Shown: positions 1-64,000 of the stretch, one piece after another
How the letters are laid out: each line of letters starts with the position of its first letter
How positions within the stretch are numbered: the first letter of the stretch is position 1
Source of the DNA: Bryobacterales bacterium
GTDB taxonomy: Bacteria; Acidobacteriota; Terriglobia; Bryobacterales; Bryobacteraceae
Direction: 5' to 3'
Length of the DNA stretch: 64,000 nt
Assembly: GCA_003170295.1 (NCBI GenBank)
Contig: PNAJ01000156.1
Coordinates: 62,001-126,000 of the forward strand
Made by a program: the position numbers and the translations under genes
The notes under the pieces: model-generated
The model's database searches: none
What the model saw: the letters and a program-made list of their open reading frames with translations, nothing else
What the model was told of the DNA's origin: nothing

Positions 1-90
1 CGTCTCAAGATCGATCGGCGGCTCTGAATCGGGACCTTTTCCGACCAGCCCCGGCCACATGGCGTTATGAATTGCAGGATGAGAATGCAT
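1..90 (-). CDS. N-terminus of a possible sugar isomerase/epimerase-like protein (partial)
   Basis: Only the first 30 codons are in the window; the gene runs off the left edge. The peptide begins MHSHPAIHNAMWPG and continues to PPIDLET. The start is well supported: an AAGAGGAGG ribosome binding site lies 10 nt upstream of the ATG at 88-90. The N-terminus resembles TIM-barrel sugar phosphate isomerase/epimerases common in Acidobacteria, but 30 residues are too few to be certain. It has no obvious signal peptide, so it is probably cytoplasmic. It follows the propeller operon on the same strand, separated by a hairpin repeat. Confidence 0.45.
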   Translation of the reverse strand, partial: MHSHPAIHNAMWPGLVGKGPDSEPPIDLET

Positions 91-111
91 CGTTACGTAA
101 CCTCCTCTTAA

Positions 112-134
112 GGTGGCACAGGCTTCAGCCTGTG
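112..134. repeat. Short hairpin repeat (GCCACC-flanked)
   Basis: Read on the minus strand this is CACAGGC-tgaa-GCCTGTG followed by CCACC: a perfect 7-bp stem with a TGAA loop. An identical copy lies at 63103-63125 and a stem variant at 63137-63159. It sits just past the stop of the YVTN lipoprotein gene (136) and immediately upstream of the next gene's ribosome binding site, so it may act as an mRNA 3'-end hairpin or be a REP-like element. Confidence 0.8.
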
Positions 135-135
135 A

Positions 136-1155
136 TCATTTCCCCAACACCAGCACGCCCCAAGGCCCGCCCGTAGTCTTAATCTTCTTCGTCACCGTCT
201 GCGTCCCCAGATCCACCACCGATACATCGTTCGAAGGACCATTCGCCGTAAACAGAATCTTCCCATCCGGCGAAATCGCGAGCCCCCACGGCCTCTGCCC
301 CACCTCAAACGACCCCGTCGGCTGATGGGTCGCCGTATCGACCACGAAAACTTTGTGCCCCCGCCCCGTACTGACATACAATTTCGAAGCGTCCAGAGAC
401 AGCGCGAGCCCCATAGGCTTGACTTCTCCCGGAGTCCCCAGCACAATCGGCGAAATCTTTTCGTTCTTCACTGTGTCCAGCAGCACGATCGATCCATCGT
501 TTTCCGCATTCACGTATGCGTGTTTCCCGTCCGGAAGAAACACGACGTTGCGCGGCCGATGCCCCACTTTGAAAGTCGTCATGAGCGTCCCCGCCGCGGG
601 ATCGATGACCGAGACGGTCCCGTCGCCCTCCGCCGTCGAATAAATCAGCTTGCCGTCCGGCGTGAGCTTGACGCCCTCGGGCTCTTCCCCGGTTCGAATC
701 GTCTTCGTGATCGCCCCCGACGCGATGTCGATGAAGCTCACACCGCTCGCATCTTCGTTCGATACATATATCGTCTTCCCGTCGAATGATACGTCGAAAT
801 TCTCCGGGTCCGATCCGCCCTTCAGCATCTTCACCATCTTGTTCTGCGCCACGTCAAACACTCCGATGCCGTCGGCATTCTTGTCGGGCGGAGGAAGCGT
901 GCTCTCGTCCACTCCCGGAGGCGCGGGCGGCGATCCGCTCAACGCGACATAAATCGTCTTCCCATCCGGACTCGCATGAATCCCGCGCGGCCTCTTCCCC
1001 AGTGGAATCGTCGCCACAACTTCCATCGGACCCGAATCGATCACCGTCAAGTCGCCTGAAATCTCGTTGGTGACGTAAATGCGATAATCTCCCCCCGGCC
1101 CGACGCGCCCGCAGCCACTCAACAGCACTACCAGAGCAACCAAAAGATGTTTCAT
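136..1155 (-). CDS. YVTN-family beta-propeller lipoprotein
   Basis: 339 residues. The N-terminus is a lipoprotein signal peptide with lipobox LSGC (Cys15), so the mature protein should be membrane-anchored outside the cytoplasm. The rest is a chain of roughly 40-residue blades with the YVTN signature (IYVTNE near residue 27, then IYVALS, IYVSNE, AYVNAE, LYVSTG) and G(K/Q)RPRG-type turns, as in the YVTN beta-propeller family. The ATG lies directly against the TAG stop of the upstream cupredoxin-like gene, with GGGAG as ribosome binding site, so the two are co-translated. It is the last gene of the six-gene redox operon. No catalytic residues are recognisable; a binding or scaffold role is inferred. 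Confidence 0.85.
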   Translation of the reverse strand: MKHLLVALVVLLSGCGRVGPGGDYRIYVTNEISGDLTVIDSGPMEVVATIPLGKRPRGIHASPDGKTIYVALSGSPPAPPGVDESTLPPPDKNADGIGVFDVAQNKMVKMLKGGSDPENFDVSFDGKTIYVSNEDASGVSFIDIASGAITKTIRTGEEPEGVKLTPDGKLIYSTAEGDGTVSVIDPAAGTLMTTFKVGHRPRNVVFLPDGKHAYVNAENDGSIVLLDTVKNEKISPIVLGTPGEVKPMGLALSLDASKLYVSTGRGHKVFVVDTATHQPTGSFEVGQRPWGLAISPDGKILFTANGPSNDVSVVDLGTQTVTKKIKTTGGPWGVLVLGK

Positions 1156-2040
1156 CTACTCTCCCTTGAACGTAAACACCGCTTCACTCTTCCCCGAAGG
1201 AGCAACGGTAACGCGCTGCACCGCGACGCCCAGTTCTTCCTGCCACGCCTCGATCGTATAATCCCCCGGCGGAATATTCTTTAACTCAAACGCCCCGTCG
1301 CTCCCCGTCACCGCGAAGTAAGGATGATCCACCACGCCGATAAACGCGTGCATCCAGCCATGAATGTTGCACTTCACGCGAATCACAATCTCGGGCTGCA
1401 TAAACCGTCGCTCCAGCGGCGCCGACCCTTGCTCCTGACTCTGGTTCCATTCGCGATTCACATGCGCCCGCGGATGAATGTTATGCGTCACTGGATCGGA
1501 ATTGGTGACCTCAAATTGTTGCCCGGTCTGCACTCCCAATACGCGAGGCACAAACCAGCACCCCTTCTGATCCATCACCGCCGCGACCGCGGGCGGAGCG
1601 AATTTTTTCCCCTCCAGCCCGCCCTTCACATACACGAAAACGTTCGCGAGCGTGCCATTCTTATTCACCGCAACCGGCCGGTCGAGCACCGCGCCCTTAT
1701 GCAGCTTGTTGCACTGCGGATCTTCCTCCATATCGACTCGCTTCGCCGCGGGCGCTTTCCCAGTAAACAAAACTTTCCCCGTCACAACTCCAGCCGTCAA
1801 CGGATCGACCTTGAAGTAAACCGGCTCCGCGGCAACCGGCGTCGGCTTAGGCCGCGAACATCCCGCCAGCATCGCCACCGCAGCCATCAAAAGCGCGAAA
1901 AGTGGGGACTGACCTCTCTGTCCCAAGGCGCGCACCATCCCTCGCGAAAATACGCGATCGCCCGGCGCCGTGTGGACAGAGCGGTCTGTCCCCATTTTTC
2001 GCCCCGTCCACAAACCTGCGTTCATCGGCGGCCAACTCAT
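1156..2040 (-). CDS. Cupredoxin-like lipoprotein with carboxypeptidase-regulatory-like C-terminus
   Basis: The middle of the protein has a plastocyanin-like copper-site pattern (HNIHPRAH, then CNIHGWMH), as in methylamine-utilization-type cupredoxins. The C-terminus (GSDGAFELKNIPPGDY) is a carboxypeptidase-regulatory-like beta sandwich. The frame starts at an ATG overlapping the peroxidase stop codon (ATGA at 2037-2040), but this start puts 48 odd residues before the signal peptide, and those residues are encoded by an inserted hairpin repeat (1902-1993). An internal ATG at 1938 gives a normal lipoprotein signal (charged start, hydrophobic core, LAGC) and may be the working start. The product is probably a periplasmic electron carrier or copper-binding lipoprotein of the redox operon. 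Confidence 0.8.
   Translation of the reverse strand: MSWPPMNAGLWTGRKMGTDRSVHTAPGDRVFSRGMVRALGQRGQSPLFALLMAAVAMLAGCSRPKPTPVAAEPVYFKVDPLTAGVVTGKVLFTGKAPAAKRVDMEEDPQCNKLHKGAVLDRPVAVNKNGTLANVFVYVKGGLEGKKFAPPAVAAVMDQKGCWFVPRVLGVQTGQQFEVTNSDPVTHNIHPRAHVNREWNQSQEQGSAPLERRFMQPEIVIRVKCNIHGWMHAFIGVVDHPYFAVTGSDGAFELKNIPPGDYTIEAWQEELGVAVQRVTVAPSGKSEAVFTFKGE
1902..1993. repeat. Palindromic GGGGAC(T/A)GACC element inside a gene
   Basis: The arms GTGGGGACTGACC-TCTCTGTCC (1902-1922) and GGACAGAGCGGTCTGTCCCC (1974-1993) pair over about 20 bp with two mismatches, around a loop of about 50 bp. A related element with the same outer arm but a different inner stem is at 3550-3627. GGGGACAGACC-type termini are reminiscent of REP-like elements linked to RAYT transposases (recalled, not searched). 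This copy lies in the 5' part of the cupredoxin-like gene, in frame. Confidence 0.75.
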
Positions 2041-3047
2041 GTCTTGGGCTTCCCAGTCAGCGACTCCAGAAAAGCCACCAGATCCGCCTTATCCTGCGCG
2101 CTCAATTTCAATTCCTTGATCTCTTTATCCAGCTGCAAATTCGAACTCCCCCCGCCCTCATAAAAATCCACGACATCTTTCAGCGTCTTCAAACTCCCAT
2201 CGTGCATGTAAGGAGCCGTCTTCGCCACATTCCGCAAACTCGGCGTCCGAAACGCCCCTTTGTCCGCCTCGACCTTCGTCTGCTCAAACCGCCCCAAATC
2301 CGTCAACTCACCGTTCTTGCCAATCCCGGCGCCCAGGTTGTGAAACTTCCCATCGGTAAACAAAGCGTACTTCTCATCGAGCGTATGGCAAGTCACGCAA
2401 TTACACCGATGCTTATCCGTAAAGATCGCCAACCCTCGAATCGCCGAATCACTCATCGCCGTCCGATCTCCACCGTACATATACCGGTCGAACGGCGAAT
2501 CTCCGCTCAGCACTGTGCGCTCAAAACTAGCGATGGCCTTCTCAATCTTGTCGATGGTGATCCGCCCCGGCCCGAATACGAGCTCAAACTCTTTCCTGTA
2601 CTCCGGTATCTTTTCGAACTTCTTAATCGAGAGCTCGTGCGACTGCCCCATCTCATCCGGATTCGCAATGGGTGCTCCCGCCTGCTGCTCCAGACTCGCC
2701 GCGCGCCCATCCCAGAACAATGTCGAATAATACGCGGCATTGAAAATCGTCGGCGCATTCCGCCGCCCGATCTTTTTTCCGATGCCCTTAGATCCCGCGA
2801 GGCCATCGGTGAAACTCAATTGAGGATTATGACAGGTAGCGCAGGAGACAGTGTCATCGCCAGACAGCCTTACGTCATAAAATAGCTTGCGACCAAGCGC
2901 GACGGAGTCGCCCGTAGGCGGATTATCGGGAGGAATCGGCACCGGCGGCAATCCCAACGGCGCTTCAATAGCAACCGGCGTACCCACAACGTGAGCCGGC
3001 GAAGAGCACGACAAACACGCAAGAAATAGAGCCGCGACCCTCTTCAA
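2037..3047 (-). CDS. Di-haem cytochrome c peroxidase (MauG/CCP family)
   Basis: 336 residues with an exported, lipoprotein-like N-terminus (FLACLSCSS). There are two haem c sites, CATCH at 69-73 and CVTCH at 217-221. The flanking family motifs are present: LGRKLFYD, the NAPTIFNAAY and FWDGRA segment, and FRTPSLRNVAKTAPYMHDGS near the C-terminus. Length and order fit bacterial di-haem peroxidases/MauG-like oxidases, which reduce H2O2 or oxidise a partner in the periplasm. The start is TTG at 3045-3047, overlapping the stop of the upstream cytochrome gene (TTGA), which indicates translational coupling. Within this operon the likely electron partners are the neighbouring cytochrome and the cupredoxin-like protein. 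Confidence 0.92.
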   Translation of the reverse strand: MKRVAALFLACLSCSSPAHVVGTPVAIEAPLGLPPVPIPPDNPPTGDSVALGRKLFYDVRLSGDDTVSCATCHNPQLSFTDGLAGSKGIGKKIGRRNAPTIFNAAYYSTLFWDGRAASLEQQAGAPIANPDEMGQSHELSIKKFEKIPEYRKEFELVFGPGRITIDKIEKAIASFERTVLSGDSPFDRYMYGGDRTAMSDSAIRGLAIFTDKHRCNCVTCHTLDEKYALFTDGKFHNLGAGIGKNGELTDLGRFEQTKVEADKGAFRTPSLRNVAKTAPYMHDGSLKTLKDVVDFYEGGGSSNLQLDKEIKELKLSAQDKADLVAFLESLTGKPKT

Positions 3048-3493
3048 AATACCAACAAATCCTTCTTAGCTTCGATCTTCTTAAAATCGACGCCCTGCAC
3101 CTTCCGCAAATCGTCGATAGATTTAAAATCGCCGTGATCGGAGCGATATTGCAGGATCGCCGCCGCCTCGGATCTCTTCAACAATAACAGCGACTCCAGA
3201 TCCACCGCCGACGCCTTGTTCACCCGAATCTGAATGGGCGCATCCGCCCCAAAGTGTTTCGTTAAATACCCGAGAATCGCGTCATAGCTCTCGTCGGGAA
3301 CCTTAGCGCCCATCCCCACCATCTTTTCGATAGTCTCAGCCCATCCCGCCTGCCCCTGCCGAAGCGAAACCGACTGTTCCGCTGAATGGCAAGTCCCACA
3401 ATACTTCAGCGTTACATCTTTGCCCGGTCCAGCCGGAATGTCCGCGCGCACAAAGCAGGCAAACACCACACCCACAACGATTCGACGAATCAT
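3044..3493 (-). CDS. Exported cytochrome c fused to a helix-hairpin-helix domain
   Basis: The ATG at 3491-3493 is preferred over an in-frame upstream codon because it gives a compact signal peptide (MIRRIVVGVVFACF) preceded by an AGGA. The product is 149 residues. It carries one haem site CGTCH (32-36) followed by the conserved W-x-x-x-I-x-x-M and YLTKHFG segments of small cytochromes. The C-terminal ~60 residues (NKASAVDLESLLLLKRSEA...FKSIDDLRKVQGV) match a ComEA-like helix-hairpin-helix. It overlaps the peroxidase gene by 4 nt. The haem domain should be periplasmic; the role of the HhH domain is unknown, with structural packing or extracellular DNA binding both possible. Confidence 0.87.
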   Translation of the reverse strand: MIRRIVVGVVFACFVRADIPAGPGKDVTLKYCGTCHSAEQSVSLRQGQAGWAETIEKMVGMGAKVPDESYDAILGYLTKHFGADAPIQIRVNKASAVDLESLLLLKRSEAAAILQYRSDHGDFKSIDDLRKVQGVDFKKIEAKKDLLVF

Positions 3494-3549
3494 AGCCACT
3501 AATCCTAATTTTATCCGGTTCACGTGCCTTTGGTCGCGAGCGATCAAGC

Positions 3550-3627
3550 GTGGGGACTGACCACCTTTTTCGCCCCTCCCCCGCGAGTGATAAGAATCCT
3601 TGGTGGCGAAAAAGGTGGTCTGTCCCC
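3550..3627. repeat. Palindromic GGGGAC(T/A)GACC element, intergenic
   Basis: The arms 3552-3574 (GGGGACTGACC then ACCTTTTTCGCC) and 3605-3627 (reverse complement ending GGTCTGTCCCC) form a 23-bp stem with one mismatch around a 30-bp loop. It lies between the PQQ-propeller gene and the cytochrome gene, so it interrupts an otherwise nearly gapless operon. It could act as a processing hairpin or attenuator. Confidence 0.8.
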
Positions 3628-3687
3628 GACCGTTCCGCAGATCGGTGTCGCAGCTCGTGCACCGCGACCCGGGCGTTCAACAGCACC

Positions 3688-5118
3688 CTATTCCCTATTC
3701 AATAAATACCCAAATGCATACAGCGTCCCATCGTGCGTCCCCACAAAAACCTTGCTAGCCCCTGAAGAAATCCCGGTAGTCGAATAACTCCCAATCGCCT
3801 TCCCGCTATTCCACAACTCCTTGCCCGTAATCCCATCGAGCGCGCACAACACAGCAGGAGCCGTCCGCGACCCCGACGACAACACAAACACCACGCCGTT
3901 CACCACAATCGGAGCCGCAGGCGACACCATCTCGCGGGACGTCCAGCCTTGTTGCAGTGCGATCGATCCGCCATCCTCGACCACCTTGAAAGCGACCACG
4001 CTGCTGCCCTTGGTCGCCAGGATCCATCTAGTCTTACTCTCCGCCTCTTCCCAACTCGCCAGCGCGTTCCCGATCCCGCTTCCGTTCCCAGGAACGTTCA
4101 CGACAATCGCAAGGCTAGCCGGATCCCTAACCAGAATGTGTCCATGAACGTTCGCCGCAACAACATATTCCTTGTCCTTGAATTTAAAAACCAGCGGCGG
4201 CGTAGCCGACTCACTGTCTTCCAGCTGCTTCACCTTCAGCGTTTTCTGCTCCAGCGCCGCGATTCCTTTACTGGTCGTCGCGTACACCGTGCCATCGGAC
4301 CCGAATGCCAACCCCAGCACCGACGCATCGCCAGTCTTCCACTCGCTCACCAGCGTGTCTTCCAGGTTGATCGACCACACCGCATTCGGCGTGCCGCCGC
4401 AATTGTCGCTGGTCACCGCATAAACGACATTCGCAACGGATATCAAATCGTGAGCCTTCGCATTCCCTCGAATAAACCGAAACGCCGGAGCAATGTCGGT
4501 CCCCGTGTTCTGATTCAGGGTGTGAATCAACCCATCGCTCGACAACGCATAAACCGCGCCCGGTGTCCTCCGAGGCCGCGGCAATGTCGGCACCGGCGCA
4601 GCCGCCATATTTCCGCGCCCGGGTCCTGGAGCTGCGCCCCGGCCTCGGCCCGCGCCCGGCGTAGGAGGCGCGAGTGGAACAGCCAACGAAAGCGCCGCAG
4701 TCATACCCGCCGGACAAGTCGCCGTGCCGTTCTTCACCGGAACCAACAACGAATCGTACGGAAGATGCGATTCCCAGAAAACTTTTCCCATCACATGATC
4801 GATCGAAACAACATTGTCGGCGCTGGTCGCGACGTAGAGCAAATCCTTGAACCCTTTGTATGTGATCAGCCGCGAGCCGACCACGGGAGGCGTCGGCACT
4901 CCATTTAATTTGATTTTCCAAAGCGTCTGCATCACGCCTGCTTGGACACTCTCGGGAGAAATGTGCGGATCGGTCTTCACCGCAGCGGATCGCTGCGCAT
5001 CTCCGCCAATTGCCATCCAGTCTCCTCCGCCGCGCCCGAATTGCGCATGTGCGAAAGATGCAAAATTAAGGGCAAATAATGCTCCGCACAGCGTCTTGTT
5101 TGCACATTTAAGGCTCAT
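3688..5118 (-). CDS. Exported PQQ-like (BamB/quinoprotein-type) beta-propeller protein
   Basis: 476 residues with a signal peptide ending SFAHAQ. The body consists of PQQ-like blades with the usual ending pattern ([56 protein letters not shown]). A low-complexity Gly/Pro/Arg insert ([16 protein letters not shown]) sits near residue 155. It lacks a haem motif and the long catalytic segments of true PQQ dehydrogenases, so it is best described as a PQQ-binding-like propeller. The start ATG overlaps the stop of the paralogous upstream gene (ATGA at 5115-5118). The two look like a tandem duplication and share a segment (CPAG-T-A followed by VYAL...DGQIH). Confidence 0.85.
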
Positions 5119-6617
5119 TTAGCCTCCAATCCGAAGCAGTAAAGGATGCTATCGAACGTTCCGAGGTAAACCCGGCCATTTGCAATGGAAAGCCCGCCAA
5201 AATGCACAAATGACTTGATCTGGTCTCCGCTGGAGTACAATTCCTTGCCCGTTTCCGCATCCAGCGCGTAAAACACCGCGTGCGTCGAATCGTGGATGCG
5301 TTCCGGGCTGTTATCGTCGAGTCCCCGATCCGGATACGCCTGCTCCGTGTTTTCGCCGCTACCGAACGCGTAGACTACGCCGTTGGCAATTGCGGGCGGC
5401 TCCGCCTGATCCATGTCGCGCGACATCCAGGCCGGGATCAGCTTGTATTTGCCATTCTTTTCTTCAAGTTTGAATGCCACGATGGCGCCGTGCGTCACCG
5501 GTCCATAAGAAACCGGCACCTTGAAATCTGGATGCACCGGACCCCAGAACGGCGTTAAGATCCAACGAGTTCCGTGCGCGTCTTCCCAACTCGCCATCGC
5601 GCCCCAAATTCCGGCCGAGGCGAAGTTGACCTCTTCATTGCAGATTAACGGCGTCCGATCAAGCGGAGTCTGATGGTCGTCGCCGCCAGCGGCTTTGGTA
5701 TCAAGCAGATAAACCCGGCATTCCTTGCTCGCGGCGATCATCAGTTCCTTGCCTTTGTACTTGAAAATCGCCGGAGTCACCTGCATGTCGAGATCACGGC
5801 TTTGCAGCCACGCCCAGTTTTTCGGGATGTAGTAATCCTGCAGTTTTAGCTCCGTCCCTTCAACTTTTGCGCCGATTAAACCATTGCCGTATGTTTGCGT
5901 TGCAGGATCGTAGCGTCCGTCGCCGGTAGGTGCCCAGGCGACTCCGTTTTCATCGATGGCCGCACCGGTTCTGCCCCAAAGCCCCCCGCTTTTCGGGTTA
6001 TAAACCATCACCTTGTGCGTCGGATCTTTCAAATTGACGCTCCACATCTGGTTAGGATTACCAGCGCAACCTTGCGCCGTAGTGGTAAAAAGCACGTCAT
6101 TCCACATGTTTAGCGCATAAGACTTGCCGTACGGATGGCCAAACTTGAACGGCACTGCGACATCCTCGCCGTCGTCAACATTGAGCGAATGAATCTGTCC
6201 GTCACCAGCCAGCGCATAGACCGTTCTGTTGGCAATGACCGGGGTCGCGGTGAGACCGGCAGGACACAGAGGATCGGTCGCGCGGCCTCTGCGCGCGGGG
6301 GTTGGATATTCGAAATGCTTCTTCCAAATGATCTTAGCGGTGGCGACGTCGATGGCATAGACGTTATCGCCCGAACCTGCCACGACGGCGATTTCTTTAG
6401 GACCGCCGACGATCAGCGGAGGGAAAAGCGAGTGCATTTCCTTCGGCTCATTATCGAGTTGCAGCTTCCAGACAATCTTTAAATTCTTGACGTTATCCTT
6501 ATTGAGGATCTTTTCGTCTTTTTGCCAGGAGGTCCGTTGAGGACTTCCTCCGTCGGTTAACCAATCGGCGCCTTGGCCTATTACGCAACTGAGCGTGATC
6601 GCGATCAAAGTTCGCAT
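5115..6617 (-). CDS. Exported PQQ-like beta-propeller protein, paralogue of the next gene
   Basis: 500 residues with a short signal peptide ([16 protein letters not shown]). The first blade resembles the N-terminus of quinoprotein dehydrogenases ([36 protein letters not shown]). Later blades have [29 protein letters not shown] and YCFGLEAK. No haem-binding motif is present. It is the first gene of the operon that runs left to position 136; the gap to the upstream Sel1 gene is only 30 nt, so transcription could start further upstream. A secreted redox or ligand-binding propeller is inferred. Confidence 0.85.
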
Positions 6618-6647
6618 TACGACTCCTCTTGAAACGATTCATTGTAT

Positions 6648-7073
6648 CTATTTTGGCTTCCACTCGCGAGCGAGCCGCTGCGCTTCCCCGAGTTGTTGGG
6701 GCGTCAGATGCACGGCCACCGAGTCTCTCATTTCAACGATGGTGTCGCGATCATTTTGAGGAGAGTGGTCGGCGGAGATGATGAACCACGTCTCGGCTTG
6801 CACATCATCGTGCGGCAGGCCTTTGCCGGAGTGATACAAAATTCCGAGACTGGCTTGCGCGTAGACGTTTCCTTGATCGGCGGATCTGCGATACCAGCGG
6901 GCGGCTTCAGCGTAATCCTTTTTGAGACCGCTGCGGCCGCCTTCATAGTTTTTGCCGAGAGTGAATTGAGCTTCGGCGTCGCCTGCGGTGGCGCGTTCGC
7001 GGAGAGAGGGGCGGCCGGCGGGAGGCTGCGCGGCCGCGAGAGCGGTGAGTAGGAGGAACGCGAGAAGCCGCAT
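6648..7073 (-). CDS. Secreted Sel1/TPR-like repeat protein
   Basis: 141 residues with a signal peptide (MRLLAFLLLTALAAAQ). It contains consecutive Sel1-like repeats: GDAEAQFTLGKNYEGG...YAEAARWYRRSADQGNVYAQASLGILYHSGKGLPHDDVQAETWFIISADH. Sel1 repeats are helical protein-interaction scaffolds. The C-terminal TPQQLGEAQRLAREW resembles the tail found after such repeats. No specific partner can be deduced; the following propeller gene on the same strand is 30 nt away and may be co-transcribed. Confidence 0.85.
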   Translation of the reverse strand: MRLLAFLLLTALAAAQPPAGRPSLRERATAGDAEAQFTLGKNYEGGRSGLKKDYAEAARWYRRSADQGNVYAQASLGILYHSGKGLPHDDVQAETWFIISADHSPQNDRDTIVEMRDSVAVHLTPQQLGEAQRLAREWKPK

Positions 7074-7095
7074 GCTTACGATATTACCGCCGCAC

Positions 7096-8481
7096 TTACG
7101 AGCCGGCTCCTACGGCCTTCGGCGCAATATTCTGATTCACTCGGAACAGGTTCTCCGGGTCGTACTTGGCCTTGATCGCCTGCAGCCTTGAATAGTTGGC
7201 GCCGTACGTCGCCTCAACTCGCGCTGTTCCTTCTTCCATCATGAAATTGACATATGCTCCGGGCGCCGCAAAGGGGTGCACTGCGTCCCAGTAGTCCCTG
7301 GCCCACTTCATAATCTTGTCCTTGTTCGCCGGGTCCGGATCCACGCCGACGATCACCTCGGCCCACTTCGTCTGCCGGTAGCTAAACGCCATATCGCCGC
7401 TTCCCACCTTGTGTACCGCTCCATTGATGGGATACATATGCATCGTCGAGAACATGGAAGGCAGCTTGGAACCGTGCTCCAGGTGCCGCGCGATGGATTC
7501 TTCCGTGAGATGATCGACGAAGTCGGCCTTCCAGTACCATTGCAGTCCCGGAGTGTACAGCCCGTCGAACAGACTCTGCAGCACCGGGAACGGCATCGGC
7601 CCAACTCCAACCAGCAGAGGCGTGGCCCAACTCTCGGCCGGTTTGAGCAGTTCCGCCGTCCGCTCCTGGCTCGCGGTGGAGCACCACACGACTCCGCAGA
7701 CGGTCCGCATGTGCAGCGACGCAGGGAACAGGTCCACGGGCGGAACTACGATGAACGCAAAGAACCCGTTGATTTCTTCCGGCGCTGTTGTGATGAATTG
7801 TTCGTACGCCTTCATAACGGCAGGCGCGTCTTCGACAGCATAGAAAATGGGACCCGCCATCACGGTGCTCACCGGATGCAGGCGGAAGGTGAACGAAGTC
7901 ACCACTCCAAAATTGCCTCCGCCGCCGCGGAGCGCCCAGAACAGGTCCTGGTTCTGCTGGTCGTTGGCCGTGACAAAGCTCCCGTCCGCGAGAACCACAT
8001 CCACGGATAGCAAATTGTCGATGCTCAAACCGCATTTCCGCGACAAGTGGCCAATTCCGCCGCCGAGGGTCAAGCCTCCCACGCCAGTAGTCGAAATAAT
8101 GCCGCTGGCCGCGGCCAGTCCGAAGGGATGCGTGGCATGGTCCACGTCACCCCACACGCATCCGCCCTCGACTTGCGCGGTCTTGGCAGCGGGGTCCACG
8201 CGCACGCCCCGCATTCGTGACAGGTCGATCACCAGCCCGCCGTCGCAACTCCCCAGGCCCGGCCCGTTATGTCCCCCACCGCGCACCGCCAGCAAAATGC
8301 CGTTCGAGCGCGCGTGGTTCACGCAGGCCATCACGTCGGCGACGTCAACGCAGCGTACGATCGCCTCCGGCTTCTTGTCGATCATCGCATTGTATAGTTT
8401 TCGGGCGTCGTCATAATTCGCGTCGCCCGGTTGAATCAGTTCACCCCGCAAGTGGGCCTTCAAGGCATTGTAGTCTGTCAT
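7096..8481 (-). CDS. FAD-binding oxidoreductase (berberine-bridge/PCMH type)
   Basis: 461 residues. The FAD-binding domain shows RGGGHN (His71, the likely site of covalent 8-alpha-histidyl FAD), CDGGLVIDLS, and ISTTGVGGLTLGGGIGHLSRKCGL. The second cysteine typical of bicovalent members is replaced in the ISTTGVGG segment. The C-terminus YDPENLFRVNQNI is the BBE domain signature. Length is normal for the family. These enzymes oxidise sugars, alcohols or alkaloid-like substrates with O2; the substrate is not predictable. There is no signal peptide. A GAGGGG ribosome binding site precedes the ATG. It ends 22 nt before the Sel1 gene start. Confidence 0.93.
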   Translation of the reverse strand: MTDYNALKAHLRGELIQPGDANYDDARKLYNAMIDKKPEAIVRCVDVADVMACVNHARSNGILLAVRGGGHNGPGLGSCDGGLVIDLSRMRGVRVDPAAKTAQVEGGCVWGDVDHATHPFGLAAASGIISTTGVGGLTLGGGIGHLSRKCGLSIDNLLSVDVVLADGSFVTANDQQNQDLFWALRGGGGNFGVVTSFTFRLHPVSTVMAGPIFYAVEDAPAVMKAYEQFITTAPEEINGFFAFIVVPPVDLFPASLHMRTVCGVVWCSTASQERTAELLKPAESWATPLLVGVGPMPFPVLQSLFDGLYTPGLQWYWKADFVDHLTEESIARHLEHGSKLPSMFSTMHMYPINGAVHKVGSGDMAFSYRQTKWAEVIVGVDPDPANKDKIMKWARDYWDAVHPFAAPGAYVNFMMEEGTARVEATYGANYSRLQAIKAKYDPENLFRVNQNIAPKAVGAGS

Positions 8482-8566
8482 CGTGTTCCCCTCGTTACAA
8501 AATCCGCCCCGGAATTGCTGTTTTTTGCCTTCCAGGTTGGAGTCAAGTATACATCGGGATGGCGGT

Positions 8567-9283
8567 TCAGTATTGCTTGATGCGGAAGTTGCGGTATTCG
8601 ACTTTCATCGGCGGGCCGACGTGGACTTGCACACCGATGAGTCCTTCCATTTTGCGGCCTGCGGGGTCGTCGTCGATGACCACACTCATCAGATGACCGT
8701 TGAGAATGTGCGTGAGCACGTTGCCTCGGATGATGAGGTGATAGGAATTCCAGTCGGCGGTGATGAATTCCTTCGGGTCCGCGAAGGTGGAAAGAATGAT
8801 GGGCTTGCGTCCTTCGACCACGCGCGTCACCTGGCCTCGGAGGGCAAGGAACAGGCGGCCTCGTTCCTCATAATTCTGGCCGGTATAGTTGTTGGGGCCG
8901 TCGATGTCGGCTTGATAGCCTCGCATGGCGAAGTTGGTGTCGGGAATGACGACGCTACGGTAGTTGATGCCGCTGTTGCCTCGGGCGGTGATGCGGTAGT
9001 CGGCTTTCAGCTCGAAGTCTTTAGGCGCGCCGCTGCGCCAGACGATAAACGTGTTGACCTTGATCAGCGTTTCGGGAGTGATTTCTCCGACGAGGCAGCC
9101 GTCTTCGACGCGCCAGTATTTGGGATCGCCCTCCCAGCCATCGAGAGTCTTGCCGTCGAAGATGGGCTTGAAGCCAGGCTCGTCACCGGTGGCGAGTTCA
9201 GGGCGGTCAGACTGTTTGGGGACATATTGAAAAGCAGGCAGAGGTGCGGCGGCCAAGGAGGTTAGGAAGAGTCGGCGGTTCAT
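8567..9283 (-). CDS. DUF1080 (3-keto-disaccharide hydrolase-type) exported protein
   Basis: 238 residues with a twin-arginine-like signal (MNRRLFLTSLAAAP). The body contains the DUF1080/LamG-like jelly-roll hallmarks: FKPIFDGKTLDGWEGDPKYWRVEDGCLVGE, FELKADYRI, GNSGINYRS, YQADIDGPNNYTGQNYEERGR, WNSYHLIIRGNVLTHILNG and the closing LIGVQVHVGPPMKVEYRNFRIK. Family members include 3-keto-glycoside hydrolases acting on oxidised sugars outside the cytoplasm. It is divergent from the small antitoxin gene across about 50 bp that contains a TATACT box. Confidence 0.9.
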   Translation of the reverse strand: MNRRLFLTSLAAAPLPAFQYVPKQSDRPELATGDEPGFKPIFDGKTLDGWEGDPKYWRVEDGCLVGEITPETLIKVNTFIVWRSGAPKDFELKADYRITARGNSGINYRSVVIPDTNFAMRGYQADIDGPNNYTGQNYEERGRLFLALRGQVTRVVEGRKPIILSTFADPKEFITADWNSYHLIIRGNVLTHILNGHLMSVVIDDDPAGRKMEGLIGVQVHVGPPMKVEYRNFRIKQY

Positions 9284-9333
9284 TTGGTGGCTCCATGGGA
9301 GAGTATACTGCGCTTCGATCTAGTTGAGCTGCC

Positions 9334-9525
9334 ATGAGTAAAAAAGAGCTGATTGTTCGTGAGTTGGACAGAGTGCCGGAGCAGGATCTCGAAAAGCTGC
9401 TGGCGTTCCTGCGGGCGCTCAGGGAAGCACATGCAGATGGTGAAATGGCCGCTATCGCCGCGGAGTCGTCGCTGAGTAAGGATTGGCTGACCCAAGAGGA
9501 GGATGCGGCCTGGGCCGGTTTGTAA
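9334..9525 (+). CDS. Small antitoxin-like protein of a decayed MazF/PemK-type module
   Basis: 63 residues, charged and helical (MSKKELIVRELDRVPEQDLEKLLAFLRALR...), ending LTQEEDAAWAGL. It resembles DUF2281-like antitoxins that precede MazF/PemK-type toxins. The inference is strengthened by the immediately following toxin-like reading frame, which overlaps its last codons. Since that toxin is broken, this gene is probably an orphan antitoxin. Confidence 0.65.
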   Translation: MSKKELIVRELDRVPEQDLEKLLAFLRALREAHADGEMAAIAAESSLSKDWLTQEEDAAWAGL

Positions 9526-9807
9526 GAGGAGACGTTGTCGTTCTCAACTTCCCTTTCTCCGATCTCAGCCAGACGTAGCGGCGACCCGCTTTGGTCTTCG
9601 CGACGCTGAAGGGCGACGACGTGATCTTGTGCCAAATCACGAGCCAAGCCAGGAGCGATGAATATTCCGTTCCGCTGGAGCAGCAGAATCTGATCGAATC
9701 GACTTTTCACGGCTGACGCACAAATTATCGTTTACCGGGCTGGGCACGTCTCTGCGGAGAAGCTCAGGGAAACGATTGACAGAGTGATGGCGATCCTGCG
9801 TATTTAG
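9510..9807 (+). pseudogene. Broken MazF/PemK-family toxin
   Basis: Translating from about 9510 gives FVRGDVVVLNFPFSDLSQT, then an in-frame TAG (9573-9578 region), then RRPALVFATLKGDDVILCQI followed by TSQARSDEYSVPLEQQNLIEST. A frame change then leads to FTADAQIIVYRAGHVSAEKLRETIDRV-MAILRI and a stop at 9805-9807. This is the full-length MazF/PemK pattern (RGDVV, FPFSDLSQ, RRPALV, and the C-terminal LR/AEKL helix), carrying both a nonsense codon and a frameshift. There is also no standard start codon in frame; CTG at 9510 is the only candidate. The antitoxin upstream is intact. Confidence 0.8.
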
Positions 9808-9992
9808 TGCTCACTAAAGCCGATATTGCGAGATGAAGAAGCTCGGGCCACCAGAACGGCTCGTTCATCTGACCGCAGGCGGTCAAGACGCCGTTTTCTA
9901 CGGCAAGTATTTCTCTCAATTGTCAGCATTTGCCCATATATACGTTGCATGGGTGTCCACGTGCTCCATCAGCAGGGATGGAGTGTCTCAGC

Positions 9993-11021
9993 ATGAAAAT
10001 TTTTAAAGTAAGTCCTAAGGCTGTCGCGTGCTTGTTTTTCGGAACGATTGTGACTGCGTATTCGCTTCCGCAACAGCACGAAAAGCAGGCTGAACCCTCG
10101 AAGCAAGAGGCGAGGCCTCAGCAGCAGCAGCACGCTCAGCCGCAGCAGGCTCAGCCTCAGCAGCAACACGAACGCGCCCAGCAGCCGCAGGCTCAGCCTC
10201 AGCAACGAGAACAACGTGCTCAGCAGCCACAGCAGGCTCAGCCGCAGCAACGAGAACAACGTGCCCAGCAACCGCAGCAGGCTCAGCCCCAGCAACAACA
10301 TCAACAACGAGCCCAGCAGCCGCAGCAGGCCCAGCCTCAGCAACAGCAACAACGCGCTCAACAGCCGCAGCAGGCTCAACCTCAGCAACGACAACAACGC
10401 GCTCAACAGCCGCAGCAGGTTCAGCCTCAGCAACAACAACGCGCCCAGCAGCCGCAGCAGTCTCAGCCGCAGCAGCAACAACAAAGAGCTCAGCAACCGC
10501 AGCAGCAGCAGCAACAGCGCGCCCAGCAGCCTAGCCGGCAAGCTCCGCAGCAACAGCAAAATGCCCAACAGCGGCAGGGCGGACAGAATGCAGGCTACAC
10601 GCCTCCGCAACGCTCGACGCAGCAGGCGCAAGCTTGGCAGCAGAAGAGCGGATGGAGACAGCAGGGAGGCTGGCAGGGGCAATCGACGTTCCAGGCGGAT
10701 CGCTCGTCACATTGGGCGAGCGAGCATCGCAATTGGGGACAGCGCGGGGGGTATGGCGGTTACTACATTCCTGAGGCCAGTTTCGGTTTGTACTTCGGCG
10801 TGGGACATTGGTTTCGGATCGGGAGCCAACCGTTCATCGTGGGAGGCTATCCGCGGTTTCGGTACGGCGGTTATCAATTCATGATGGTGGATCCGTGGCC
10901 GGAGGATTGGGGAATGGACTGGTATTCCAGGGACGAAGTTTACGTTGGTTATGACAACGGGTATTACCTGTTCAACCGGATGCATCCTGACGAGGGGGTT
11001 GCACTCGCGGTCGTGATGTAG
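9993..11021 (+). CDS. Secreted Gln/Pro-repeat protein with Tyr/Gly-rich C-terminal domain
   Basis: The ATG at 9993 is chosen because it begins a clear signal peptide (MKIFKVSPKAVACLFFGTIV) with GGAG about 10 nt upstream. Residues ~35-190 are seven or more imperfect repeats of about 14 residues with core RAQQPQQAQP. A Trp/Gln-rich stretch follows (QAWQQKSGWRQQGGWQGQ). The last ~90 residues form a Gly/Tyr-rich domain (YGGYYIPEASFGLYFGVGHWFRI, YVGYDNGYYLFNR) found at the end of other secreted proteins of unknown role. The repeat is CAG/CAA-based at DNA level, so copy number could vary by slippage. The function is not recognised; a cell-surface or periplasmic location is inferred. Confidence 0.8.
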   Translation: MKIFKVSPKAVACLFFGTIVTAYSLPQQHEKQAEPSKQEARPQQQQHAQPQQAQPQQQHERAQQPQAQPQQREQRAQQPQQAQPQQREQRAQQPQQAQPQQQHQQRAQQPQQAQPQQQQQRAQQPQQAQPQQRQQRAQQPQQVQPQQQQRAQQPQQSQPQQQQQRAQQPQQQQQQRAQQPSRQAPQQQQNAQQRQGGQNAGYTPPQRSTQQAQAWQQKSGWRQQGGWQGQSTFQADRSSHWASEHRNWGQRGGYGGYYIPEASFGLYFGVGHWFRIGSQPFIVGGYPRFRYGGYQFMMVDPWPEDWGMDWYSRDEVYVGYDNGYYLFNRMHPDEGVALAVVM

Positions 11022-11023
11022 AA

Positions 11024-11335
11024 TCACTTCTCATCTGGTGACGGCCTGAGAATGCTCTGCACGTCGCGGCCCGCATGAAGGACGCGGATGATTTGTAGGG
11101 GCTTCGTTTCGTACCTGTAGACGATCAGGTAGGAATACACCAGGAAGAAGCGATGCCCTTTATCCGTCAGATCCTCGCGCCAGTGGCCGATGCCGGGGTT
11201 CTTTGCCAGCTTGATCATGGCGTTGTGTAAAGCGTCGAGAATGCGGTCAGCGGCTTCGATGTTATCGTCGGCGATGTAATTCCAAATGTCGTTCACGTCC
11301 TGCGCGCCGCGCGGGGTGAGTATGAAAGCCTTCAT
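11024..11335 (-). CDS. parE: ParE/RelE-superfamily toxin
   Basis: 103 residues. The ParE pattern is clear: ILTPRGAQDVNDIWNYIADDN at the start, LAKNPGIGHWREDL in the middle, and FFLVYSYLIVYRYETKPLQIIRVLHAGRDV near the end. ParE toxins poison DNA gyrase; RelE relatives cleave mRNA, and the sequence fits ParE better. The start overlaps the antitoxin stop by 4 nt (ATGA at 11332-11335). The gene is intact, unlike the MazF remnant 1.5 kb upstream. Confidence 0.93.
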   Translation of the reverse strand: MKAFILTPRGAQDVNDIWNYIADDNIEAADRILDALHNAMIKLAKNPGIGHWREDLTDKGHRFFLVYSYLIVYRYETKPLQIIRVLHAGRDVQSILRPSPDEK

Positions 11336-11598
11336 CTCTTGGCGTGTTTTCGCGCTACGCTACGACGGCGGATTTCAGCGAACGTCTTTTCGCCGTCGAC
11401 GAACTCACCGCGGTCAGCCTGTTCGCTGCCGATTGCGATTTCTTTCCGCAGTTCGGCTAGGCGAAGATTCTTTAGCTCTTCCCGTTCCTTCAGGAGTCGT
11501 AACCCTTCGCGAACCACTTCACTTTGGGATTGGTACAGGCCAGTCTTGAGGAGGTCGGCGATGAAGTTGTCTAGGGTGGCGCCGAGGTTGACGTTCAT
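11332..11598 (-). CDS. parD: ParD-family antitoxin
   Basis: 88 residues: the N-terminal ribbon-helix-helix (MNVNLGATLDNFIADLLKTGLYQSQSEVVREGLRLL) is typical of ParD/CopG-type DNA-binding antitoxins, and the charged C-terminal tail should wrap the toxin. It is coupled to parE by a 4-nt overlap. A near-consensus promoter lies directly upstream, with its -10 box ending 6 nt before the ATG, so the mRNA may be leaderless. CAATTG repeats overlapping the -35 are good candidates for the autoregulatory operator. Confidence 0.93.
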   Translation of the reverse strand: MNVNLGATLDNFIADLLKTGLYQSQSEVVREGLRLLKEREELKNLRLAELRKEIAIGSEQADRGEFVDGEKTFAEIRRRSVARKHAKR

Positions 11599-11604
11599 CG
11601 CTCT

Positions 11605-11633
11605 ACTCTACGTTTATTAACAACAATTGTCAA
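11605..11633 (-). promoter_or_regulatory. parDE promoter with overlapping CAATTG repeat
   Basis: On the minus strand: TTGACA (11633-11628, perfect -35), a 17-nt spacer, and TAGAGT (11610-11605, -10, 4/6). The parD ATG starts 6 nt after the -10, so a start site at the usual distance would coincide with the ATG. CAATTG occurs twice, one base apart, across the -35 (11625-11636 region), a likely ParD operator. Confidence 0.6.
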
Positions 11634-12011
11634 TTGCTGACATCACTCTAGCATTCAGCTCCTCTCCTTTCACTGCCCCCGAAAGCTTATTTCTACTGTG
11701 TTTATAGCAGTTGAAAGCAGATGCACCCTAATTAGTGCCGAATTAGTGCCGAAGATCGCGATTTGATGAGATTGGGGTGGCAATTAAGAGTTAGTGCGTT
11801 TAAGAAAACAATGCCCATGCAGCGAAGGCGATCTTGAATGTAAATTCGGAAGGGAGTTTTGCGGGAGGTGTGACTTTAACGAGATCTCGGAGGACTTCTC
11901 CTCGCTCAGCGCGACGAAATGCTTCGAATACGAACAAGCGCTCTGGCGGCTCTATGATCGGGAGGTACCTCGCGATAGAAGTGAAGGTCTCCGCGAGGCA
12001 CCCCTCACTTT
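11634..12011. other. Non-coding stretch with an 11-bp tandem repeat
   Basis: No convincing gene. There is a perfect tandem 11-mer AATTAGTGCCG at 11730-11751. From about 11820 to 12010 both strands stay open (for example a plus-strand 73-codon frame from 11794 and a minus-strand frame reading ARYLPIIEPPERLFVFEAFRR). Neither has a ribosome binding site or a recognisable domain; it may be a decayed gene fragment. Confidence 0.4.
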
Positions 12012-14969
12012 TTAGTTGCCGGGGAATTTGTTTAGCTCGGCCAGGCGGGCGTCTAATTCTTTTCGCAATATGTCGTAGCGCTCGATGGCGTCGCGGCCGG
12101 GTTTTTGGTCGGTGCTGTTGGTTAGGGTGTAGAGATACGCGATGTGCGTTTGCAGTTCGGGTTTGCTGTAGCGGATTGTGGGCGTGATTATGTGCGACGC
12201 TAGGTCGGTTAGTTTGGGATTGTTGCGGATTTTGGCGACCATTTTGTTTACGTCGCTGACCAGATCGCGGACTTTCATGTTGTGGTCGAATTGTTCCTGC
12301 AAATCGGCGATGGTTACGCCGTCTTTGGTTACGCGCGGATCTTCGATTAGGGTGAAGGGCTGCGTGGCGGTCCACGATCCGGCGGTGATTCTTACTTGGT
12401 ATTTTCCTGGGACTGCAGAGGGGCCGTTGGGACCCTCGGGTCTCGTGACGCTTTGCCATGGGCCAGGGTAGCGGAGGTCCCAAGTGAAGCGGTGCATGCC
12501 GGGTTTGGCATCTAACGGCAGGATTGCTCCGCGGCCTCGGCGGCCTCCGAAATCTGACTCATCGGAATCGTCGGCTGCCGCGGTTGAGGAGAATTTGCGG
12601 ATTACCTTGCCAGACGCGTCCAGGATTTCAAGACTTACTTCGGATGGAGACGTCAAGTAATAATCAATCTGTGCGCCGGTTTGCGGGTAACGGATGGTTT
12701 CGGTTCTCGTTAAACCTTCCAAGGCTTGCGCGCCGGTGGTTCTTACTGCTTCGCGTGGAGCAAAAAGGATGGTTCCGGCGCCGTCTTTTAATTGATGCAG
12801 AGGCGTCAGGTTATCGAGAATCCAGAAGCTGCGGCCTTGCGTCGAGAGGACCAAATCTTTGTGCGCGACTTTTATGTCGGTCACGGGAGTTACTGGCAGA
12901 TTCAATTGGAAAGTCTGCCAGTGCACGCCGTTGTCGAACGAAATATAGATTCCGAACTCGGTGCCGGCGTAGAGCAGATAAGGGCGGTCGGGATCTTCGC
13001 GTACTACGCGCGTTGGTTCGTCTTCGGCGATGCCGTTTTTGCCGTCGGTTAAGCGGGTCCATGTTTTGCCGTAATCGTCGGTGCGATAGATGTAGGGGGC
13101 GAAGTCGCCTAGTAAGTATCGATAGAGAGCGACGTACGCGGTGCCTGGGCGATGAGGGCTTGGCTCGATATTCTGGACGCGTCCGCCGGAGACTAATTGC
13201 GGAGGAGTGACGTTACTCCAGCTTTCGCCATCGTTGCGGCTCACGAAGACGAGGCCGTCGTTGCTGCCGGTCCAGATTAGACCTTTCTGCACGGGGGATT
13301 CGCGGATGGAGTAGAGAGTGCTGTACATCTCTTCGCCGGTGGCGTCTCTCGTGATGGGGTCACCGCTGGCGGCTTGGGTGCCTTCGGGATGCAAAGTCAG
13401 ATCGGGGCTAAGGCGGGTCCACGTTCTGCCGCCGTCTCTGGTGCGGTGGACAAATTGCGAGCCGTAATAGACGACGTGGGGGTCATGAGGAGAAACCTCC
13501 ATCGGGGAGACGCGCTGGAAGCGGTAGGTTAGCTCGCCACCTCCGTTGCCGTAGAGGGATTCGGCGCCGATCCAATAGCGCATTTCGTTGGTCGTCGTCA
13601 TATTGCGGCGGCTGAACTGGCCTTTGCAACTGCCGTAGACGATCTCGGGATTCGAGATATCGGGAATGATGGGTCCGGTTTCGCAGCCGGGGCCAACGCG
13701 GAACAGTTCGCCGTCGCCAAGAGGAAGGCTGGGCGCGATCACCGTGGTGTTGTCCTGCTGCGCGCCGTAGACCCGATAGGGATATTGATTATCGACGGCT
13801 ACCTGATAAATTTCCGCGGTGGGCTGGTTGGTTTGCGTGCTCCAGGTGCGCCCGCCATCGAGCGACACGTTGGCGCCGCCGTCGTTGGACTGGATCATGT
13901 AGTCGGAGTTTTTCGGATTGATCCAGAGGTCGTGATTGTCGCCGTGAGGGACAGGCGAGGTGCGGAAGGATTTTCCGCCGTCTGTCGATTTGAACCAGCC
14001 TTCGTTGCCGATCCAGACATTTTCGGAGTTGTTGGGGTCGACGGCCAGCGTGTCGTAATAGAAGGGGCGAGTGATTAGATTGGCGGAGGCGTTCACGAGG
14101 GACCAGGTTGCGCCCGCGTCCTCGGAGCGATACAGGCCGGAGCCGGGTTTGGCTTCGATCAGGGCATAAATGCGATTCGGTTTCGAGTTGGAGATTGCTA
14201 CGTTGCTGCGGCCGAAGAGTTCGTTGGGCAGGCCTCCGGCGAGCTTGTTCCAGGTGTCGCCGGCGTCGGTGCTTTTGTAGATGCCGCCTTCTCTTGCGCC
14301 GCTCAGGATAGTCCAGGGTCTGCGCTGTCCGAACCACATGCTGGCGAAGATGACGTTGGGATTGCCGGGTTGCAGTTCCAGATCGGCTGCTCCGATTGCG
14401 TCGGAGAGAAAGAGAATTTTGCGCCAGGTTTTTCCGCCGTCGGTCGTTTTGTAGACGCCTCGGTCGGGATTTGGGGTGAAGGGATTGCCGAGCGCGGCTA
14501 CATAGGCGATTTGAGGATTTGCCGGATGAATGCGGATGGTCGAGATTTGGCCTGCGTCGCGAAGGCCTGAGAAGGTCCAGATTTTGCCGGCGTCATTTGA
14601 TCTGTAAATGCCGCGGCCGATCGACACGTTGCTGCGGATTTTTGACGAGCCGGTGCCGGCGAAAATAATGTTGGGGTCGGAGAGAGAGACTTCGACTGCG
14701 CCCATGGAGGCGACGGTGAAGAAGCCATCGGAGATGTTCGACCAGGTGTGGCCGGCGTCGGTGGTCTTCCAAACGCCTCCGCCGGTGGAGCCCATGTAGA
14801 AAGTGAAGGGCTCGGATGGCACGCCGGTGACGGTGGTGACGCGGCCTCCGCGCAAGGGGCCGATCATGCGGTAGCGGAGGCCGGACCAGAGTTGGGGGTT
14901 GTAGGTTGCGGGGTCGGCGGCAAGGGCGAGAGCGACGAGAAGGAGGAGGGGGAAGAAGAGCTTTTTCAT
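12012..14969 (-). CDS. Exported sortilin/BNR-repeat (VPS10-like) propeller protein
   Basis: 985 residues with a signal peptide (MKKLFFPLLLLVALALAA). The N-terminal two thirds are BNR/Asp-box blades: GGGVWKTTDAGHTWSNI, GIYRSNDAGKIWTF, GVYKTTDGGKTWRK, GIYKSTDAGDTWNK, WFKSTDGGKSFR, HRTRDGGRTWTRL, YRTDDYGKTWTRL. This is the arrangement of bacterial sortilin-like/"glycosyl hydrolase BNR" proteins of Acidobacteria and Bacteroidetes. A beta-sandwich-like region follows (LEILDASGKVIRKF), then a C-terminal helical tail (LRKELDARLAELNKF). True sialidase activity is not supported by visible catalytic motifs. It is transcribed alone and probably acts at the cell surface. Confidence 0.87.
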   Translation of the reverse strand: MKKLFFPLLLLVALALAADPATYNPQLWSGLRYRMIGPLRGGRVTTVTGVPSEPFTFYMGSTGGGVWKTTDAGHTWSNISDGFFTVASMGAVEVSLSDPNIIFAGTGSSKIRSNVSIGRGIYRSNDAGKIWTFSGLRDAGQISTIRIHPANPQIAYVAALGNPFTPNPDRGVYKTTDGGKTWRKILFLSDAIGAADLELQPGNPNVIFASMWFGQRRPWTILSGAREGGIYKSTDAGDTWNKLAGGLPNELFGRSNVAISNSKPNRIYALIEAKPGSGLYRSEDAGATWSLVNASANLITRPFYYDTLAVDPNNSENVWIGNEGWFKSTDGGKSFRTSPVPHGDNHDLWINPKNSDYMIQSNDGGANVSLDGGRTWSTQTNQPTAEIYQVAVDNQYPYRVYGAQQDNTTVIAPSLPLGDGELFRVGPGCETGPIIPDISNPEIVYGSCKGQFSRRNMTTTNEMRYWIGAESLYGNGGGELTYRFQRVSPMEVSPHDPHVVYYGSQFVHRTRDGGRTWTRLSPDLTLHPEGTQAASGDPITRDATGEEMYSTLYSIRESPVQKGLIWTGSNDGLVFVSRNDGESWSNVTPPQLVSGGRVQNIEPSPHRPGTAYVALYRYLLGDFAPYIYRTDDYGKTWTRLTDGKNGIAEDEPTRVVREDPDRPYLLYAGTEFGIYISFDNGVHWQTFQLNLPVTPVTDIKVAHKDLVLSTQGRSFWILDNLTPLHQLKDGAGTILFAPREAVRTTGAQALEGLTRTETIRYPQTGAQIDYYLTSPSEVSLEILDASGKVIRKFSSTAAADDSDESDFGGRRGRGAILPLDAKPGMHRFTWDLRYPGPWQSVTRPEGPNGPSAVPGKYQVRITAGSWTATQPFTLIEDPRVTKDGVTIADLQEQFDHNMKVRDLVSDVNKMVAKIRNNPKLTDLASHIITPTIRYSKPELQTHIAYLYTLTNSTDQKPGRDAIERYDILRKELDARLAELNKFPGN

Positions 14970-15028
14970 GGGAGTGGTCTTAAGATTTTAGCGGAAAACA
15001 GCCGACCAGGGCGTGTTGCCAACTCGCC

Positions 15029-15198
15029 GCAGGCTGCCAGAGGCCGCTGAAAAACAATGGAGCAAAATAACAGACTAGCCGCGACCGACGTCTCTACCCT
15101 ATGCGCGGAGACGAGCTCGCTGGGAACGTTCCCCATCACTCGGGATCGCCCTCGAGCGCTTCCCGCAAGCAATTTTTCAACGGCCTCTGGCAGCCTGC
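15029..15198. repeat. 170-bp element bounded by a 27-bp inverted repeat
   Basis: GCAGGCTGCCAGAGGCC followed by GCTGAAAAAC (15029-15055) is the reverse complement, with two mismatches, of ATTTTTCAACGGCC followed by TCTGGCAGCCTGC (15172-15198). The 116 bp between them contain no recognisable gene. The rest of the 440-bp gap between the BNR gene and the PEP-CTERM gene (14970-15410) is also without a supported gene. It looks like a miniature non-autonomous element. Confidence 0.65.
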
Positions 15199-15410
15199 CC
15201 CACATGGCGATTCGGGTTTTCATTGCTATCGGGGCGGCGATACGAGCGTCGACGCGGCACGCACGAGTGCGCGCGCCACATCGGATCACTGGCGATCAGG
15301 AGGGCTACTGGTCACGATTTCTTCTCCACATGCCATGGACTTTTCGGCTCTCCCGATCTCGCGAAATCCGCTGGGAACGGACTAAGCACCAAGTCGCGCA
15401 ACGTCTGATG

Positions 15411-16428
15411 TTATGCAGCTGGCACCAAGGCGCCAAAGTGCTGCATCGTTTTCTTGTAGACACCAAATATCAGGCTTACACCTAATATCATCACCCAGGT
15501 CGACGGTTCGGGGACCGCTGTAAAGCTCAGCACGGCCAAGCCATTTCCCCCAACTCCGGCATAGGCGCCACCGTTTCCGATCCCAGACTGATAATTTGGA
15601 TCGCTGGTGTTCGCGGGTAGTACTCCGCTGTTGGTCCCATCGCTGCCAGACAAGGTGCTGGCGCTCGAAACACCGGGACCTCCGATATATAAAGAGCCGC
15701 CTCCTCCACCGCCGAGGGTTCCACCCCACGAAAGCGCCGAGTCCAGCCGCACCTCCGGCGCCACCGTAGTAGCCCCCTCCGCCGCCGCCTCCGCCCTCCC
15801 ATATGTCGCCAGTACCGCCCAGGCCAAGACTCCCATTACAGTTCTGGCAAGGCCATGTGGGGTACCCTGTGTTGACCCCGCCCGCAGTCTGGGTTCCACC
15901 GCCTCCGCCAGGTTGGCCGATACCGTCCGACCCAATCAATCCGCCGCCGCCGCCTACCGCACCGCCGCTCCCGGCACCGCCCCCGCCACCGCCCGCTGCA
16001 TCCAGCAACAGGGTGCTGCCCAGCAGAATTGAAGTAGCTCCGCCCCCGGAGCCACCCCATCCTCCACCATTGTTGAAGTCGGCGCCGTTACCGATGCCCC
16101 CGCCTCCAAACCCGCCCATAACAGCGGCTTCGCTGAAGATTGCACGACCACTGCCGGCGACGTTGACCGTGAGGTCCTCATTCGGAGTAACGCTGAGCAG
16201 TGCGGTCACATATCCACTGGATCCACCTGCACTCCCGCCACCGCCGCCCCATAGCTCTACCTGCAGACTGAAAACATCCGCCGGAACAAAGAAGTGGACC
16301 GTTCCTCCTGTATAACTCAGGTAGATCGGGCTGGCGCGCAGCGCCGGAGCCGCCCAGAGTATCCCTAAACACATCAAATACTTCCAAAGAAGAGCAGGCT
16401 TTATAAATGGAAACTTATTAACGTTCAT
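15411..16428 (-). pseudogene. Glycine-rich PEP-CTERM protein, interrupted by a frameshift
   Basis: The first frame (from ATG 16428) gives a signal peptide (LMCLGILWAAPALRAS) and a long Gly-rich region, then runs into nonsense after GAAGLGAFV. The next frame continues the Gly-rich sequence (LSWGGTLGGGGGGSLYIGGPG) and ends VPEPSTWVMILGVSLIFGVYKK. That is a PEP-CTERM sorting signal: the VPEP motif, a hydrophobic helix and a basic end. The switch lies near the CCCC run at 15724-15727. Repaired, the protein would be about 336 residues, exported and processed by an exosortase. The frameshift could be a real mutation or a sequencing/assembly error in a homopolymer. Confidence 0.85.
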
Positions 16429-16574
16429 GGTAGGTATTTAACTAGTATTACACGCGAATCGTCGTCTGCTCGTCCGGAAGACAAAATGAGCGAATCTGGC
16501 AGTTCGCCGGATTAGAAACGCTATCTGCGCACCAGCCTTAGTTTTGATCGCCACGGCCGAATCTGAGGCACCAA

Positions 16575-16624
16575 GAAGAGCCGCCTGAAAGGGCGGCTGC
16601 CGCCACCATTGGCGGCCCCACAAG
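16575..16624. repeat. Double-hairpin intergenic element
   Basis: GAAG then AGCCGCC-tgaaa-GGGCGGCT (7-bp stem), then GCCGCC-accatt-GGCGGC (6-bp stem), then CCCACAAG. The same architecture occurs at 43788-43836, at 52411-52464 and, inverted, at 40297-40350. It lies upstream of the fucosidase gene. Confidence 0.8.
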
Positions 16625-16687
16625 AGTGTGAAGGATTGGTTTAGAGGGGGCGCGGCAGCGGGCTTGGTTTTGTGGCATCTTAACGGT

Positions 16688-18205
16688 ATGAATCGACGAC
16701 ACGCGATGGCGGTGATGGCGGGTGCGGTGCCAGCGCTGCGGGCACAGGTTACCAATCTGGAGATTGCCAAGGGGCCGTTTGTGGGTACTCGCGAATCGCT
16801 GAAGGCTTATCGCACGCCGGAGTGGTTTCGGGACGCCAAGTTTGGGATTTGGGCGCACTGGGGTCCACAATCGGCGCCCGAGGCGGGCGACTGGTATGCG
16901 CGTAACATGTACATGGAAGGGAGTCCGCAATACAAATTTCATGTGGAGCATTACGGGCATCCTTCGAAGGTCGGTTTCAAGGATGTGATCGCGACATTCA
17001 AGGCCGACAAGTGGGACCCGGAACATCTGATGGATTTGTACGTGAAGGCGGGCGCGAAATATTTCGTGAGCATGGGCGTGCATCACGACAACTTCGACAT
17101 GTGGAATTCGAAATACCAGGCGCGATGGAATGCCGCGGCGTCCGGTCCGAAGAAGGATATCGTCGGGATGTGGAAGCAGGCGGCGCGCAAGAGGGGATTG
17201 CGATTCGGAGTGAGCGAGCATCTTTCGAACAGCTTCGACTGGATGGCGACATCGCACATGAGCGACAAGACGGGACCCTTCGCGGGGGCTCCTTACGATG
17301 GCGTGGATCCGCAGTACGCCGATCTGTATCACAGCTACGAAGGCATGCCGGCCGATTTCGTGCAGACGGCCAAGCAGATGGGACGCGTGGCGCCGGACCG
17401 ATGGAAGCAGCAATACTTCGATCGGATTCGCGACCTGATCGATCAGCACCAGCCGGATCTTCTTTATACCGACGGAGGGATTCCGTTCGAGCAGTACGGT
17501 TTGAGTCTCGTCGCGTACGAGTTTAATGCGAGCGCTAAGGCTCACGGGGGCAAGGTGGAGGCGGTGTATAACAGCAAGAGCCGGACGGATTGCGTGGAAG
17601 GAACCTGCGTGCTGGACGTGGAGCGTGGCCTGGTGAACAAGATCTGGCCCGATGCGTGGCAGACGGATACTTGCATCGGCGGCTGGCATTACAAGAAAGG
17701 CATCACTTACAAGACGCCGAAGACCATCGTGGACATGCTGGTCGACATCGTGAGCCGGAACGGAAACTTGCTGCTCAATTTTCCGCTGCCGGGATCGGGT
17801 GAACTGGATGCGGAGGAATTGCAGATTCTCGCGTCGATCACGGCGTGGATGCACGTGAATAGCGAAGGAATTTACGGCACTCGGCCGTGGAAGGTGTATG
17901 GAGAGGGTCCGAGTTTGTCGGCGGCTGCCGAGACGGGGACGGGCTTCAACGAAAGAAATCGCAAGGCACTGACGGCGGAGGAGATTCGATTCACCAGCAA
18001 GGGTCGGCATGTTTACGCGTTCGTGATGGGTTGGCCGAGTGGGGAGATCGTGGTGAAATCAATCGGCGTCAAGGCGCACAATGTCGAGTTGCTGGGACAC
18101 AGAGGGAAGTTGAAATGGTCTCAGGATGAGGCGGGGCTGAAGGTCGAGATGCCAGGGGAGCGGCCTTGCGATCATGTTGTGACCTTGAAGATTGGGGTGG
18201 GTTAG
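16688..18205 (+). CDS. Alpha-L-fucosidase, glycoside hydrolase family 29
   Basis: 505 residues from the ATG at 16688. This start is preferred to an in-frame codon 60 nt earlier because it gives a twin-arginine-like leader (MNRRHAMAVMAGAVPALRAQ). Family 29 landmarks: WFRDAKFGIWAHWGPQSAPEAGDWYARNMY, FKADKWDPEHLMDLYVKAGAKYFVSMGVHHDNFD, and LLYTDGGIPFEQYG, in which the Asp encoded at 17471-17473 fits the nucleophile. The C-terminus has GNLLLNFPLPGSGELD and a beta-sandwich end. It releases terminal L-fucose outside the cytoplasm. The downstream gap carries a hairpin repeat that probably separates it from the convergent MFS gene. Confidence 0.93.
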   Translation: MNRRHAMAVMAGAVPALRAQVTNLEIAKGPFVGTRESLKAYRTPEWFRDAKFGIWAHWGPQSAPEAGDWYARNMYMEGSPQYKFHVEHYGHPSKVGFKDVIATFKADKWDPEHLMDLYVKAGAKYFVSMGVHHDNFDMWNSKYQARWNAAASGPKKDIVGMWKQAARKRGLRFGVSEHLSNSFDWMATSHMSDKTGPFAGAPYDGVDPQYADLYHSYEGMPADFVQTAKQMGRVAPDRWKQQYFDRIRDLIDQHQPDLLYTDGGIPFEQYGLSLVAYEFNASAKAHGGKVEAVYNSKSRTDCVEGTCVLDVERGLVNKIWPDAWQTDTCIGGWHYKKGITYKTPKTIVDMLVDIVSRNGNLLLNFPLPGSGELDAEELQILASITAWMHVNSEGIYGTRPWKVYGEGPSLSAAAETGTGFNERNRKALTAEEIRFTSKGRHVYAFVMGWPSGEIVVKSIGVKAHNVELLGHRGKLKWSQDEAGLKVEMPGERPCDHVVTLKIGVG

Positions 18206-18207
18206 GA

Positions 18208-18266
18208 CACCGCTCCCTGTGGTCACGGCTCGGTAGAGCGTCCGATAACGGGTCGCTAGGGAGCGG
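18208..18266. repeat. CACCGCTCCC repeat forming a hairpin between convergent genes
   Basis: CCGCTCCCT (18210-18218) pairs with AGGGAGCGG (18258-18266). The first 33 nt (18208-18240, CACCGCTCCCTGTGGTC onwards) recur at 46274-46306 with two differences, and the core is seen in part at 54310-54327. It spans the stop of the MFS gene and follows the fucosidase stop by 2 nt, so it may serve as a two-way terminator. Confidence 0.65.
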
Positions 18267-19485
18267 CTGCACGGGTGCTATCTTGACTAACAAAGAAGAC
18301 GGCAGCGAGCAGCAGGAGGGCGCAGGCTAGCAAATAAACTGTCGACGCGGCGGTGATGCCGGCGCTTAATCCTCGATGCTGCGCGATTAGTCCGATTAGC
18401 ACGGGCGCGGATCCTCCTCCACCGAGCCAACCTGCGGAGTTTAGAAATCCGGCGGCCGTTCCGCGGGCCTCCGGGCGCACGACGTCGAATAGCGACGCGA
18501 AAATATTCGCGTCATACATGCCTTTGCAGAATCCCCAGAGTGTTAATGCGATGATGAGCGAGGTCACCGAGCGAGTCATACCGCACCATGCTACGAACGG
18601 CGCGCCGCAAAGAACTCCGGCCGCCTGCACCAGGATTCGACCGCGAGGGGTTCGCGATCGCAGAACATCCGCTAGCCAGCCGCCTGCTAGCGATCCGAGC
18701 ACGCTGGCCAATTGCACGAAGACGGTCGCGGTTAATCCCGCGAGCGCGAGCGACATATGGAACTGGTCGTAGAGAAACTTCGGCATCCACGTCAGCAACA
18801 CAACTGCCACGAAGTTCGAACAGATGAACGCGCCCGTCAGGCATAGCATGGTCGGAGTGCGCCAGAGGAGTTGGACGAACTGCGCGAGGGTTAATGGCGC
18901 CGCGGTCGACTCGATCTCGGCTTGGCCGCGCTTGGGCTCACGCAGGAAGCGGTTCAATACGAACCCGAGCAAGATTCCCAGGCCTCCGAACACGATGAAT
19001 GACCATCGCCATCCATAACGCTGTCCGATCCATCCGGCGAAGAATCCGCCCGCGATGGTTCCTGCGTAGACGCTGGTTTGATGAACGCCGATGGCGCGAG
19101 AGCGAGTTTCCTTGCCGTGATAATCGCTTACCATCGACATCGACGCGGGATAGTAAATCGTTTCGCCTAGTCCTTCAGCCGCGCGGAGCACGAAGAGCGC
19201 GCGAAAGCCTCGGGAAAACGCGGTCGACATACAGATGAGGCTCCAGGCATAGAGACCGCCGAGGATCGCTTTCTTGCGCGAGATGCGGTCGACTACGAAT
19301 CCAGCGAAGAATCCGCTCAGGCCATATACCCACGCGAATGCGCTGCCGAGCAATCCGAGCTGAACCATGTCGAGCCCGAGCTCTTTTTCGAGCAGAGGGA
19401 AGACTGAGAATATCGCTTGCCGATCGGCATAGTTAAAAAAGGAGATGCACCATAGCATCGCCACCACGATCCAGCGATAACTCAT
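18256..19485 (-). CDS. MFS transporter (sugar-acid/organic anion type)
   Basis: 409 residues from the ATG at 19483-19485, which overlaps the stop of the upstream gene (ATGA). A longer in-frame extension to 20598 lies inside that gene and is spurious. About twelve membrane helices are visible. The MFS signature between helices 2 and 3 is GFVVDRISRKKAILGG, and RYGWRWSFIVFGGLGIL is typical of the ACS/anion:cation symporter branch (hexuronate or sialate-like substrates). It is coupled to the glycosidase-like gene, which suggests import of the released sugar or sugar acid. Confidence 0.92.
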   Translation of the reverse strand: MSYRWIVVAMLWCISFFNYADRQAIFSVFPLLEKELGLDMVQLGLLGSAFAWVYGLSGFFAGFVVDRISRKKAILGGLYAWSLICMSTAFSRGFRALFVLRAAEGLGETIYYPASMSMVSDYHGKETRSRAIGVHQTSVYAGTIAGGFFAGWIGQRYGWRWSFIVFGGLGILLGFVLNRFLREPKRGQAEIESTAAPLTLAQFVQLLWRTPTMLCLTGAFICSNFVAVVLLTWMPKFLYDQFHMSLALAGLTATVFVQLASVLGSLAGGWLADVLRSRTPRGRILVQAAGVLCGAPFVAWCGMTRSVTSLIIALTLWGFCKGMYDANIFASLFDVVRPEARGTAAGFLNSAGWLGGGGSAPVLIGLIAQHRGLSAGITAASTVYLLACALLLLAAVFFVSQDSTRAAAP

Positions 19486-21815
19486 TGGACCTTGATGAGC
19501 CAGACTTCGGAAACCTGCGTGCCCCGGCCGTTTCCTCCGAGGCCCAGCGTGCGCGTCCATTCGAGCGTCAGCGTGCCGGTCGCGGTCGCCTGTTGCGGGA
19601 GATCGAACTCCACTGGCTCCGGGGTCGCGCCTTTCTCGCGGAAGGGATGGACCTCGATCGAATTCGCGGTCAGCCTTAACGCGACTCGGCGGGCGTCGCC
19701 TCCATAGGAGATGCGCACTTTGTAGCGCACCGACGGATCGAGGTCGGTGTAGCGCATGCGTAGGGGACGGTCCTGAATGATTTCGGCATCCGCGGCCCAC
19801 GTGGTCCGCCAGCCACGCTGCGGCGAACTGCCGAAGGAGATCAACGGCGATTTCAGGAAATCCGGATCCTCGGCGTAGGATTCGCCGAGCAATAGATGAG
19901 GGCGCTGATTGACGAATCCCAAGGCGTCGTAATAGCCGCCGGGACCGGGATTGGTCCAGTTCAACAGCTCCTCGATTTTGGCGAGGCGGTCGGGTTCCGA
20001 GGCGAGAGCGCGAACTTGGTCGAAGCGATTCTCGAGCCATACGCGGTTGTTGAGTGCGAAGTCGATCGCGTCCAGATTCGCGCCGCGATCGATCGAGATT
20101 GCTTGATAACGATCGACGCTCAGTTGCATGTGGATGCTCTGGAACAATGCCTCGGCAAGTTCGAACACGCGAGCACGGTATTCGAGCGCATCGGGAGTAC
20201 GAGAGTCGGCGTCGAGAAGCGATTCGGCTTCCTCCATCGCTTTCAACGAGCCTACTGATGTTAGAGGGCGGTTTCGTTTTGCCTTTGCGAGTGCAGCCAT
20301 CGCCAGCTCCTCCTGCCGGTTTTCGGCTAGCAGGCGGCTGTGAATATACGCGTCGTAATAGGCTCGATACAGCGCCTCTTGAAAACGCCAATTGAGCTTT
20401 TGGTGCGGCGTGGCGCGGCGCTCCATATCTTTGAACTGCGCGAGGGTCACGTCGATCTGGCGGTTCGAGGCCAGTGGTCCGCGCCAGTTCTGCTCCAATG
20501 CAAAAAGGCCGGTGGCGAAACTGTCCGCCATGTCGTCGCCGATGAAGAAGCGGCTGTAGTCGGTCAGAATGTTTTTCGTAGAGGCGTCGGGATTCCACGC
20601 GAGTCCGCTCCAGATAAATTTATTGACGTCGTCGTTCGAGCCTTCCGAGTAGCTCACAAAGCCATCGGCGAAATGCTGGTAGCGGTGAAAAATCGCTGTT
20701 TCATCGACGGGGCGCGGGTTGATTGTCTCGCGACCTTCGGTGGTGGCAAACGCCAGGTCCCAGTCGGGCACTGGAAATTCGGCGTGAGTGCTGTGGGTGA
20801 TGTCGGGATAGAAGCGAATGGGGAAGCGCTTCGGTGTTTGCGCGCGAAACTCTTCCAGGCTGCCGTAAACCTGGGGGCCGAAGACCAAACCGGAGAGCCA
20901 CGGAGGATTTTGCGCGAGCAGCGCCCAGAACTCATCTCGCCAATCTTTGGTGAATCCCTGCGGCGAGAGCCACATCTGCGCCTTGGGATGAAAGCGGTGG
21001 AGGCTCGCCGTTTGTTTTTCGAGCAGGGCGAATAGATATTTCGGCTGCGTATGCCCAGGATCGCCGCCGGGGACGAAAATCGCATCGATGCGCGGAAGCT
21101 TGCGGAACACCTCGGCCCATTCTTTCAACGCAAACTCCACGGTCGCCGGATCTGAATAATCCTTATCCATCGCCGGATACCAGACCGACACATCGAGCCC
21201 GTATTCATTGGCGATGCGCGACATTTCCACCATCATCTCGATCTTCGGCAGAGGGAAATGCGGACTATCGTCAGCGTCATCGGAGCGCGGAGGAATCAGC
21301 TCGATGGTGTTATTACCGAAGATCGCAAGCTCGCGAATGTATTGCTCCCACATTGGTACCGACCAGGCGTCGTACGCGTTGGTCTTGGGACGATACCCAA
21401 GCTGGTGCCCGCGGATTGGATATTTGGGGGCGGTCGTGACGTTCAGATTCGCATCGAGCTCCAGCCTCTGGCGCGACATGTGAAACTGACGCAGGAGATA
21501 GCCGGTGCCGAACACAACGCCTCGATCGTCGGCGCCGGCGACGACGACGCTCGTACTGGTCGACGCAAACCGGAAACTTTCTGGCTTGCCGGCTTCTATC
21601 CTTATATAGATCGCGGGTGCGCCGGCTGGTGCGTCGCTGCGGATTTTCAGACGCAGCTGCGTCCGCTTCTCGATCTCCTCCACCAGCATCTGGGCGGATT
21701 TTTTTTGGGGCGTGGTGGCAGAGCTCGCCACAACGACAACCGCATTCTCGAAATGAGCGCCCAAGAGCGCGGAAGCGCCCATCACTGCGATACAGGGCAG
21801 TTTCAGTTTACGCAT
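19482..21815 (-). CDS. Large exported glycosidase-like protein (GH20/GH67-type N-terminal domain)
   Basis: 777 residues from the ATG at 21813-21815, which gives a signal peptide (MRKLKLPCIAVMGASALLGA). Residues ~20-130 look like the alpha/beta domain found before the barrel of GH20 hexosaminidases and GH67 glucuronidases (ATTPQKKSAQMLVEEIEKRT...GVVFGTGYLLRQF). A TIM-barrel-like region follows (YIRELAIFGNNTIELIPPRSDD, YGLDVSVWYPAMDKDY, IFVPGGDPGHTQPKYLFALL, AQMWLSPQGFTKDW). The C-terminus is helical plus a beta-rich end (GTLTLEWTRTLGLGGNGRGTQ). No standard family could be fixed by eye. The coupled MFS gene and the divergent lyase point to glycoside hydrolysis followed by uptake and cleavage. 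Confidence 0.75.
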   Translation of the reverse strand: MRKLKLPCIAVMGASALLGAHFENAVVVVASSATTPQKKSAQMLVEEIEKRTQLRLKIRSDAPAGAPAIYIRIEAGKPESFRFASTSTSVVVAGADDRGVVFGTGYLLRQFHMSRQRLELDANLNVTTAPKYPIRGHQLGYRPKTNAYDAWSVPMWEQYIRELAIFGNNTIELIPPRSDDADDSPHFPLPKIEMMVEMSRIANEYGLDVSVWYPAMDKDYSDPATVEFALKEWAEVFRKLPRIDAIFVPGGDPGHTQPKYLFALLEKQTASLHRFHPKAQMWLSPQGFTKDWRDEFWALLAQNPPWLSGLVFGPQVYGSLEEFRAQTPKRFPIRFYPDITHSTHAEFPVPDWDLAFATTEGRETINPRPVDETAIFHRYQHFADGFVSYSEGSNDDVNKFIWSGLAWNPDASTKNILTDYSRFFIGDDMADSFATGLFALEQNWRGPLASNRQIDVTLAQFKDMERRATPHQKLNWRFQEALYRAYYDAYIHSRLLAENRQEELAMAALAKAKRNRPLTSVGSLKAMEEAESLLDADSRTPDALEYRARVFELAEALFQSIHMQLSVDRYQAISIDRGANLDAIDFALNNRVWLENRFDQVRALASEPDRLAKIEELLNWTNPGPGGYYDALGFVNQRPHLLLGESYAEDPDFLKSPLISFGSSPQRGWRTTWAADAEIIQDRPLRMRYTDLDPSVRYKVRISYGGDARRVALRLTANSIEVHPFREKGATPEPVEFDLPQQATATGTLTLEWTRTLGLGGNGRGTQVSEVWLIKVQ

Positions 21816-21857
21816 GTTCGTTTCATGATTATAGACACCAACGTACAATGGGAAAAC

Positions 21858-22772
21858 ATGCAACGACCGTTACGCGGTATCTTGACCCCTTTGGCTACGC
21901 CCCTCGCTTCGTCTCAACAAGCGGAACCCTCCCTCGACGCGGCCGGACTGGAGCGCTTGCTCGAGCATGTCATCAGCGGTAGTGTACATGGGATCTTTTT
22001 GCTGGGCTCGACAGGCGAGTTCCCGTCGCTGGGACGGGAAATGCGACAGGAGATCATTCGCCGCACCTGCACACAGGTGAACCGCCGGGTGCCAGTGTTA
22101 GTCGGCATCACCGATACAGCGATCTCAGAAACACTGCGCCTGGCCGATACGGCGGTGGAAGCGGGCGCTGACGCCCTTGTGCTGGCTGCGCCTTACTATT
22201 TTCAGCACTCGCAGGAGGATCTATTTCGCTACCTCGAACTCATCACGGGGAAGCTATCGCTGCCGCTGTTTCTGTACAACATTCCGCACCTTACCAAGAC
22301 GTCGTTCGAACCGGAGACGGTTCGCCGCGCCGCCGATTTGCCGGGGGTCGTCGGGCTCAAGGACAGCACCGGCGATTTCGTCTATCTCGAGAAGACGGTG
22401 GAGCTGATGCGCGACCGGCCGGAATTCACCATTCTGATTGGACCCGAAGAAATGTTGCTCGAATGCATGAAGCGCGGGGCGATAGGAGGCGTCTGCGGCG
22501 GCTCGAATTTAAATCCAAAGCTGTTTGTCGAACTGTACAACGCGATCGCCAGAGGCGATTGGCAACACGCCGAAGCATTGCAAGAGCGGGTCAATCAGAT
22601 GGGCCGCGCGCTGTATCACACCGGCTTCCCCGGGGGCAGCTATCAGCGAGGCATCAAGGCTGCGCTGGCGCTCGCCGGGCTTTGCGGTCCGGAGCCTGCT
22701 CCGCCGTTCGCACCATTTTCTCAAGAAGAATATGCGTTGGTCGAAAAAGGCTATCGATCATTGAAGATTTAA
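21858..22772 (+). CDS. Dihydrodipicolinate synthase / N-acetylneuraminate lyase family aldolase
   Basis: 304 residues from ATG 21858, a normal family length. Class I aldolase residues are present: LFLYNIP (Tyr140) and GVVGLKDSTGD (Schiff-base Lys168). The N-terminal GILTPLATPL and HGIFLLGSTGEFPSL are also typical. Members include DapA, N-acetylneuraminate lyase and keto-deoxy sugar acid aldolases. A catabolic role is favoured because the gene is divergent, only 42 bp away, from a glycosidase-like gene coupled to an anion-type MFS transporter. There is no signal peptide, so it is cytoplasmic. Confidence 0.92.
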   Translation: MQRPLRGILTPLATPLASSQQAEPSLDAAGLERLLEHVISGSVHGIFLLGSTGEFPSLGREMRQEIIRRTCTQVNRRVPVLVGITDTAISETLRLADTAVEAGADALVLAAPYYFQHSQEDLFRYLELITGKLSLPLFLYNIPHLTKTSFEPETVRRAADLPGVVGLKDSTGDFVYLEKTVELMRDRPEFTILIGPEEMLLECMKRGAIGGVCGGSNLNPKLFVELYNAIARGDWQHAEALQERVNQMGRALYHTGFPGGSYQRGIKAALALAGLCGPEPAPPFAPFSQEEYALVEKGYRSLKI

Positions 22773-22783
22773 AGATCCCGGAC

Positions 22784-22808
22784 GGCAGGCGGAACCGCCT
22801 GCCCCACC
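22784..22808. repeat. Single-hairpin element ending CCCCACC
   Basis: GGCAGGCGG-aa-CCGCCTGCC followed by CCACC: a perfect 9-bp stem. Near-identical copies lie at 43403-43427 and 47879-47903. It sits between the convergent lyase and PQQ dehydrogenase genes and could terminate transcription. Confidence 0.85.
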
Positions 22809-22838
22809 AGGGACAGTCGATGGATTGCAGTGACATGC

Positions 22839-24362
22839 CTAATGCTCCGGAAGGCTCCAGGAGAAGAGCACGCCGCCGGCGCTGGTGACTACGTATTGGC
22901 GGCCGTCGAGTTCATACGTGATGGGCGAGCTTTGCATCTGCGATCCAGCTCCAGAGTGCCATAGCGTCTTGCCGTCGCTGGTTCGCAATGCAAGGACGTT
23001 GCCCGCCGCATCGCCGGTGAAGATGAGGCCGGAGTCCGTGGTCAGCACTCCTGCTCCTGCGCCGTTGGGGCCGAGCTCGTGGCTCCATCGAATCTTGCCG
23101 GTCTGGTAGTCGATGGCATCGAGGACGGCTTTTCCCCATACGCCATAATCCGCGCCGGCCCAACCGAAGCTGCCGTCGGCGGGCTTCGCGAAGTAGATAC
23201 CATAGCTGGGATGGGCATCGACAATAAACAGTCCGGTCTTCGGATCGAAACTCGGCGAACGATAGTTGGTAAGACCGCCTTCGTCAGGCGCGATGAGACG
23301 CCCGTCGGATGCTGGTTCTTTAGCAGGATTCGGAATCGGCTGACCCTTCTTGTCGACACCGATGCTCCAGTTGACGGGACCAAAGGTGGTGGTGAGGAGA
23401 CTTTCGCCAGTCGTTCGATCGAGCACAAAGAAGTAGCCGTTGCGCGAGGTCTGCATCAGCATCTTGCGCGGTTTCCCGCCGAAATTCGCATCGACCAGCA
23501 CGGGAGTCTCGACTGCATCCCAGTCGTGCGTGTCGTGGGGCGAGGGTTGGAAGGACCACGATAATTTGCCGGTGTCGGGGTTGAGGGCGACGATGCTGCA
23601 GGTGTAGAGATCGTCTCCAGGACGTGCTTTGCCGTTGAGTACGGGCGTCGGATTTCCGGTGCCCCAATAGATGAGATTGAGAGAAGGATCGTAGGTTCCG
23701 GTCATCCAAGTCATGCCGCCAGTGGTGGCATTGGGTGTTCCGGCGGGCGGAGTGCTGTCCCATCTCCACTGCGTCTTTCCGGTTTCGGGGTCGACGGATT
23801 TGAGAAAACCGGTGAGGTTATCGAAATCGCCCGACACGCCGACGATGACGTGATTGCGCACGATCAGAGGGGACATGGTGGTCCAGTAACCTTTTTGCGA
23901 ATCGGCCACGATGACGTTCCATCGCACGGTTCCATCGCTTGCGTTGAGGCAAATGAGATGTGCGTCGGGGGTCATGAAATAAAGCCAGTCCTTATACATC
24001 GAGACGCCGCGGGAACCGATGTGAAAACCCTTGTTCGGCGGATACGTGTAATGCCAAAGCTGATGGCCGGAGCGCGCGTCGACGGCCCAGACGTTGTCAG
24101 TAACGGTGATATAGAGGATGCCGTCGACCAGCAGAGGCGAGCACTTGATCTGCTGAACCTGGCCGGTCTGGAAGGCCCAGGCGAGGCCCAATTGCGCGAC
24201 GTTTTGCGGAGTAATCTGCGTGAGCGCGCTGTGACGGCGACCCGAATAATCGCCATGATAAGCGGGCCAACTATCGGCGGGCGGATTCAGAAGAATGGTC
24301 GGATCCACGCCTTGGGCGGCAACTACACTGGAGGCGAAAACAAATTGAATGAGACGTGTCAT
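22839..24362 (-). CDS. PQQ-dependent dehydrogenase (quinoprotein, membrane/periplasmic)
   Basis: 507 residues with a signal peptide (MTRLIQFVFASSVVAAQG). Quinoprotein features: WPAYHGDYSGRRHSALTQITPQNVAQLGLAWAF at the start, and blade ends such as VWAVDARSGHQLWHY, IVALNPDTGKLSW, LDAIDYQTGKIRW and VLALRTSDGKTLW. The segment PHDTHDWDAVETPVLVD matches the PQQ alcohol dehydrogenase family around the catalytic aspartate. It has no fused cytochrome; instead a two-haem cytochrome gene lies 7 nt upstream. Together they form a likely alcohol or sugar oxidation unit feeding electrons to the respiratory chain. Confidence 0.92.
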   Translation of the reverse strand: MTRLIQFVFASSVVAAQGVDPTILLNPPADSWPAYHGDYSGRRHSALTQITPQNVAQLGLAWAFQTGQVQQIKCSPLLVDGILYITVTDNVWAVDARSGHQLWHYTYPPNKGFHIGSRGVSMYKDWLYFMTPDAHLICLNASDGTVRWNVIVADSQKGYWTTMSPLIVRNHVIVGVSGDFDNLTGFLKSVDPETGKTQWRWDSTPPAGTPNATTGGMTWMTGTYDPSLNLIYWGTGNPTPVLNGKARPGDDLYTCSIVALNPDTGKLSWSFQPSPHDTHDWDAVETPVLVDANFGGKPRKMLMQTSRNGYFFVLDRTTGESLLTTTFGPVNWSIGVDKKGQPIPNPAKEPASDGRLIAPDEGGLTNYRSPSFDPKTGLFIVDAHPSYGIYFAKPADGSFGWAGADYGVWGKAVLDAIDYQTGKIRWSHELGPNGAGAGVLTTDSGLIFTGDAAGNVLALRTSDGKTLWHSGAGSQMQSSPITYELDGRQYVVTSAGGVLFSWSLPEH

Positions 24363-24369
24363 ATGATTT

Positions 24370-25128
24370 CTAGCGAAGCGTTTGCAAATATGCCATGAGG
24401 TTGTGAATATCGTCGTCGGTGTATTTCGCGAGGAGATCGGCGTGCGTGTCGGCCGGTGCGTCGATCGAGAATTTCACATGGCTGGTGGACCACGATCGAT
24501 AATGACGCGCGCTATCGCGCAAGCCGACTGTGAATTCGTCGTGATAGGCTAGCTCTCCGGTAATAGTCTGCCCTGAGGGAAGCCTGACCGTAAGCTTGGC
24601 CTTCGCGCCCCTTGGATAGAGCATGCGCTCTTCGAGCTTCAGTCCTTCAAAACGTTTCGCGACTCCGGCCAGATCGCCAGTGGGCGAGTGACACGCCGCG
24701 CATTTCCCCGCTCCGTTGAAATACTGTTTGCCCGCTTCGGCGTTGCCGGTTTGAAGGTCCGCCACCTCGACGCCGCGGCGGCCGCCGACCAACGCTTCCG
24801 CCTTCGTTTTCTGATCGTGGATGAAGGCGACGAGCGCGGCGAGCTCGGGATCGGAGAGAGAGAAGCGTGGCATGCCCTTCTCCGGGCGGCCTTCGCGAAT
24901 GACGGGAGCGATCTTATCGCCTCCCGCGTCGGCTGCAACTAGTTTCGAGCGCGTGAGATCGGGGCCGTCCTCGCCACCAGCGGCATCGCGGCCGTGACAG
25001 AAGGCGCATTGCTGGATGAAGAGGGGCGCGCCGCGTTCGGCGAGAGCACTCTGGTCAGTGGCGCTTTGCGCGTTGCCAAATGAGCCGATGGCGAGGAGCG
25101 CGATGAGGAAACGATTTCGGGAAGTCAA
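24370..25128 (-). CDS. Exported di-haem c-type cytochrome
   Basis: 252 residues with a signal peptide ending near FGNAQS. There are two haem sites, CAFCH (41-45) and CAACH (143-147). The first cytochrome domain has the GPDLTRS and GMPRFSLSDPELAALVAFI elements of class I cytochromes. In the second, the sequence after CAACH contains a beta-rich insert (KLTVRLPSGQTITGELAYHDEFTVGLRD), resembling the domain seen in PQQ-dehydrogenase-linked cytochromes of Acidobacteria, before the closing YTDDDIHNLMAYLQTLR. It lies 7 nt upstream of the PQQ dehydrogenase gene and is the probable electron acceptor. Confidence 0.92.
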   Translation of the reverse strand: MTSRNRFLIALLAIGSFGNAQSATDQSALAERGAPLFIQQCAFCHGRDAAGGEDGPDLTRSKLVAADAGGDKIAPVIREGRPEKGMPRFSLSDPELAALVAFIHDQKTKAEALVGGRRGVEVADLQTGNAEAGKQYFNGAGKCAACHSPTGDLAGVAKRFEGLKLEERMLYPRGAKAKLTVRLPSGQTITGELAYHDEFTVGLRDSARHYRSWSTSHVKFSIDAPADTHADLLAKYTDDDIHNLMAYLQTLR

Positions 25129-25161
25129 GACTATAACATTATGATCGAAAATACCAGAGCT

Positions 25162-25320
25162 TCACACGAAGTCCGAGCAGCCCATGAAGTATCCGCAGCG
25201 CTGGCAGATCAGTTTGCAACCTCTATCCAACATCCGGGCGTCGCAGTTGGGGCAAACGAGCTGGATATTTTCCTCGGGTTGAGCCGCAGGTTCGGTTTGG
25301 GACATAATTGTTTCTTGCAT
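25162..25320 (-). CDS. Small zinc-ribbon protein
   Basis: 52 residues from the ATG at 25318-25320; a second in-frame ATG at 25303-25305 would give 47. The sequence ends LVCPNCDARMLDRGCKLICQ RCGYFMGCSDFV: two CxxC knuckles (CPNC and CQRC) with an extra cysteine pair, i.e. a zinc ribbon. It starts 4 nt after the stop of the preceding gene in the hflK cluster, which supports co-transcription and translational coupling. No strong ribosome binding site is visible. The function is unknown. Confidence 0.7.
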   Translation of the reverse strand: MQETIMSQTEPAAQPEENIQLVCPNCDARMLDRGCKLICQRCGYFMGCSDFV

Positions 25321-25324
25321 AAAA

Positions 25325-25792
25325 TTACTTCACGGGCGTGCCGTAGGGGATCAGCGTTTTCGCCGGCGCATCGCTATCGGCGCGCGCGATCTTCCAGCCG
25401 TTTGGACCTTTCTCGAGATATATTTTCTGGGTTTCGTTGCGATCCTGGTATATATATTCGACGCGCACGCTCGCTTCCCGTTCGTTGGTTTTCTGCGGCT
25501 CGGAAACGGCGATGCCCTTAAGAGGCGCGTTGGAATCTTTTAAGTACTTCGCGAACGCTTCCACGGTGGTCTCCGCTACGGTTTGCCGGAGCGTTGCTTC
25601 CATTGGTCCGGTATAGCTGGCGAGATAGGTTTTCACGTCGCCGGACCGGGCGGCCTTCAGAATCGAGTAGATCGCGTCTTGCGGGTCTTGGCCCGCGGCT
25701 GCGGAATGCGAATACCGGCGCAACAATGCGACTCCCGATGCGACTACAAGAACCGATACTGTGACGATCTGCGCTCTTCGATCGTTGGTCAT
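25325..25792 (-). CDS. Membrane-anchored protein with NTF2/DUF4878-like domain
   Basis: 155 residues. An N-terminal membrane helix (AQIVTVSVLVVASGVALL) is followed by a soluble domain beginning QDPQDAIYSILKAARSGDVKTYLASYTG and continuing with alternating strands (REASVRVEYIYQDRNETQKIYLEKGPNGWKIARADS). This resembles NTF2-like/DUF4878 lumazine-type domains that sense or bind small ligands. It overlaps hflK by 4 nt (ATGA) and so belongs to the same operon. The function is not known. Confidence 0.7.
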   Translation of the reverse strand: MTNDRRAQIVTVSVLVVASGVALLRRYSHSAAAGQDPQDAIYSILKAARSGDVKTYLASYTGPMEATLRQTVAETTVEAFAKYLKDSNAPLKGIAVSEPQKTNEREASVRVEYIYQDRNETQKIYLEKGPNGWKIARADSDAPAKTLIPYGTPVK

Positions 25793-26760
25793 TTGGAAGG
25801 CGGCGGGTCACCTTTTCGAATGATCGTCAAGTCCAGATTGCCATTCTTGTCCACGATAAACTTTCTGATTCGCGGAAGAACCAGCTCCATCGTTTCGAGA
25901 TAGAGGCGCTGGCCGGTCACCTGGGAGGCCTTGCTATATTCGGCCGCGATCTGGTTGAAGCGCGCGGCGTCACCAGTCGATTCGTTGATCTTTTTTTGTT
26001 TGTACGCCTCGGATTCCTGTAGCATCTGTTGCGCCTGGCCGCGAGCCTTGGGGATCAGATCGTTGGCATAGCCCTCGGCGTCGCCCACGATGCGCGCGGT
26101 ATCGGCGCGAGCGCTGGCGACATCGCGGAAAGCTCCGGCAGCCTCGGGCGGAGGAGTCGCACTCTCAATGTTGATGGTCGAGATCAGGACGCCCGCTCGG
26201 TATTGGTTGAGCCGCGCTTGCGCAGCTGCGCGAATATCGTCTTGAATCGCGGCCTTCTCCGTGGTGAGAACCGCATCGACGCGGCGATGCGCGACGCGGC
26301 GCGACATCTCGGCCTCCACCACCGCGCCCGCCAATTGGGCCGGATTCTGAACATGGAACAGATAATCCGCAGGCACGCCGACCGAGTACTGCACGACGAT
26401 CCGCAGGTTGATAATATTCTGGTCGCCGGTAAGGAACAACGACGTGCGCTGCGGCGCACGCCCGAGGACGCTGTCAGGAGCATCGCCACCAACTACTAAT
26501 CGTTGCAGTTGGCGGACCTTCAATTTCGTGACGCTCTCGATCGGCCAGGGCAGCGTATAGTGCAGGCCCGGCATTACACGCGGGGCAACGACTCTTCCGA
26601 AAAGCGTTTCCACCGCCTGCTGATCAGGGGACACCAGATACATACCCGACAATAGCCACAGCGCAACGCTTGCCAGTGAGATCCGCGTTCTGGTCCACTG
26701 CCGAGGAGAAGAGGGTTGCTCTAAATCAAGCTGGTCGAACTGTGGCGCCACAGTGCTCAT
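25789..26760 (-). CDS. hflK: HflK, SPFH/band-7 membrane protease modulator
   Basis: 323 residues. One N-terminal membrane helix (ISLASVALWLLSGMYLVS) is followed by the SPFH domain (DQQAVETLFGRVVAPRVMPGLHYTLPWPIESVTKLKV, QNIINLRIVVQYSV) and the long C-terminal coiled coil (IPKARGQAQQMLQESEAYKQKK). HflK normally pairs with HflC to form a membrane cage that regulates FtsH. Here the adjacent hflC is truncated. The gene starts within the hflC stop (ATGA), so expression must still be driven from upstream. Confidence 0.92.
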   Translation of the reverse strand: MSTVAPQFDQLDLEQPSSPRQWTRTRISLASVALWLLSGMYLVSPDQQAVETLFGRVVAPRVMPGLHYTLPWPIESVTKLKVRQLQRLVVGGDAPDSVLGRAPQRTSLFLTGDQNIINLRIVVQYSVGVPADYLFHVQNPAQLAGAVVEAEMSRRVAHRRVDAVLTTEKAAIQDDIRAAAQARLNQYRAGVLISTINIESATPPPEAAGAFRDVASARADTARIVGDAEGYANDLIPKARGQAQQMLQESEAYKQKKINESTGDAARFNQIAAEYSKASQVTGQRLYLETMELVLPRIRKFIVDKNGNLDLTIIRKGDPPPSK

Positions 26761-27050
26761 TTCGAACCTGATTCTCCCTTCATGAGCACTCTGAGCAGCT
26801 CCGAATCCGAACTTAGGATCGCGGTGGTCTTGTCATCGAGGACTTTTTTATACGATTCCAACGTGCGCAGTAGCTTGTAGAAACTTGGATTCTTCGAATA
26901 CGCCTGTCCGTAAATGCGGGTCGATTCGGCATCGCCCTGGCCTTTGATGGTTTCGGCTTGTTTGTATGCCACCGAAAGAATTTCGTCCCTTTGGCGATCG
27001 GCATCGGCGCGAATACTCAGCGCTTTCTCCTCGCCCTCGGCGCGATATTG
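26757..27050 (-). pseudogene. hflC: hflC, 3' remnant only
   Basis: The last ~97 codons encode the HflC C-terminus: YRAEGEEKALSIRADADRQR, DEILSVAYKQAETIKGQGDA, ESTRIYGQAYSKNPSFYKLL, ending LRVLMKGESGSK. The membrane helix and the whole SPFH domain are missing. Upstream of about 27050 the frame reads unrelated Pro/Ser-rich sequence with no good start codon. The 4-nt overlap with hflK is intact, so the break happened upstream of an old operon. Confidence 0.8.
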
Positions 27051-27118
27051 GCGAACTGCTGGATGAGGTGAACAAGGAGTTGAGGCAAGCGGCGACAGCG
27101 GCAAATAAGAACAAATAG
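27044..27118 (+). pseudogene. 3' end of an unrelated plus-strand gene at the hflC breakpoint
   Basis: On the plus strand, reading into the breakpoint from the right side, the frame ELLDEVNKELRQAATAANKN-K ends at TAG 27116-27118. It has the charged, helical look of a genuine protein C-terminus and abuts the hflC remnant head-on. The parent gene is not in the window. This is an inference from composition only. Confidence 0.35.
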
Positions 27119-27195
27119 ACCCTGCGGCGATTAACGTTCCGGCAAAGTGTACATTGGCGGCGCTGCGGCCAATGCTGATTCCGGGGAGTTGTGTC

Positions 27196-28950
27196 TCAAT
27201 GATGCACCGTGATCAGCGTTCCCGGCTGCGTGGAAAATACGTTATAGGTCGCCGAAATCGGCTGGTCCCCGTCCGCGAGCGAGGCCGGAATTGTGACGTT
27301 GAATTGAAACTCGCCTGGCGCAACCAAGCCGGCGAATCCAACTGTCGCCGTGACACCGCCGATCGTGATGACAGGGAGCGGCGATAGTGTTCCCGATTGC
27401 GTGAGGGATCCACTGACCACAGGTGTGGAGGTCGCTCCAAAGCCATTCGCAAACAGCACGACGATCTCGCCAGGCTTCGCAGGTGTAGTCAGCCCCGAGT
27501 ATAGAGTTGTTGGGCCCAGCAGGCTCCCGTTGACGTGTTCGGCGGCGACAAATGGTCCGCCATTGAATACAAAGAACGACGGTGCGACCTGTTGCGCGGG
27601 TACGGTTGCCGAGGCGCTGACGACTCCGTTGTTCGTCAGTTGCACCTGCACGGGACCGAGCATCGCATCGGGCGGCGTGAGGATATTCACCTGAGTCGGA
27701 CTGATGTAGTAAACGTACACGGATTTTCCGTGCACCGTGACGCTGACGCCATCCAGTTGGTCGGGCAGTTTCCCGAAAAAGTCCGAGCCAAGCCAGATGC
27801 GTGTATCGCCTGTCTGCGCCAGGTTCGTTCCCTTGATCTCCACCCAAGTGTTCGGCGCGATCGTTGGCACGTCGCCTTCGGCGTTTGCGACCAGGATAAT
27901 CGCCGGCGCGGGCCCGCTCGCAGCCATCGCCGAGTAAGCCTGGGCAACTTTTGTGCCTGTCGCCGTCAGTTGCGATTGCGCGATGAGATTGGTGTTGTCG
28001 AAATAGACCAGCGCGATCGAGTGTGTCTTGGCGTACGACGAAATGTTGGTGTTGTACGGTTCGATGTCGTTACATCCGCCCCATTCCGTAATCGCAACCG
28101 CGTGCCCATTCTGCTCCGCGTAACTCACCAGAGCATCGAAGTTCTGCGACCAGTTCGCGTACCTTGGGGACGCGGGCTCCGTACAGGTGCTGGTCGAAGC
28201 ATTATAGAGATGGAAATTCCAAACGATGTTCGACCACGCGAAGTCCGGCGCCGTTCCCGCCGCAATCGATTCGAACGCAGTGCCGGTATCCTCGACAAAG
28301 ATAAGCGCCTTCGGATTGTAAACTCGTATCGTCGCGATCAATTGGTTCTCGTTGTTGCTCCACGTCCCGGCGTCAAGGCCCGTCATGTTTTCCCAGGTGT
28401 CGTAGAGAACCGCCGGATCGGCGGCATATTTTTGCGCGAAGACGTCCCAAAATGCGAGCGCCGCGTCAATATACGTGCCGCTGGTGCTTTGCGCCGGGCA
28501 CACCGACGGCGTAGCCGCGCAATTCAGGTCACCCTGATTCGGCGCAGGACAGTTCACGCCGGTCGAGCCGCAGGGAGCCTCGGGAAACTGTCCCGCTTTC
28601 AAAATCAGCACGTAGTTGCCGTATTTTTTCGCGCGCTGGATCAGCGTGTCGATATAAGTCTGGTACGGCTGATTGGCGATCGGCACCGGCACATTGTTGG
28701 TCCACCACGTGGCGTTTACGAAAATGCGCACCACGTTCATCGAGAGCAACTGATTCGCTAGGGCGTAGTCCTGATCGGTCGCGTTGGCATCCGCATTCCC
28801 GGACCCAGTCGCGCTGCGATTAAGGCCCCGAAGCAGAACCGGCTTGCCGGAACTGTCCAGGATGGCGCCTTGAGGCGAAACGTGCAGCGGCAGAAACGTT
28901 GTCTGGCCCGATGCAACTGCAGTGAGAAAGATTGCCAGTCGGAGTCTCAC
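27196..28950 (-). CDS. Secreted cellulase-like (GH5-type) protein with a TIGR03437-type C-terminal domain
   Basis: 584 residues from GTG 28950, which overlaps the upstream stop (TAGTG) and gives a signal peptide (RLRLAIFLTAVASGQ). Residues ~20-350 resemble a GH5/cellulase TIM barrel: GKPVLLRGLNRSATG, MNVVRIFVNATWW, YVLILKAG, VLYDTWENM, IFVEDTG, VWNFHLYN, AVAITEWGG (the final Glu fits the nucleophile position). Residues ~370-584 match the Solibacter-type TIGR03437 domain (APNTWVEIKGTNLAQTG, VYYISPTQVNILTPPD, PAKPGEIVVLFANGFG, ending GTLITVHH). It is translationally coupled to the next upstream gene. Confidence 0.85.
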   Translation of the reverse strand: MRLRLAIFLTAVASGQTTFLPLHVSPQGAILDSSGKPVLLRGLNRSATGSGNADANATDQDYALANQLLSMNVVRIFVNATWWTNNVPVPIANQPYQTYIDTLIQRAKKYGNYVLILKAGQFPEAPCGSTGVNCPAPNQGDLNCAATPSVCPAQSTSGTYIDAALAFWDVFAQKYAADPAVLYDTWENMTGLDAGTWSNNENQLIATIRVYNPKALIFVEDTGTAFESIAAGTAPDFAWSNIVWNFHLYNASTSTCTEPASPRYANWSQNFDALVSYAEQNGHAVAITEWGGCNDIEPYNTNISSYAKTHSIALVYFDNTNLIAQSQLTATGTKVAQAYSAMAASGPAPAIILVANAEGDVPTIAPNTWVEIKGTNLAQTGDTRIWLGSDFFGKLPDQLDGVSVTVHGKSVYVYYISPTQVNILTPPDAMLGPVQVQLTNNGVVSASATVPAQQVAPSFFVFNGGPFVAAEHVNGSLLGPTTLYSGLTTPAKPGEIVVLFANGFGATSTPVVSGSLTQSGTLSPLPVITIGGVTATVGFAGLVAPGEFQFNVTIPASLADGDQPISATYNVFSTQPGTLITVHH

Positions 28951-31900
28951 TACATCGTCACCCACATTGGACTCACCCACACGATCTGCCCGTCGGTCTG
29001 CACGCCGCGCACGTAATAGTAACTGGTGCCCTTCTGAGCCGCTGTATCCTGCCAGCTGAACGACACGAAGCGATCGCCGCTGGTGGAATAAACGACATTG
29101 CCGTTCTTCACGACCACGACGGTCTGAAACGCGTTCGTGCCCCACAGTCGGACCGTAAATATGGGAGCGCCAGTTGTCGTGAAGCTATCTCCCATCATGT
29201 GAGTGCCGCTGCGAAAATCCGCAATTATGTAATCGGTGGACCCATAAAGATGCCGGCTCTGCATGGCGGACAGAATCGCGGCGCGCGTTGGCGCAGTCGC
29301 CCAGATGTTGGTGAAGGAAATGTGCGTTGAAATGTGATCGCTCGACGCCTCAAATCCGAGTCGATACCCGAGACCTAGTGCATTGGAAGCGTAGCCGGCG
29401 GCCTCGTAACCTGAGATCGAGTCGCTAGGCGTGTTCGCCCTCGGCGCGCCAGGCATTTCGTAATCCTGGCGGTCGCCTTGATAGATTTCCAGAAACGGTT
29501 CCACTTGCGAATCGTGATTGCGCCAGTCCGTTCCCTGATCGGTCGCACTGGTATGCGGTGCGGAAAGGCCTCCGAAGAAATGCAGATAGGAGTACAGCAT
29601 GCTCGTATCGGGAGCCGGCGGACCGGGAGGCGTCGAAGCCTCGGCCGATAGAGGCAAGCGAGGAAGTGGACGAACACCCCGCTTCGCAAACACGACATTC
29701 CGATGGCCCTCCGGATAAGCAACGCTGCGTTCGTAATAATACATCGGGACGAACTTGGCGCCGAGCAAATAAGCATCCGTGAACTTCTGCGTCATCCACC
29801 ACGAGTATTCGCGCGACTCGCCGTTATCGTGATCGCAACAGCCTACCCAACCGAGCGACGCCGCGTCGATAAAATAGCGGTAGCTATCGATCATCGGGCC
29901 ATCGTGCCCACCGTCAAAAGAGAGCTCCGTATGACGGTGAAAATCGCCACGAAATAGCTGGTACTGTTGCCCGTTCACCGTAGGCCGGTAATTCTCGCTC
30001 AACGTAGCCGACTCGGCTTCCGATGCGGCGGAAGGATCCGGAGCATCGGGAATAACCTGTCCGATCCTGGTCAACTGCGGAAACTGCTGGGTTCTGGTGA
30101 CGGACAAATCGAGTGCGTAAATGTCCACGTTGACACCATCCACCTGCGGCGTTCCGTTGGGCAACGGACTGAGCCGGTGGTCCATCGCCTGCGCGATCAA
30201 CAAATGACCCGGCCCTAGCGGCAATATCTGCGGACGATTGTCGGCTATCGCGTCCGAATTGGCCAGCGCGCCCGGTCCGTGCCACTTCGCTCCGTCGAAA
30301 TAGACCATCGCTCCAACCCAGATCGTACCCACCGAAACGCCACCGGTGGCGTTGCTCGAAGAAAGTCCTGTTCCGGCCGGCTCCTGGAAATACAGGTACA
30401 CGGTGCCATCGGAATCCGTCGCCAGACGCGGAAAACTGTTTTTGGGCCCTGGAGGACGACCCGCTCCGCTGTTCGCGCTGCGATTCTGAGCTATTGTCGG
30501 ATCGGGCTGCGCCGAAAACGGGCCAAGAGTCGAGGGCAGGAAGAGCTGTCTGGCGGGCGCTCCGGGCAGCACGTTGGCCACATCGTTCGTGGTCGAGTAG
30601 AGATCCTGTCCCACCAGGCATCTCACCTGAATTGTGTGATTCCCTTCATAGAGCGGGTTGCCGCTGGTGTCATACGCGCCGAAATCTTTTCCCCATCTGG
30701 CGTCCCCAGCCTCATACGCGATCCAAAGACGGTTCTGCGAATCGTACGCCAGGGAGCTGCGCGCTTCGAAATTAACTGTCGCGGCGACCGGGATGGGAGC
30801 GTCCATTGCAACCTGATTTGTAAAATGTATCCGCCGCAGATAGACGTCGTAGTCGCCTTTATCGTACGTATCCCAGGAGATGGCGACCTCTCCGTTCGGC
30901 GCCGCCGCGATGGCCGGGTCCCAGTCACTGGCTTGCGATGTCGAAACGATCGTCTCCGGCCAGAACGTATCGCCGTTCTGAACGCTGGTCAGCACCTCGA
31001 GATTCTTGTTCCGGAATCCCTGCCATGCCACCCAAACCCGTCCCGTAACATCCGTCGTCGCGACAGGAAAAAGGTCTGTTCCCGCATCGGTGGTCAGGCG
31101 GATTTCCGGCGACATCGTACCATCGGCAAGCGAGTTACGAGCATAGATGTCGAAGTTGCCATCGCGCTGCACCGAATAAAAAATCCACGCGCGCCCCTGT
31201 CCGTCAATCGCGACCGCGGCGCGCATCGCGTCTTCGCCCGTGCCCGTAACGGGGAATGGCCCCGTCCAGACCCTTTGCGCTTTCGAATAGTGCAGGAGCA
31301 GAATCTGATCGCCACCGGCTGGGCGCGCGAGAAATGCGAAATTGGTAATTGGTGTCTTTGTACTTTGCGACTGGGCCAAAGTGCGGTCGCCGTGAACGAA
31401 TTCGGTATACGCCAAGTACACATCGTCGCCCGACTGCGCCATCGCCGGATAATCTTGCTCCTCATTCGAGGTCGTTAACTGGAGTGGAGCGGCAGTCTGA
31501 GCCACCAGCGCAGCGCCTTTCAGAAACGACTGGCTGACACCGAACGGGATGTTTTGCGAAGAAAAGCTGAAGTTCCCTTGCGTCGTCTTTACGTCGAATG
31601 TGACGGGCGTGGACGCGGCAGACACAGTAACAACGATTCCGTTTTCCTGAACCGGCGGCGTCGCGCTGGGTGGCGGCGGAGTCGCACGCGACGCTAACTT
31701 CCATGTGGTCCCCGAAATAGAGTCGGCTTCCGTGAACCGCCAGCCCTGCAACCCGAGGACGGTCGCTCCCGTTGCCGTGACGGAGCCGTCCCACGTGGTT
31801 TTCGTCGTGTCACCAACGCCCAAAACGATCAAATACGATTGCGCGGCCGGAGACGATAGGGATGCCGCGTGAAGAGACACCGCGGGATAGAGGAGGCGCT

Positions 31901-31970
31901 TACCGGCGACCACGGCCAACGCAGCAAGCACGAGCAGCACAACACCCAGATAGCGCAACTTTGTCCTCAC
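28950..31970 (-). CDS. Large exported protein: propeller-like N-terminus and PHP-like (DUF3604-type) C-terminus
   Basis: 1006 residues from GTG 31970 with a good AGGAGG site 5-6 nt upstream. An N-terminal membrane anchor (YLGVVLLVLAALAVVAG) precedes a beta region, then repeats with sialidase/propeller character (RAAVAIDGQGRAWIFYSVQR, PVATTDVTGRVWVAWQGF, SSLAYDSQNRLWIAYEAGD). From about residue 690 it has metal-ligand motifs of the PHP/DUF3604 kind: FRGDFHRHTELSFDGGHDG, WVGCCDHDNGESREYSWW, and later EASSDHISTHISFTNIW. It may be a surface metallo-hydrolase with a binding propeller. The 1-nt overlap with the cellulase-like gene suggests they act together. Confidence 0.8.
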   Translation of the reverse strand: MRTKLRYLGVVLLVLAALAVVAGKRLLYPAVSLHAASLSSPAAQSYLIVLGVGDTTKTTWDGSVTATGATVLGLQGWRFTEADSISGTTWKLASRATPPPPSATPPVQENGIVVTVSAASTPVTFDVKTTQGNFSFSSQNIPFGVSQSFLKGAALVAQTAAPLQLTTSNEEQDYPAMAQSGDDVYLAYTEFVHGDRTLAQSQSTKTPITNFAFLARPAGGDQILLLHYSKAQRVWTGPFPVTGTGEDAMRAAVAIDGQGRAWIFYSVQRDGNFDIYARNSLADGTMSPEIRLTTDAGTDLFPVATTDVTGRVWVAWQGFRNKNLEVLTSVQNGDTFWPETIVSTSQASDWDPAIAAAPNGEVAISWDTYDKGDYDVYLRRIHFTNQVAMDAPIPVAATVNFEARSSLAYDSQNRLWIAYEAGDARWGKDFGAYDTSGNPLYEGNHTIQVRCLVGQDLYSTTNDVANVLPGAPARQLFLPSTLGPFSAQPDPTIAQNRSANSGAGRPPGPKNSFPRLATDSDGTVYLYFQEPAGTGLSSSNATGGVSVGTIWVGAMVYFDGAKWHGPGALANSDAIADNRPQILPLGPGHLLIAQAMDHRLSPLPNGTPQVDGVNVDIYALDLSVTRTQQFPQLTRIGQVIPDAPDPSAASEAESATLSENYRPTVNGQQYQLFRGDFHRHTELSFDGGHDGPMIDSYRYFIDAASLGWVGCCDHDNGESREYSWWMTQKFTDAYLLGAKFVPMYYYERSVAYPEGHRNVVFAKRGVRPLPRLPLSAEASTPPGPPAPDTSMLYSYLHFFGGLSAPHTSATDQGTDWRNHDSQVEPFLEIYQGDRQDYEMPGAPRANTPSDSISGYEAAGYASNALGLGYRLGFEASSDHISTHISFTNIWATAPTRAAILSAMQSRHLYGSTDYIIADFRSGTHMMGDSFTTTGAPIFTVRLWGTNAFQTVVVVKNGNVVYSTSGDRFVSFSWQDTAAQKGTSYYYVRGVQTDGQIVWVSPMWVTM

Positions 31971-31992
31971 GAAACCCTCCTGGCACGTGATG

Positions 31993-32022
31993 TTGCCAAA
32001 CCTGACTTCAGATTATTATACT
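31993..32022 (+). promoter_or_regulatory. Sigma-70-type promoter for the SnoaL-like gene
   Basis: TTGCCA (31993-31998, 5/6), an 18-nt spacer, and TATACT (32017-32022, 5/6), ending 16 nt before the ATG at 32039. It lies in a 68-bp divergent gap. Confidence 0.55.
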
Positions 32023-32038
32023 TCGGCCTGGATCCTTT

Positions 32039-32455
32039 ATGAAGCTACTCCTCGCGATATTACCGATCTTCGCCGGATCGCTGCCGGCCCAATCGCGCTC
32101 GGGTGACGAAGCAGCCGTCCGGGAGATCGTGCGCAAATACGTGGACGCCAGAGATCGTCAGGATGCGCGCGCCATAGAAGCTCTGTTCACGCGTGACGCC
32201 GATCAGCTCGTCTCCTCGGGAGAATGGCGCAAAGGGCGCGACGAGGTCGTGCGCGGCAGCATCGCCAGTTCGCAAAACGAATCCGGTAAGCGAACCATCG
32301 CGGTGGAGTCCGTTCGATTCCTCTCTCCCGGCGTCGCTCTGGCCGACGGACGCTACGAGCTCGGAGAACGCAAGATGTGGACGACACTGCTCCTGACTCG
32401 CGATTCCACTGGCTGGCACATCGCGGCGATCCGCAACATGCTGCCGACAAAATAG
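32039..32455 (+). CDS. Secreted SnoaL/NTF2-like (DUF4440-type) protein
   Basis: 138 residues with a signal peptide ([19 protein letters not shown]). The NTF2-fold pattern of DUF4440/SgcJ proteins is present: [51 protein letters not shown], and [21 protein letters not shown]. Such domains bind or isomerise small hydrophobic ligands, but here no catalytic role can be assigned. It is followed 34 nt later by the ADOP permease gene on the same strand. Confidence 0.85.
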
Positions 32456-32489
32456 TAATCTCTTCTCTTCGCTCAAGTATTCTCATTAA

Positions 32490-34901
32490 ATGCGAACTCT
32501 CTTTGCCGACCTTCGCTACGGACTCCGCCTCCTCCGCCAAGCGCCCGCCTTCACCGCCATCGCGATCTGCGCTCTCGCGCTCGGGATCGGAGCCAACACC
32601 GCCATCTTCTCCACGCTCGATGCCATCGTGCTCCGCGCGCTCCCGTATCACGATCCCGACCGCGTCGTCATGGTCTTTGAAGACTCGAGCCACATCGGTT
32701 TCCCGCACAACACCCCTGCCCCAGCTAATTACTTCGATTGGAAGGCGCAGAACCACGTCTTCACCGATATGGCCGCGGTCCGTTACCGTGGCGCGAGCAT
32801 CACTGGCGACGGCCCGCCGGAACAGGTCAAGGGGCAAGCCGTCACGCCGAACTTCTTCTCCGTTCTCGGCGTGGCTCCTCTCGTAGGGCGCTCCTTCTCA
32901 GAAGAGGAGGATCGCGCGGGCGCGCAGGTCGTGGTCATCAGCTATGGCCTGTGGCAGCGCCGCTACTTTGGCGATCCCGCCCGCATCAACGAACCCATCG
33001 TGTTGAACGGAACGAAATACTCCGTCATCGGAGTCATGCCTCGCGACTTCGTATTTCGCGATCACGAGCGCGATTTTTGGATTCCGATGCACTTTCTCCC
33101 AGCCGATCGCGCCGCTCGCAGCTCCCACTTCCTGAACGTCGTCGCGCGCCTCAAACCGGACGCTACTTTGGACCGTGCGAGCCAGGAAATGGCCTCCATC
33201 GCCAAACGCCTCGAGCAACAATACCCTAACGACAACTATCGCGTGGGGTCCGTGGTGGTTCCGATGAAAGAAGATCTCCTCGGCAAGACGCGCGTCGCAC
33301 TGCTCGTCCTGATGGCTGCCTCCGGCTGCGTCCTGCTGATCGCCTGCGCCAATCTCGCCAGTCTCCTTCTTGCCCGCGCCGTCGCCCGAAAGCGTGAAAT
33401 GGCGGTGCGCGCCGCGCTCGGCGCTGGCCGTGCACGCCTGGTCCGGCAGATGATTACCGAAGCCACCATGTTGGCCCTCGCCGGAGGATCCCTGGGACTC
33501 CTCTTAGCTCTCGCCGGCATGAAAATCCTCGCCCGCCTCGTCCCCAATGGCCTTCCCGATACCGCGCAACCGCAGCTCGATCCCCGTCTGCTCCTGTTCA
33601 CTCTCGCGCTGTCTCTCTTAACCGGCCTGATCTTCAGCGTCGGCCCCGCCATCCAGGCAGCCCGAGCATCGGTGAACGACGCACTGAAGCAGGGCGGACG
33701 CTCCGGCTCCGATACGCGCGGCCGCAACACCCGCGATGCGCTCGTTGTCTTGGAAGTCGCCGCCGCCCTCGTCCTGCTCATTGGAGCCGGACTCATGATC
33801 CAGACCATGTCCCGCCTCCGTTCCATCGACCTCGGCTTTCGCTCCGATCACATGCTCACGATGAGCACCGTTCTTGGCCCGAAGGCCAAGGATCCGGTCA
33901 AAAGCATGGAGTACCTGGAGCGCGTCCTCGCCCAGGTCCGCATGCTTCCCGGCGTGGAGAGCGCCGCGTTTGCCTCCACGCTTCCTTTCCAGAGCATCGG
34001 CCTCACCCGCGGATTTATGATCGACGGCGGGTCTATCGATCAAAACTATTCTCCGGACGCGCTGTTTCGCGTCGGCTCCGCCAATTATCTTCAGACCATG
34101 GGAGTAAAAATAATCGAGGGCCGGATGTTCACCGAATCGGATCGCAACGACTCGGCACCGGTGGTGATCGTGAATGAAACCCTGGCTCGTCATTACTGGC
34201 CGAAAGCAACCGCCGTCGGCCACCACATCGCCTTCGGATCCCCGAACGGGAGGGTTTCGCGAACCATCGTCGGCGTCGTCGCCGACGTGCATGAGCGCGG
34301 CTACGAACTTGCCATGAAGCCCGGCGTTTACGTGCCCATCACCGCCCTGGACCTCGGCTGGGGCCCGGATACGCTCGTCGTCCGGACCAAGGGCGAACCA
34401 ACCGCCCTTACTCCCTCTCTCCGCCGCATCATTGCGCAAGTCGATCCCGAACAGCCGGTCTCCCAAATCCGAACCATGGACGAAATCGTCGATCTCGACG
34501 TCGCCGACCGCCAACAACAAATGACTCTTCTTGGAGCATTCGCCGGGCTCGCGTTGGTGCTCGCCTCCATCGGCCTCTACGGCGTTCTCTCCTACGCCGT
34601 TACGCAGCGCAGCCGCGAAATCGGGCTTCGTATGGCGCTCGGCGCCAGCGCCTCCAGCGTGATCCGCATGATCGTCGGACGAGGCCTGGCCCTCACCGGC
34701 ATTGGACTCGCCATCGGCCTCATAACCGCGTGGGCCGCGACGCGCGCCATGAAGAATCTCCTCTACGGCGTCGCCGCCACCGATCCGCTCACGTTCGCCG
34801 CCGTCGCGGCGTTGCTCGGTATAATCGCATTGATCGCCTGCTGGGCCCCCGCCCGCCGGGCGTCGCGCGTCGATCCCATCACTGTCCTGCGCGAAGAATA
34901 A
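32490..34901 (+). CDS. ADOP-type ABC transporter permease (MacB/FtsX family)
   Basis: 803 residues. The start MRTLFADLRYGLRLLRQAPAFTAIAICALALGIGANTAIFSTLDAI is diagnostic of the acidobacterial duplicated orphan permease group. A MacB-type periplasmic domain follows (VTPNFFSVLGVAPLVGRSF, VVISYGLWQRRYFGDP, YSVIGVMPRDF), then three helices with REMAVRAALGAGRARLVRQM. A second copy of the periplasmic domain and the final three helices (REIGLRMALGASASSVIRMIV) complete the duplication. No ATPase gene is adjacent, as expected for this orphan family. The substrate is unknown. Its stop overlaps the next start (TAATG). Confidence 0.95.
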   Translation: MRTLFADLRYGLRLLRQAPAFTAIAICALALGIGANTAIFSTLDAIVLRALPYHDPDRVVMVFEDSSHIGFPHNTPAPANYFDWKAQNHVFTDMAAVRYRGASITGDGPPEQVKGQAVTPNFFSVLGVAPLVGRSFSEEEDRAGAQVVVISYGLWQRRYFGDPARINEPIVLNGTKYSVIGVMPRDFVFRDHERDFWIPMHFLPADRAARSSHFLNVVARLKPDATLDRASQEMASIAKRLEQQYPNDNYRVGSVVVPMKEDLLGKTRVALLVLMAASGCVLLIACANLASLLLARAVARKREMAVRAALGAGRARLVRQMITEATMLALAGGSLGLLLALAGMKILARLVPNGLPDTAQPQLDPRLLLFTLALSLLTGLIFSVGPAIQAARASVNDALKQGGRSGSDTRGRNTRDALVVLEVAAALVLLIGAGLMIQTMSRLRSIDLGFRSDHMLTMSTVLGPKAKDPVKSMEYLERVLAQVRMLPGVESAAFASTLPFQSIGLTRGFMIDGGSIDQNYSPDALFRVGSANYLQTMGVKIIEGRMFTESDRNDSAPVVIVNETLARHYWPKATAVGHHIAFGSPNGRVSRTIVGVVADVHERGYELAMKPGVYVPITALDLGWGPDTLVVRTKGEPTALTPSLRRIIAQVDPEQPVSQIRTMDEIVDLDVADRQQQMTLLGAFAGLALVLASIGLYGVLSYAVTQRSREIGLRMALGASASSVIRMIVGRGLALTGIGLAIGLITAWAATRAMKNLLYGVAATDPLTFAAVAALLGIIALIACWAPARRASRVDPITVLREE

Positions 34902-35230
34902 TGATTGTTCAAATCTTTGGAGTGAAGAGTTCTCAAGCAACCCGCGCCGCCGAACGATTCTTCAGGGAGCGTCGCGCAACCATTCAGTTGGTCGACTTGC
35001 ACAAGAAGCCCATGGCTCCCGGCGAAATAAAGCGATTCATCGACCGCTTCACTCTCGCCGCCTTGGTCGACCGCGAAAACCCGGCCATTAAGTATCTCCG
35101 CCTCTCAGACGCCGACCTGCTGGCGAAAATCGAGCGCGACCCCAAACTCCTCCACCTGCCCCTCGTCCGCGCCGCCAACCGTCTTAGCATCGGTCACGAT
35201 GAGCAATCCTGGAAAGCGATGCTGCCATAA
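34901..35230 (+). CDS. ArsC/Spx-family protein lacking the active-site cysteine
   Basis: 109 residues, starting one nucleotide into the permease stop codon. The thioredoxin-like ArsC fold is visible: MIVQIFGVKSSQATRAAERF, then LVDLHKKPMAPGEIKRFIDR, AIKYLRLSDADLL, PKLLHLPLVRAANRLSIGHD. In active ArsC/YffB/Spx relatives the first loop carries a cysteine (G-I-K-N-C-D-T); here the equivalent position is Ser11 in GVKSSQATR. It is therefore unlikely to be an arsenate reductase and may be a regulatory or binding protein. Confidence 0.8.
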   Translation: MIVQIFGVKSSQATRAAERFFRERRATIQLVDLHKKPMAPGEIKRFIDRFTLAALVDRENPAIKYLRLSDADLLAKIERDPKLLHLPLVRAANRLSIGHDEQSWKAMLP

Positions 35231-35239
35231 TAGGTAGCC

Positions 35240-36133
35240 ATGGATGGAAACTCTCTTCCCCGTCGCAAATTTCTCTCCCATTCCGTCGCGCTAGCCACAG
35301 CCGCTCTCGCACCCGCCGGAGTCCTTCGCGAGCCCGGAGTTAAACTGAAACTCGCGCTAAACGCCTACTCCTTCAACCAGCCTCTAATGGCCGGCACGAT
35401 GACGCTCGACGACGTCGTTCACTTCTGCGCCCAGCACCGCGTCGACGCTCTCGACGCCACCGGCTATTATTTCCCGGGTTATCCCAAAGCTCCACCCGAC
35501 GACTATATCTACAATCTGAAAAAGACCGCGTTCCTCAATGGCGTCCAACTCAGCGGCACGGGCGTTCGCAACGATTTCGCCGTGGCTGACGCCGCCGCTC
35601 GAAAACGCGACATCCAGATGGTCAAGGATTGGATCGAGGTCGCGAGCAAGCTCGGCGCCCCCGTCATCCGCGTGTTCTCCGGCCGCGCGCGTCCCGAAGG
35701 CCACACTTTCGATCAGGTGCTCGAATGGATGATCCCCGAGTTTCAGGAGTGCGCCGAATACGGTAAGCGCCACGGCGTCATCCTCGGCCTGCAGCAGCAC
35801 AACGATTTTCTCAAGACCGCGGACGAAACCATCCGCGTGATCGATGCAGTGAACTCCCCGTGGTTCGGCGACATTCTCGACGTCGGCAGCCTCCGCACCA
35901 ACGATCCTTATCAGGAGATCGAAAAACTCGTGCCCTACGCCGTATCCTGGCAACTAAAGGAGAAGGTCGGCTATGGCACAAAAGAGGCAGACACCGACCT
36001 CCAGCGAATTAAAGCGATCATCAATAAAGTCGGATATCGCGGCGTTCTTCCCTTCGAAGCCCTGGGCGGAGGCGATCCGCGCGAAAGAGTGGCGAATTTC
36101 CTGGAGCGTATCCGTGCCGCCTTCGCCCTCTAG
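35240..36133 (+). CDS. Exported sugar phosphate isomerase/epimerase-like TIM-barrel protein
   Basis: 297 residues with a twin-arginine signal (LPRRKFLSHSVALATAALAP). The AP-endonuclease-2/xylose-isomerase-like barrel is recognisable: KLALNAYSFNQPL, VDALDATGYYFPGYP, GAPVIRVFSGRA, GVILGLQQHNDFLKTADE, WFGDILDVGSL, AVSWQLKEKVG, RGVLPFEALGGGDPRERV. Putative metal ligands (Glu/His/Asp/Glu) lie in these strands, although the first usual Glu is Gln-rich here (LQQHND). It probably acts on sugars in the periplasm. It starts 9 nt after the ArsC-like gene. Confidence 0.87.
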   Translation: MDGNSLPRRKFLSHSVALATAALAPAGVLREPGVKLKLALNAYSFNQPLMAGTMTLDDVVHFCAQHRVDALDATGYYFPGYPKAPPDDYIYNLKKTAFLNGVQLSGTGVRNDFAVADAAARKRDIQMVKDWIEVASKLGAPVIRVFSGRARPEGHTFDQVLEWMIPEFQECAEYGKRHGVILGLQQHNDFLKTADETIRVIDAVNSPWFGDILDVGSLRTNDPYQEIEKLVPYAVSWQLKEKVGYGTKEADTDLQRIKAIINKVGYRGVLPFEALGGGDPRERVANFLERIRAAFAL

Positions 36134-36147
36134 CGCGCATGCCGCAT

Positions 36148-36256
36148 GTGGGGCAGGGCCATGCCCTGCCAATAAAGAAGTCCGAAGATTTAGAAAATGT
36201 CGTTCTTATGTGGCGCGCGCCTCCAGGCGTGCCGCGTCGACACTCGTGTCGCCGCT
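36148..36256. repeat. Two hairpin elements in a 133-bp gap
   Basis: First: GTGGGGCAGGGC-CATGCCCTGCC (36148-36170), a GGCAGGGC/GCCCTGCC stem with a CCCCAC edge on the minus strand. Second (36210-36256): reading on the minus strand, CGACAC-ga-GTGTCG followed by a CGCCT/AGGCG hairpin and GCCACAT. They separate the isomerase-like gene from the next gene, whose ATG (36267) follows 10 nt later. Confidence 0.75.
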
Positions 36257-36266
36257 GTCTAACTAA

Positions 36267-37448
36267 ATGCTCCGCGACTTCGACGTCACCCTCTACGGCG
36301 CCACCGGTTTCACCGGCCGCCAGACCGTCGCGTATTTTCGCAAGTTCGCTCCACCCGGCCTGCGCTGGGCCATTGCCGGACGCAACCAGGCCAAGCTGGA
36401 GGCCCTCAAAGCGCAGGTTCCCGTGCTCGTAGCCGACGCCGGCGATCAATCTGCATTAGACGTTCTCGCCGCGCGCACTCGTGTAATCCTCACCACCGCT
36501 GGTCCGTTCGCGCTCTACGGCACCGGGCTTGTCGATGCCTGCGTTCGCTTCGGCACGCACTATGTGGACATCACCGGCGAAACGAATTGGGCGCGTGTGC
36601 TGATCGATTGCTATCACGAGAAGGCCGCCGCCGATGGGACGCGCATCATTCCGTTCTGCGGATTCGATTCCATTCCATCGGATCTCGGCGCGATGCTAAT
36701 CGCAAACGCACTGGGGCCGGACACGCACGAAGTGAAAGCTTTTTTTCAGATGCGAGGAGGACTCAATGGAGGCACCCTCGCCTCCATACTGAACATGTAC
36801 GAATCGGGCGCGGATACAGCGGTGCGCGATCTTTTCCTGTTAAGTCCCACCGTCACGCGCGCGCCTAGCGAACTCGAGCAAGATCCCGTCGGCGCGATTC
36901 ACGATGCCGACCTCAACACCTGGACCGCACCTTTCGTGATGAGCAGGATCAACACCCGCGTCGTGCGCCGCAGTTGCGCGATCCTCGGCGTCGACTTCGC
37001 GTATCAGGAATACATGAAGCTCGGCGGCCATTTCGCGGCAGTTGTTGCGGCAACGGGGGGCGCGCTGTTTGAGCGTTCCATGCGTTTCGCCCCGGTCCGC
37101 GGCCTGTTGCACACAATTGGTCCTGCTCCGGGCGCCGGCCCGTCGGAGGAAACGATGGACAACGGCTGGTTTCGCTGCGATCTATTCGGCAAAACCTCCG
37201 GAGGCCACACCGCGCAAGCCGTCATCAGCGATAAAGGAGATCCCGGAAACCGCGTCACCGTAAAGTGCCTGTGCGAATCCGCTCTCGCGTTAGCACTCGA
37301 TCAATTTCCCGATCGCGCCGGAGTGCTCACGCCTGCAACAGGCATCGGCGACGCGCTAGTCAATCGCCTGCGCGCCCGCGGCATGACGCTTTCAGTTACT
37401 TCAGCTCCGCCATCATCCCAGGCAGGCTCCACTGCATCTGCATACTAG
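36267..37448 (+). CDS. Saccharopine-dehydrogenase-like NAD(P)-binding protein (trans-acting enoyl reductase-like)
   Basis: 393 residues. The N-terminal Rossmann motif is YGATGFTGRQTVAYF. Further family marks: WAIAGRNQAKLEAL, VILTTAGPFALYGTGLVDACVRFGTHYVDITGE and IIPFCGFDSIPSDLGA. This matches the branch of saccharopine-dehydrogenase-like proteins that includes trans-acting enoyl reductases; the actual substrate is unknown. The last 53 nt overlap the convergent metallo-beta-lactamase-fold gene, an unusual tail-to-tail overlap. The C-terminal SSQAGSTASAY looks unconserved, so the true protein may once have ended earlier. Confidence 0.87.
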   Translation: MLRDFDVTLYGATGFTGRQTVAYFRKFAPPGLRWAIAGRNQAKLEALKAQVPVLVADAGDQSALDVLAARTRVILTTAGPFALYGTGLVDACVRFGTHYVDITGETNWARVLIDCYHEKAAADGTRIIPFCGFDSIPSDLGAMLIANALGPDTHEVKAFFQMRGGLNGGTLASILNMYESGADTAVRDLFLLSPTVTRAPSELEQDPVGAIHDADLNTWTAPFVMSRINTRVVRRSCAILGVDFAYQEYMKLGGHFAAVVAATGGALFERSMRFAPVRGLLHTIGPAPGAGPSEETMDNGWFRCDLFGKTSGGHTAQAVISDKGDPGNRVTVKCLCESALALALDQFPDRAGVLTPATGIGDALVNRLRARGMTLSVTSAPPSSQAGSTASAY

Positions 37449-38262
37449 TGGGACCCCAACCAAACTCAGCCCCCATGACCTTTCCCACTTCTTCCTGTGA
37501 CTTGCCTTCACGAATGAGCCCCTGCGCGCGATTGCGCAGCTTCTCCACGTTGTCGCGATAGGTCTTTAATCCGGCCTTGTTGGTCACGTTCCCATGACCC
37601 GGAATCACAGTGTCGAAATCGAGCTTCATCATCGCGCCGTCCAGCGTTCTCGTCCACTCCACCACACTCCCTCCACCCGTATAATCGATCAGCGGCGTCG
37701 TTCCCGCCATCAGATCGCCCGTGTGGATCGTCTTCAGCGCCGGGAAGTAGACGATCGCATCTCCGTTGGTGTGTCCGCGTCCGAAATATCGCGCCCGCAC
37801 TTCCTTGCCTCCCAGATATACGGCTGTCTCTTCGGTGAACGTCACTCGCGCCGGCGTGATGTTCGCAGGAGCATTTGGCTGCTTGTGCTCGACGATGTTG
37901 GCCCGCGCATTCGCCGTCGATATAATCTCCACCGTCGGCGCGAACTTCACGTTACCGCCGCTATGGTCGGCATGATGATGCGTGCTGAGGATGTATCTCA
38001 CAGGCTGGCTGGTCACGCTCTTGACGTTCGCCAGGATTTGATCGTAGTCCTGCTCGAACTTGTCGTCCACCAGGATGACCCCTTCACTCGTCACGTAAAC
38101 CGCGACATTGCCGCTATTGCTGCTGACAATCTCGTACAGATCGTCCTTGACCTTGTTGATTGTCAGTTTCGGCGGCGGATTCGGAGTCTGGGTGTAAGCG
38201 ACCCAGGTTCCCAGGAGGAAAAGCATCCCTCCGCAAAGGCGTACGAGTTTTGTCCGGCTCAT
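37396..38262 (-). CDS. Exported MBL-fold metallo-hydrolase
   Basis: 288 residues with a signal anchor (GGMLFLLGTWVAYTQT). The metal-binding motif HHHADH is at residues 95-100, followed by the later ligands in YFGRGHTNGDAIVYFP, IHTGDLMAG and VIPGHGNV. This is the metallo-beta-lactamase fold of the subgroup common as secreted hydrolases in soil bacteria. A beta-lactamase activity cannot be claimed from the fold. The C-terminal 17 codons overlap the convergent reductase-like gene. Confidence 0.92.
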   Translation of the reverse strand: MSRTKLVRLCGGMLFLLGTWVAYTQTPNPPPKLTINKVKDDLYEIVSSNSGNVAVYVTSEGVILVDDKFEQDYDQILANVKSVTSQPVRYILSTHHHADHSGGNVKFAPTVEIISTANARANIVEHKQPNAPANITPARVTFTEETAVYLGGKEVRARYFGRGHTNGDAIVYFPALKTIHTGDLMAGTTPLIDYTGGGSVVEWTRTLDGAMMKLDFDTVIPGHGNVTNKAGLKTYRDNVEKLRNRAQGLIREGKSQEEVGKVMGAEFGWGPTSMQMQWSLPGMMAELK

Positions 38263-38275
38263 TTGGAGAACTATA

Positions 38276-40240
38276 TCAGTTTAGGTGCTTCTCAAACCAG
38301 TCCAGTTGGCGGCCGACCAGATCGAGCTGGTGATTCGGCTCCGTAATCCCGTGGCCCTCGCGCGGATAGCGCACGAAGATCGCCTCGACGCCGTTGCCTT
38401 TCAAGCCGCGATAATATTCCTCGGCTTGCTGGATCGCAACACGCCGGTCCTGCTCGCCGTGCGTGATCATAATCGGCGTCTTCACTTTATCGACGTAAGT
38501 GATCGGCGAATACTTGCGATAAGTCGCAGCCGCATTCCAAGGCTGGCCCGCGAACCCGTACGCCATTAGTCCGGGGATGTCGCTCTGGCCATAAAAGCTA
38601 TACCAGTCGCTGATCCCGGCATGTCCGATCGCCGCCTTGAAACGATTCGTCTGCGTGATGGTCCAAAAGGTCATGAAGCCTCCGTAACTGCCGCCCATCA
38701 CCAGTAATTTGTCAGGATCTGCTACGCCCTTTGCGATCATCGCGTCCACGCCCGCCATCAGGTCGCCGAAATCCTTGCCTCCCCAATCGGCGACATTCGC
38801 CTGCTCGAACTTCGAGCCATACCCGGTCGACCCGCGAGGATTCGGAGCCAGCACCGCGTATCCATGTGCCGCGAAAATCTGCGCCCGCGCATCGAATCGC
38901 GCGGTATTCGCGCCATACGGCCCGCCATGGATGTTCAGGATCATCGGGACCTTTTTCCCCTGCTGATAATCGAGCGGATAAGTCAGCCAACCCTCGACGT
39001 CGAAATTATCCGGCCCCTTCCAATGCACCGCCTCCGACTTCGCCACAGCGAACTCGTCGAATTCCGGATTCGCGCGCGAGAAGCGAGTGCGGCCGTTGCC
39101 GCTGACGTCCACGATCCATATTTCGGCCGGACCCATCGAATTGTCGACGCTGCTCGCGATGCGCGCGCCGTCCGGTGAAATGTCAAAATCCGCATACATC
39201 ATCGCACCCTCGGTAATGTGCACGATTTTTCCGCCCGAAGCGGGCACGCGGAAAATATGGCGGCGCACGCCCTCCTCCGCATCCCAGTAGACGCTCTTCC
39301 CATCAGGCGACCACTTCATCGCGGCGGCCGAATCCGGAAAATCCTTCGTAAGGTTCCTCGCCGGTCCTCCGGCGGCTGGCATCACCAGCACATCGATCTT
39401 CTCCGCCCACGCGCGCGGATCCATGGCGCTCAAGTACGCGATTTCGGAGCCGTCGGGTGACCAAGCAGGACTCGTATCGGGACCCGGGTTCGACGTCAGC
39501 CGCTTCGGCGCGCCGCCGTCCACGCTCACCACATAAATGTCGCTGTTGCGATCGGCATTCAGATCGAAGAAGGTACTTTCCTGCGTCCCCATGCTCGATT
39601 GAACATAGGCGATCGACTTCGAATCGGGCGACCATCGCGGCGCAGTCACCGAGAACGCGCCCTCGGTCACCCTCTTTTTCGCTTTTCCGTCAAGCTCGAT
39701 AGTCCAGAGGTGCGTGTAATTGTAATCGGCGTCCACAAGGATCGCGTCGAACTTGTCTTTCTTGCGCTTCTCGCGATCCGTTTTATCTTTCCGCGTGTCG
39801 GCCGTGACAAACGCGATGCGCTTGCCATTCGGAGCCCATCGAAAATCGGTAATCGCGGTTTCTTCCGAAGTCAGCTTTTCCGCTTCGCCGCCATCCGGCC
39901 GTATGGTCCAGACCTGTTTACCGTTTTTCGCGTCACCCGTACTGCGATCCGCCAGAAACGCGATGCGAGATCCATCGGGCGCCCACTGCGGAGCGGTTTC
40001 GCCCTTCTCGCCCGCCGTTAATTTCACCGGTCCCGCGCCGCCGCTCGCGCGTCCCACCCAAATGTGCGAAACCTGGCGATCGTTCTTCCGATCCCATTCG
40101 GTCTCAGTGTAAAGTATCCAATTTCCATCGGGAGAAAACTTCGGTCCCGCCACACGATGGATGGCAAGCGAATCCTCGACAGTGATCTTCTTGGTCCCAG
40201 CCTGCGCCAGCGCAACCACGCAAAGTAATAGAATCCGCAT
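38276..40240 (-). CDS. S9 family prolyl oligopeptidase/acylaminoacyl peptidase
   Basis: 654 residues with a signal peptide (MRILLLCVVALAQAG) and a strong AGGAGAGG ribosome binding site. The N-terminal half is a TolB/WD40-like propeller (FSPDGNWILYTETEWD, WAPDGSRIAFLADRS, WSPDGSEIAYLSAMD). The C-terminal alpha/beta hydrolase has NIHGGPYG, the nucleophile elbow GGSYGGFM (near residue 517), an Asp in THGEQDRRV, and His in YPREGHGI. The catalytic triad is complete. It is a secreted oligopeptidase lying 13 nt upstream of the MBL-fold gene. Confidence 0.95.
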   Translation of the reverse strand: MRILLLCVVALAQAGTKKITVEDSLAIHRVAGPKFSPDGNWILYTETEWDRKNDRQVSHIWVGRASGGAGPVKLTAGEKGETAPQWAPDGSRIAFLADRSTGDAKNGKQVWTIRPDGGEAEKLTSEETAITDFRWAPNGKRIAFVTADTRKDKTDREKRKKDKFDAILVDADYNYTHLWTIELDGKAKKRVTEGAFSVTAPRWSPDSKSIAYVQSSMGTQESTFFDLNADRNSDIYVVSVDGGAPKRLTSNPGPDTSPAWSPDGSEIAYLSAMDPRAWAEKIDVLVMPAAGGPARNLTKDFPDSAAAMKWSPDGKSVYWDAEEGVRRHIFRVPASGGKIVHITEGAMMYADFDISPDGARIASSVDNSMGPAEIWIVDVSGNGRTRFSRANPEFDEFAVAKSEAVHWKGPDNFDVEGWLTYPLDYQQGKKVPMILNIHGGPYGANTARFDARAQIFAAHGYAVLAPNPRGSTGYGSKFEQANVADWGGKDFGDLMAGVDAMIAKGVADPDKLLVMGGSYGGFMTFWTITQTNRFKAAIGHAGISDWYSFYGQSDIPGLMAYGFAGQPWNAAATYRKYSPITYVDKVKTPIMITHGEQDRRVAIQQAEEYYRGLKGNGVEAIFVRYPREGHGITEPNHQLDLVGRQLDWFEKHLN

Positions 40241-40296
40241 TCACCTCTCCTGAACAAATGAGTATACTCGCCTTTGCTCGCCGAGATTCCCTCCGG

Positions 40297-40433
40297 GTGG
40301 GGCGGACCCCCCGGTCCGCGCGGGTCCCCCCGGACCCGCTCTGGCTTGTGGTGCACGCTGGCAGCCTGCGGCGGGTTGGCAGAAGCTGTCCCAAAAATCG
40401 CCAGTCCGCCGTGGGGCAAGGCCATGCCCTGCC
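40297..40433. repeat. Inverted double-hairpin element plus a single-hairpin element
   Basis: Element 1 (40297-40350): GTGGG then GCGGACC-cccc-GGTCCGC then CGGGTCC-cccc-GGACCCG, i.e. the double-hairpin family in reverse orientation. Element 2 (40411-40433): GTGGGGCAAGGC-cat-GCCCTGCC. Between them is a GCAGCCTGC-containing segment related to the 15.0-kb inverted repeat. This fills the 238-bp gap between divergent genes. Confidence 0.78.
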
Positions 40434-40478
40434 GCCAGCTCTCAGCCGACGCTCCGCCATGTCAATCGCTAAAATAAG

Positions 40479-41456
40479 ATGGTGCTAGCCCTGATCCTGC
40501 AACTCGGTCTTTTTTCCTCCGCGGATCGGATAGCGCCTCCAAAAATCCTGCACCGAGTCGAGCCCAGATACACTCGCGACGCCCGCGCGAACGGGATCCA
40601 GGGCACCGTGCTAATCGAAGTGGTCGTCGATGAGACTGGGAACCCTCGCGACGTCACGGTTCTCAGTCCCATCGGCTTCGGACTCGATAGCCGAGCCGTG
40701 GACGCAGTTCGCCAGTGGGTCTTCGAGCCGGGCTTGAGAAACGGAACGCCCGTCCAAACCACCACCACAGTCGAAGTGAAATTCCGCATCTTCCATCGTC
40801 GATTCGATCCTGCGGCCGAAGACCGGCGCAACTCCTTCAACCTGGCCGTCGACTCGATCCAACGCAAACGACAGACTGCCGAGACCCTGGAGACAATCCG
40901 AAAGCTGGCGCAGCAAAAATACGCACCCGCGATGTATCTCTACGGCAAATTACTTGAGGCAGGCGACGGATTCGCTCAGGATCGGGAACTCGCGTTCCGG
41001 CTGGTAATCGAAGCGGCGGAGAAGGGCTATCCTGCGGCGATGTTCGATACCGGCCGCATGATGATGGAGGGCCGCCGCTTGCCGAAAAATCCCGACAAGG
41101 GCTTGGAGTTGGTGCGCAACGCAGCCATACTCGGAAATCGGCGCGCGCAATTCTTCCTCGGCGTCGCGTATCTCAGCGGCTACGGCGTGCCCAAGGACGC
41201 GGAGCGAGCCCATCAAAACTTCCGCCTGTGCGCCGCCGTGGGCGAGACTCCCTGCCAGGTCCAATTGGCGAAGCTCCTGCTCCAGAACGCCGCGGAAGAA
41301 CGCGATTTGCTCCAGGCAATCGCCTGGCTAGAACTCGCCGCCGAGGATAGCAACGACGAGGCGAGACTGATCCTCGACGAGGAGCGCGCACCGCTATCTC
41401 CCAAACAAATCTCCTGGGTCAACAAGCTTAAAACGCAGCTCCTCGCGCGCCGCTAA
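40479..41456 (+). CDS. TonB C-terminal domain fused to Sel1 repeats
   Basis: 325 residues. The N-terminus is short and hydrophobic (MVLALILQLGLFSSA). Residues ~20-105 form a TonB C-terminal domain (PPKILHRVEPRYTRDARANGIQGTVLIEVVVDETGNPRDVTVLSPIGFGLDSRAVDAVRQWVFEPG). The rest is Sel1-like repeats (YAPAMYLYGKLLEAGDGF, YPAAMFDTGRMMMEGRRLPK, RAQFFLGVAYLSGYGVPK). The combination suggests an envelope adaptor, not a classical energy-transducing TonB, since no long proline-rich spanner is present. Confidence 0.9.
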   Translation: MVLALILQLGLFSSADRIAPPKILHRVEPRYTRDARANGIQGTVLIEVVVDETGNPRDVTVLSPIGFGLDSRAVDAVRQWVFEPGLRNGTPVQTTTTVEVKFRIFHRRFDPAAEDRRNSFNLAVDSIQRKRQTAETLETIRKLAQQKYAPAMYLYGKLLEAGDGFAQDRELAFRLVIEAAEKGYPAAMFDTGRMMMEGRRLPKNPDKGLELVRNAAILGNRRAQFFLGVAYLSGYGVPKDAERAHQNFRLCAAVGETPCQVQLAKLLLQNAAEERDLLQAIAWLELAAEDSNDEARLILDEERAPLSPKQISWVNKLKTQLLARR

Positions 41457-41510
41457 TATGCTAAAGTCGCGATTCAGCGTGTCAAATCTTCGATATCTCT
41501 CCTTCGTCGC

Positions 41511-41654
41511 ATGTGCCCGCTCGCGCTGGCCGCTAAAGACCGATCGTTCGCCACCGATATCGCGCCTCTACTGAATGCAAAGTGCGTAGCGTGTCATGGA
41601 GCGACCCCGCAGGGCAAGCTCGATCTTCTCAAAGGCGGAGCATCCAGGATCTAA
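41511..41654 (+). pseudogene. Truncated cytochrome c domain fragment (DUF1549/PSD1-type protein)
   Basis: 47 codons reading MCPLALAAKDRSFATDIAPL-LNAKCVACHGATPQGKLDLL-KGGASRI. The haem motif CVACH and the flanking IAPLLNAKCVACHG and GKLDLL are characteristic of the N-terminus of large planctomycete-type cytochrome (PSCyt/DUF1549) proteins. The rest of the gene is missing; the frame stops at 41652-41654, exactly where the convergent enolase-family gene ends. This looks like a deletion junction. Confidence 0.7.
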
Positions 41655-42925
41655 CTCCAGCGCATCTTCTCCCGCGACTCAATCTTCGAATCGTCGAACT
41701 CAATTCCGTACCCCGGCGAATCGCGTAATTCGAAATGCGCCCGTTGCGGCACTGGCGCATTTTTTTCAAAGTGATAATACGATCGCATCTTCAGGATCAG
41801 ATACTCCGCCAGCGGACAAACCGCCGGAGACTGGCTCGCAATCAGGTGCAGCGCCGCATGCAGGCTATGTCCGTGCGGGATCACCGGAACATCGAAGACT
41901 GACGCCAGCGTGCAAATCTTCACAAGCTCGGACGTGCCGCCGCACCATTCTGGATCGCACTGCACCACGCTCAGCGCCCCCGCTTTTAAGTAATCGTAAA
42001 CCTCCCACCGTCCCTGAATGTGCTCGCCCGATGCAATCGGAATCGACGTGCCTTTGCGCAACTCCGCGAAGCTGTCGATCTTCTCGGCCTGCGTCGCCTC
42101 TTCGATCCAGCGCGGCCGGTACCGCTCCACCTGCTTGGCCCACGCGAGCGTGTAGCTCAAATCCCAGCCACTATAAACATCGAACATCAACTCGACATCT
42201 TCCCCCACCGCGTCACGTAACACCCGCACTAAGTCGACGTTCTTTCGCAAGCCCTCCGGCCCATCGCCCGGCCCATAAGCCAAAAACCATTTCTGATAGC
42301 GATACCCGTCATTCTTGATCTGCAGCGCGCGCGCCTGCGCCTTATCCAACTCCACCGAATAGCCCAGGCAACTTGCGTAGGCTTCGATCGTAGTGCGCGA
42401 AGGCCCTCCCAGAAGCCGGAACACGGGAGTCTTGAAATACCGCCCGCGCAAATCCCACAATGCATTGTCGACCGCGCTAATCGCCATCAGAAAAAGGCCG
42501 CGCCGCGCATGACGATTGGACCGGTACATCTGATCCCACAACTTCTCCTGGGCGAGCCCGTCCTTCCCCATCAGGAACGGCCGCAGTTGTTCGTCGACCA
42601 CAATCGCGACCTCTTTATCGATTGGTCCGTACCAAGCTTCCAGGCCCGCGTCCGTGCCGATCTTCAGATAGAGGGCCGTAATGGCCGCCTTTGCGGAAAC
42701 AGGATTCGGCGCGTCGCGATAAGGCTTACGCCGCAGCTCGTCATAAATATCGAGTGGGCTCACTTGATACTGCTGGTCAACCCCGCGCACCGCGTCCCGA
42801 TGCCCGCGCATCTCCCATACCTCGACCGCGACTATCTTCAGCGCCGCAGCCTGAGCCAGCGCGCTTGCCAGTGGTAAAGTCGCAAGGAAGCCGCGTCTTG
42901 ATAAAAAGTCGTTCATGAAATTCAT
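41651..42925 (-). CDS. Enolase-superfamily (mandelate racemase/galactonate dehydratase-like) protein, Tat-exported
   Basis: 424 residues from the ATG at 42923-42925, which overlaps the stop of the GyrI-like gene (ATGA) and gives a twin-arginine signal (FLSRRGFLATLPLASALAQA). Enolase-superfamily residues: MFDVYSGWD and WIEEAT (metal-binding Asp/Glu), PIASGEH, and PHGHSLHAALHL (catalytic His). NALWDLRGRYFKTPVFRLLGG is the usual N-terminal-domain/barrel junction. It probably dehydrates a sugar acid; export of such an enzyme is unusual but occurs in Acidobacteria. Confidence 0.9.
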   Translation of the reverse strand: MNFMNDFLSRRGFLATLPLASALAQAAALKIVAVEVWEMRGHRDAVRGVDQQYQVSPLDIYDELRRKPYRDAPNPVSAKAAITALYLKIGTDAGLEAWYGPIDKEVAIVVDEQLRPFLMGKDGLAQEKLWDQMYRSNRHARRGLFLMAISAVDNALWDLRGRYFKTPVFRLLGGPSRTTIEAYASCLGYSVELDKAQARALQIKNDGYRYQKWFLAYGPGDGPEGLRKNVDLVRVLRDAVGEDVELMFDVYSGWDLSYTLAWAKQVERYRPRWIEEATQAEKIDSFAELRKGTSIPIASGEHIQGRWEVYDYLKAGALSVVQCDPEWCGGTSELVKICTLASVFDVPVIPHGHSLHAALHLIASQSPAVCPLAEYLILKMRSYYHFEKNAPVPQRAHFELRDSPGYGIEFDDSKIESREKMRWS

Positions 42926-43362
42926 GATCGCAGCAAATAAAAAACGTCGGTCCTCCGCAGCGCCGGATCGTCTTCGTGGTGCCCGTAAATCTCCCAGCTC
43001 GTCCCCTCCATCGCGTGTCCCTTCGCCGCGCACCAATCGCGAATCGCGGCGTGCGCTTTTCCGAGTTGCTCATAAGGACCCATGTGAACAACGCTCGCGG
43101 CCAGTCCCGATGGCGTCGCCACGCAAGCGATCTCCCCCGAGCCCTCGAACTTCTCAAAGACCCGAGCGCCCGCATCAATTGCCCGACCCTTGTAAATCGC
43201 GACGTTGTGGCCGTCCGACTTGACCCCCGATTGCTTGACGAACGCCCAAGCCTTTCCGAGCAATCCGAGCATCGTCGCCGACACTTCACCCGCATTGGCC
43301 TGCCCATGCGCCGCCGCGACCCACTGCGGCGCAACCTTATGAACATTAACCGTATAATCCAT
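42922..43362 (-). CDS. GyrI-like small-molecule-binding protein
   Basis: 146 residues from the ATG at 43360-43362; an in-frame GTG 15 nt upstream is possible. The SOUL/GyrI-like (AraC effector-binding) fold is suggested by the opening VNVHKVAPQWVAAAHGQA, by ASVVHMGPYEQLGKAHAAIRDWCAAKGH and by SWEIYGHHEDDPALRRTDVFYLL. Stand-alone GyrI-like proteins bind or hydrolyse small cationic ligands. There is no DNA-binding domain. It is translationally coupled to the enolase-family gene downstream. Confidence 0.87.
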   Translation of the reverse strand: MDYTVNVHKVAPQWVAAAHGQANAGEVSATMLGLLGKAWAFVKQSGVKSDGHNVAIYKGRAIDAGARVFEKFEGSGEIACVATPSGLAASVVHMGPYEQLGKAHAAIRDWCAAKGHAMEGTSWEIYGHHEDDPALRRTDVFYLLRS

Positions 43363-43402
43363 GAGTGATTGTGCCACAGTTCAGATGGCAGGCGGTTCGA
43401 CC

Positions 43403-43427
43403 GGCAGGCGGAACCGCCTGCCCCACC
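43403..43427. repeat. Single-hairpin element ending CCCCACC
   Basis: GGCAGGCGG-aa-CCGCCTGCC followed by CCACC, identical to 22784-22808. Confidence 0.85.
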
Positions 43428-43787
43428 TTAAACGCCAGTTTGACGCTAAATAACGCTGGGAGCTTAAAAGGCACTCCGGCGCGCGAGTCCAAGAAAACAC
43501 ATCACTTACTCCAATCTGCGAAAGCCTCCTCGCGTTAGATTCGCGTTATTTTAACGCGGGGCTGGGACGGGCCGGGGGCCTCTCCTCCTTGACTCAGAAT
43601 AGATGGGGAGATGGAGAACGACCGGGCTTGAAGAGCCTATCCCTTTGATTTAACGATTGGTTAGCGAGGCGATATTTGGGCTACTGTTTCTATGGTGGTT
43701 TCTTCGCAGATCTTGCGAACGCGCATGCTTCGCATGGCGGCTCAGCTTCAGGTCGGGTGGGCGGAGGCAGTGAAGAAAACGCGACTG

Positions 43788-43836
43788 GAAGAGCCGCCTC
43801 GAAAGGCGGCTGCCGCCAAAATTGGCCGCCCCACAA
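43788..43836. repeat. Double-hairpin intergenic element
   Basis: GAAGA then GCCGCCT-cgaa-AGGCGGC (perfect 7-bp stem), then GCCGCC-aaaatt-GGCCGCC (imperfect), then CCACAA. It is closely related to 16575-16624. It lies 50 bp upstream of the MauE-thioredoxin gene. Confidence 0.8.
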
Positions 43837-43885
43837 AAATGGGCACCACTTTGATTACTCTGTGATTCGCTAGAATAGCGAACGT

Positions 43886-44764
43886 ATGCCAACGTGGAAA
43901 AAGGCTGCTAGCCACCTCGCGGCCTTCGCCGTCGCTCTTCTCTTTCTAACGGCGGGAATCTGGAAAATGACCGACCCCTTTACATGGGCTCGCATGGTGG
44001 AAGATCTTCGAGTTCCATACCAGCTCAGTCTTCCGTTCACCCTAGTGCTCGCAATCTCGGAAACCCTGGCAGGCGCGCTGATTCTGGTCCCTCGCTTCCG
44101 CCGCTGGGGATCTTGGCTCGCGACGCTGCTGCTGGTTGTTTTCATGGTTTATATTGGCATTAACTACTCTGCTCTGCTCGGTAAAGAATGCAGTTGTTTC
44201 CCGTGGGTAAAGCGCACCATCGGACCCGGTTTTTTCGCGGGCGATGCCGCTATGTTACTCGCAGCGTTGATCGCGGGCTGGTGGTCGCGGCCTTCGGTTG
44301 GCCTTCGCAATGCAGCAATCCTCTTGGCGCTGATCGGCGTCGCCACGGCATCCAGTTTTGGATTGGCGACGACTCGACTCAGCGGCACGAAAGCACCCGA
44401 AGTCATCACGGTCGATGGCCAGCCATTTTCGCTGCAAAAGGGCCGTATTTTCCTCTTTTTCTACGATCCTCAATGCGGCCACTGCGACGCCGCCGCGCGT
44501 CACATGTCCAAGTACAACTGGAAAGGCGACGTAACCGTCATCGGTGTCCCAACTCAACAGAAACAATGGGCCGGAGCGTTCCTCACCGATACCGGTTTGA
44601 AGGCAAAAACCTCGCTCGATCTTGATTTGTTGAAAAAAACATTCCCGTTCGGCGATCCTCCTTATGGAGTCGTGATCGAGAACGGCCGGGAGCGCGCGCC
44701 AGTCCCTCATTATGACTTGCCGGAGCCTTCGGAAACTCTGAAGAAACTTGGGCTTATCGAGTAG
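43886..44764 (+). CDS. MauE/DoxX-like membrane protein fused to a thioredoxin-like domain
   Basis: 292 residues. Residues ~8-165 contain about four membrane helices in MauE/DoxX arrangement (HLAAFAVALLFLTAGIWKMTDP, RFRRWGSWLATLLLVVFMVYIG) with the MauE-like cysteines CSCF (102-105). Residues ~170-292 form a TlpA/thioredoxin-like domain with CGHC at 197-200 (FFYDPQCGHCDAAARHMSKY). The pair suggests transmembrane electron transfer to a periplasmic disulfide, for maturation of cytochromes or other exported redox proteins, which are plentiful here. The 3' end overlaps the convergent gene by 11 nt. Confidence 0.88.
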   Translation: MPTWKKAASHLAAFAVALLFLTAGIWKMTDPFTWARMVEDLRVPYQLSLPFTLVLAISETLAGALILVPRFRRWGSWLATLLLVVFMVYIGINYSALLGKECSCFPWVKRTIGPGFFAGDAAMLLAALIAGWWSRPSVGLRNAAILLALIGVATASSFGLATTRLSGTKAPEVITVDGQPFSLQKGRIFLFFYDPQCGHCDAAARHMSKYNWKGDVTVIGVPTQQKQWAGAFLTDTGLKAKTSLDLDLLKKTFPFGDPPYGVVIENGRERAPVPHYDLPEPSETLKKLGLIE

Positions 44765-46193
44765 TGCGCTCCCAGTACACCGTGCAGTCGCCTATGGTCG
44801 CTTTCTGTTTATAGATACCTGGCAGGGCGTCATCGTCCTCGCAGGCCGCCACGGTGTCGTAGAATCCGGCTTTCAATCGACGCGTCAGCTCCTCTTTAGA
44901 AAATACATGCAGTTGCGACGAGAACTCCTTGGAAAGACGCAGCTTGTGCGTGTCAGAATATTCCAACCCGGAGGGCGGCGTGCGCTTGGATATGAAGTAC
45001 ACGGCCTCATCGGCATCGATCAGTCCGCCGGGCGGCGTCACTTCGTTGACCTTTTTCGCAAGCTTCTGCCAATCGCTCCAGCGGTAGTCGCCTTTCCCGC
45101 CGTTTATCGTCCTACCGATGCCCAGGCACAGCAGCAATGTCAGCAGCAACATAACCCAAAGGGGCTTGTCGGGCCTGCCAATATGGGTGCCTGCGTAATA
45201 TAAACCAATCACTGAGATAATCGATGCAAATGGAATAATAAACAGGTAGTAACGAGAGAACGTTGGCCGCACATAGAGCAAATATGCACCCTCGACTGTG
45301 CACAGCCAGATGCACAAACCCAGCTCTCGCCGGAGCGCTATCGGGATCTGGTTTCGCGCGAGGAAAATCAGGGCCAACAGCACCAGTAATCCCATAACCA
45401 TTGCATGAGGTGATTCGAGCCAACCTAATGCAACATCGATGTTTTGCTTCCCGGATTCGGACCAGTCCACGGTGCGATAGAACAAGTGAAATTTCACAGC
45501 TCCGAAGAACACCACTTTCGGCGATTTGAGAAAAAGCCAGAGAAGCGGCATAAAGGGAATCAGCCCGCCCGCGATAAACGCCAATATTCTCTTCAACCTG
45601 GCACCTGGAGCACGAAGCATCCAGACGAACAGCACCGGGCCCATGGGAGCAGTCAACAGCGAGGACGCGGCGGCGACGCCCGCGAAGAATCCTGCGCCCA
45701 GCGCGAATCGAGCGTCGTCCCGCTTCACGTTCGCGACGGTAAAACGGAAGGCAGCCACCATGGATAGCAAGCAGAGTCCATAGCCTTGCCCAATGGTCGC
45801 GAATTGAACCACTTGCGAGTTCAGACCGGTGAGAAGGACTGCGGCGAACGTCAGCGGCAGGTGCCAGTTTCGCCGCCAGATGCCGCCATCAAAGCGGTTG
45901 AGCACATAGGTGCCGGTGAGCCAAAGCGCCAAAGTGGTGCAAACAGCCGAGATGGCGTGCGCGGTCCGCCAAGTATCGCCGAAAATTCGCATCCAGAGGG
46001 CATTCCAATAGGCGTAGAGGGGCGTTTGGGCGTGGAAGAAGTCAATGTACGGGCGCAACCCCCGCAAGATCAATTGGGCGGCGAGGAGGTGGAATCCTTC
46101 ATCCCAAGCGAAGGCCCAGGTTTGGGAATAGACCATCAATCCGGCACCGAGGAGCGTCACCAGGCCAAGTAAGTAGGTTCGTTCGCGGGTCAA
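44754..46193 (-). CDS. GT-C type membrane glycosyltransferase (ArnT/PMT-like)
   Basis: 479 residues with ten or more predicted membrane helices. The first loop after helix 1 has FAWDEGFHLLAAQLILRGLRPYIDF, where the Asp-Glu pair is the catalytic/metal motif of GT39/GT83 enzymes that use polyprenyl-phosphate sugars. TPLYAYWNALWMRIFGDTWRTAHAIS fits the same family. A soluble C-terminal domain follows (DADEAVYFISKRTPP). It probably transfers a sugar to a lipid, glycan or protein at the outer face of the inner membrane; the acceptor is unknown. Confidence 0.87.
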   Translation of the reverse strand: MTRERTYLLGLVTLLGAGLMVYSQTWAFAWDEGFHLLAAQLILRGLRPYIDFFHAQTPLYAYWNALWMRIFGDTWRTAHAISAVCTTLALWLTGTYVLNRFDGGIWRRNWHLPLTFAAVLLTGLNSQVVQFATIGQGYGLCLLSMVAAFRFTVANVKRDDARFALGAGFFAGVAAASSLLTAPMGPVLFVWMLRAPGARLKRILAFIAGGLIPFMPLLWLFLKSPKVVFFGAVKFHLFYRTVDWSESGKQNIDVALGWLESPHAMVMGLLVLLALIFLARNQIPIALRRELGLCIWLCTVEGAYLLYVRPTFSRYYLFIIPFASIISVIGLYYAGTHIGRPDKPLWVMLLLTLLLCLGIGRTINGGKGDYRWSDWQKLAKKVNEVTPPGGLIDADEAVYFISKRTPPSGLEYSDTHKLRLSKEFSSQLHVFSKEELTRRLKAGFYDTVAACEDDDALPGIYKQKATIGDCTVYWERTTR

Positions 46194-46273
46194 GCGTACA
46201 TTCTCGCATGCTTAAATGCCCTTAAACGACTCGAAGCGAGGCTCAGCGAGGCCTTAAATGACCATAAATCAAG

Positions 46274-46306
46274 CACCGCTCCCTGTGGTCGCGGCTCGGT
46301 AGAGCT
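46274..46306. repeat. CACCGCTCCC repeat, second copy
   Basis: 33 nt starting CACCGCTCCCTGTGGTCGCG, matching 18208-18240 at 31 of 33 positions. It lies in the divergent gap before zwf. Confidence 0.7.
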
Positions 46307-46343
46307 AGAATGTTCGTTATGACATGGCTCCGTCGAGAAGCAA

Positions 46344-47732
46344 ATGAGCGCTGAGGCACTGCGGTCGGATGCGCTGGTTTTCTTCGGCGCGACAGGCGAT
46401 CTCGCGTTTAAACAAATCTTCCCCGCGCTCATGGCGCTGGTCAATCGGCACGGTTTGAAGATTCCCATCGTTGGAGTCGCGAAGGCGGGTTGGGGGCTCG
46501 ATCAGTTCAGGCAGAGGGCCGAAGATAGCTTGAAAGCGCACGGGCCTTTTGACGAAGGGTCCTTCGAGAAACTGTTGCCTCTGCTGCGCTACGTCGATGG
46601 CGATTATCGCGACCCGCAGACGTTCGCCGATTTGCGGAGCGCGCTCGACGGAGCCAAACGGCCGCTGCACTATCTGGCGATTCCTCCAGCATTTTTCGGA
46701 ACGGTGGTGGAGGGACTGGCGAAAGCGGAGTGCGCTTTGGATGCTCGAGTGGTGGTGGAAAAACCGTTTGGCCGCGACCTGACATCGGCGAAGGAGCTCA
46801 ACGCGATTCTGGAGCAGGCTTTCCCGGAGTCCGCCATTTTCAGGATCGACCATTTTCTGGGCAAAGAGCCGGTGCAGAATATCCTCTACACGCGTTTCGC
46901 CAATTTCTTCCTGGAGCCGGTTTGGAACCGCAACTACATCCGCGCGGTGCAGATTACGATGGCGGAAGATTTCGGGGTGAAGGGGCGTGGAGCCTTTTAC
47001 GACGAGGCCGGATGCATGCGCGACGTGGTGCAGAATCATCTGCTGCAAGTGCTGGCCTGCCTGACGATGGACCCGCCGAGCGGGCATGACGCGATTCGCG
47101 ATGAAAAATCGCGGATTCTCAAAGCGGTGCGGCCGCTGGCTCAAGAGGATCTGGTGCGCGGGCAGTTTCAAGGCTACCGGCAGGAGCCGGGCGTCGCGCC
47201 GGATTCGGACGTCGAGACGTACGCCGCACTCCGGCTGTTTATCGACACGTGGCGGTGGGCGGACGTTCCGTTCTTCATTCGCGCGGGAAAATGCCTGCCG
47301 GTGACGGCCACGGAAGTCGTAGTGGACTTCAAGAGACCGCCGCGCGAGACGTTCAACGAAACCTTGACTGGCCTGGGGGATCATCTGCGTCTGCGCCTGA
47401 GTCCCGATGTGGTGATCGCGCTCGGGATGCGCGTGAAACTGCCCGGCGAGCATATGGCGGGCGAAGATGTCGAGCTGATTGCGACGCATCAGAGTGGAAG
47501 TGAAATGGCTCCGTACGAGCGCCTGTTGGGCGATGCGTTGAATGGCGATCAGTCTCTGTTCGCGAGCGAGGAGGCGGTGGAGGCGCAGTGGAGGATCGTG
47601 GATCCGGTATTGAGTGAACCCGCTTCGTGCCACGAGTATCAACCGGGGACGTGGGGACCAGTAGAAGCGGATCGGTTGACGGCGGATTTCGATGGGTGGA
47701 TCGATCCGAAGGCGTCGAGTGGGAGGGGGTAG
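46344..47732 (+). CDS. zwf: Glucose-6-phosphate 1-dehydrogenase
   Basis: 462 residues, typical length. The NADP-binding motif [17 protein letters not shown] is at the N-terminus (residues 13-28). The substrate-binding/active-site signature RIDHFLGKE is at 167-175. Later family segments are [35 protein letters not shown] and [16 protein letters not shown]. It catalyses the first step of the oxidative pentose phosphate or Entner-Doudoroff route, supplying NADPH. No pgl or gnd neighbour is present in the window. Confidence 0.97.
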
Positions 47733-47842
47733 ATCCCGCGCAGAAATGGGAGACCCTTTTTTGTCACGGTACGGACTCTCTCTTTTACACAAGCTGGCGA
47801 GCTAATCGGGTGTTCGATCTTCCAGGAAAGGTGTTTGAGCGT

Positions 47843-47903
47843 CCCGGGATTCCCCCCGGGTTTCCCCCAGGTAGCGCTGGCAGGCGAAACCGCCTGCCCC
47901 ACC
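47843..47903. repeat. Hairpins between zwf and the M24 peptidase gene
   Basis: CCCGGG-attccc-CCCGGG (47843-47860) is followed by the single-hairpin element GGCAGGCG-aaac-CGCCTGCC plus CCACC (47879-47903). The latter is a diverged copy of 22784-22808. It may terminate zwf transcription. Confidence 0.78.
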
Positions 47904-47938
47904 GGGGGCATGAGGCTTGTCACGCTATACTTTTCTGC

Positions 47939-49168
47939 ATGAGAATGCTTCTCGGGTTTCTGCTGCTGATTGTGCCTGCTTTTGGCGATGGCATTCCGCG
48001 GGAGGAGTATCAGGCGCGGCGCGCGCTGTTGCGGAAAACGCTCGACGGCGTGCTGGTGCTGTTTGCGAAGGCCGACGACGATCTCCGGGATTACATCCAG
48101 GAGCCGAACTTTCTCTATCTCACCGGCTGGCGCGATCCGGGGGCGGCGCTTATCATGACGGCGAATGAGGAGATTTTGTTTTTGCCGTTACGCAATCGCA
48201 CGTCTGAAAATTTTTATGGGCGCACGATCGATCCGAACGATAAAGACGTTTTCGAGAAAACCGGTTTCAAGGCGGTGCTGGCTCGCTCGGCGATCGAGAC
48301 GACTTTTCTAAGGCTGATTGAAAACGCGCCAAACATATACACGCTGCGCGCCGATCCGCAGGCTGAGAAACTGAAGGCACTCGCGCCTTTGCATGAGGAA
48401 GGCAACGCGACGGTGTTGATCGCGAAGCTGCGGGAGTTCAAGTCGCCCGCGGAACTCGCGCTGATGCAGAAGGCGGCCGACGTGACGGTGGCCGCGCATC
48501 TGGCGGCGTGGCATGCGATGAAGGCCGGGAAGTCCGAGTACGAGATCGCGGCGGTGATGACGAATACTTACTTGAGCGCGGGGTGCGAGCGCAGTGCTTA
48601 CGCGCCGATTGTCGGGAGTGGGCCCAACAGCGTGATTCTGCATTATTCCGCCAATCACCGGCGCATGGATGCGGGCGAGGTGGTGGTGATGGATGTCGCG
48701 GCGGAGTGCGGCGATTACGCGATGGACGTGACACGCACGGTTCCAGTGAATGGAAAATTCTCGGCGCGGCAGCGGGAGATTTATGAGATTGTGCTGGGCG
48801 CGCAGAAAGCCGCGATCGCGGCGGTTAAGCCGGGAATGAAAGCGGGGCGCGGCGCGGGCACTCTGCAACAGATCGCTTTCGATTACATCAACACGCACGG
48901 CAAGGATTCGCACGGCGAGCCGCTGGGGAAATATTTTACGCATGGGCTGAGCCATCACGTGGGGCTTGACGTGCACGATCCGTCGGAGCAGGGCGTTGAG
49001 TTGAAGCCCGGCATGGTGATCACGATTGAACCCGGTATCTACATCCCGGAAGAGAATCTCGGCGTGCGCATAGAGGACACGGTGTTGGTTACGGAGAACG
49101 GCTGCAAGCTTCTGAGCGGCTCGTTGCCGAGGGAAGTGGAAGAGATCGAGAGGCTGGTTGGGAAATAA
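47939..49168 (+). CDS. Xaa-Pro aminopeptidase, M24 family
   Basis: 409 residues from the ATG at 47939 with a short signal peptide (MRMLLGFLLLIVPAFGDG); the frame is open further upstream but that part lies in zwf. The five metal ligands fit M24: VVMDVAAECGDYAMDVTRT (Asp252, Asp263), THGLSHHVGLDVHD (His339), VITIEPGIYI (Glu364) and VRIEDTVLV (Glu379). The N-terminal creatinase-like domain (LYLTGWRDPGAALIM) is also present. It removes N-terminal residues preceding proline, here probably outside the cytoplasm. Confidence 0.95.
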   Translation: MRMLLGFLLLIVPAFGDGIPREEYQARRALLRKTLDGVLVLFAKADDDLRDYIQEPNFLYLTGWRDPGAALIMTANEEILFLPLRNRTSENFYGRTIDPNDKDVFEKTGFKAVLARSAIETTFLRLIENAPNIYTLRADPQAEKLKALAPLHEEGNATVLIAKLREFKSPAELALMQKAADVTVAAHLAAWHAMKAGKSEYEIAAVMTNTYLSAGCERSAYAPIVGSGPNSVILHYSANHRRMDAGEVVVMDVAAECGDYAMDVTRTVPVNGKFSARQREIYEIVLGAQKAAIAAVKPGMKAGRGAGTLQQIAFDYINTHGKDSHGEPLGKYFTHGLSHHVGLDVHDPSEQGVELKPGMVITIEPGIYIPEENLGVRIEDTVLVTENGCKLLSGSLPREVEEIERLVGK

Positions 49169-49216
49169 GCGAGCGCGAGGCGCTGGGCGCCAGGCGGCAG
49201 GAAGACGCGGTTTGGT

Positions 49217-51109
49217 TTGAGTCCAAGGATTCTTCGCCAGAATACGGTTCTCTACATCGCGGTCCTTGCGGGCTGCTTCGTGGCTGGCTTCGGTCTGGGG
49301 CTAACGCCAGTCGGCATGCGTTTTGACTATGTCTTCTATGATTTCCTTACAAAATACTCGGCCGCGATAGACGCAGTGTCCCTGAAGTCGGATGCTGTCG
49401 TGGTGGCGATCGACGAACAGACCTTGCGGGCGAAGGGTGGGATGCGGAATATCCGCCCAATACTGTCGGAGGCGCTCGACGAACTTGCCAAGATCGGGCC
49501 GAAAGTCGTGGCGATCGACGTGGTGCTGGCGGACCCGGGAGAAGAGGACGACGATGCCAAACTGGCGGCTTCGCTGGCGAGGACGAAGGGTCTGATTCTT
49601 GACTGCGAACTTATCGGCAACAAATGGGAAGATCCTCTACCCGAGTTCAAAGCGAGCGCGGTCGCGCTGGGGCATGTGCATCTGGCAGAACAATCACCAG
49701 ATGGCGTGAGCCGCCAGATTCCGCTTGAAAAGAAAAGCGGAGGCGATCGCCGCTGGGCCTTATCTTTGGATGCGTTTTCCGCGTTCACAGGACAACCGAT
49801 TATCGAATCGAGCTCTAGTCCGAGCTTACAGATTGGGAAGACGACGATTCCCGAGCCGGTGGGTGCTGAAGGGCGACCGCTGATGATTCGCTACTTGCCT
49901 CCCCGCACGATCCCAAATATTTCGGCGCTGGATATCCAGAAAAACAGGGGCTATATTCGTGACTCCGCGGTTTTTTTGGGGATCACGGCGCTTTCGGCGG
50001 CGCGCGACCGGTTGACGAACTCGTACGGAAATAGCGTTCCTGGAGTAGAGGTCCATGCGCAGGCATTCGAGACGATGGCGCTTGGACATTTCCTAATTCC
50101 GTCCGGCGGCGCCGCCGTGCTGGGGCTCTGCATCGTATTCGCCATTGCCGCCGGGTTGATTTTTTTATATGTTCCTGGCTGGTGGGCGTATGCGGTGGAC
50201 CTATTGCTACTGGGGGCCGCGTTCTGGATTCCCTTTCAGTCGTTTCATCGCGGAGTGGTGTTTCCGTTCTTCGGACCGGTAGTTGTGGCATGGATCGCGA
50301 GCGCGGGTGCAGCAACTTCGAAATATTTTTTCGTGAGGCGGCAGTTGCGGACTTCGGAGTCGGAGAAGTCTCGATACCAGCAGGCGATCCATTGGGTCGC
50401 GCATGAGATGCGGACGCCGCTGACGGCGATTCAGGGGTCGAGCGAGATCATGACGCGCTACAAATTGCCCGAGGAAAAGGGCAAACAATTGAGCGAAATG
50501 ATCAATTCCGAGTCAAAACGGCTGGCTCGAATGATACAAACATTTCTCGATGTCGAGCGGCTGGCTGATGGCCAGATGGACTTGAAAAAAGAATCGTTCG
50601 CGGCCGGCGATGTGGTTGAGTCCTGTTTGAAGCGCGTGCGGCCGATCGCGGAGCGGAAGAATATTCAGATTTATCTCGATACTCCGGTCGAGGCAATGCT
50701 TAGTGGCGATCGCGAGCTGATGGAGTACGCGTTTTATAATTTGCTGACGAACGCGGTAAAGTATTCTCCGGCGGAGACGGAAATTCACGTGAGCGGCACG
50801 ATTTCAGGGGGCGAATTGAGGCTTTCGGTGCGCGATCAGGGGATCGGGATGGACGCGCATGAGTTGAAAAGCATTTTCAAAAAATTCTACCGCACCAAGC
50901 GCGCGGAGGCATCGGGAGAAGTCGGTACCGGAATCGGGCTCTCCATCGTCGAACAGATTGTGACTCATCACAATGGCCGCATGGAAGTCGAGAGCGAACC
51001 GGGAAAAGGAAGTTGTTTTACTATAATAGTAACCGCGTCCAATCCAAAGGTTCCGCCGGCGGCGGAAAGTCCCGCCAAATCTCCTAATGCAGAAACTTTT
51101 AATCGTTGA
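49217..51109 (+). CDS. CHASE2-domain membrane sensor histidine kinase
   Basis: 630 residues from a TTG start at 49217-49219, chosen because it places a membrane helix at the very N-terminus (VLYIAVLAGCFVAGFGLG). The extracytoplasmic CHASE2 domain follows (RFDYVFYDFLTKYS, VVVAIDEQTLRAKGGMRNIRP, GPKVVAIDVVLADPGEED), then three C-terminal membrane helices around 290-365. The kinase has an H-box with His396 (HEMRTPLTAIQGSSEIM) and an ATPase domain (NLLTNAVKYSP, VRDQGIGMD, GTGIGLSIVEQIV, GKGSCFTI). The next gene, overlapping by 23 nt, encodes the cognate response regulator. Confidence 0.95.
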   Translation: MSPRILRQNTVLYIAVLAGCFVAGFGLGLTPVGMRFDYVFYDFLTKYSAAIDAVSLKSDAVVVAIDEQTLRAKGGMRNIRPILSEALDELAKIGPKVVAIDVVLADPGEEDDDAKLAASLARTKGLILDCELIGNKWEDPLPEFKASAVALGHVHLAEQSPDGVSRQIPLEKKSGGDRRWALSLDAFSAFTGQPIIESSSSPSLQIGKTTIPEPVGAEGRPLMIRYLPPRTIPNISALDIQKNRGYIRDSAVFLGITALSAARDRLTNSYGNSVPGVEVHAQAFETMALGHFLIPSGGAAVLGLCIVFAIAAGLIFLYVPGWWAYAVDLLLLGAAFWIPFQSFHRGVVFPFFGPVVVAWIASAGAATSKYFFVRRQLRTSESEKSRYQQAIHWVAHEMRTPLTAIQGSSEIMTRYKLPEEKGKQLSEMINSESKRLARMIQTFLDVERLADGQMDLKKESFAAGDVVESCLKRVRPIAERKNIQIYLDTPVEAMLSGDRELMEYAFYNLLTNAVKYSPAETEIHVSGTISGGELRLSVRDQGIGMDAHELKSIFKKFYRTKRAEASGEVGTGIGLSIVEQIVTHHNGRMEVESEPGKGSCFTIIVTASNPKVPPAAESPAKSPNAETFNR

Positions 51110-52406
51110 GGACGACGCGTCGGTTCGCAGCACGATGGTGACGGTGCTGGAACTGGAAGGCTATGCCGTGGAAGCGGTCTCCTCCACGCGCGAGGCGATC
51201 TCTCTTCTCGAAGCGCACCCGTATCCGATTGTCATTTCCGATATTTATCTGGACGACCGCACCGGGATCGATATTCTGAAAATGGCGCGGCTGCACAATC
51301 CGGATGGCGCGGTGATCCTGATGTCGGGGCGCGGCAGCATGGAGACGGTGATGGCCGCGACCTCCGGCGGCGCGTTCGATTATCTGGCCAAGCCGTTCGA
51401 AATGTCGCAGATGATCGATACGATCAAGCGCGCGGAGAAATCGTTCACGGGCGAGGAGGACGAGGACGAAGCCCAATCCATCGACGATCTGCCGGACACG
51501 GAAATGATCGGCAGCTCACCGCGCATGGTGGACATTTACAAGCAAATTTCAAAGGTCGCGCCGACCGATGCGACGGTGCTGATCGAGGGCGAAACGGGAA
51601 CGGGGAAGGATTTGATTGCGCGCATGATTCATCGCAACAGCAAGCGGGCTGCGCAGCCGTTCGTACCGGTGGATTGCGGGGCGATCGCGCCATCGTTGCT
51701 CGAAAGCGAGTTGTTCGGGACGCTCAAAGGCGCATATACAGGCGCGGATCGGGACCGGATGGGCGTGTTCGAGGCGGCCAATAACGGGACCGTTTTCCTG
51801 GACGAAATTGGAGATATTGAGTTCGGATTTCAATTGAAATTGCTGCGATTTATGCAGGAGCGCGAGATTCGTCCGCTGGGTTCGCCGCGGGCGCGCAAGG
51901 TGGATGTGCGAGTGGTGGCGGCGACCAATCGCGACATGCAGAAGATGGTCGACGAGCAGAAATTCCGCGAGGATCTGTGGTATCGGCTGAACGTGGTGCG
52001 CATCAGCGTGCCTCCTTTGTGCGAGCGCTCGAGCGACATTCCGCTGCTGGTCCAGTATTTTTTGACGCGTTATAACGGGCGCTATTCGCTCGACACCAAG
52101 CTGACTGAATCGGGGCTGAAGGCGATGGAGCAGTATAGTTGGCCGGGCAATATCCGCCAGCTCCAGCACATGATGGAGCGGTTGACCATTCTTGCGCCCG
52201 GAGGCCGCATCGACCAGGCGGCGGTGCGCTACGCGATTGAGCAGATGGATTCGCGCGACAGCGCCAGCGAGTCACTGGCTGACACGGAGACCGAGCAAAT
52301 CCGCCGGGTGCTCGCGGCGACGAATGGGAACAAGAGCAAGGCGGCTAAGATTTTGGGGATCGAGCGGAAGACGTTGTATCGGAAGTTGGAGCGGATGGGG
52401 TTGTAG
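51087..52406 (+). CDS. NtrC-family sigma-54-dependent response regulator
   Basis: 439 residues. The receiver domain has the phosphoacceptor Asp52 (IVISDIYLDD) and Lys102 (YLAKPFE). The AAA+ domain has Walker A GETGTGK (168-174), ELFGTLKGAYTGA with the sigma-54 contact loop as GAYTGA (215-220) in place of the usual GAFTGA, and Walker B TVFLDEIGDI. A Fis-type helix-turn-helix closes the protein (NKSKAAKILGIERKTLYRKLERMG). It should activate sigma-54 promoters in response to the CHASE2 kinase encoded just upstream. Confidence 0.96.
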   Translation: MQKLLIVEDDASVRSTMVTVLELEGYAVEAVSSTREAISLLEAHPYPIVISDIYLDDRTGIDILKMARLHNPDGAVILMSGRGSMETVMAATSGGAFDYLAKPFEMSQMIDTIKRAEKSFTGEEDEDEAQSIDDLPDTEMIGSSPRMVDIYKQISKVAPTDATVLIEGETGTGKDLIARMIHRNSKRAAQPFVPVDCGAIAPSLLESELFGTLKGAYTGADRDRMGVFEAANNGTVFLDEIGDIEFGFQLKLLRFMQEREIRPLGSPRARKVDVRVVAATNRDMQKMVDEQKFREDLWYRLNVVRISVPPLCERSSDIPLLVQYFLTRYNGRYSLDTKLTESGLKAMEQYSWPGNIRQLQHMMERLTILAPGGRIDQAAVRYAIEQMDSRDSASESLADTETEQIRRVLAATNGNKSKAAKILGIERKTLYRKLERMGL

Positions 52407-52410
52407 CTCG

Positions 52411-52464
52411 GAAGAGCCGGACCGGGGGGGTCCGGCTGCGGACAAGGGGGTCCGCCCCACAAGA
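52411..52464. repeat. Double-hairpin element between convergent genes, likely terminator
   Basis: GAAGA then GCCGGACC-ggggg-GGTCCGGC (52416-52436, perfect 8-bp stem), then GCGGAC-aagggg-GTCCGC (52438-52455), then CCCACAAG. It has the same layout as 16575-16624 but different stem sequences. Its place between two convergent stops suits bidirectional termination. Confidence 0.82.
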
Positions 52465-52484
52465 CACCTGCACCACATTGCTAA

Positions 52485-54275
52485 CTAAATTGCGACGGGC
52501 ACGTTCGCTGTTTGCTCCAGAGCCTGGGTGAGACTTGTGGCGATTGTGATCCGGCTTGATTTTTCCAGACGTTGAAGCATTTGTTCCCTTCCCTCGGGAA
52601 ATCCCCAAATGCCGGCCAGGATTTTCACTTTCGGGAATCGGGCTCGAAGCTGCGCGCACAATTTTGCCGCGGCGGAGAATGCGAACGGCGGTAATGCGGA
52701 TACGCAGATCAAATCCTCGGCGGTTGGTTCGAGCAGTGCTAGCTCGGCCGACGATCCTGCCGGCAGCGAAATCACGGCGCATCCGTCGCGTTCGAGCAGT
52801 TGGGCAAATAGCGCTCCGGACACCTCGTCGGCGGCGTCTTTCGCAGGAATTAGGAAAATGCGGCCTTCAGGCGCGGGGACATCCTCTTTGGGAGGCTCGT
52901 GCTCGGCGAGCTCAGCGATGATTTCGTTGAGGCAAAGGAAGATGAAGTCCTCCCGGCTTGGCTCCAGGGTCCCGAGATGGCGGTCATGCTCGGCCAGGAT
53001 CAGGGTTGGAATGATCACCTGCTCGTAGAGATCGACCAACGGCCGGTCTTTGAGGAACTCCTCCACCACCGCACGGGCCTCGACATGATCCATCGCGAGC
53101 AGCCGCTGATAGAGGTGGATCTCGGTCGAGAGGACGTCTTCGTCGCCGAGGGCGATATGAAGGAAAGAAAGCTGCGGAACATATCTTCCCAACACCACGA
53201 CACAAACCGTCAGAGGAGTGGAAAGAATCAAGCCTGGATAACCCCACAGCATGGTCCAAAAAATGGTGCTGACCAGCAACCCGAGCGATGAAATGCCGGT
53301 GTGGGCTCCGTACAGCCAAGGCTCGACGAAATTGCCGACGATCATTTCGAGAACGAAGAACAGCACCAGAACCAGCGCGGGATGGAGCCAGCCATCGAAC
53401 ACGGCAAGCGAAAGCGTAAGCGGCAACACCGTGGCGCACACGATTCCGAGGTAGGGAACCAGGCGAAGGAAGGCGGCCATGACTCCCCATAGAGCCGCAT
53501 AGGGCACGCCGATCGCCGCGAGGCCGATCGTGATGGCCACGCCCATCGCGCCGTTGACCGCAAATTGCAGCACCAGATAGCGGCTGATACGCTGCGTCGC
53601 GTCGTCGATCGCCTGCGTGGTGGCGTGCAACTGGCCGACGCCGACGAGACGCAGCAGGCGGTTTCGCAAGTCTTCTCTCTTGATCAAAATGAAAGCGGTG
53701 AGGATCAGCACGAAGCCAAACATCCCGATGGGAGCCAGAAAAGGCCGGGTTAAGTCGCGTAGATAAACGAGAGGGCTCGGCTCCGGCGTCACGACCTCCA
53801 CAGGAAGCGGATTCGCCGTCGTCGCGACCGGACGCCGCGCGGGGGCAGGCCCAGTTTCCCTACCCGCGAGCTCCTTGCCGATCTCCGCGACGCTTCTCTC
53901 GACGCGGCCCAACGCGCCTGTCGCCGGAGCCCGGATCCCTTGAATCTTGTTATGGATATTTTCGCGATAGGCCGGGAGATGATCCGCGACGTCGATCAGT
54001 TGATTGGCGACCATCCAGCTCACTGCGGCCGTCGATGCGACCACCGCGATCATCACGACCATCACGGAAGGAACTCGCCCCAGGTGGATGCTCTGAAGCC
54101 AGGTTGCGAGCGGCGCGAGGATGAAGCTGAGCGCCAGCGCGAGGGCAAACGGGATGAAGATATCCTTGGCGAGGTAGAGGACGGCGAGCGTCGCCACGAG
54201 CGTCCCGATGAGAGCCAGGGTAGACCATTCGTCTGTGGTGCGCAGCGCTTGCGAGGGAGATCGCCGGTTTAGCAT
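52485..54275 (-). CDS. AI-2E family transporter with extra C-terminal cytoplasmic domain
   Basis: 596 residues. The first ~350 form an AI-2E/PerM-type transporter with about seven helices (LALIGTLVATLAVLYLAKDIFIPFALALALSFILAP, AAFLRLVPYLGIVCATVLPL, MIVGNFVEPWLYG, WGYPGLILSTPLTVCVVV), broken by a cytoplasmic insert rich in Ala/Pro. The C-terminal ~240 residues are soluble: a helical segment, then a Rossmann-like domain (GRIFLIPAKDAADEVSGALFAQLLERDGCAVISLPAGSS, KVKILAGIWGF) resembling B12-binding folds but without the DxHxxG motif. The substrate is unknown; AI-2 export is not implied by the family name. Confidence 0.88.
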   Translation of the reverse strand: MLNRRSPSQALRTTDEWSTLALIGTLVATLAVLYLAKDIFIPFALALALSFILAPLATWLQSIHLGRVPSVMVVMIAVVASTAAVSWMVANQLIDVADHLPAYRENIHNKIQGIRAPATGALGRVERSVAEIGKELAGRETGPAPARRPVATTANPLPVEVVTPEPSPLVYLRDLTRPFLAPIGMFGFVLILTAFILIKREDLRNRLLRLVGVGQLHATTQAIDDATQRISRYLVLQFAVNGAMGVAITIGLAAIGVPYAALWGVMAAFLRLVPYLGIVCATVLPLTLSLAVFDGWLHPALVLVLFFVLEMIVGNFVEPWLYGAHTGISSLGLLVSTIFWTMLWGYPGLILSTPLTVCVVVLGRYVPQLSFLHIALGDEDVLSTEIHLYQRLLAMDHVEARAVVEEFLKDRPLVDLYEQVIIPTLILAEHDRHLGTLEPSREDFIFLCLNEIIAELAEHEPPKEDVPAPEGRIFLIPAKDAADEVSGALFAQLLERDGCAVISLPAGSSAELALLEPTAEDLICVSALPPFAFSAAAKLCAQLRARFPKVKILAGIWGFPEGREQMLQRLEKSSRITIATSLTQALEQTANVPVAI

Positions 54276-54483
54276 GGTCGCATGATACTGGAGCAGTCGA
54301 TGGGCCGAACGGCATCGCTCCCTATGGTCGGACTCTTAGGGCTATTTCTCGGAGAATAAGAGGCGAACATTCTGGGGTGGCGGGAGGTTTGGGGGGCTTT
54401 CTTTCCTTGTAAAATAGGTGTAAACTGCCCGTAGCTCTAGATCGGACCACGTTTGCTACGTTTTTGTTTCAGGGGAGGTTCCC

Positions 54484-54630
54484 ATGTTCGATAGCCTCGA
54501 CGATCAGATGCGCAGAGATGAAGACCGCGTCAGTTCCAGCAAGGAACGCATGATGCGGTGGGCGCTAGTGGTACTAGCCGCTGGGCTTGTATTCGGCGGG
54601 TTGATATTCGGCGTCCACTTTATGAGTTGA
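54484..54630 (+). CDS. Small single-pass membrane protein
   Basis: 48 residues from the ATG at 54484 with a strong ribosome binding site (GGGGAGG, 6 nt upstream). A charged N-terminal half (MFDSLDDQMRRDEDRVSSSK) precedes one membrane helix (WALVVLAAGLVFGGLIFGVHF). It has its own 200-bp upstream region containing a TAAAAT box. The family is not recognised; the clean start and helix make it a credible gene. Confidence 0.75.
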   Translation: MFDSLDDQMRRDEDRVSSSKERMMRWALVVLAAGLVFGGLIFGVHFMS

Positions 54631-54665
54631 CACCGGGTTCGCCCGAATAGTTCCCGAACCGCCGC

Positions 54666-56789
54666 TTAAGGCCGCGGCGTGGAGCTGGTGCTCGCTTGCG
54701 TTTTGTTATCGGCGGCGAGCAGCACGATCTCGTTCCTAGGGAAGGCGAACTTGTGCCCCGTTTCGTCGATGACATTGACCTGGGAAATGTACTGTCCCGC
54801 CGCCAGTTTCGCGAGCGGAATCTGAAAATTGAACTGCGCAACTCCGGGCCGCTTATCCACCAGCTTGTTTTGACGCATCGGAGCCGAAGTGAACGCGCGG
54901 CGACCGCCGGCGATCAGTTCCACCTCCGCCGTGAGACTCGGCGCCTTGCGATCCGGGTCCATTCCCGGGTCATAGACTTCGAAAAAGACGTACATCGTCT
55001 GGTCCTTGCGGAACACGCGCGTGATACTGGGAACGGTCTTCTGTCCATCCTGCACCAAGGGATGGGCCGCCAATAGTTTTTTGTTGGTATCGGCAGCGCC
55101 CACTGCCGCTGCCATGGCTTCGCGCTGATTGCTCCAGATCACGGAGCTGACACGGAGTGTTTTCTCGGCGCTCAGATCGGGAATGGTGAACTTGGTTTCG
55201 AACGTGCCCATCTTGCCGCTCGAATTCTCGCGAGCGAGGAATCTGAGCGAGTAGGTTCCAGGCGCAAGCGTCAGGACCGTATCGTATTGGAGATGTTTGC
55301 GCCCGATCGCCGCCGCGTCCTCTTCGCCCAACTTTACGGTGATGTTGTCTTTGACTCCGGTGATCAATTTGCCAGCGGCGTCCCGCACCTGTCCGACAAA
55401 ATCGAGCTCCGCGGTTTGCTTCGCGCCCTTCTTGTGAAGGCCTATGGCGGAGCCGGGAATCTTCACCGAAATCGGAACCGAATAGCGATCCTTGGCGACG
55501 CGGAAGTAATCGACTTCGAGAGCCAGCGGCAGCTCGCTCACCGGATCTCCGAGCGTCAGCGCTTCTTCGAGCTGGCGTTCTTTATCGGAGGAGTTGAAAT
55601 TCTTGAACTGCTTCGAGGCATAGTACGCCTTGCGGAAATCGAGTTTGGCGCTGAGCGTCTTGTTGACCAGCCGCACATCGATGCGCCGCAGCTTGCCGTC
55701 GTCGGCGGAATTTTTCGGCGAATACCCGATGATGTAGTAGCTGTTGATATCTTCCTGCGCCTGCCGGATGCCCATGGTCAGATCGTTGGTATCGAGCATC
55801 GCCTTACCGCCGGTATCGGAGGCGAGCGTGGTGAGCGTCTCCTGCGAATTGTTGAAACTCGTTTTCAGGCCCGCCTGCCTGGTTCCCGTGATCATGCCCG
55901 TGCCTCGCGCCGAGGCGGTCGACGCATCGCCGCCCGGAGGCGTTGCGACTAATCCGCGCGCATCCACGGGATAAAACGACACGTTGGCGCGGGTGGCGGC
56001 GTTGGTCGTCGCCTTGATCTGGGATTGATTCTCGACGCCGGTTTTTCCGACGCCGCTCGAAAAATAAATGAGCGCCTTCTTCTCCGGAAATGCTCCGAGT
56101 TTCTTGGCGGCGTCTTCGAGAGCGCTCAGCTTGCGGTCTGTGTTGAAGATGTTGAACTCGGTATCGTCCGCCGCGAAGCTGCCGCTGTCGTCGCCTTCAT
56201 CCGCGCTGGTTCCAGCCATATCGGCGAAGTCGGACCCCGCGCCCACGGTCAGTTTCTTGAGCGACGTGATCAGCCGCTCGCGATCCGCGGTGAACTCCTC
56301 GACAACCTTGATACTAGAATTGAACGTCATGATCTCGACCAGATCGTTCGAGGTCATCTGCGTTTCGAGAAATTTGATGGCCGCTTCCTGCGCGCGCACC
56401 TGCTCCGGCGGCTGCATCGAGGTCATGTCAAAAAGGAGACACAGCAGCCTGCGGTCCTGATACTTGATGGGGCTGTTCTTGGCGGGCTCGACGTAAGCTT
56501 TGGCGGGCTCTGCTTTGACTTTTTCCTCGATCGTCTTCGACTGGGCGGGATTCGAGTCGGAAATCGCCGCGAGGGATTCGCCATCGAGCTTTTGCAGCTC
56601 GAACACTTTAATGTCCTGCTTGACGCCGTCTTCATAGACCTCGACGTCTTCCTTCTTGAGCGTGAGGATCGGCTTTCCCGATTTGTCTTTCGCCGACAGA
56701 TTCACGATCACCAGGCGAGCCTCGGTGGTGAACGTTGCCTGTTGCGCACCGAGCGAAAAGGCAAATAGCGCCAGCAGTGACTTCTTCAT
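54666..56789 (-). CDS. VWFA-related acidobacterial exported protein
   Basis: 707 residues with a signal peptide (MKKSLLALFAFSLGAQQ). The opening TEARLVIVNLSAKDKSGKPILTLKKEDVEVYEDGVKQDI and the VWA core RRLLCLLFDMTSMQPPEQVR match the VWFA-related acidobacterial family (TIGR03436). The MIDAS-like site is degenerate: DMTSM replaces DxSxS. A long C-terminal beta region follows. The gene begins 4 nt after the stop of the TonB-dependent receptor gene, with no ribosome binding site of its own, so the two are probably co-translated and act together at the envelope. Confidence 0.9.
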   Translation of the reverse strand: MKKSLLALFAFSLGAQQATFTTEARLVIVNLSAKDKSGKPILTLKKEDVEVYEDGVKQDIKVFELQKLDGESLAAISDSNPAQSKTIEEKVKAEPAKAYVEPAKNSPIKYQDRRLLCLLFDMTSMQPPEQVRAQEAAIKFLETQMTSNDLVEIMTFNSSIKVVEEFTADRERLITSLKKLTVGAGSDFADMAGTSADEGDDSGSFAADDTEFNIFNTDRKLSALEDAAKKLGAFPEKKALIYFSSGVGKTGVENQSQIKATTNAATRANVSFYPVDARGLVATPPGGDASTASARGTGMITGTRQAGLKTSFNNSQETLTTLASDTGGKAMLDTNDLTMGIRQAQEDINSYYIIGYSPKNSADDGKLRRIDVRLVNKTLSAKLDFRKAYYASKQFKNFNSSDKERQLEEALTLGDPVSELPLALEVDYFRVAKDRYSVPISVKIPGSAIGLHKKGAKQTAELDFVGQVRDAAGKLITGVKDNITVKLGEEDAAAIGRKHLQYDTVLTLAPGTYSLRFLARENSSGKMGTFETKFTIPDLSAEKTLRVSSVIWSNQREAMAAAVGAADTNKKLLAAHPLVQDGQKTVPSITRVFRKDQTMYVFFEVYDPGMDPDRKAPSLTAEVELIAGGRRAFTSAPMRQNKLVDKRPGVAQFNFQIPLAKLAAGQYISQVNVIDETGHKFAFPRNEIVLLAADNKTQASTSSTPRP

Positions 56790-56793
56790 ATTT

Positions 56794-59700
56794 TTAGAAC
56801 CGCAATCTCAAGGTAGCCGACACGGATCGCATGGGACCCGCGCTGGTGATCAAGCCGTACTGCGACGAGTTCACCACCGTGATCAATCCCGAGGGATTGA
56901 CGTGATTCAGAAAGTTGTTGGTGTCAACGCGGAACTCCAGGCGCCTCCGCTCGGAATGCAGATTGATGCTGCGCGCTAGCGACAAGTTCAACATCACCGA
57001 TCCCGGTCCAATGATGGTATCGCGGCCGGCGTTGCCGAAGGTCGCCGGAGCGGGCACCGAGAATGCCGCGGTATTGAACCAGCCGGTCCCGGCATTCTCC
57101 GCGAGTCCGGTGGCATTGGCGCGAAGCGCGGCGCTCGATCCGGTGCCGTCCAGATTGCCGCTCACCGTAGCCGTCTGCGGCGCGCCGGTTTGCCCGGTGA
57201 TCCCTCCTGAGAGCGTCCAGTCCTTGAGCGCTTTCGCCAGGAAAACCGGGTGTGCAAGGATTCCTTTGGTCGCATCGACCGGCGAGGCGTACACGAAATT
57301 GAGCGACATCACGTGGGTGTGATTGAACGAAGAGATAGCGCGTTCGGCCGATTGATTATAGAAATTTTGCGCCAATACCGCGTCATCGATCGCTTTGGAA
57401 TAGGTGTACATCAGGTTCGAGGAAATTCCCTTGGCGAAGCGCCGCGTCAGCCGCAATTGCCCAGCGTGATAAATCGAATTGCCCACGGGTGTGTCGTAAG
57501 TAAAGTTGCCGGCGTTGGCGATCGGGTAGCGCTGCTCGGAGGTCAGCGACGATCCGAGAGGCGCCTGATTGGGCGACTCCGGCACGTCGAGACGCGTTCC
57601 TTTCGTCCCCAGGTAACTAGCCTCCAGCACCAGCATTCTGGCGAGATCCCTCTGCACGCCGATATTCCAGCTCTGCGCGTACATATCGCGATAATTGAGC
57701 GCCACGGCGTAGGTATTCGTGATCGTCTTGCCCGACTGTTGCAACAGCCCGCTAGACAAAGTCAGCGGATCCGCGCTACTCGTGGTCACCGTGTTGGTCA
57801 CTGCGAAAGGCGGCTGCGCGGCCAACCTTTGCTGGAACTGGTTATATTGGCTCGGATTGTAATACCAGCCGTAGCCGGCGCGAATCAGCAATTTTCCCTT
57901 CGGATTCGGTTTCCACGCGATAGCCAGACGCGGCGCGAAGTTGTTGCGATCGGGATTGATCAGCGCGGCCGGATACGTCCCGCCAAAAGGACCCGGCTGA
58001 CCCGGCGTTACCGGCGCCACCGCGGCGAAGTTCGGAGCGACGTCCAGATTCGCGGCATGTCCGTATTTTTCCTGCCACGGCGCGAAGAACTCATACCGGA
58101 GGCCCAAATTTAGGCTGAGGCCGGTCGAGACCCGGAAATCATCCACCACGAATACGTTGTAGCTGTTGGTGCGGTAGTAGGTGCTGGAATCGCCATAGCG
58201 AATCGAGCTGGTCTCAGGCAGCGCCAGCAGGAAATCGGCGAAGTCGTAGCCCGTGTTCGGGACCGCTTGTCCGTTCACGTATTGAGCCGTGGAGAGACCC
58301 GAAAAGCTGAATGCGCCGCGGCCATTGGAGTCCGTGATCAGGTTGCTCAGATAGTGCGTGTATCCGCCGCCCAAGCTGAAATTGTGTTTGCCCTTGCGTA
58401 CCGTCAGCGTATCGGTGATCCCGAAGCTTTCTACCGCGCTATGCGACGCATTGCCATCGTTCAAGTTGCTGTAGTTCGTAAAACTGAGGCTCGGAGGACC
58501 GTAGTTTCGAGGATCGGACGAAGGGCCGGAGATCCCCAATTGCTGGGCGATATTCTGCCCCAGGGTCTCGAAATACGGCGTCGCGATGCTGGTGTTGCGG
58601 TTGAAATTGAGGGTCACGGATTCGAAGCTGCGCGTGCCCAGGCGGTGCCGCCATGTGGCGTTTCCGTTAAATCCGTTGCCGCTCGAGGCGTCGCAGCATC
58701 CGTACACTTGATCGGTGCGCCCGTTGCGTCCCTGCCAGTTGAGGACGAACGCGAGATTGTCCTTCGGCGTAACGGTCGCATTCACACGCGTATTCAGACT
58801 CTGCGAATTGTTCGGATTCGCGGTGATCAGACGGAAGTTTTGATTGATGCCCGCGACCGCCTGATTGGGTTGAGGGATGAAATTCAAGAGGCCGAGCGAA
58901 ATCGGACTGAGCCGCGTCAGAGGGATTTGATTATTGGCGAACGGCAACCCCGAGAGGGGATCGAAAATCGAGGCGTTAATCGAGGAGAAATTTCCCGCGC
59001 GCTCAGCCGGAGTCGCCACGCTCGAAGCCTGATCGACACCGTTGCGCAGCAGATTCCCGCTGTAGTTCAGGAACCACGTAATTTTGTCAAAGTTGAATAG
59101 TTTCGGGATATATAAAGGTCCGCCGGCCGAGAATCCGAAGCGGTTCTGCGCATAGGCCGCCTTGGGAGCCTCCAGGCCGTTCACCGAAAAAGGCCTCGCG
59201 TTCAGAGCCGAGTTTGCAAAAGTATAGAACAGCGATCCGGTAATGCGATTGCTGTTGCCGCGCGCCCGGTTACCGATGAATGCCTGATTGCCGTTGCGAT
59301 CGCGAGGAGGCCTGTCGCCGCCGCGTCCACCGCGTCCGCCTGGACCACCGCCGCCGCCCGGTCCACCTCCGCCGCCGCGTCCACCGCCGAATCCGCCGCC
59401 GGGACCACCAGGTCCGCCGCCGCCCATTGCCGCCATTCCCGGAGGACCGCCGGGCCCACCTTGACCACCGCCTGGTCCGCCGCGCCCAAATCCTCCTGGT
59501 CCGCCCAGTCCGCCCATGCCCTCGTCCGGCCGCATGTCGTTCGCGTTGGTTTGCAGGCCCTGGCTCAAACTGCCGTTCACCATCAGGGATTCGTTGGCTC
59601 CATCTGACGCGGCCATCGCGGTTCCCGGAGCAGTGTCCGGCGCAGCCGCCGTGTCAACCGACGGAGCTTCGGCGTCTCCGCCAGTTTGTCCGCCACGCCC

Positions 59701-60015
59701 GCCGGGCCCGCGCCCGAGTTGCGAGCGATCGCGCAGGGTCAGCACAAAATCGAATTTGGAGGGAATCGCGCCGATGGTGACTTCTTTGCGCGCCGTGGTA
59801 AATCCAAACATTTCGACCGTCACGATCCAGGCGCCTGGAGTCATGCCGTCGATCTGAAACGCGCCCTGGTCATCGGTCAAGGTGAGCAGAGCTTTATCGC
59901 CCTGCGTCGCCTTCACCGCGGCGCCGGGAATGGCTTGGTTTTCGGCCTTCACGACCCCCGACTGCCCCAATGCGATAGCCGCGAGACACACGCCGGCGAG
60001 CACGAGATTTTTCAC
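56794..60015 (-). CDS. TonB-dependent receptor-like protein with carboxypeptidase-regulatory N-terminal domain
   Basis: 1073 residues from GTG 60015, with a signal peptide (MKNLVLAGVCLAAIALGQS). Residues ~18-95 are a carboxypeptidase-regulatory-like domain (AIPGAAVKATQGDKALLTLTDDQGAFQIDGMTPGAW). Residues ~100-245 are an extreme Gly/Pro/Arg-rich insert. After it come plug and barrel segments of the OmpA/TonB-receptor-like family common in Acidobacteria (FGFSAGGPLYIPKLFNF, LNLGLRYEFFAPW, NNFAPRLAIAW, the terminal LRLRF). The last residue is Phe, as in outer-membrane barrels. It is a likely uptake or surface-binding channel; the ligand is unknown. Confidence 0.92.
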   Translation of the reverse strand: MKNLVLAGVCLAAIALGQSGVVKAENQAIPGAAVKATQGDKALLTLTDDQGAFQIDGMTPGAWIVTVEMFGFTTARKEVTIGAIPSKFDFVLTLRDRSQLGRGPGGRGGQTGGDAEAPSVDTAAAPDTAPGTAMAASDGANESLMVNGSLSQGLQTNANDMRPDEGMGGLGGPGGFGRGGPGGGQGGPGGPPGMAAMGGGGPGGPGGGFGGGRGGGGGPGGGGGPGGRGGRGGDRPPRDRNGNQAFIGNRARGNSNRITGSLFYTFANSALNARPFSVNGLEAPKAAYAQNRFGFSAGGPLYIPKLFNFDKITWFLNYSGNLLRNGVDQASSVATPAERAGNFSSINASIFDPLSGLPFANNQIPLTRLSPISLGLLNFIPQPNQAVAGINQNFRLITANPNNSQSLNTRVNATVTPKDNLAFVLNWQGRNGRTDQVYGCCDASSGNGFNGNATWRHRLGTRSFESVTLNFNRNTSIATPYFETLGQNIAQQLGISGPSSDPRNYGPPSLSFTNYSNLNDGNASHSAVESFGITDTLTVRKGKHNFSLGGGYTHYLSNLITDSNGRGAFSFSGLSTAQYVNGQAVPNTGYDFADFLLALPETSSIRYGDSSTYYRTNSYNVFVVDDFRVSTGLSLNLGLRYEFFAPWQEKYGHAANLDVAPNFAAVAPVTPGQPGPFGGTYPAALINPDRNNFAPRLAIAWKPNPKGKLLIRAGYGWYYNPSQYNQFQQRLAAQPPFAVTNTVTTSSADPLTLSSGLLQQSGKTITNTYAVALNYRDMYAQSWNIGVQRDLARMLVLEASYLGTKGTRLDVPESPNQAPLGSSLTSEQRYPIANAGNFTYDTPVGNSIYHAGQLRLTRRFAKGISSNLMYTYSKAIDDAVLAQNFYNQSAERAISSFNHTHVMSLNFVYASPVDATKGILAHPVFLAKALKDWTLSGGITGQTGAPQTATVSGNLDGTGSSAALRANATGLAENAGTGWFNTAAFSVPAPATFGNAGRDTIIGPGSVMLNLSLARSINLHSERRRLEFRVDTNNFLNHVNPSGLITVVNSSQYGLITSAGPMRSVSATLRLRF

Positions 60016-60070
60016 GTTAAGAATGACGAACCCCCTCTAACCGGCGTGGTGTTTTGAGTTTTTTGAGGAT

Positions 60071-60427
60071 CTACTGTTTGGTGAGCGTGATGTCCATCGG
60101 ATCGCCACGGCCGCGGTCAACCTTCAGGCTCATCGTGGTTCCCGAAACGGTTCCCGTGTATTTTGACGTCCTCTTTCCCTTGTCGCCCATATCGACGGTT
60201 ACTTCAAAGTAGATTTTGTCTCCGTCTACTTTGCCATTGGTGATTTCGGTTTCGCCGTTGCGGCCCGTACTCGTGCCGGTCAGCGTGGATCCACTCTGCT
60301 TCAGCGTGAAATTCGGAGGCCCGCCCTTGCCGGTCGCTTCACCCTTCCAAGTTCCCGTCACATCGGCCGCCATGGCCATTACCGTGGTGAGCGCAAAGAG
60401 CGCGCACAGAGATATCAGTTTCTTCAT
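60071..60427 (-). CDS. Small secreted beta-rich protein
   Basis: 118 residues with a signal peptide (LISLCALFALTTVMAMAA) and a good GGGAGG ribosome binding site. The mature part is a run of beta strands beginning ADVTGTWKGEATGKGGPPNFTLKQSGSTLTGT and ending SLKVDRGRGDPMDITLTKQ, like small lipocalin-type secreted domains. It has no catalytic motif. It lies upstream of the TonB receptor on the same strand (55-nt gap) and may be co-transcribed with it. Confidence 0.8.
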   Translation of the reverse strand: MKKLISLCALFALTTVMAMAADVTGTWKGEATGKGGPPNFTLKQSGSTLTGTSTGRNGETEITNGKVDGDKIYFEVTVDMGDKGKRTSKYTGTVSGTTMSLKVDRGRGDPMDITLTKQ

Positions 60428-60490
60428 TCTTTCCTCCCTGAGGTTGTGTCAGACGTTACGAACGTACGTTGTAATGATGGCCCGCGACCG

Positions 60491-60520
60491 GGTATAGGTT
60501 ACACCACGCTGGGGTTTCAA
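60491..60520 (-). promoter_or_regulatory. Possible promoter for the secreted protein/TonB receptor/VWFA genes
   Basis: On the minus strand: TTGAAA (60520-60515), an 18-nt spacer, and TATACC (60496-60491), about 65 nt before the ATG at 60427. It is moderate in strength by eye. Confidence 0.35.
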
Positions 60521-60596
60521 CCTTTCCCTGAGCCAACCATTCAGCAGAAAGACGTGCGCGCGACTAGGAAGGATGACACACGCGCCTCGTTTTGTA

Positions 60597-60614
60597 GAAA
60601 ATGAACACATTTTC
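60597..60614. promoter_or_regulatory. GAAAATG palindrome upstream of the microcompartment genes
   Basis: GAAAATG-aaca-CATTTTC is a perfect 7-bp inverted repeat in the divergent region, 72 bp before the shell-protein start. It is a candidate operator or hairpin; no regulator gene is adjacent. Confidence 0.4.
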
Positions 60615-60685
60615 ATTGGATTGGCAAGCCTTATGCCGGTCGTGTGATAGCTTAGTATGTTCGCTGGGACATTTAGGAGGCCTCT

Positions 60686-60961
60686 ATGGAAGCCCTGGGA
60701 ATGGTGGAAACCAAAGGTCTGATCGGCGCGATTGAAGCGGCCGACGCGATGGTGAAGACCGCCAAGGTCGTGCTCATGGGAAAAGAATACATCGGCGCCG
60801 GATTTGTGACCGTCACTGTCCGAGGCGACGTCGGAGCGGTCAAAGCCGCTACCGATGCGGGAGCTGCGGCCGCCCGGCGGGTAGGCGAGCTGGTGGCCGT
60901 CCACGTGATCCCCGCGCCGCATAGCGATGTCGAGAAGATCCTGCCCGGCGCAAAGAAATAG
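60686..60961 (+). CDS. Bacterial microcompartment shell protein (BMC-H, PduA/EutM-like)
   Basis: 91 residues, the normal length of a single BMC domain. The pattern [29 protein letters not shown]...[27 protein letters not shown], followed by [18 protein letters not shown], is diagnostic. Such proteins form hexameric tiles of a polyhedral shell around an aldehyde-producing pathway. An AGGAGG ribosome binding site is 6 nt upstream. The aldehyde dehydrogenase gene starts 18 nt downstream, which makes a catabolic microcompartment the likely setting. No pentamer (BMC-P) or trimer gene is in the window. Confidence 0.95.
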
Positions 60962-60979
60962 TCCATTCCGTTTCGCTAA

Positions 60980-62602
60980 ATGTTGCAGGATCAAGACCTC
61001 ATTTCGATACAAGAGGTCCGCGCCAAGGTAGACCAAGCCTACGCCGCCTGGACCCGCTACCGGTCCGTCTCGCAATCCGAAGCCGACGCGGTCGTCGAGG
61101 CCGCGGCCGCCGCCGCCCGCACCCATGCGCAACGCCTTGCAGATCTCGCAGTGGAAGAAACAGGCTACGGCAACGCCCGCGACAAGTTCGCGAAAAACAT
61201 GCTCGCCGCGGATGTTCTCGCGAAGCGCATGCGCGGAATGCGAACGCTCGGAGTACTGCGCGAGATCCCAGATCAGAAGATCGTCGAGATCGGCGTCGCG
61301 ATGGGCGTGGTTGCGGCGATTCTGCCCACCACGAATCCCACTTCGACCGCGATTTATAAAACGCTCATCGCGCTGAAATCCGGCAACGGCATTGTGCTCG
61401 CCCCGCATCCGCGCGCCCGCGCCTGTTCGTGCGAATCCGCCGCGATCATGGCCGAGGCCGCGGTGAAGGCTGGCGCGCCCGAAGGCCTCATTCAGTGCCT
61501 CACCGCGTCGACCATCGAAGGCACCAACGAGTTGATGCGTCATCCAAAAACGGCGGTGATTCTTTCCACCGGCGGAGCGGGAATTGTGCGGGCGGCATAT
61601 TCGAGCGGCAAACCCGCTTACGGAGTCGGCCCCGGCAACGTTCCGGTTCTCGTGGATATTTCCGCGAACATCCCCGAGGCGATCGCAAAAATCGTGGAAG
61701 GAAAATCCTTCGATTACGGGACGCTGTGTTCCAGCGAGCAAACTCTGGTTGCCGAAAAATCGTTGCGCGAGCAGATCCTCGCGGCGCTAAAGGCGAATCG
61801 CGCGCATCGGTGCGACATCCCGCAGACCGCCGCGCTCGCACGCCTGCTCATTACTAAGAATCTCGGCATCAATCCCGATTGCGTCGGCCAGTCGCCCGAA
61901 AAAATCGCGAAAATGGCCGGTTTTGAAGTTCCGAACGAAACCAGCATTCTCACCGTCGAGATCGAAGGCATTGGCAAAAAGCATCCTCTCTCGGCCGAAA
62001 AGCTATCGCCGGTTCTGTCGCTCCATTTCGTCCCCGATTTCGCGGCCGCGCTCGACGCCTGTGAAGCGGTGCTCCGATTCGCGGGTCTCGGCCACACCTG
62101 CGGCATCTACGCGACCGACGACGCGCGCATCCGGACCTTCGCGCTCCGCATGCCCGCTTATCGCGTGATCGCGAATTCGCCCACGCCCACGGGCTCCACT
62201 GGAATCTCGACCAACTTGTTTCCGGCGATGACGCTCGGCTGCGGCGCGGTGGCCGGCAACTCGACCAGCGACAACGTGAGTCCCCTCCACTTGATCAACA
62301 TCAAACGGTTGGCGTATGCTGTCGATGCGACCGTGTCTTCTGAAATCGATCCTAAAACTATCGATCGGGCCCAAATCGTCTCCGCCGTCGAGCGGTTTCT
62401 CTCGTCGAGGGGCGTCGCGAAAAAGGAAGCCCTTCCTGCTCCGGCGCCTGAACCGCCGATCTCCGATTTTGTGTGTGAAGACGACGTGCGCAAAGCCATC
62501 GCTCAATCGAAAAAGATTTTTATCGGACCGAAAACGATCGTGACGCCCTCGGCTCGCGATCTGGCCGGTCCCCATGACATCCTTATATTGACGAAGAAAT
62601 GA
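60980..62602 (+). CDS. Microcompartment-associated CoA-acylating aldehyde dehydrogenase (EutE/PduP-like)
   Basis: 540 residues, longer than typical EutE/PduP. Family motifs: AILPTTNPTSTAIYKTLIALKSGNGIVLAPHPRA, VGPGNVPVLVD, and GTLCSSEQT with catalytic Cys250. It would convert an aldehyde plus CoA and NAD+ to acyl-CoA inside the shell. After residue ~480 a Pro/Ala linker (EALPAPAPEPP) leads to a C-terminal extension (CEDDVRKAIAQSKKIFIGPK followed by TIVTPSARDLAG) that could be the encapsulation or shell-docking segment. It lies 18 nt after the shell gene and 10 nt before the next gene. Confidence 0.95.
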   Translation: MLQDQDLISIQEVRAKVDQAYAAWTRYRSVSQSEADAVVEAAAAAARTHAQRLADLAVEETGYGNARDKFAKNMLAADVLAKRMRGMRTLGVLREIPDQKIVEIGVAMGVVAAILPTTNPTSTAIYKTLIALKSGNGIVLAPHPRARACSCESAAIMAEAAVKAGAPEGLIQCLTASTIEGTNELMRHPKTAVILSTGGAGIVRAAYSSGKPAYGVGPGNVPVLVDISANIPEAIAKIVEGKSFDYGTLCSSEQTLVAEKSLREQILAALKANRAHRCDIPQTAALARLLITKNLGINPDCVGQSPEKIAKMAGFEVPNETSILTVEIEGIGKKHPLSAEKLSPVLSLHFVPDFAAALDACEAVLRFAGLGHTCGIYATDDARIRTFALRMPAYRVIANSPTPTGSTGISTNLFPAMTLGCGAVAGNSTSDNVSPLHLINIKRLAYAVDATVSSEIDPKTIDRAQIVSAVERFLSSRGVAKKEALPAPAPEPPISDFVCEDDVRKAIAQSKKIFIGPKTIVTPSARDLAGPHDILILTKK

Positions 62603-62612
62603 AATACCAACC

Positions 62613-63101
62613 GTGAAGCTAAATCTGGATTCCCTCCGCGCCGAAATCGAGAGCTACCTCGAAACGCATGGCATCGTTGTTTTTCATAGCCACCCCCGCG
62701 CCGGCGACACTTCCGCGCCCGTTTATTGGGACACGGACCGTCACCCCGATTACAAACTGTTTCTCGCCGCGGCCGAATCGGCGGGCGCGAAGCTGGTCAC
62801 CATACACGCGCGCGAATTTAACGAGGATATTCTCGAAGACGCGCTCGATCACGCCGCTTCGACAAATCTGCCGCGGGAGGAGCGCCGCGCCATTGAACTA
62901 CGCCTCAAGGAAATGCGTGGCTACATCGGATTCACGTGCCAGATCGAACTGTCCTTCGACCTCGCGCCGCGCGTCTATGTCTTTGACCTGCGCACGGATT
63001 GGTTTGACGATCTGAACGATCTTCTCGACCGCGTCGACGACGCGCAGATTAAGCCCGATGGCGATTCGCCAATGGGCGGCGGATATTTTTCGAAAAACTA
63101 A
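62613..63101 (+). CDS. Conserved-looking protein of unknown function, third gene of the microcompartment operon
   Basis: 162 residues from GTG 62613, 10 nt after the dehydrogenase stop. It is acidic and soluble with no signal peptide. It opens with LDSLRAEIESYLETHGIVVFHSHPRAG, then has YKLFLAAAESAGAKLVTIHAREFNEDILEDAL, RELRLKEM-type helices and FTCQIELSFDLAPRVYVFDLRTDWFDDLNDLLDRV. The FHSH and DLRTDW segments are candidates for functional residues. No family is recognised. Position suggests either a microcompartment accessory role or a housekeeping gene placed before recJ. Confidence 0.75.
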   Translation: MKLNLDSLRAEIESYLETHGIVVFHSHPRAGDTSAPVYWDTDRHPDYKLFLAAAESAGAKLVTIHAREFNEDILEDALDHAASTNLPREERRAIELRLKEMRGYIGFTCQIELSFDLAPRVYVFDLRTDWFDDLNDLLDRVDDAQIKPDGDSPMGGGYFSKN

Positions 63102-63102
63102 T

Positions 63103-63159
63103 CACAGGCTGAAGCCTGTGCCACCTGGCTTAAGGAGGTGGCACAGACTTTAGTCTGTG
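63103..63159. repeat. Head-to-head hairpin pair (BIME-like)
   Basis: CACAGGC-tgaa-GCCTGTG then CCACC (63103-63125), followed by GGTGG and CACAGAC-ttta-GTCTGTG (63137-63159). The second is an inverted copy with a different but still self-complementary stem, and the CCACC/GGTGG edges also pair with each other. The first hairpin is identical to 112-134. The pair ends 12 nt before the recJ start. Confidence 0.82.
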
Positions 63160-63171
63160 TTCAGGAATTCC

Positions 63172-64000
63172 ATGAAATGGTCCATTGCCCCCTCCGATCC
63201 GTCCGCGGTGTCAGCGCTCGCCCGATCCCTGCACCTCGCCCCGCCCGCTGCCCGAGTCCTGTGGGCGCGGGGCTATCGCGATATCGCTGAAGCCCGCCGC
63301 TTCTTCGCGCCCTCGCTCGACGATCTGCACGATCCGTACCTGCTCAAAGGAATGTCCGAAGCCGTCGCGCGCATCCACCGCGCGATCAAACATAACGAGC
63401 CCATTCTGCTTTATGGCGATTACGACGTCGACGGCACTTCTTCTGTCGTGATTCTGAAAAAAGGAATCGAGCTTCTCGGCGGACAAGTAACGTTTCATAT
63501 CCCTCATCGCCTCCGCGACGGCTACGGCATGCGCAGCGATGTGGTGGAGGATGCGGCATCGAAGGGCGTGAAGCTCATCGTCAGCGTCGATACCGGAATC
63601 CGCGCCAGTGAAGTGGTGCGGACCGCCGCCGGGCTTGGGATCGACGTCATTGTCACCGATCATCACCTGCCTGAAGCGGAGTTGCCACCGGCGCTCGCCG
63701 TGCTCAATCCCAATCGCCCTGATTGCGCGTATCCGGAAAAGAGTCTCTGCGGCGCGGGAGTCGCCCTCAAGCTGATTCAGGCGCTGCTTGCCGTTCATCC
63801 CAAACGCGCCGCCTACATCGAGTCGTTCCTGAAACTGGCCGCGATCGCCACCGTCGCCGATGTCGTTCCTCTCACCGGAGAAAATCGCGTCATCGTCAAG
63901 CGAGGCCTCGAAGGACTGCGCGATGTCCGTAATCCGGGCCTTCGCGCGCTACTCGACGTCTCCGATCTCGCCGATGGAGTCGCGCCCAGCGCGGGTCAAA
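63172..64000 (+). CDS. recJ: Single-stranded-DNA-specific exonuclease RecJ (partial)
   Basis: The first 276 codons are in the window; the gene runs off the right edge. It starts at ATG 63172 with AGGAA upstream. DHH-superfamily motifs: motif I YGDYDVDGTSS (81-91), motif II VSVDTGI, motif III VTDHHLPEAELPPA (DHH at 163-165), NPNRPDCAYPEKSLCGAGVALKLIQ, and motif IV LAAIATVADVVPL. The order and the RARGYRDIAEARRFFAP-like N-terminus are typical of RecJ, a 5'-3' exonuclease in recombination and mismatch repair. Confidence 0.96.
   Translation, partial: MKWSIAPSDPSAVSALARSLHLAPPAARVLWARGYRDIAEARRFFAPSLDDLHDPYLLKGMSEAVARIHRAIKHNEPILLYGDYDVDGTSSVVILKKGIELLGGQVTFHIPHRLRDGYGMRSDVVEDAASKGVKLIVSVDTGIRASEVVRTAAGLGIDVIVTDHHLPEAELPPALAVLNPNRPDCAYPEKSLCGAGVALKLIQALLAVHPKRAAYIESFLKLAAIATVADVVPLTGENRVIVKRGLEGLRDVRNPGLRALLDVSDLADGVAPSAGQ

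Follow-up and report, generated by a model that had tools for sequence, protein, structure and literature searches.

The hairpins dispersed between the genes of the window (the whole stretch of 64,000 nucleotides analysed here, C147:62001-126000 of the source genome) are very probably REPs (repetitive extragenic palindromes) of at least six coexisting families, accompanied by one decayed copy of a seventh, and were probably spread by RAYTs (REP-associated transposases). Copy number and the score against the RAYT family model aside, the sequence features tested are those of the REP/RAYT system as published; less usual here are a common two-hairpin unit and the presence of families with no cognate RAYT in an assembly which is 83% complete. 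In the accessible part of PMC2817692, the system is defined by a GT(A/G)G head, a RAYT lying between inverted REPs and the coevolution of the two, the repeats being dispersed, extragenic and usually present in over 100 copies per genome.

An earlier note on this DNA had described at least ten hairpins sharing a CCCCAC or GCCACC edge as a single family, with compensating stem changes between its subtypes. The number was exceeded and the edge recurs beyond chance; the single family did not hold, A, B, C, D, E and F being distinct REP families, and the changes which qualify as compensatory are confined to single families (A and D).

Repeats of the window

The window holds 14 REP elements of six types (three A, three B, and two each of C, D, E and F), beside which an additional decayed R3-like copy lies at 40348 (Table 1). 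Each element, when its edge is read as the 5' side, consists of a GTGG foot followed directly by a hairpin. CCCCAC is the reverse complement of GTGGGG and GCCACC that of GGTGGC, and the two edges are thus two continuations of one foot. In types A and B a constant G precedes the foot, GGTGG being found in 20/20 and 26/26 copies, respectively. The hairpins previously quoted at eight places, which are the A, B and C elements, are all present, those at 40411 and 47879 with the particulars given in the table; the six D, E and F elements are additional to them. According to simple gene calls all elements are intergenic, apart from a small overlap at 63137-63159, whose last few bases run into the following gene if one of its candidate starts is used, the product of that gene being, by our reading, RecJ-like.

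Table 1. REP elements of the window, in window coordinates
Type	Positions	Strand	Description
A	112..134	+	GGTGG foot and hairpin
A	63103..63125	-	one half of an inverted pair, feet inward
A	63137..63159	+	other half of the pair; A-T replaces G-C at one stem pair
B	22784..22807	-	
B	43403..43426	-	second, partial B stem alongside
B	47879..47902	-	stem 8, loop 4
C	36148..36170	+	
C	40411..40433	+	one stem mismatch (A opposite C)
D	40297..40339	+	two adjacent hairpins
D	52415..52460	-	two adjacent hairpins, the first with one mismatch
E	36210..36255	+	two adjacent hairpins
E	15234..15279	-	
F	16579..16621	-	two adjacent hairpins
F	43792..43834	-	two adjacent hairpins
R3-like	40348..40390	+	decayed; second hairpin not intact

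GTGG followed by a hairpin with a score of at least 7 occurs 11 times in the window, against a mean of 2.25 in eight dinucleotide shuffles (about five times as often), and with a score of at least 8 it occurs 7 times against 0.4. At any score the excess is only 36 against 15.9, so the weak GTGG hairpins of the window are partly due to chance. Matches at 1902 and 1972 belong to a different, TIR-like repeat and were excluded from the element count. The region 1902-1995 contains inverted GGGGACTG/GGGGACAG-type repeats with a length of about 90 nt, which resemble both the ends of two loci (L001 and L003) and the GGGGWSAS TIRs which PMC3733652 describes for Y1 transposases of the TIR type. A search of the whole window against Rfam at the gathering score gave 0 matches.

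Foot enrichment, dispersal and avoidance of genes

The source genome assembly comprises 6.2 Mb in 168 contigs and is 82.9% complete. Feet were counted in 41 of its stretches (862,591 nt), namely the window and 40 others which form a non-random sample, since their contigs were picked for PF01797 hits. GTGG stands directly 5' of a hairpin in 83 of 6,893 occurrences (12.0 per 1,000) and its reverse, CCAC, in 14 of 6,893 (2.0 per 1,000), a six-fold difference, while GTAG and CTAC each do so in 8 of 2,881 (2.8 per 1,000). Enrichment depends on the direction of the foot, and in this genome it does not extend to GTAG. The remaining 13 control feet range from 1.9 to 4.8 per 1,000, except for TGGG (13.4), whose rate reflects the identical elements shifted by one base. 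In an unbiased count of the tetranucleotides beside perfect hairpins GTGG comes no higher than eleventh, standing next to 20 of 155 hairpins, and the words ahead of it are GC-rich; it is the rate per occurrence, rather than the raw count of words beside hairpins, that reveals the foot.

The suspected intergenic bias was borne out in the same 41 stretches: 7 of 57 GTGGGGC hairpins lie in called genes, where 50.8 were expected, and the other 50 are extragenic. Avoidance is weaker for the other GTGG hairpins (16/26 in genes, 23.2 expected), which surely include chance ones, and GTGGGGC sequences without a strict hairpin, decayed copies among them, were found in genes in 75 of 105 cases (93.5 expected). 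Stable, GC-rich hairpins between genes might also be intrinsic terminators or mRNA 3'-end hairpins which recur through convergent selection, and this is highly improbable here. A run of four T follows within 12 nt on the 3' side in just 3/57; tandem, convergent and divergent gaps contain 27, 11 and 10 elements, close to their shares of intergenic bases (0.54, 0.19 and 0.27); and in tandem gaps the foot strand is the gene strand in 11 of 27 cases. Terminators were rejected on the T runs and on gene orientation, divergent gaps not being avoided, and they would moreover leave the fixed foot and the linkage to RAYTs unexplained.

The repeats are dispersed in the source genome. Strict patterns matched 20 times for A, 26 for B, 11 for C and 96 for D in the whole 83% assembly (one D place being counted on both strands), and the same four patterns read backward gave 0 matches each. 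In 40 relatives the strict patterns yielded 2 matches for A, 29 for B in 6 genomes, 25 for D in 6 genomes and none for C. Many copies are identical though their flanks are unrelated. Around the type E element at 36210..36255, about 47 of 1,201 bases recur at nine or more other places of the genome, and these alone, which makes type E the plainest two-hairpin unit. The search for an empty site of 35700-36900 returned part of a neighbouring gene in one relative (G029) and short matches, mostly at the type E copy, with no empty site among them; the mobility of the REPs, by means of RAYTs, is consequently something that we infer.

Stem covariation within families

Type D copies were aligned from 37 places picked by the foot and by GC and loop letters only, a stem not being required. 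Columns 10-19 (A-T 26, T-A 6, G-C 2) pair in 34/37 rows against 23.3 with random partners, and columns 12-17 (C-G 28, G-C 6) in 34/37 against 24.2. After 10 of the 37 rows were dropped owing to a shorter-loop shift, truncation or decay, the intact set consisted of 27 rows, 23 of them distinct, with changes on both sides at 10 of 15 pairs. Their covariation score was reached by none of 500 shuffles, and sliding the partners abolishes the covariation. Invariant pairs number four of seven in hairpin 1 and none of eight in hairpin 2. The single variable pair of type A is G-C in 12 copies and A-T in 8, and is thus paired in 20/20. Compensatory changes therefore exist within families A and D. The previous suggestion that the fold or the copying mechanism is under selection is upheld by this covariation and by the position of RAYTs between inverted copies of matching hairpins (see below). 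The inverted type A pairs on three contigs (C112, C114 and C147) each combine one G-C copy with one A-T copy, never two alike.

Transposases and their flanking repeats

PF01797 matches number 85 and are spread over 24 of 41 genomes; the source genome accounts for 12. None of these 12 is on the contig of the window, nor did the RAYT profile match any of the window's open frames of at least 80 aa, in agreement with the earlier remark that the window has no transposase. The neighbourhoods of 81 of the 85 places were read, and 15 of them are surrounded by a matched inverted pair of hairpins with a GTGG (12) or GTAG (3) foot. Under a crude motif typing, which classed several TIR-type proteins as class-2-like, matched GTRG pairs occur at 15 of 32 class-2-like places and at 0 of 49 others. 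GTRG is not the sole paired foot among Y1 transposases, since 4 of 30 "other" places are bordered by matched inverted hairpins bearing its reverse, CCAC. At four loci (L053, L055, L056 and L076) strong PF01797 proteins with an ADHVHM motif lie between inverted hairpins bearing a 5' CCAC foot.

The linkage of the hairpins to Y1/RAYT transposases, which had been proposed as something to look for, was recovered for most of the types and not for type C, whose cognate RAYT was found in none of the genomes examined. RAYTs lie between inverted R3 stems at L006 (source genome), L073, L097 and L091, between D stems at L096 and L104, between E or E-like stems at L085, L102 and L101, and between A stems at L093; five further RAYT-flanking stems are absent from the window. 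A variant of B is paired at one RAYT end only, the 3' end of L118, and type F flanks a broken RAYT of the source genome (L008) on either side, in direct rather than inverted orientation. Similar stretches (CTCCCGGT.TGGGAAGAAGCGAATGA) flank the latter and its two type F hairpins (G000:C44, ~62500-65000), as if a piece of a neighbouring gene had been duplicated. In L006 and L073 the downstream REP falls within the 3' end of the reading frame, and the last residues of the RAYT are hence encoded by the repeat. Three other Y1 transposases of the source genome (L007, L010 and L011) have a Y..(E/K)Q-like motif and nearby GACCGCTCCC..GTCGCGG hairpins, and look like class 3 as described in the accessible part of PMC6006769.

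As to their identity, nine of the ten proteins scanned had NCBIfam REP_Tyr_transpos as their top model; its cut-off of 80 bits was passed by two of the ten (82.8 and 95.3), the other class-2 proteins scoring 52.2 to 79.9 bits. The cut-off of PF01797 was passed by 9 of 9 proteins scanned, and the best PDB match of the RAYT profile was 4er8, the structure of E. coli TnpA-REP (E 1.1e-15).

With the RAYT profile five class-2 loci were found in the source genome (C71, C123, C153, C44 and C27), of which those on C44 and C27 are in two pieces each, the other three frames being open. Types A, B, C and D flank none of these five in the 83% assembly; a single type E copy lies about 400 nt downstream of the RAYT on C123 and is the only E in that 20-kb stretch. 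The genomes holding a D RAYT carry 2 (G011) and 6 (G023) copies of D, whereas the source genome has its 96 matches without one. The cognate RAYTs of A-D may have been lost, may lie in the unassembled 17% or may have a related RAYT acting in trans in their place.

One way to account for these orphan types would be a single promiscuous RAYT lineage of the source genome (R3, on C153) which spreads several of them in trans, the stems being loose variants instead of separate systems. All types do share a foot, the assembly offers no cognate RAYT for A-D, the motifs GTGGGGC[A/G]G and GGCCGA are common to D and R3, and an intermediate copy exists at L046 18048. The RAYTs which were found, however, carry their own stem type at their flanks, and stem distance tracks RAYT distance (Mantel r 0.352, n 24, p 0.0004, with one hand-picked REP per RAYT and the foot excluded), which makes such promiscuity unlikely. 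RAYT clades with a single stem type comprise D, R3, E (L085, L095 and L102), P (CAGGCTTCAGCCTG), F (in which one foot is GTGG and the other GTAG) and two GTAG stems resembling each other; L101 falls outside the E group in spite of its E-like stem, and the deeper branches of the tree are without resolution.

Orphan types and the two class-2 loci in pieces might also be explained if the repeats were old, no longer mobile and retained for a role in the host (nucleoid, RNA stability) after the loss of their RAYTs. The many identical copies with unrelated flanks point to a spread that is not very old, and three class-2 frames are still open; we regard this explanation as rather doubtful. Several REP families, each spread by its own RAYT lineage, are the preferred reading.

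Type A beyond the genus

In the genome collection the exact A pattern matches at least 117 stretches, and among those listed 108 are, by record title, from Acidobacteriota lineages and nine from others, four of the nine coming from one Binataceae bin and five being singletons, which may reflect chance or contamination. A RAYT search in 15 genomes chosen from the A-bearing ones gave 79 matches, of which 30 loci were read. Type A pairs surround a RAYT in three further genomes: G052, G050 (a 95-residue piece) and the Binataceae bin, G044, in which one place was carried under two loci. In G047 the set is mixed, with GTAG and GTGG feet. The RAYTs of type A are not resolved as a single clade, the one from Binataceae being on a long branch, and type A may have been passed sideways across lineages or merely kept.

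Second hairpins and paired copies

A second hairpin directly behind the first was found in 41 of 57 GTGGGGC elements (2.1 expected from shuffles) and on the foot side in 0. Of 34 other GTRG hairpins 6 are followed in this way, the expectation being 0.9. Among 24 RAYT-linked REPs, which were hand-picked and in some cases are closely related, 18 have the second hairpin, against an expected 0.59. The six RAYT-linked REPs without it are two A, one B and three of GTAG types.

Inverted neighbours of type D have their feet outward at a spacing of 81 to 109 nt (seven pairs), and two more outward pairs belong to other types. Three inward pairs (A, B and C) are spaced by 14 to 43 nt, those of B and C being formed with a GTGGCG partner. 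Five D pairs have kept both second hairpins intact, and every one of them consists, by eye, of a GGCCGAC half and a GCCGGAC-like half.

The dinucleotides flanking the elements were examined post hoc (four dinucleotides, two sides, five types), on family copies which are not independent. CT just 3' of hairpin 2 of D stands out strongly, with 24/31 against a background of 4.9 and a highest value of 7. Moderate or weak preferences are CT 5' of F (8/12, background 3.5), CA 3' of C (7/11, 2.7) and CA 3' of B (12/26, 7.1), and type A has none for the four dinucleotides on either side.

In a tentative proposal, possible rather than probable, the usual REP unit of the genus would be a two-hairpin substrate. 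The foot and the conserved hairpin 1 would provide sequence-specific binding, and hairpin 2, which varies freely yet is almost always paired, would serve a second RAYT subunit or mark the cut, as with the CT behind it in D. The halves of the ~105-bp inverted D pair, feet outward, would be different fixed ends, and D a very small non-autonomous element whose left and right ends are IS200-like and which spreads in trans without a RAYT of its own. If this were true, D would be an intermediate between insertion sequence and REP.

Relation to known systems and proposed mechanism

The repeats are like those of Stenotrophomonas, Pseudomonas and Xanthomonas, as far as the accessible part of PMC2817692 describes them, in having a head directly before a GC-rich palindrome, a RAYT between inverted REPs, dispersed extragenic copies, coevolution of stem and RAYT, and compensatory changes. 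They differ in that many families are present at once, GTGG is nearly always the foot and a second hairpin is often adjacent. Beyond its own groups that study found no homologs; the repeats described here are from other genomes.

From the available text of PMC3733652, a likeness to GTAG repeats and TIRYTs lies in the dimers (HH, TT) with feet outward or inward and in the heterodimers, and the TIR-type transposases which it reports for Acidobacteria are also present in the source genome. GTAG repeats are there attributed to Proteobacteria, Cyanobacteria, Chloroflexi and PVC, Acidobacteria being named for TIRYTs only. It also offers a precedent for two hairpins, in degenerate GTAG-1 units joined to unrelated stem-loops by two Pseudomonas transposase genes; what is termed bizarre there is here the common unit of many RAYT lineages. 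A search of the open-access literature gave no description of two-hairpin REPs in Acidobacteriota, a weak absence as subscription papers were mostly outside its scope.

The survey of class 2 and class 3 TnpA-Y1 in PMC6006769 resembles the present case in placing GTAG or GTGG 0-2 nt from a stem of 7-20 bp, and in that Acidobacteria are given class 3 members whose structures reach high copy numbers. The REP shapes drawn in it, short (one stem) and long (two stems linked by a bulge), are unlike the side-by-side hairpins of this genus, and its subclasses 2.6 and 3 have atypical structures.

In vitro, TnpA-REP recognises foot and hairpin on single strands and cleaves at CT sites, according to the available part of PMC8266576, and family D, with CT just after hairpin 2, is consistent with such sites. 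In the same account, changing GTAG to GTGG moved one enzyme to CC, CA also being cut. Under that guide model GTGG would favour CC or CA, whereas family D keeps CT with a GTGG foot, for which the shared descent of its copies can be an alternative cause.

The proposed mechanism would begin with a RAYT, as an HUH/Y1 transposase, probably binding the foot and hairpin 1 as single strands; hairpin 1 would be the main recognition site, and REPs would move by a single-strand route. The enzyme would then cut and join single-stranded DNA, and the REP would be copied or moved into intergenic DNA. Each RAYT lineage having its own stem, the foot stays constant (GTGG, at times GTAG) while the stems differ, and selection on folding would keep the stem pairs matched within each family. 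The mobile unit would be the foot, hairpin 1 and an adjacent hairpin 2 in many lineages, and the foot with one hairpin in A, B and C.

Many RAYT lineages, each with its own stems and a nearly constant foot, thus occur side by side in one genus. They constitute a matched set for asking how a RAYT distinguishes its own hairpin, whether it acts in trans and what role the second hairpin has, and they raise the question of how some 100 copies of one repeat family are maintained in a genome in which no cognate transposase is seen.
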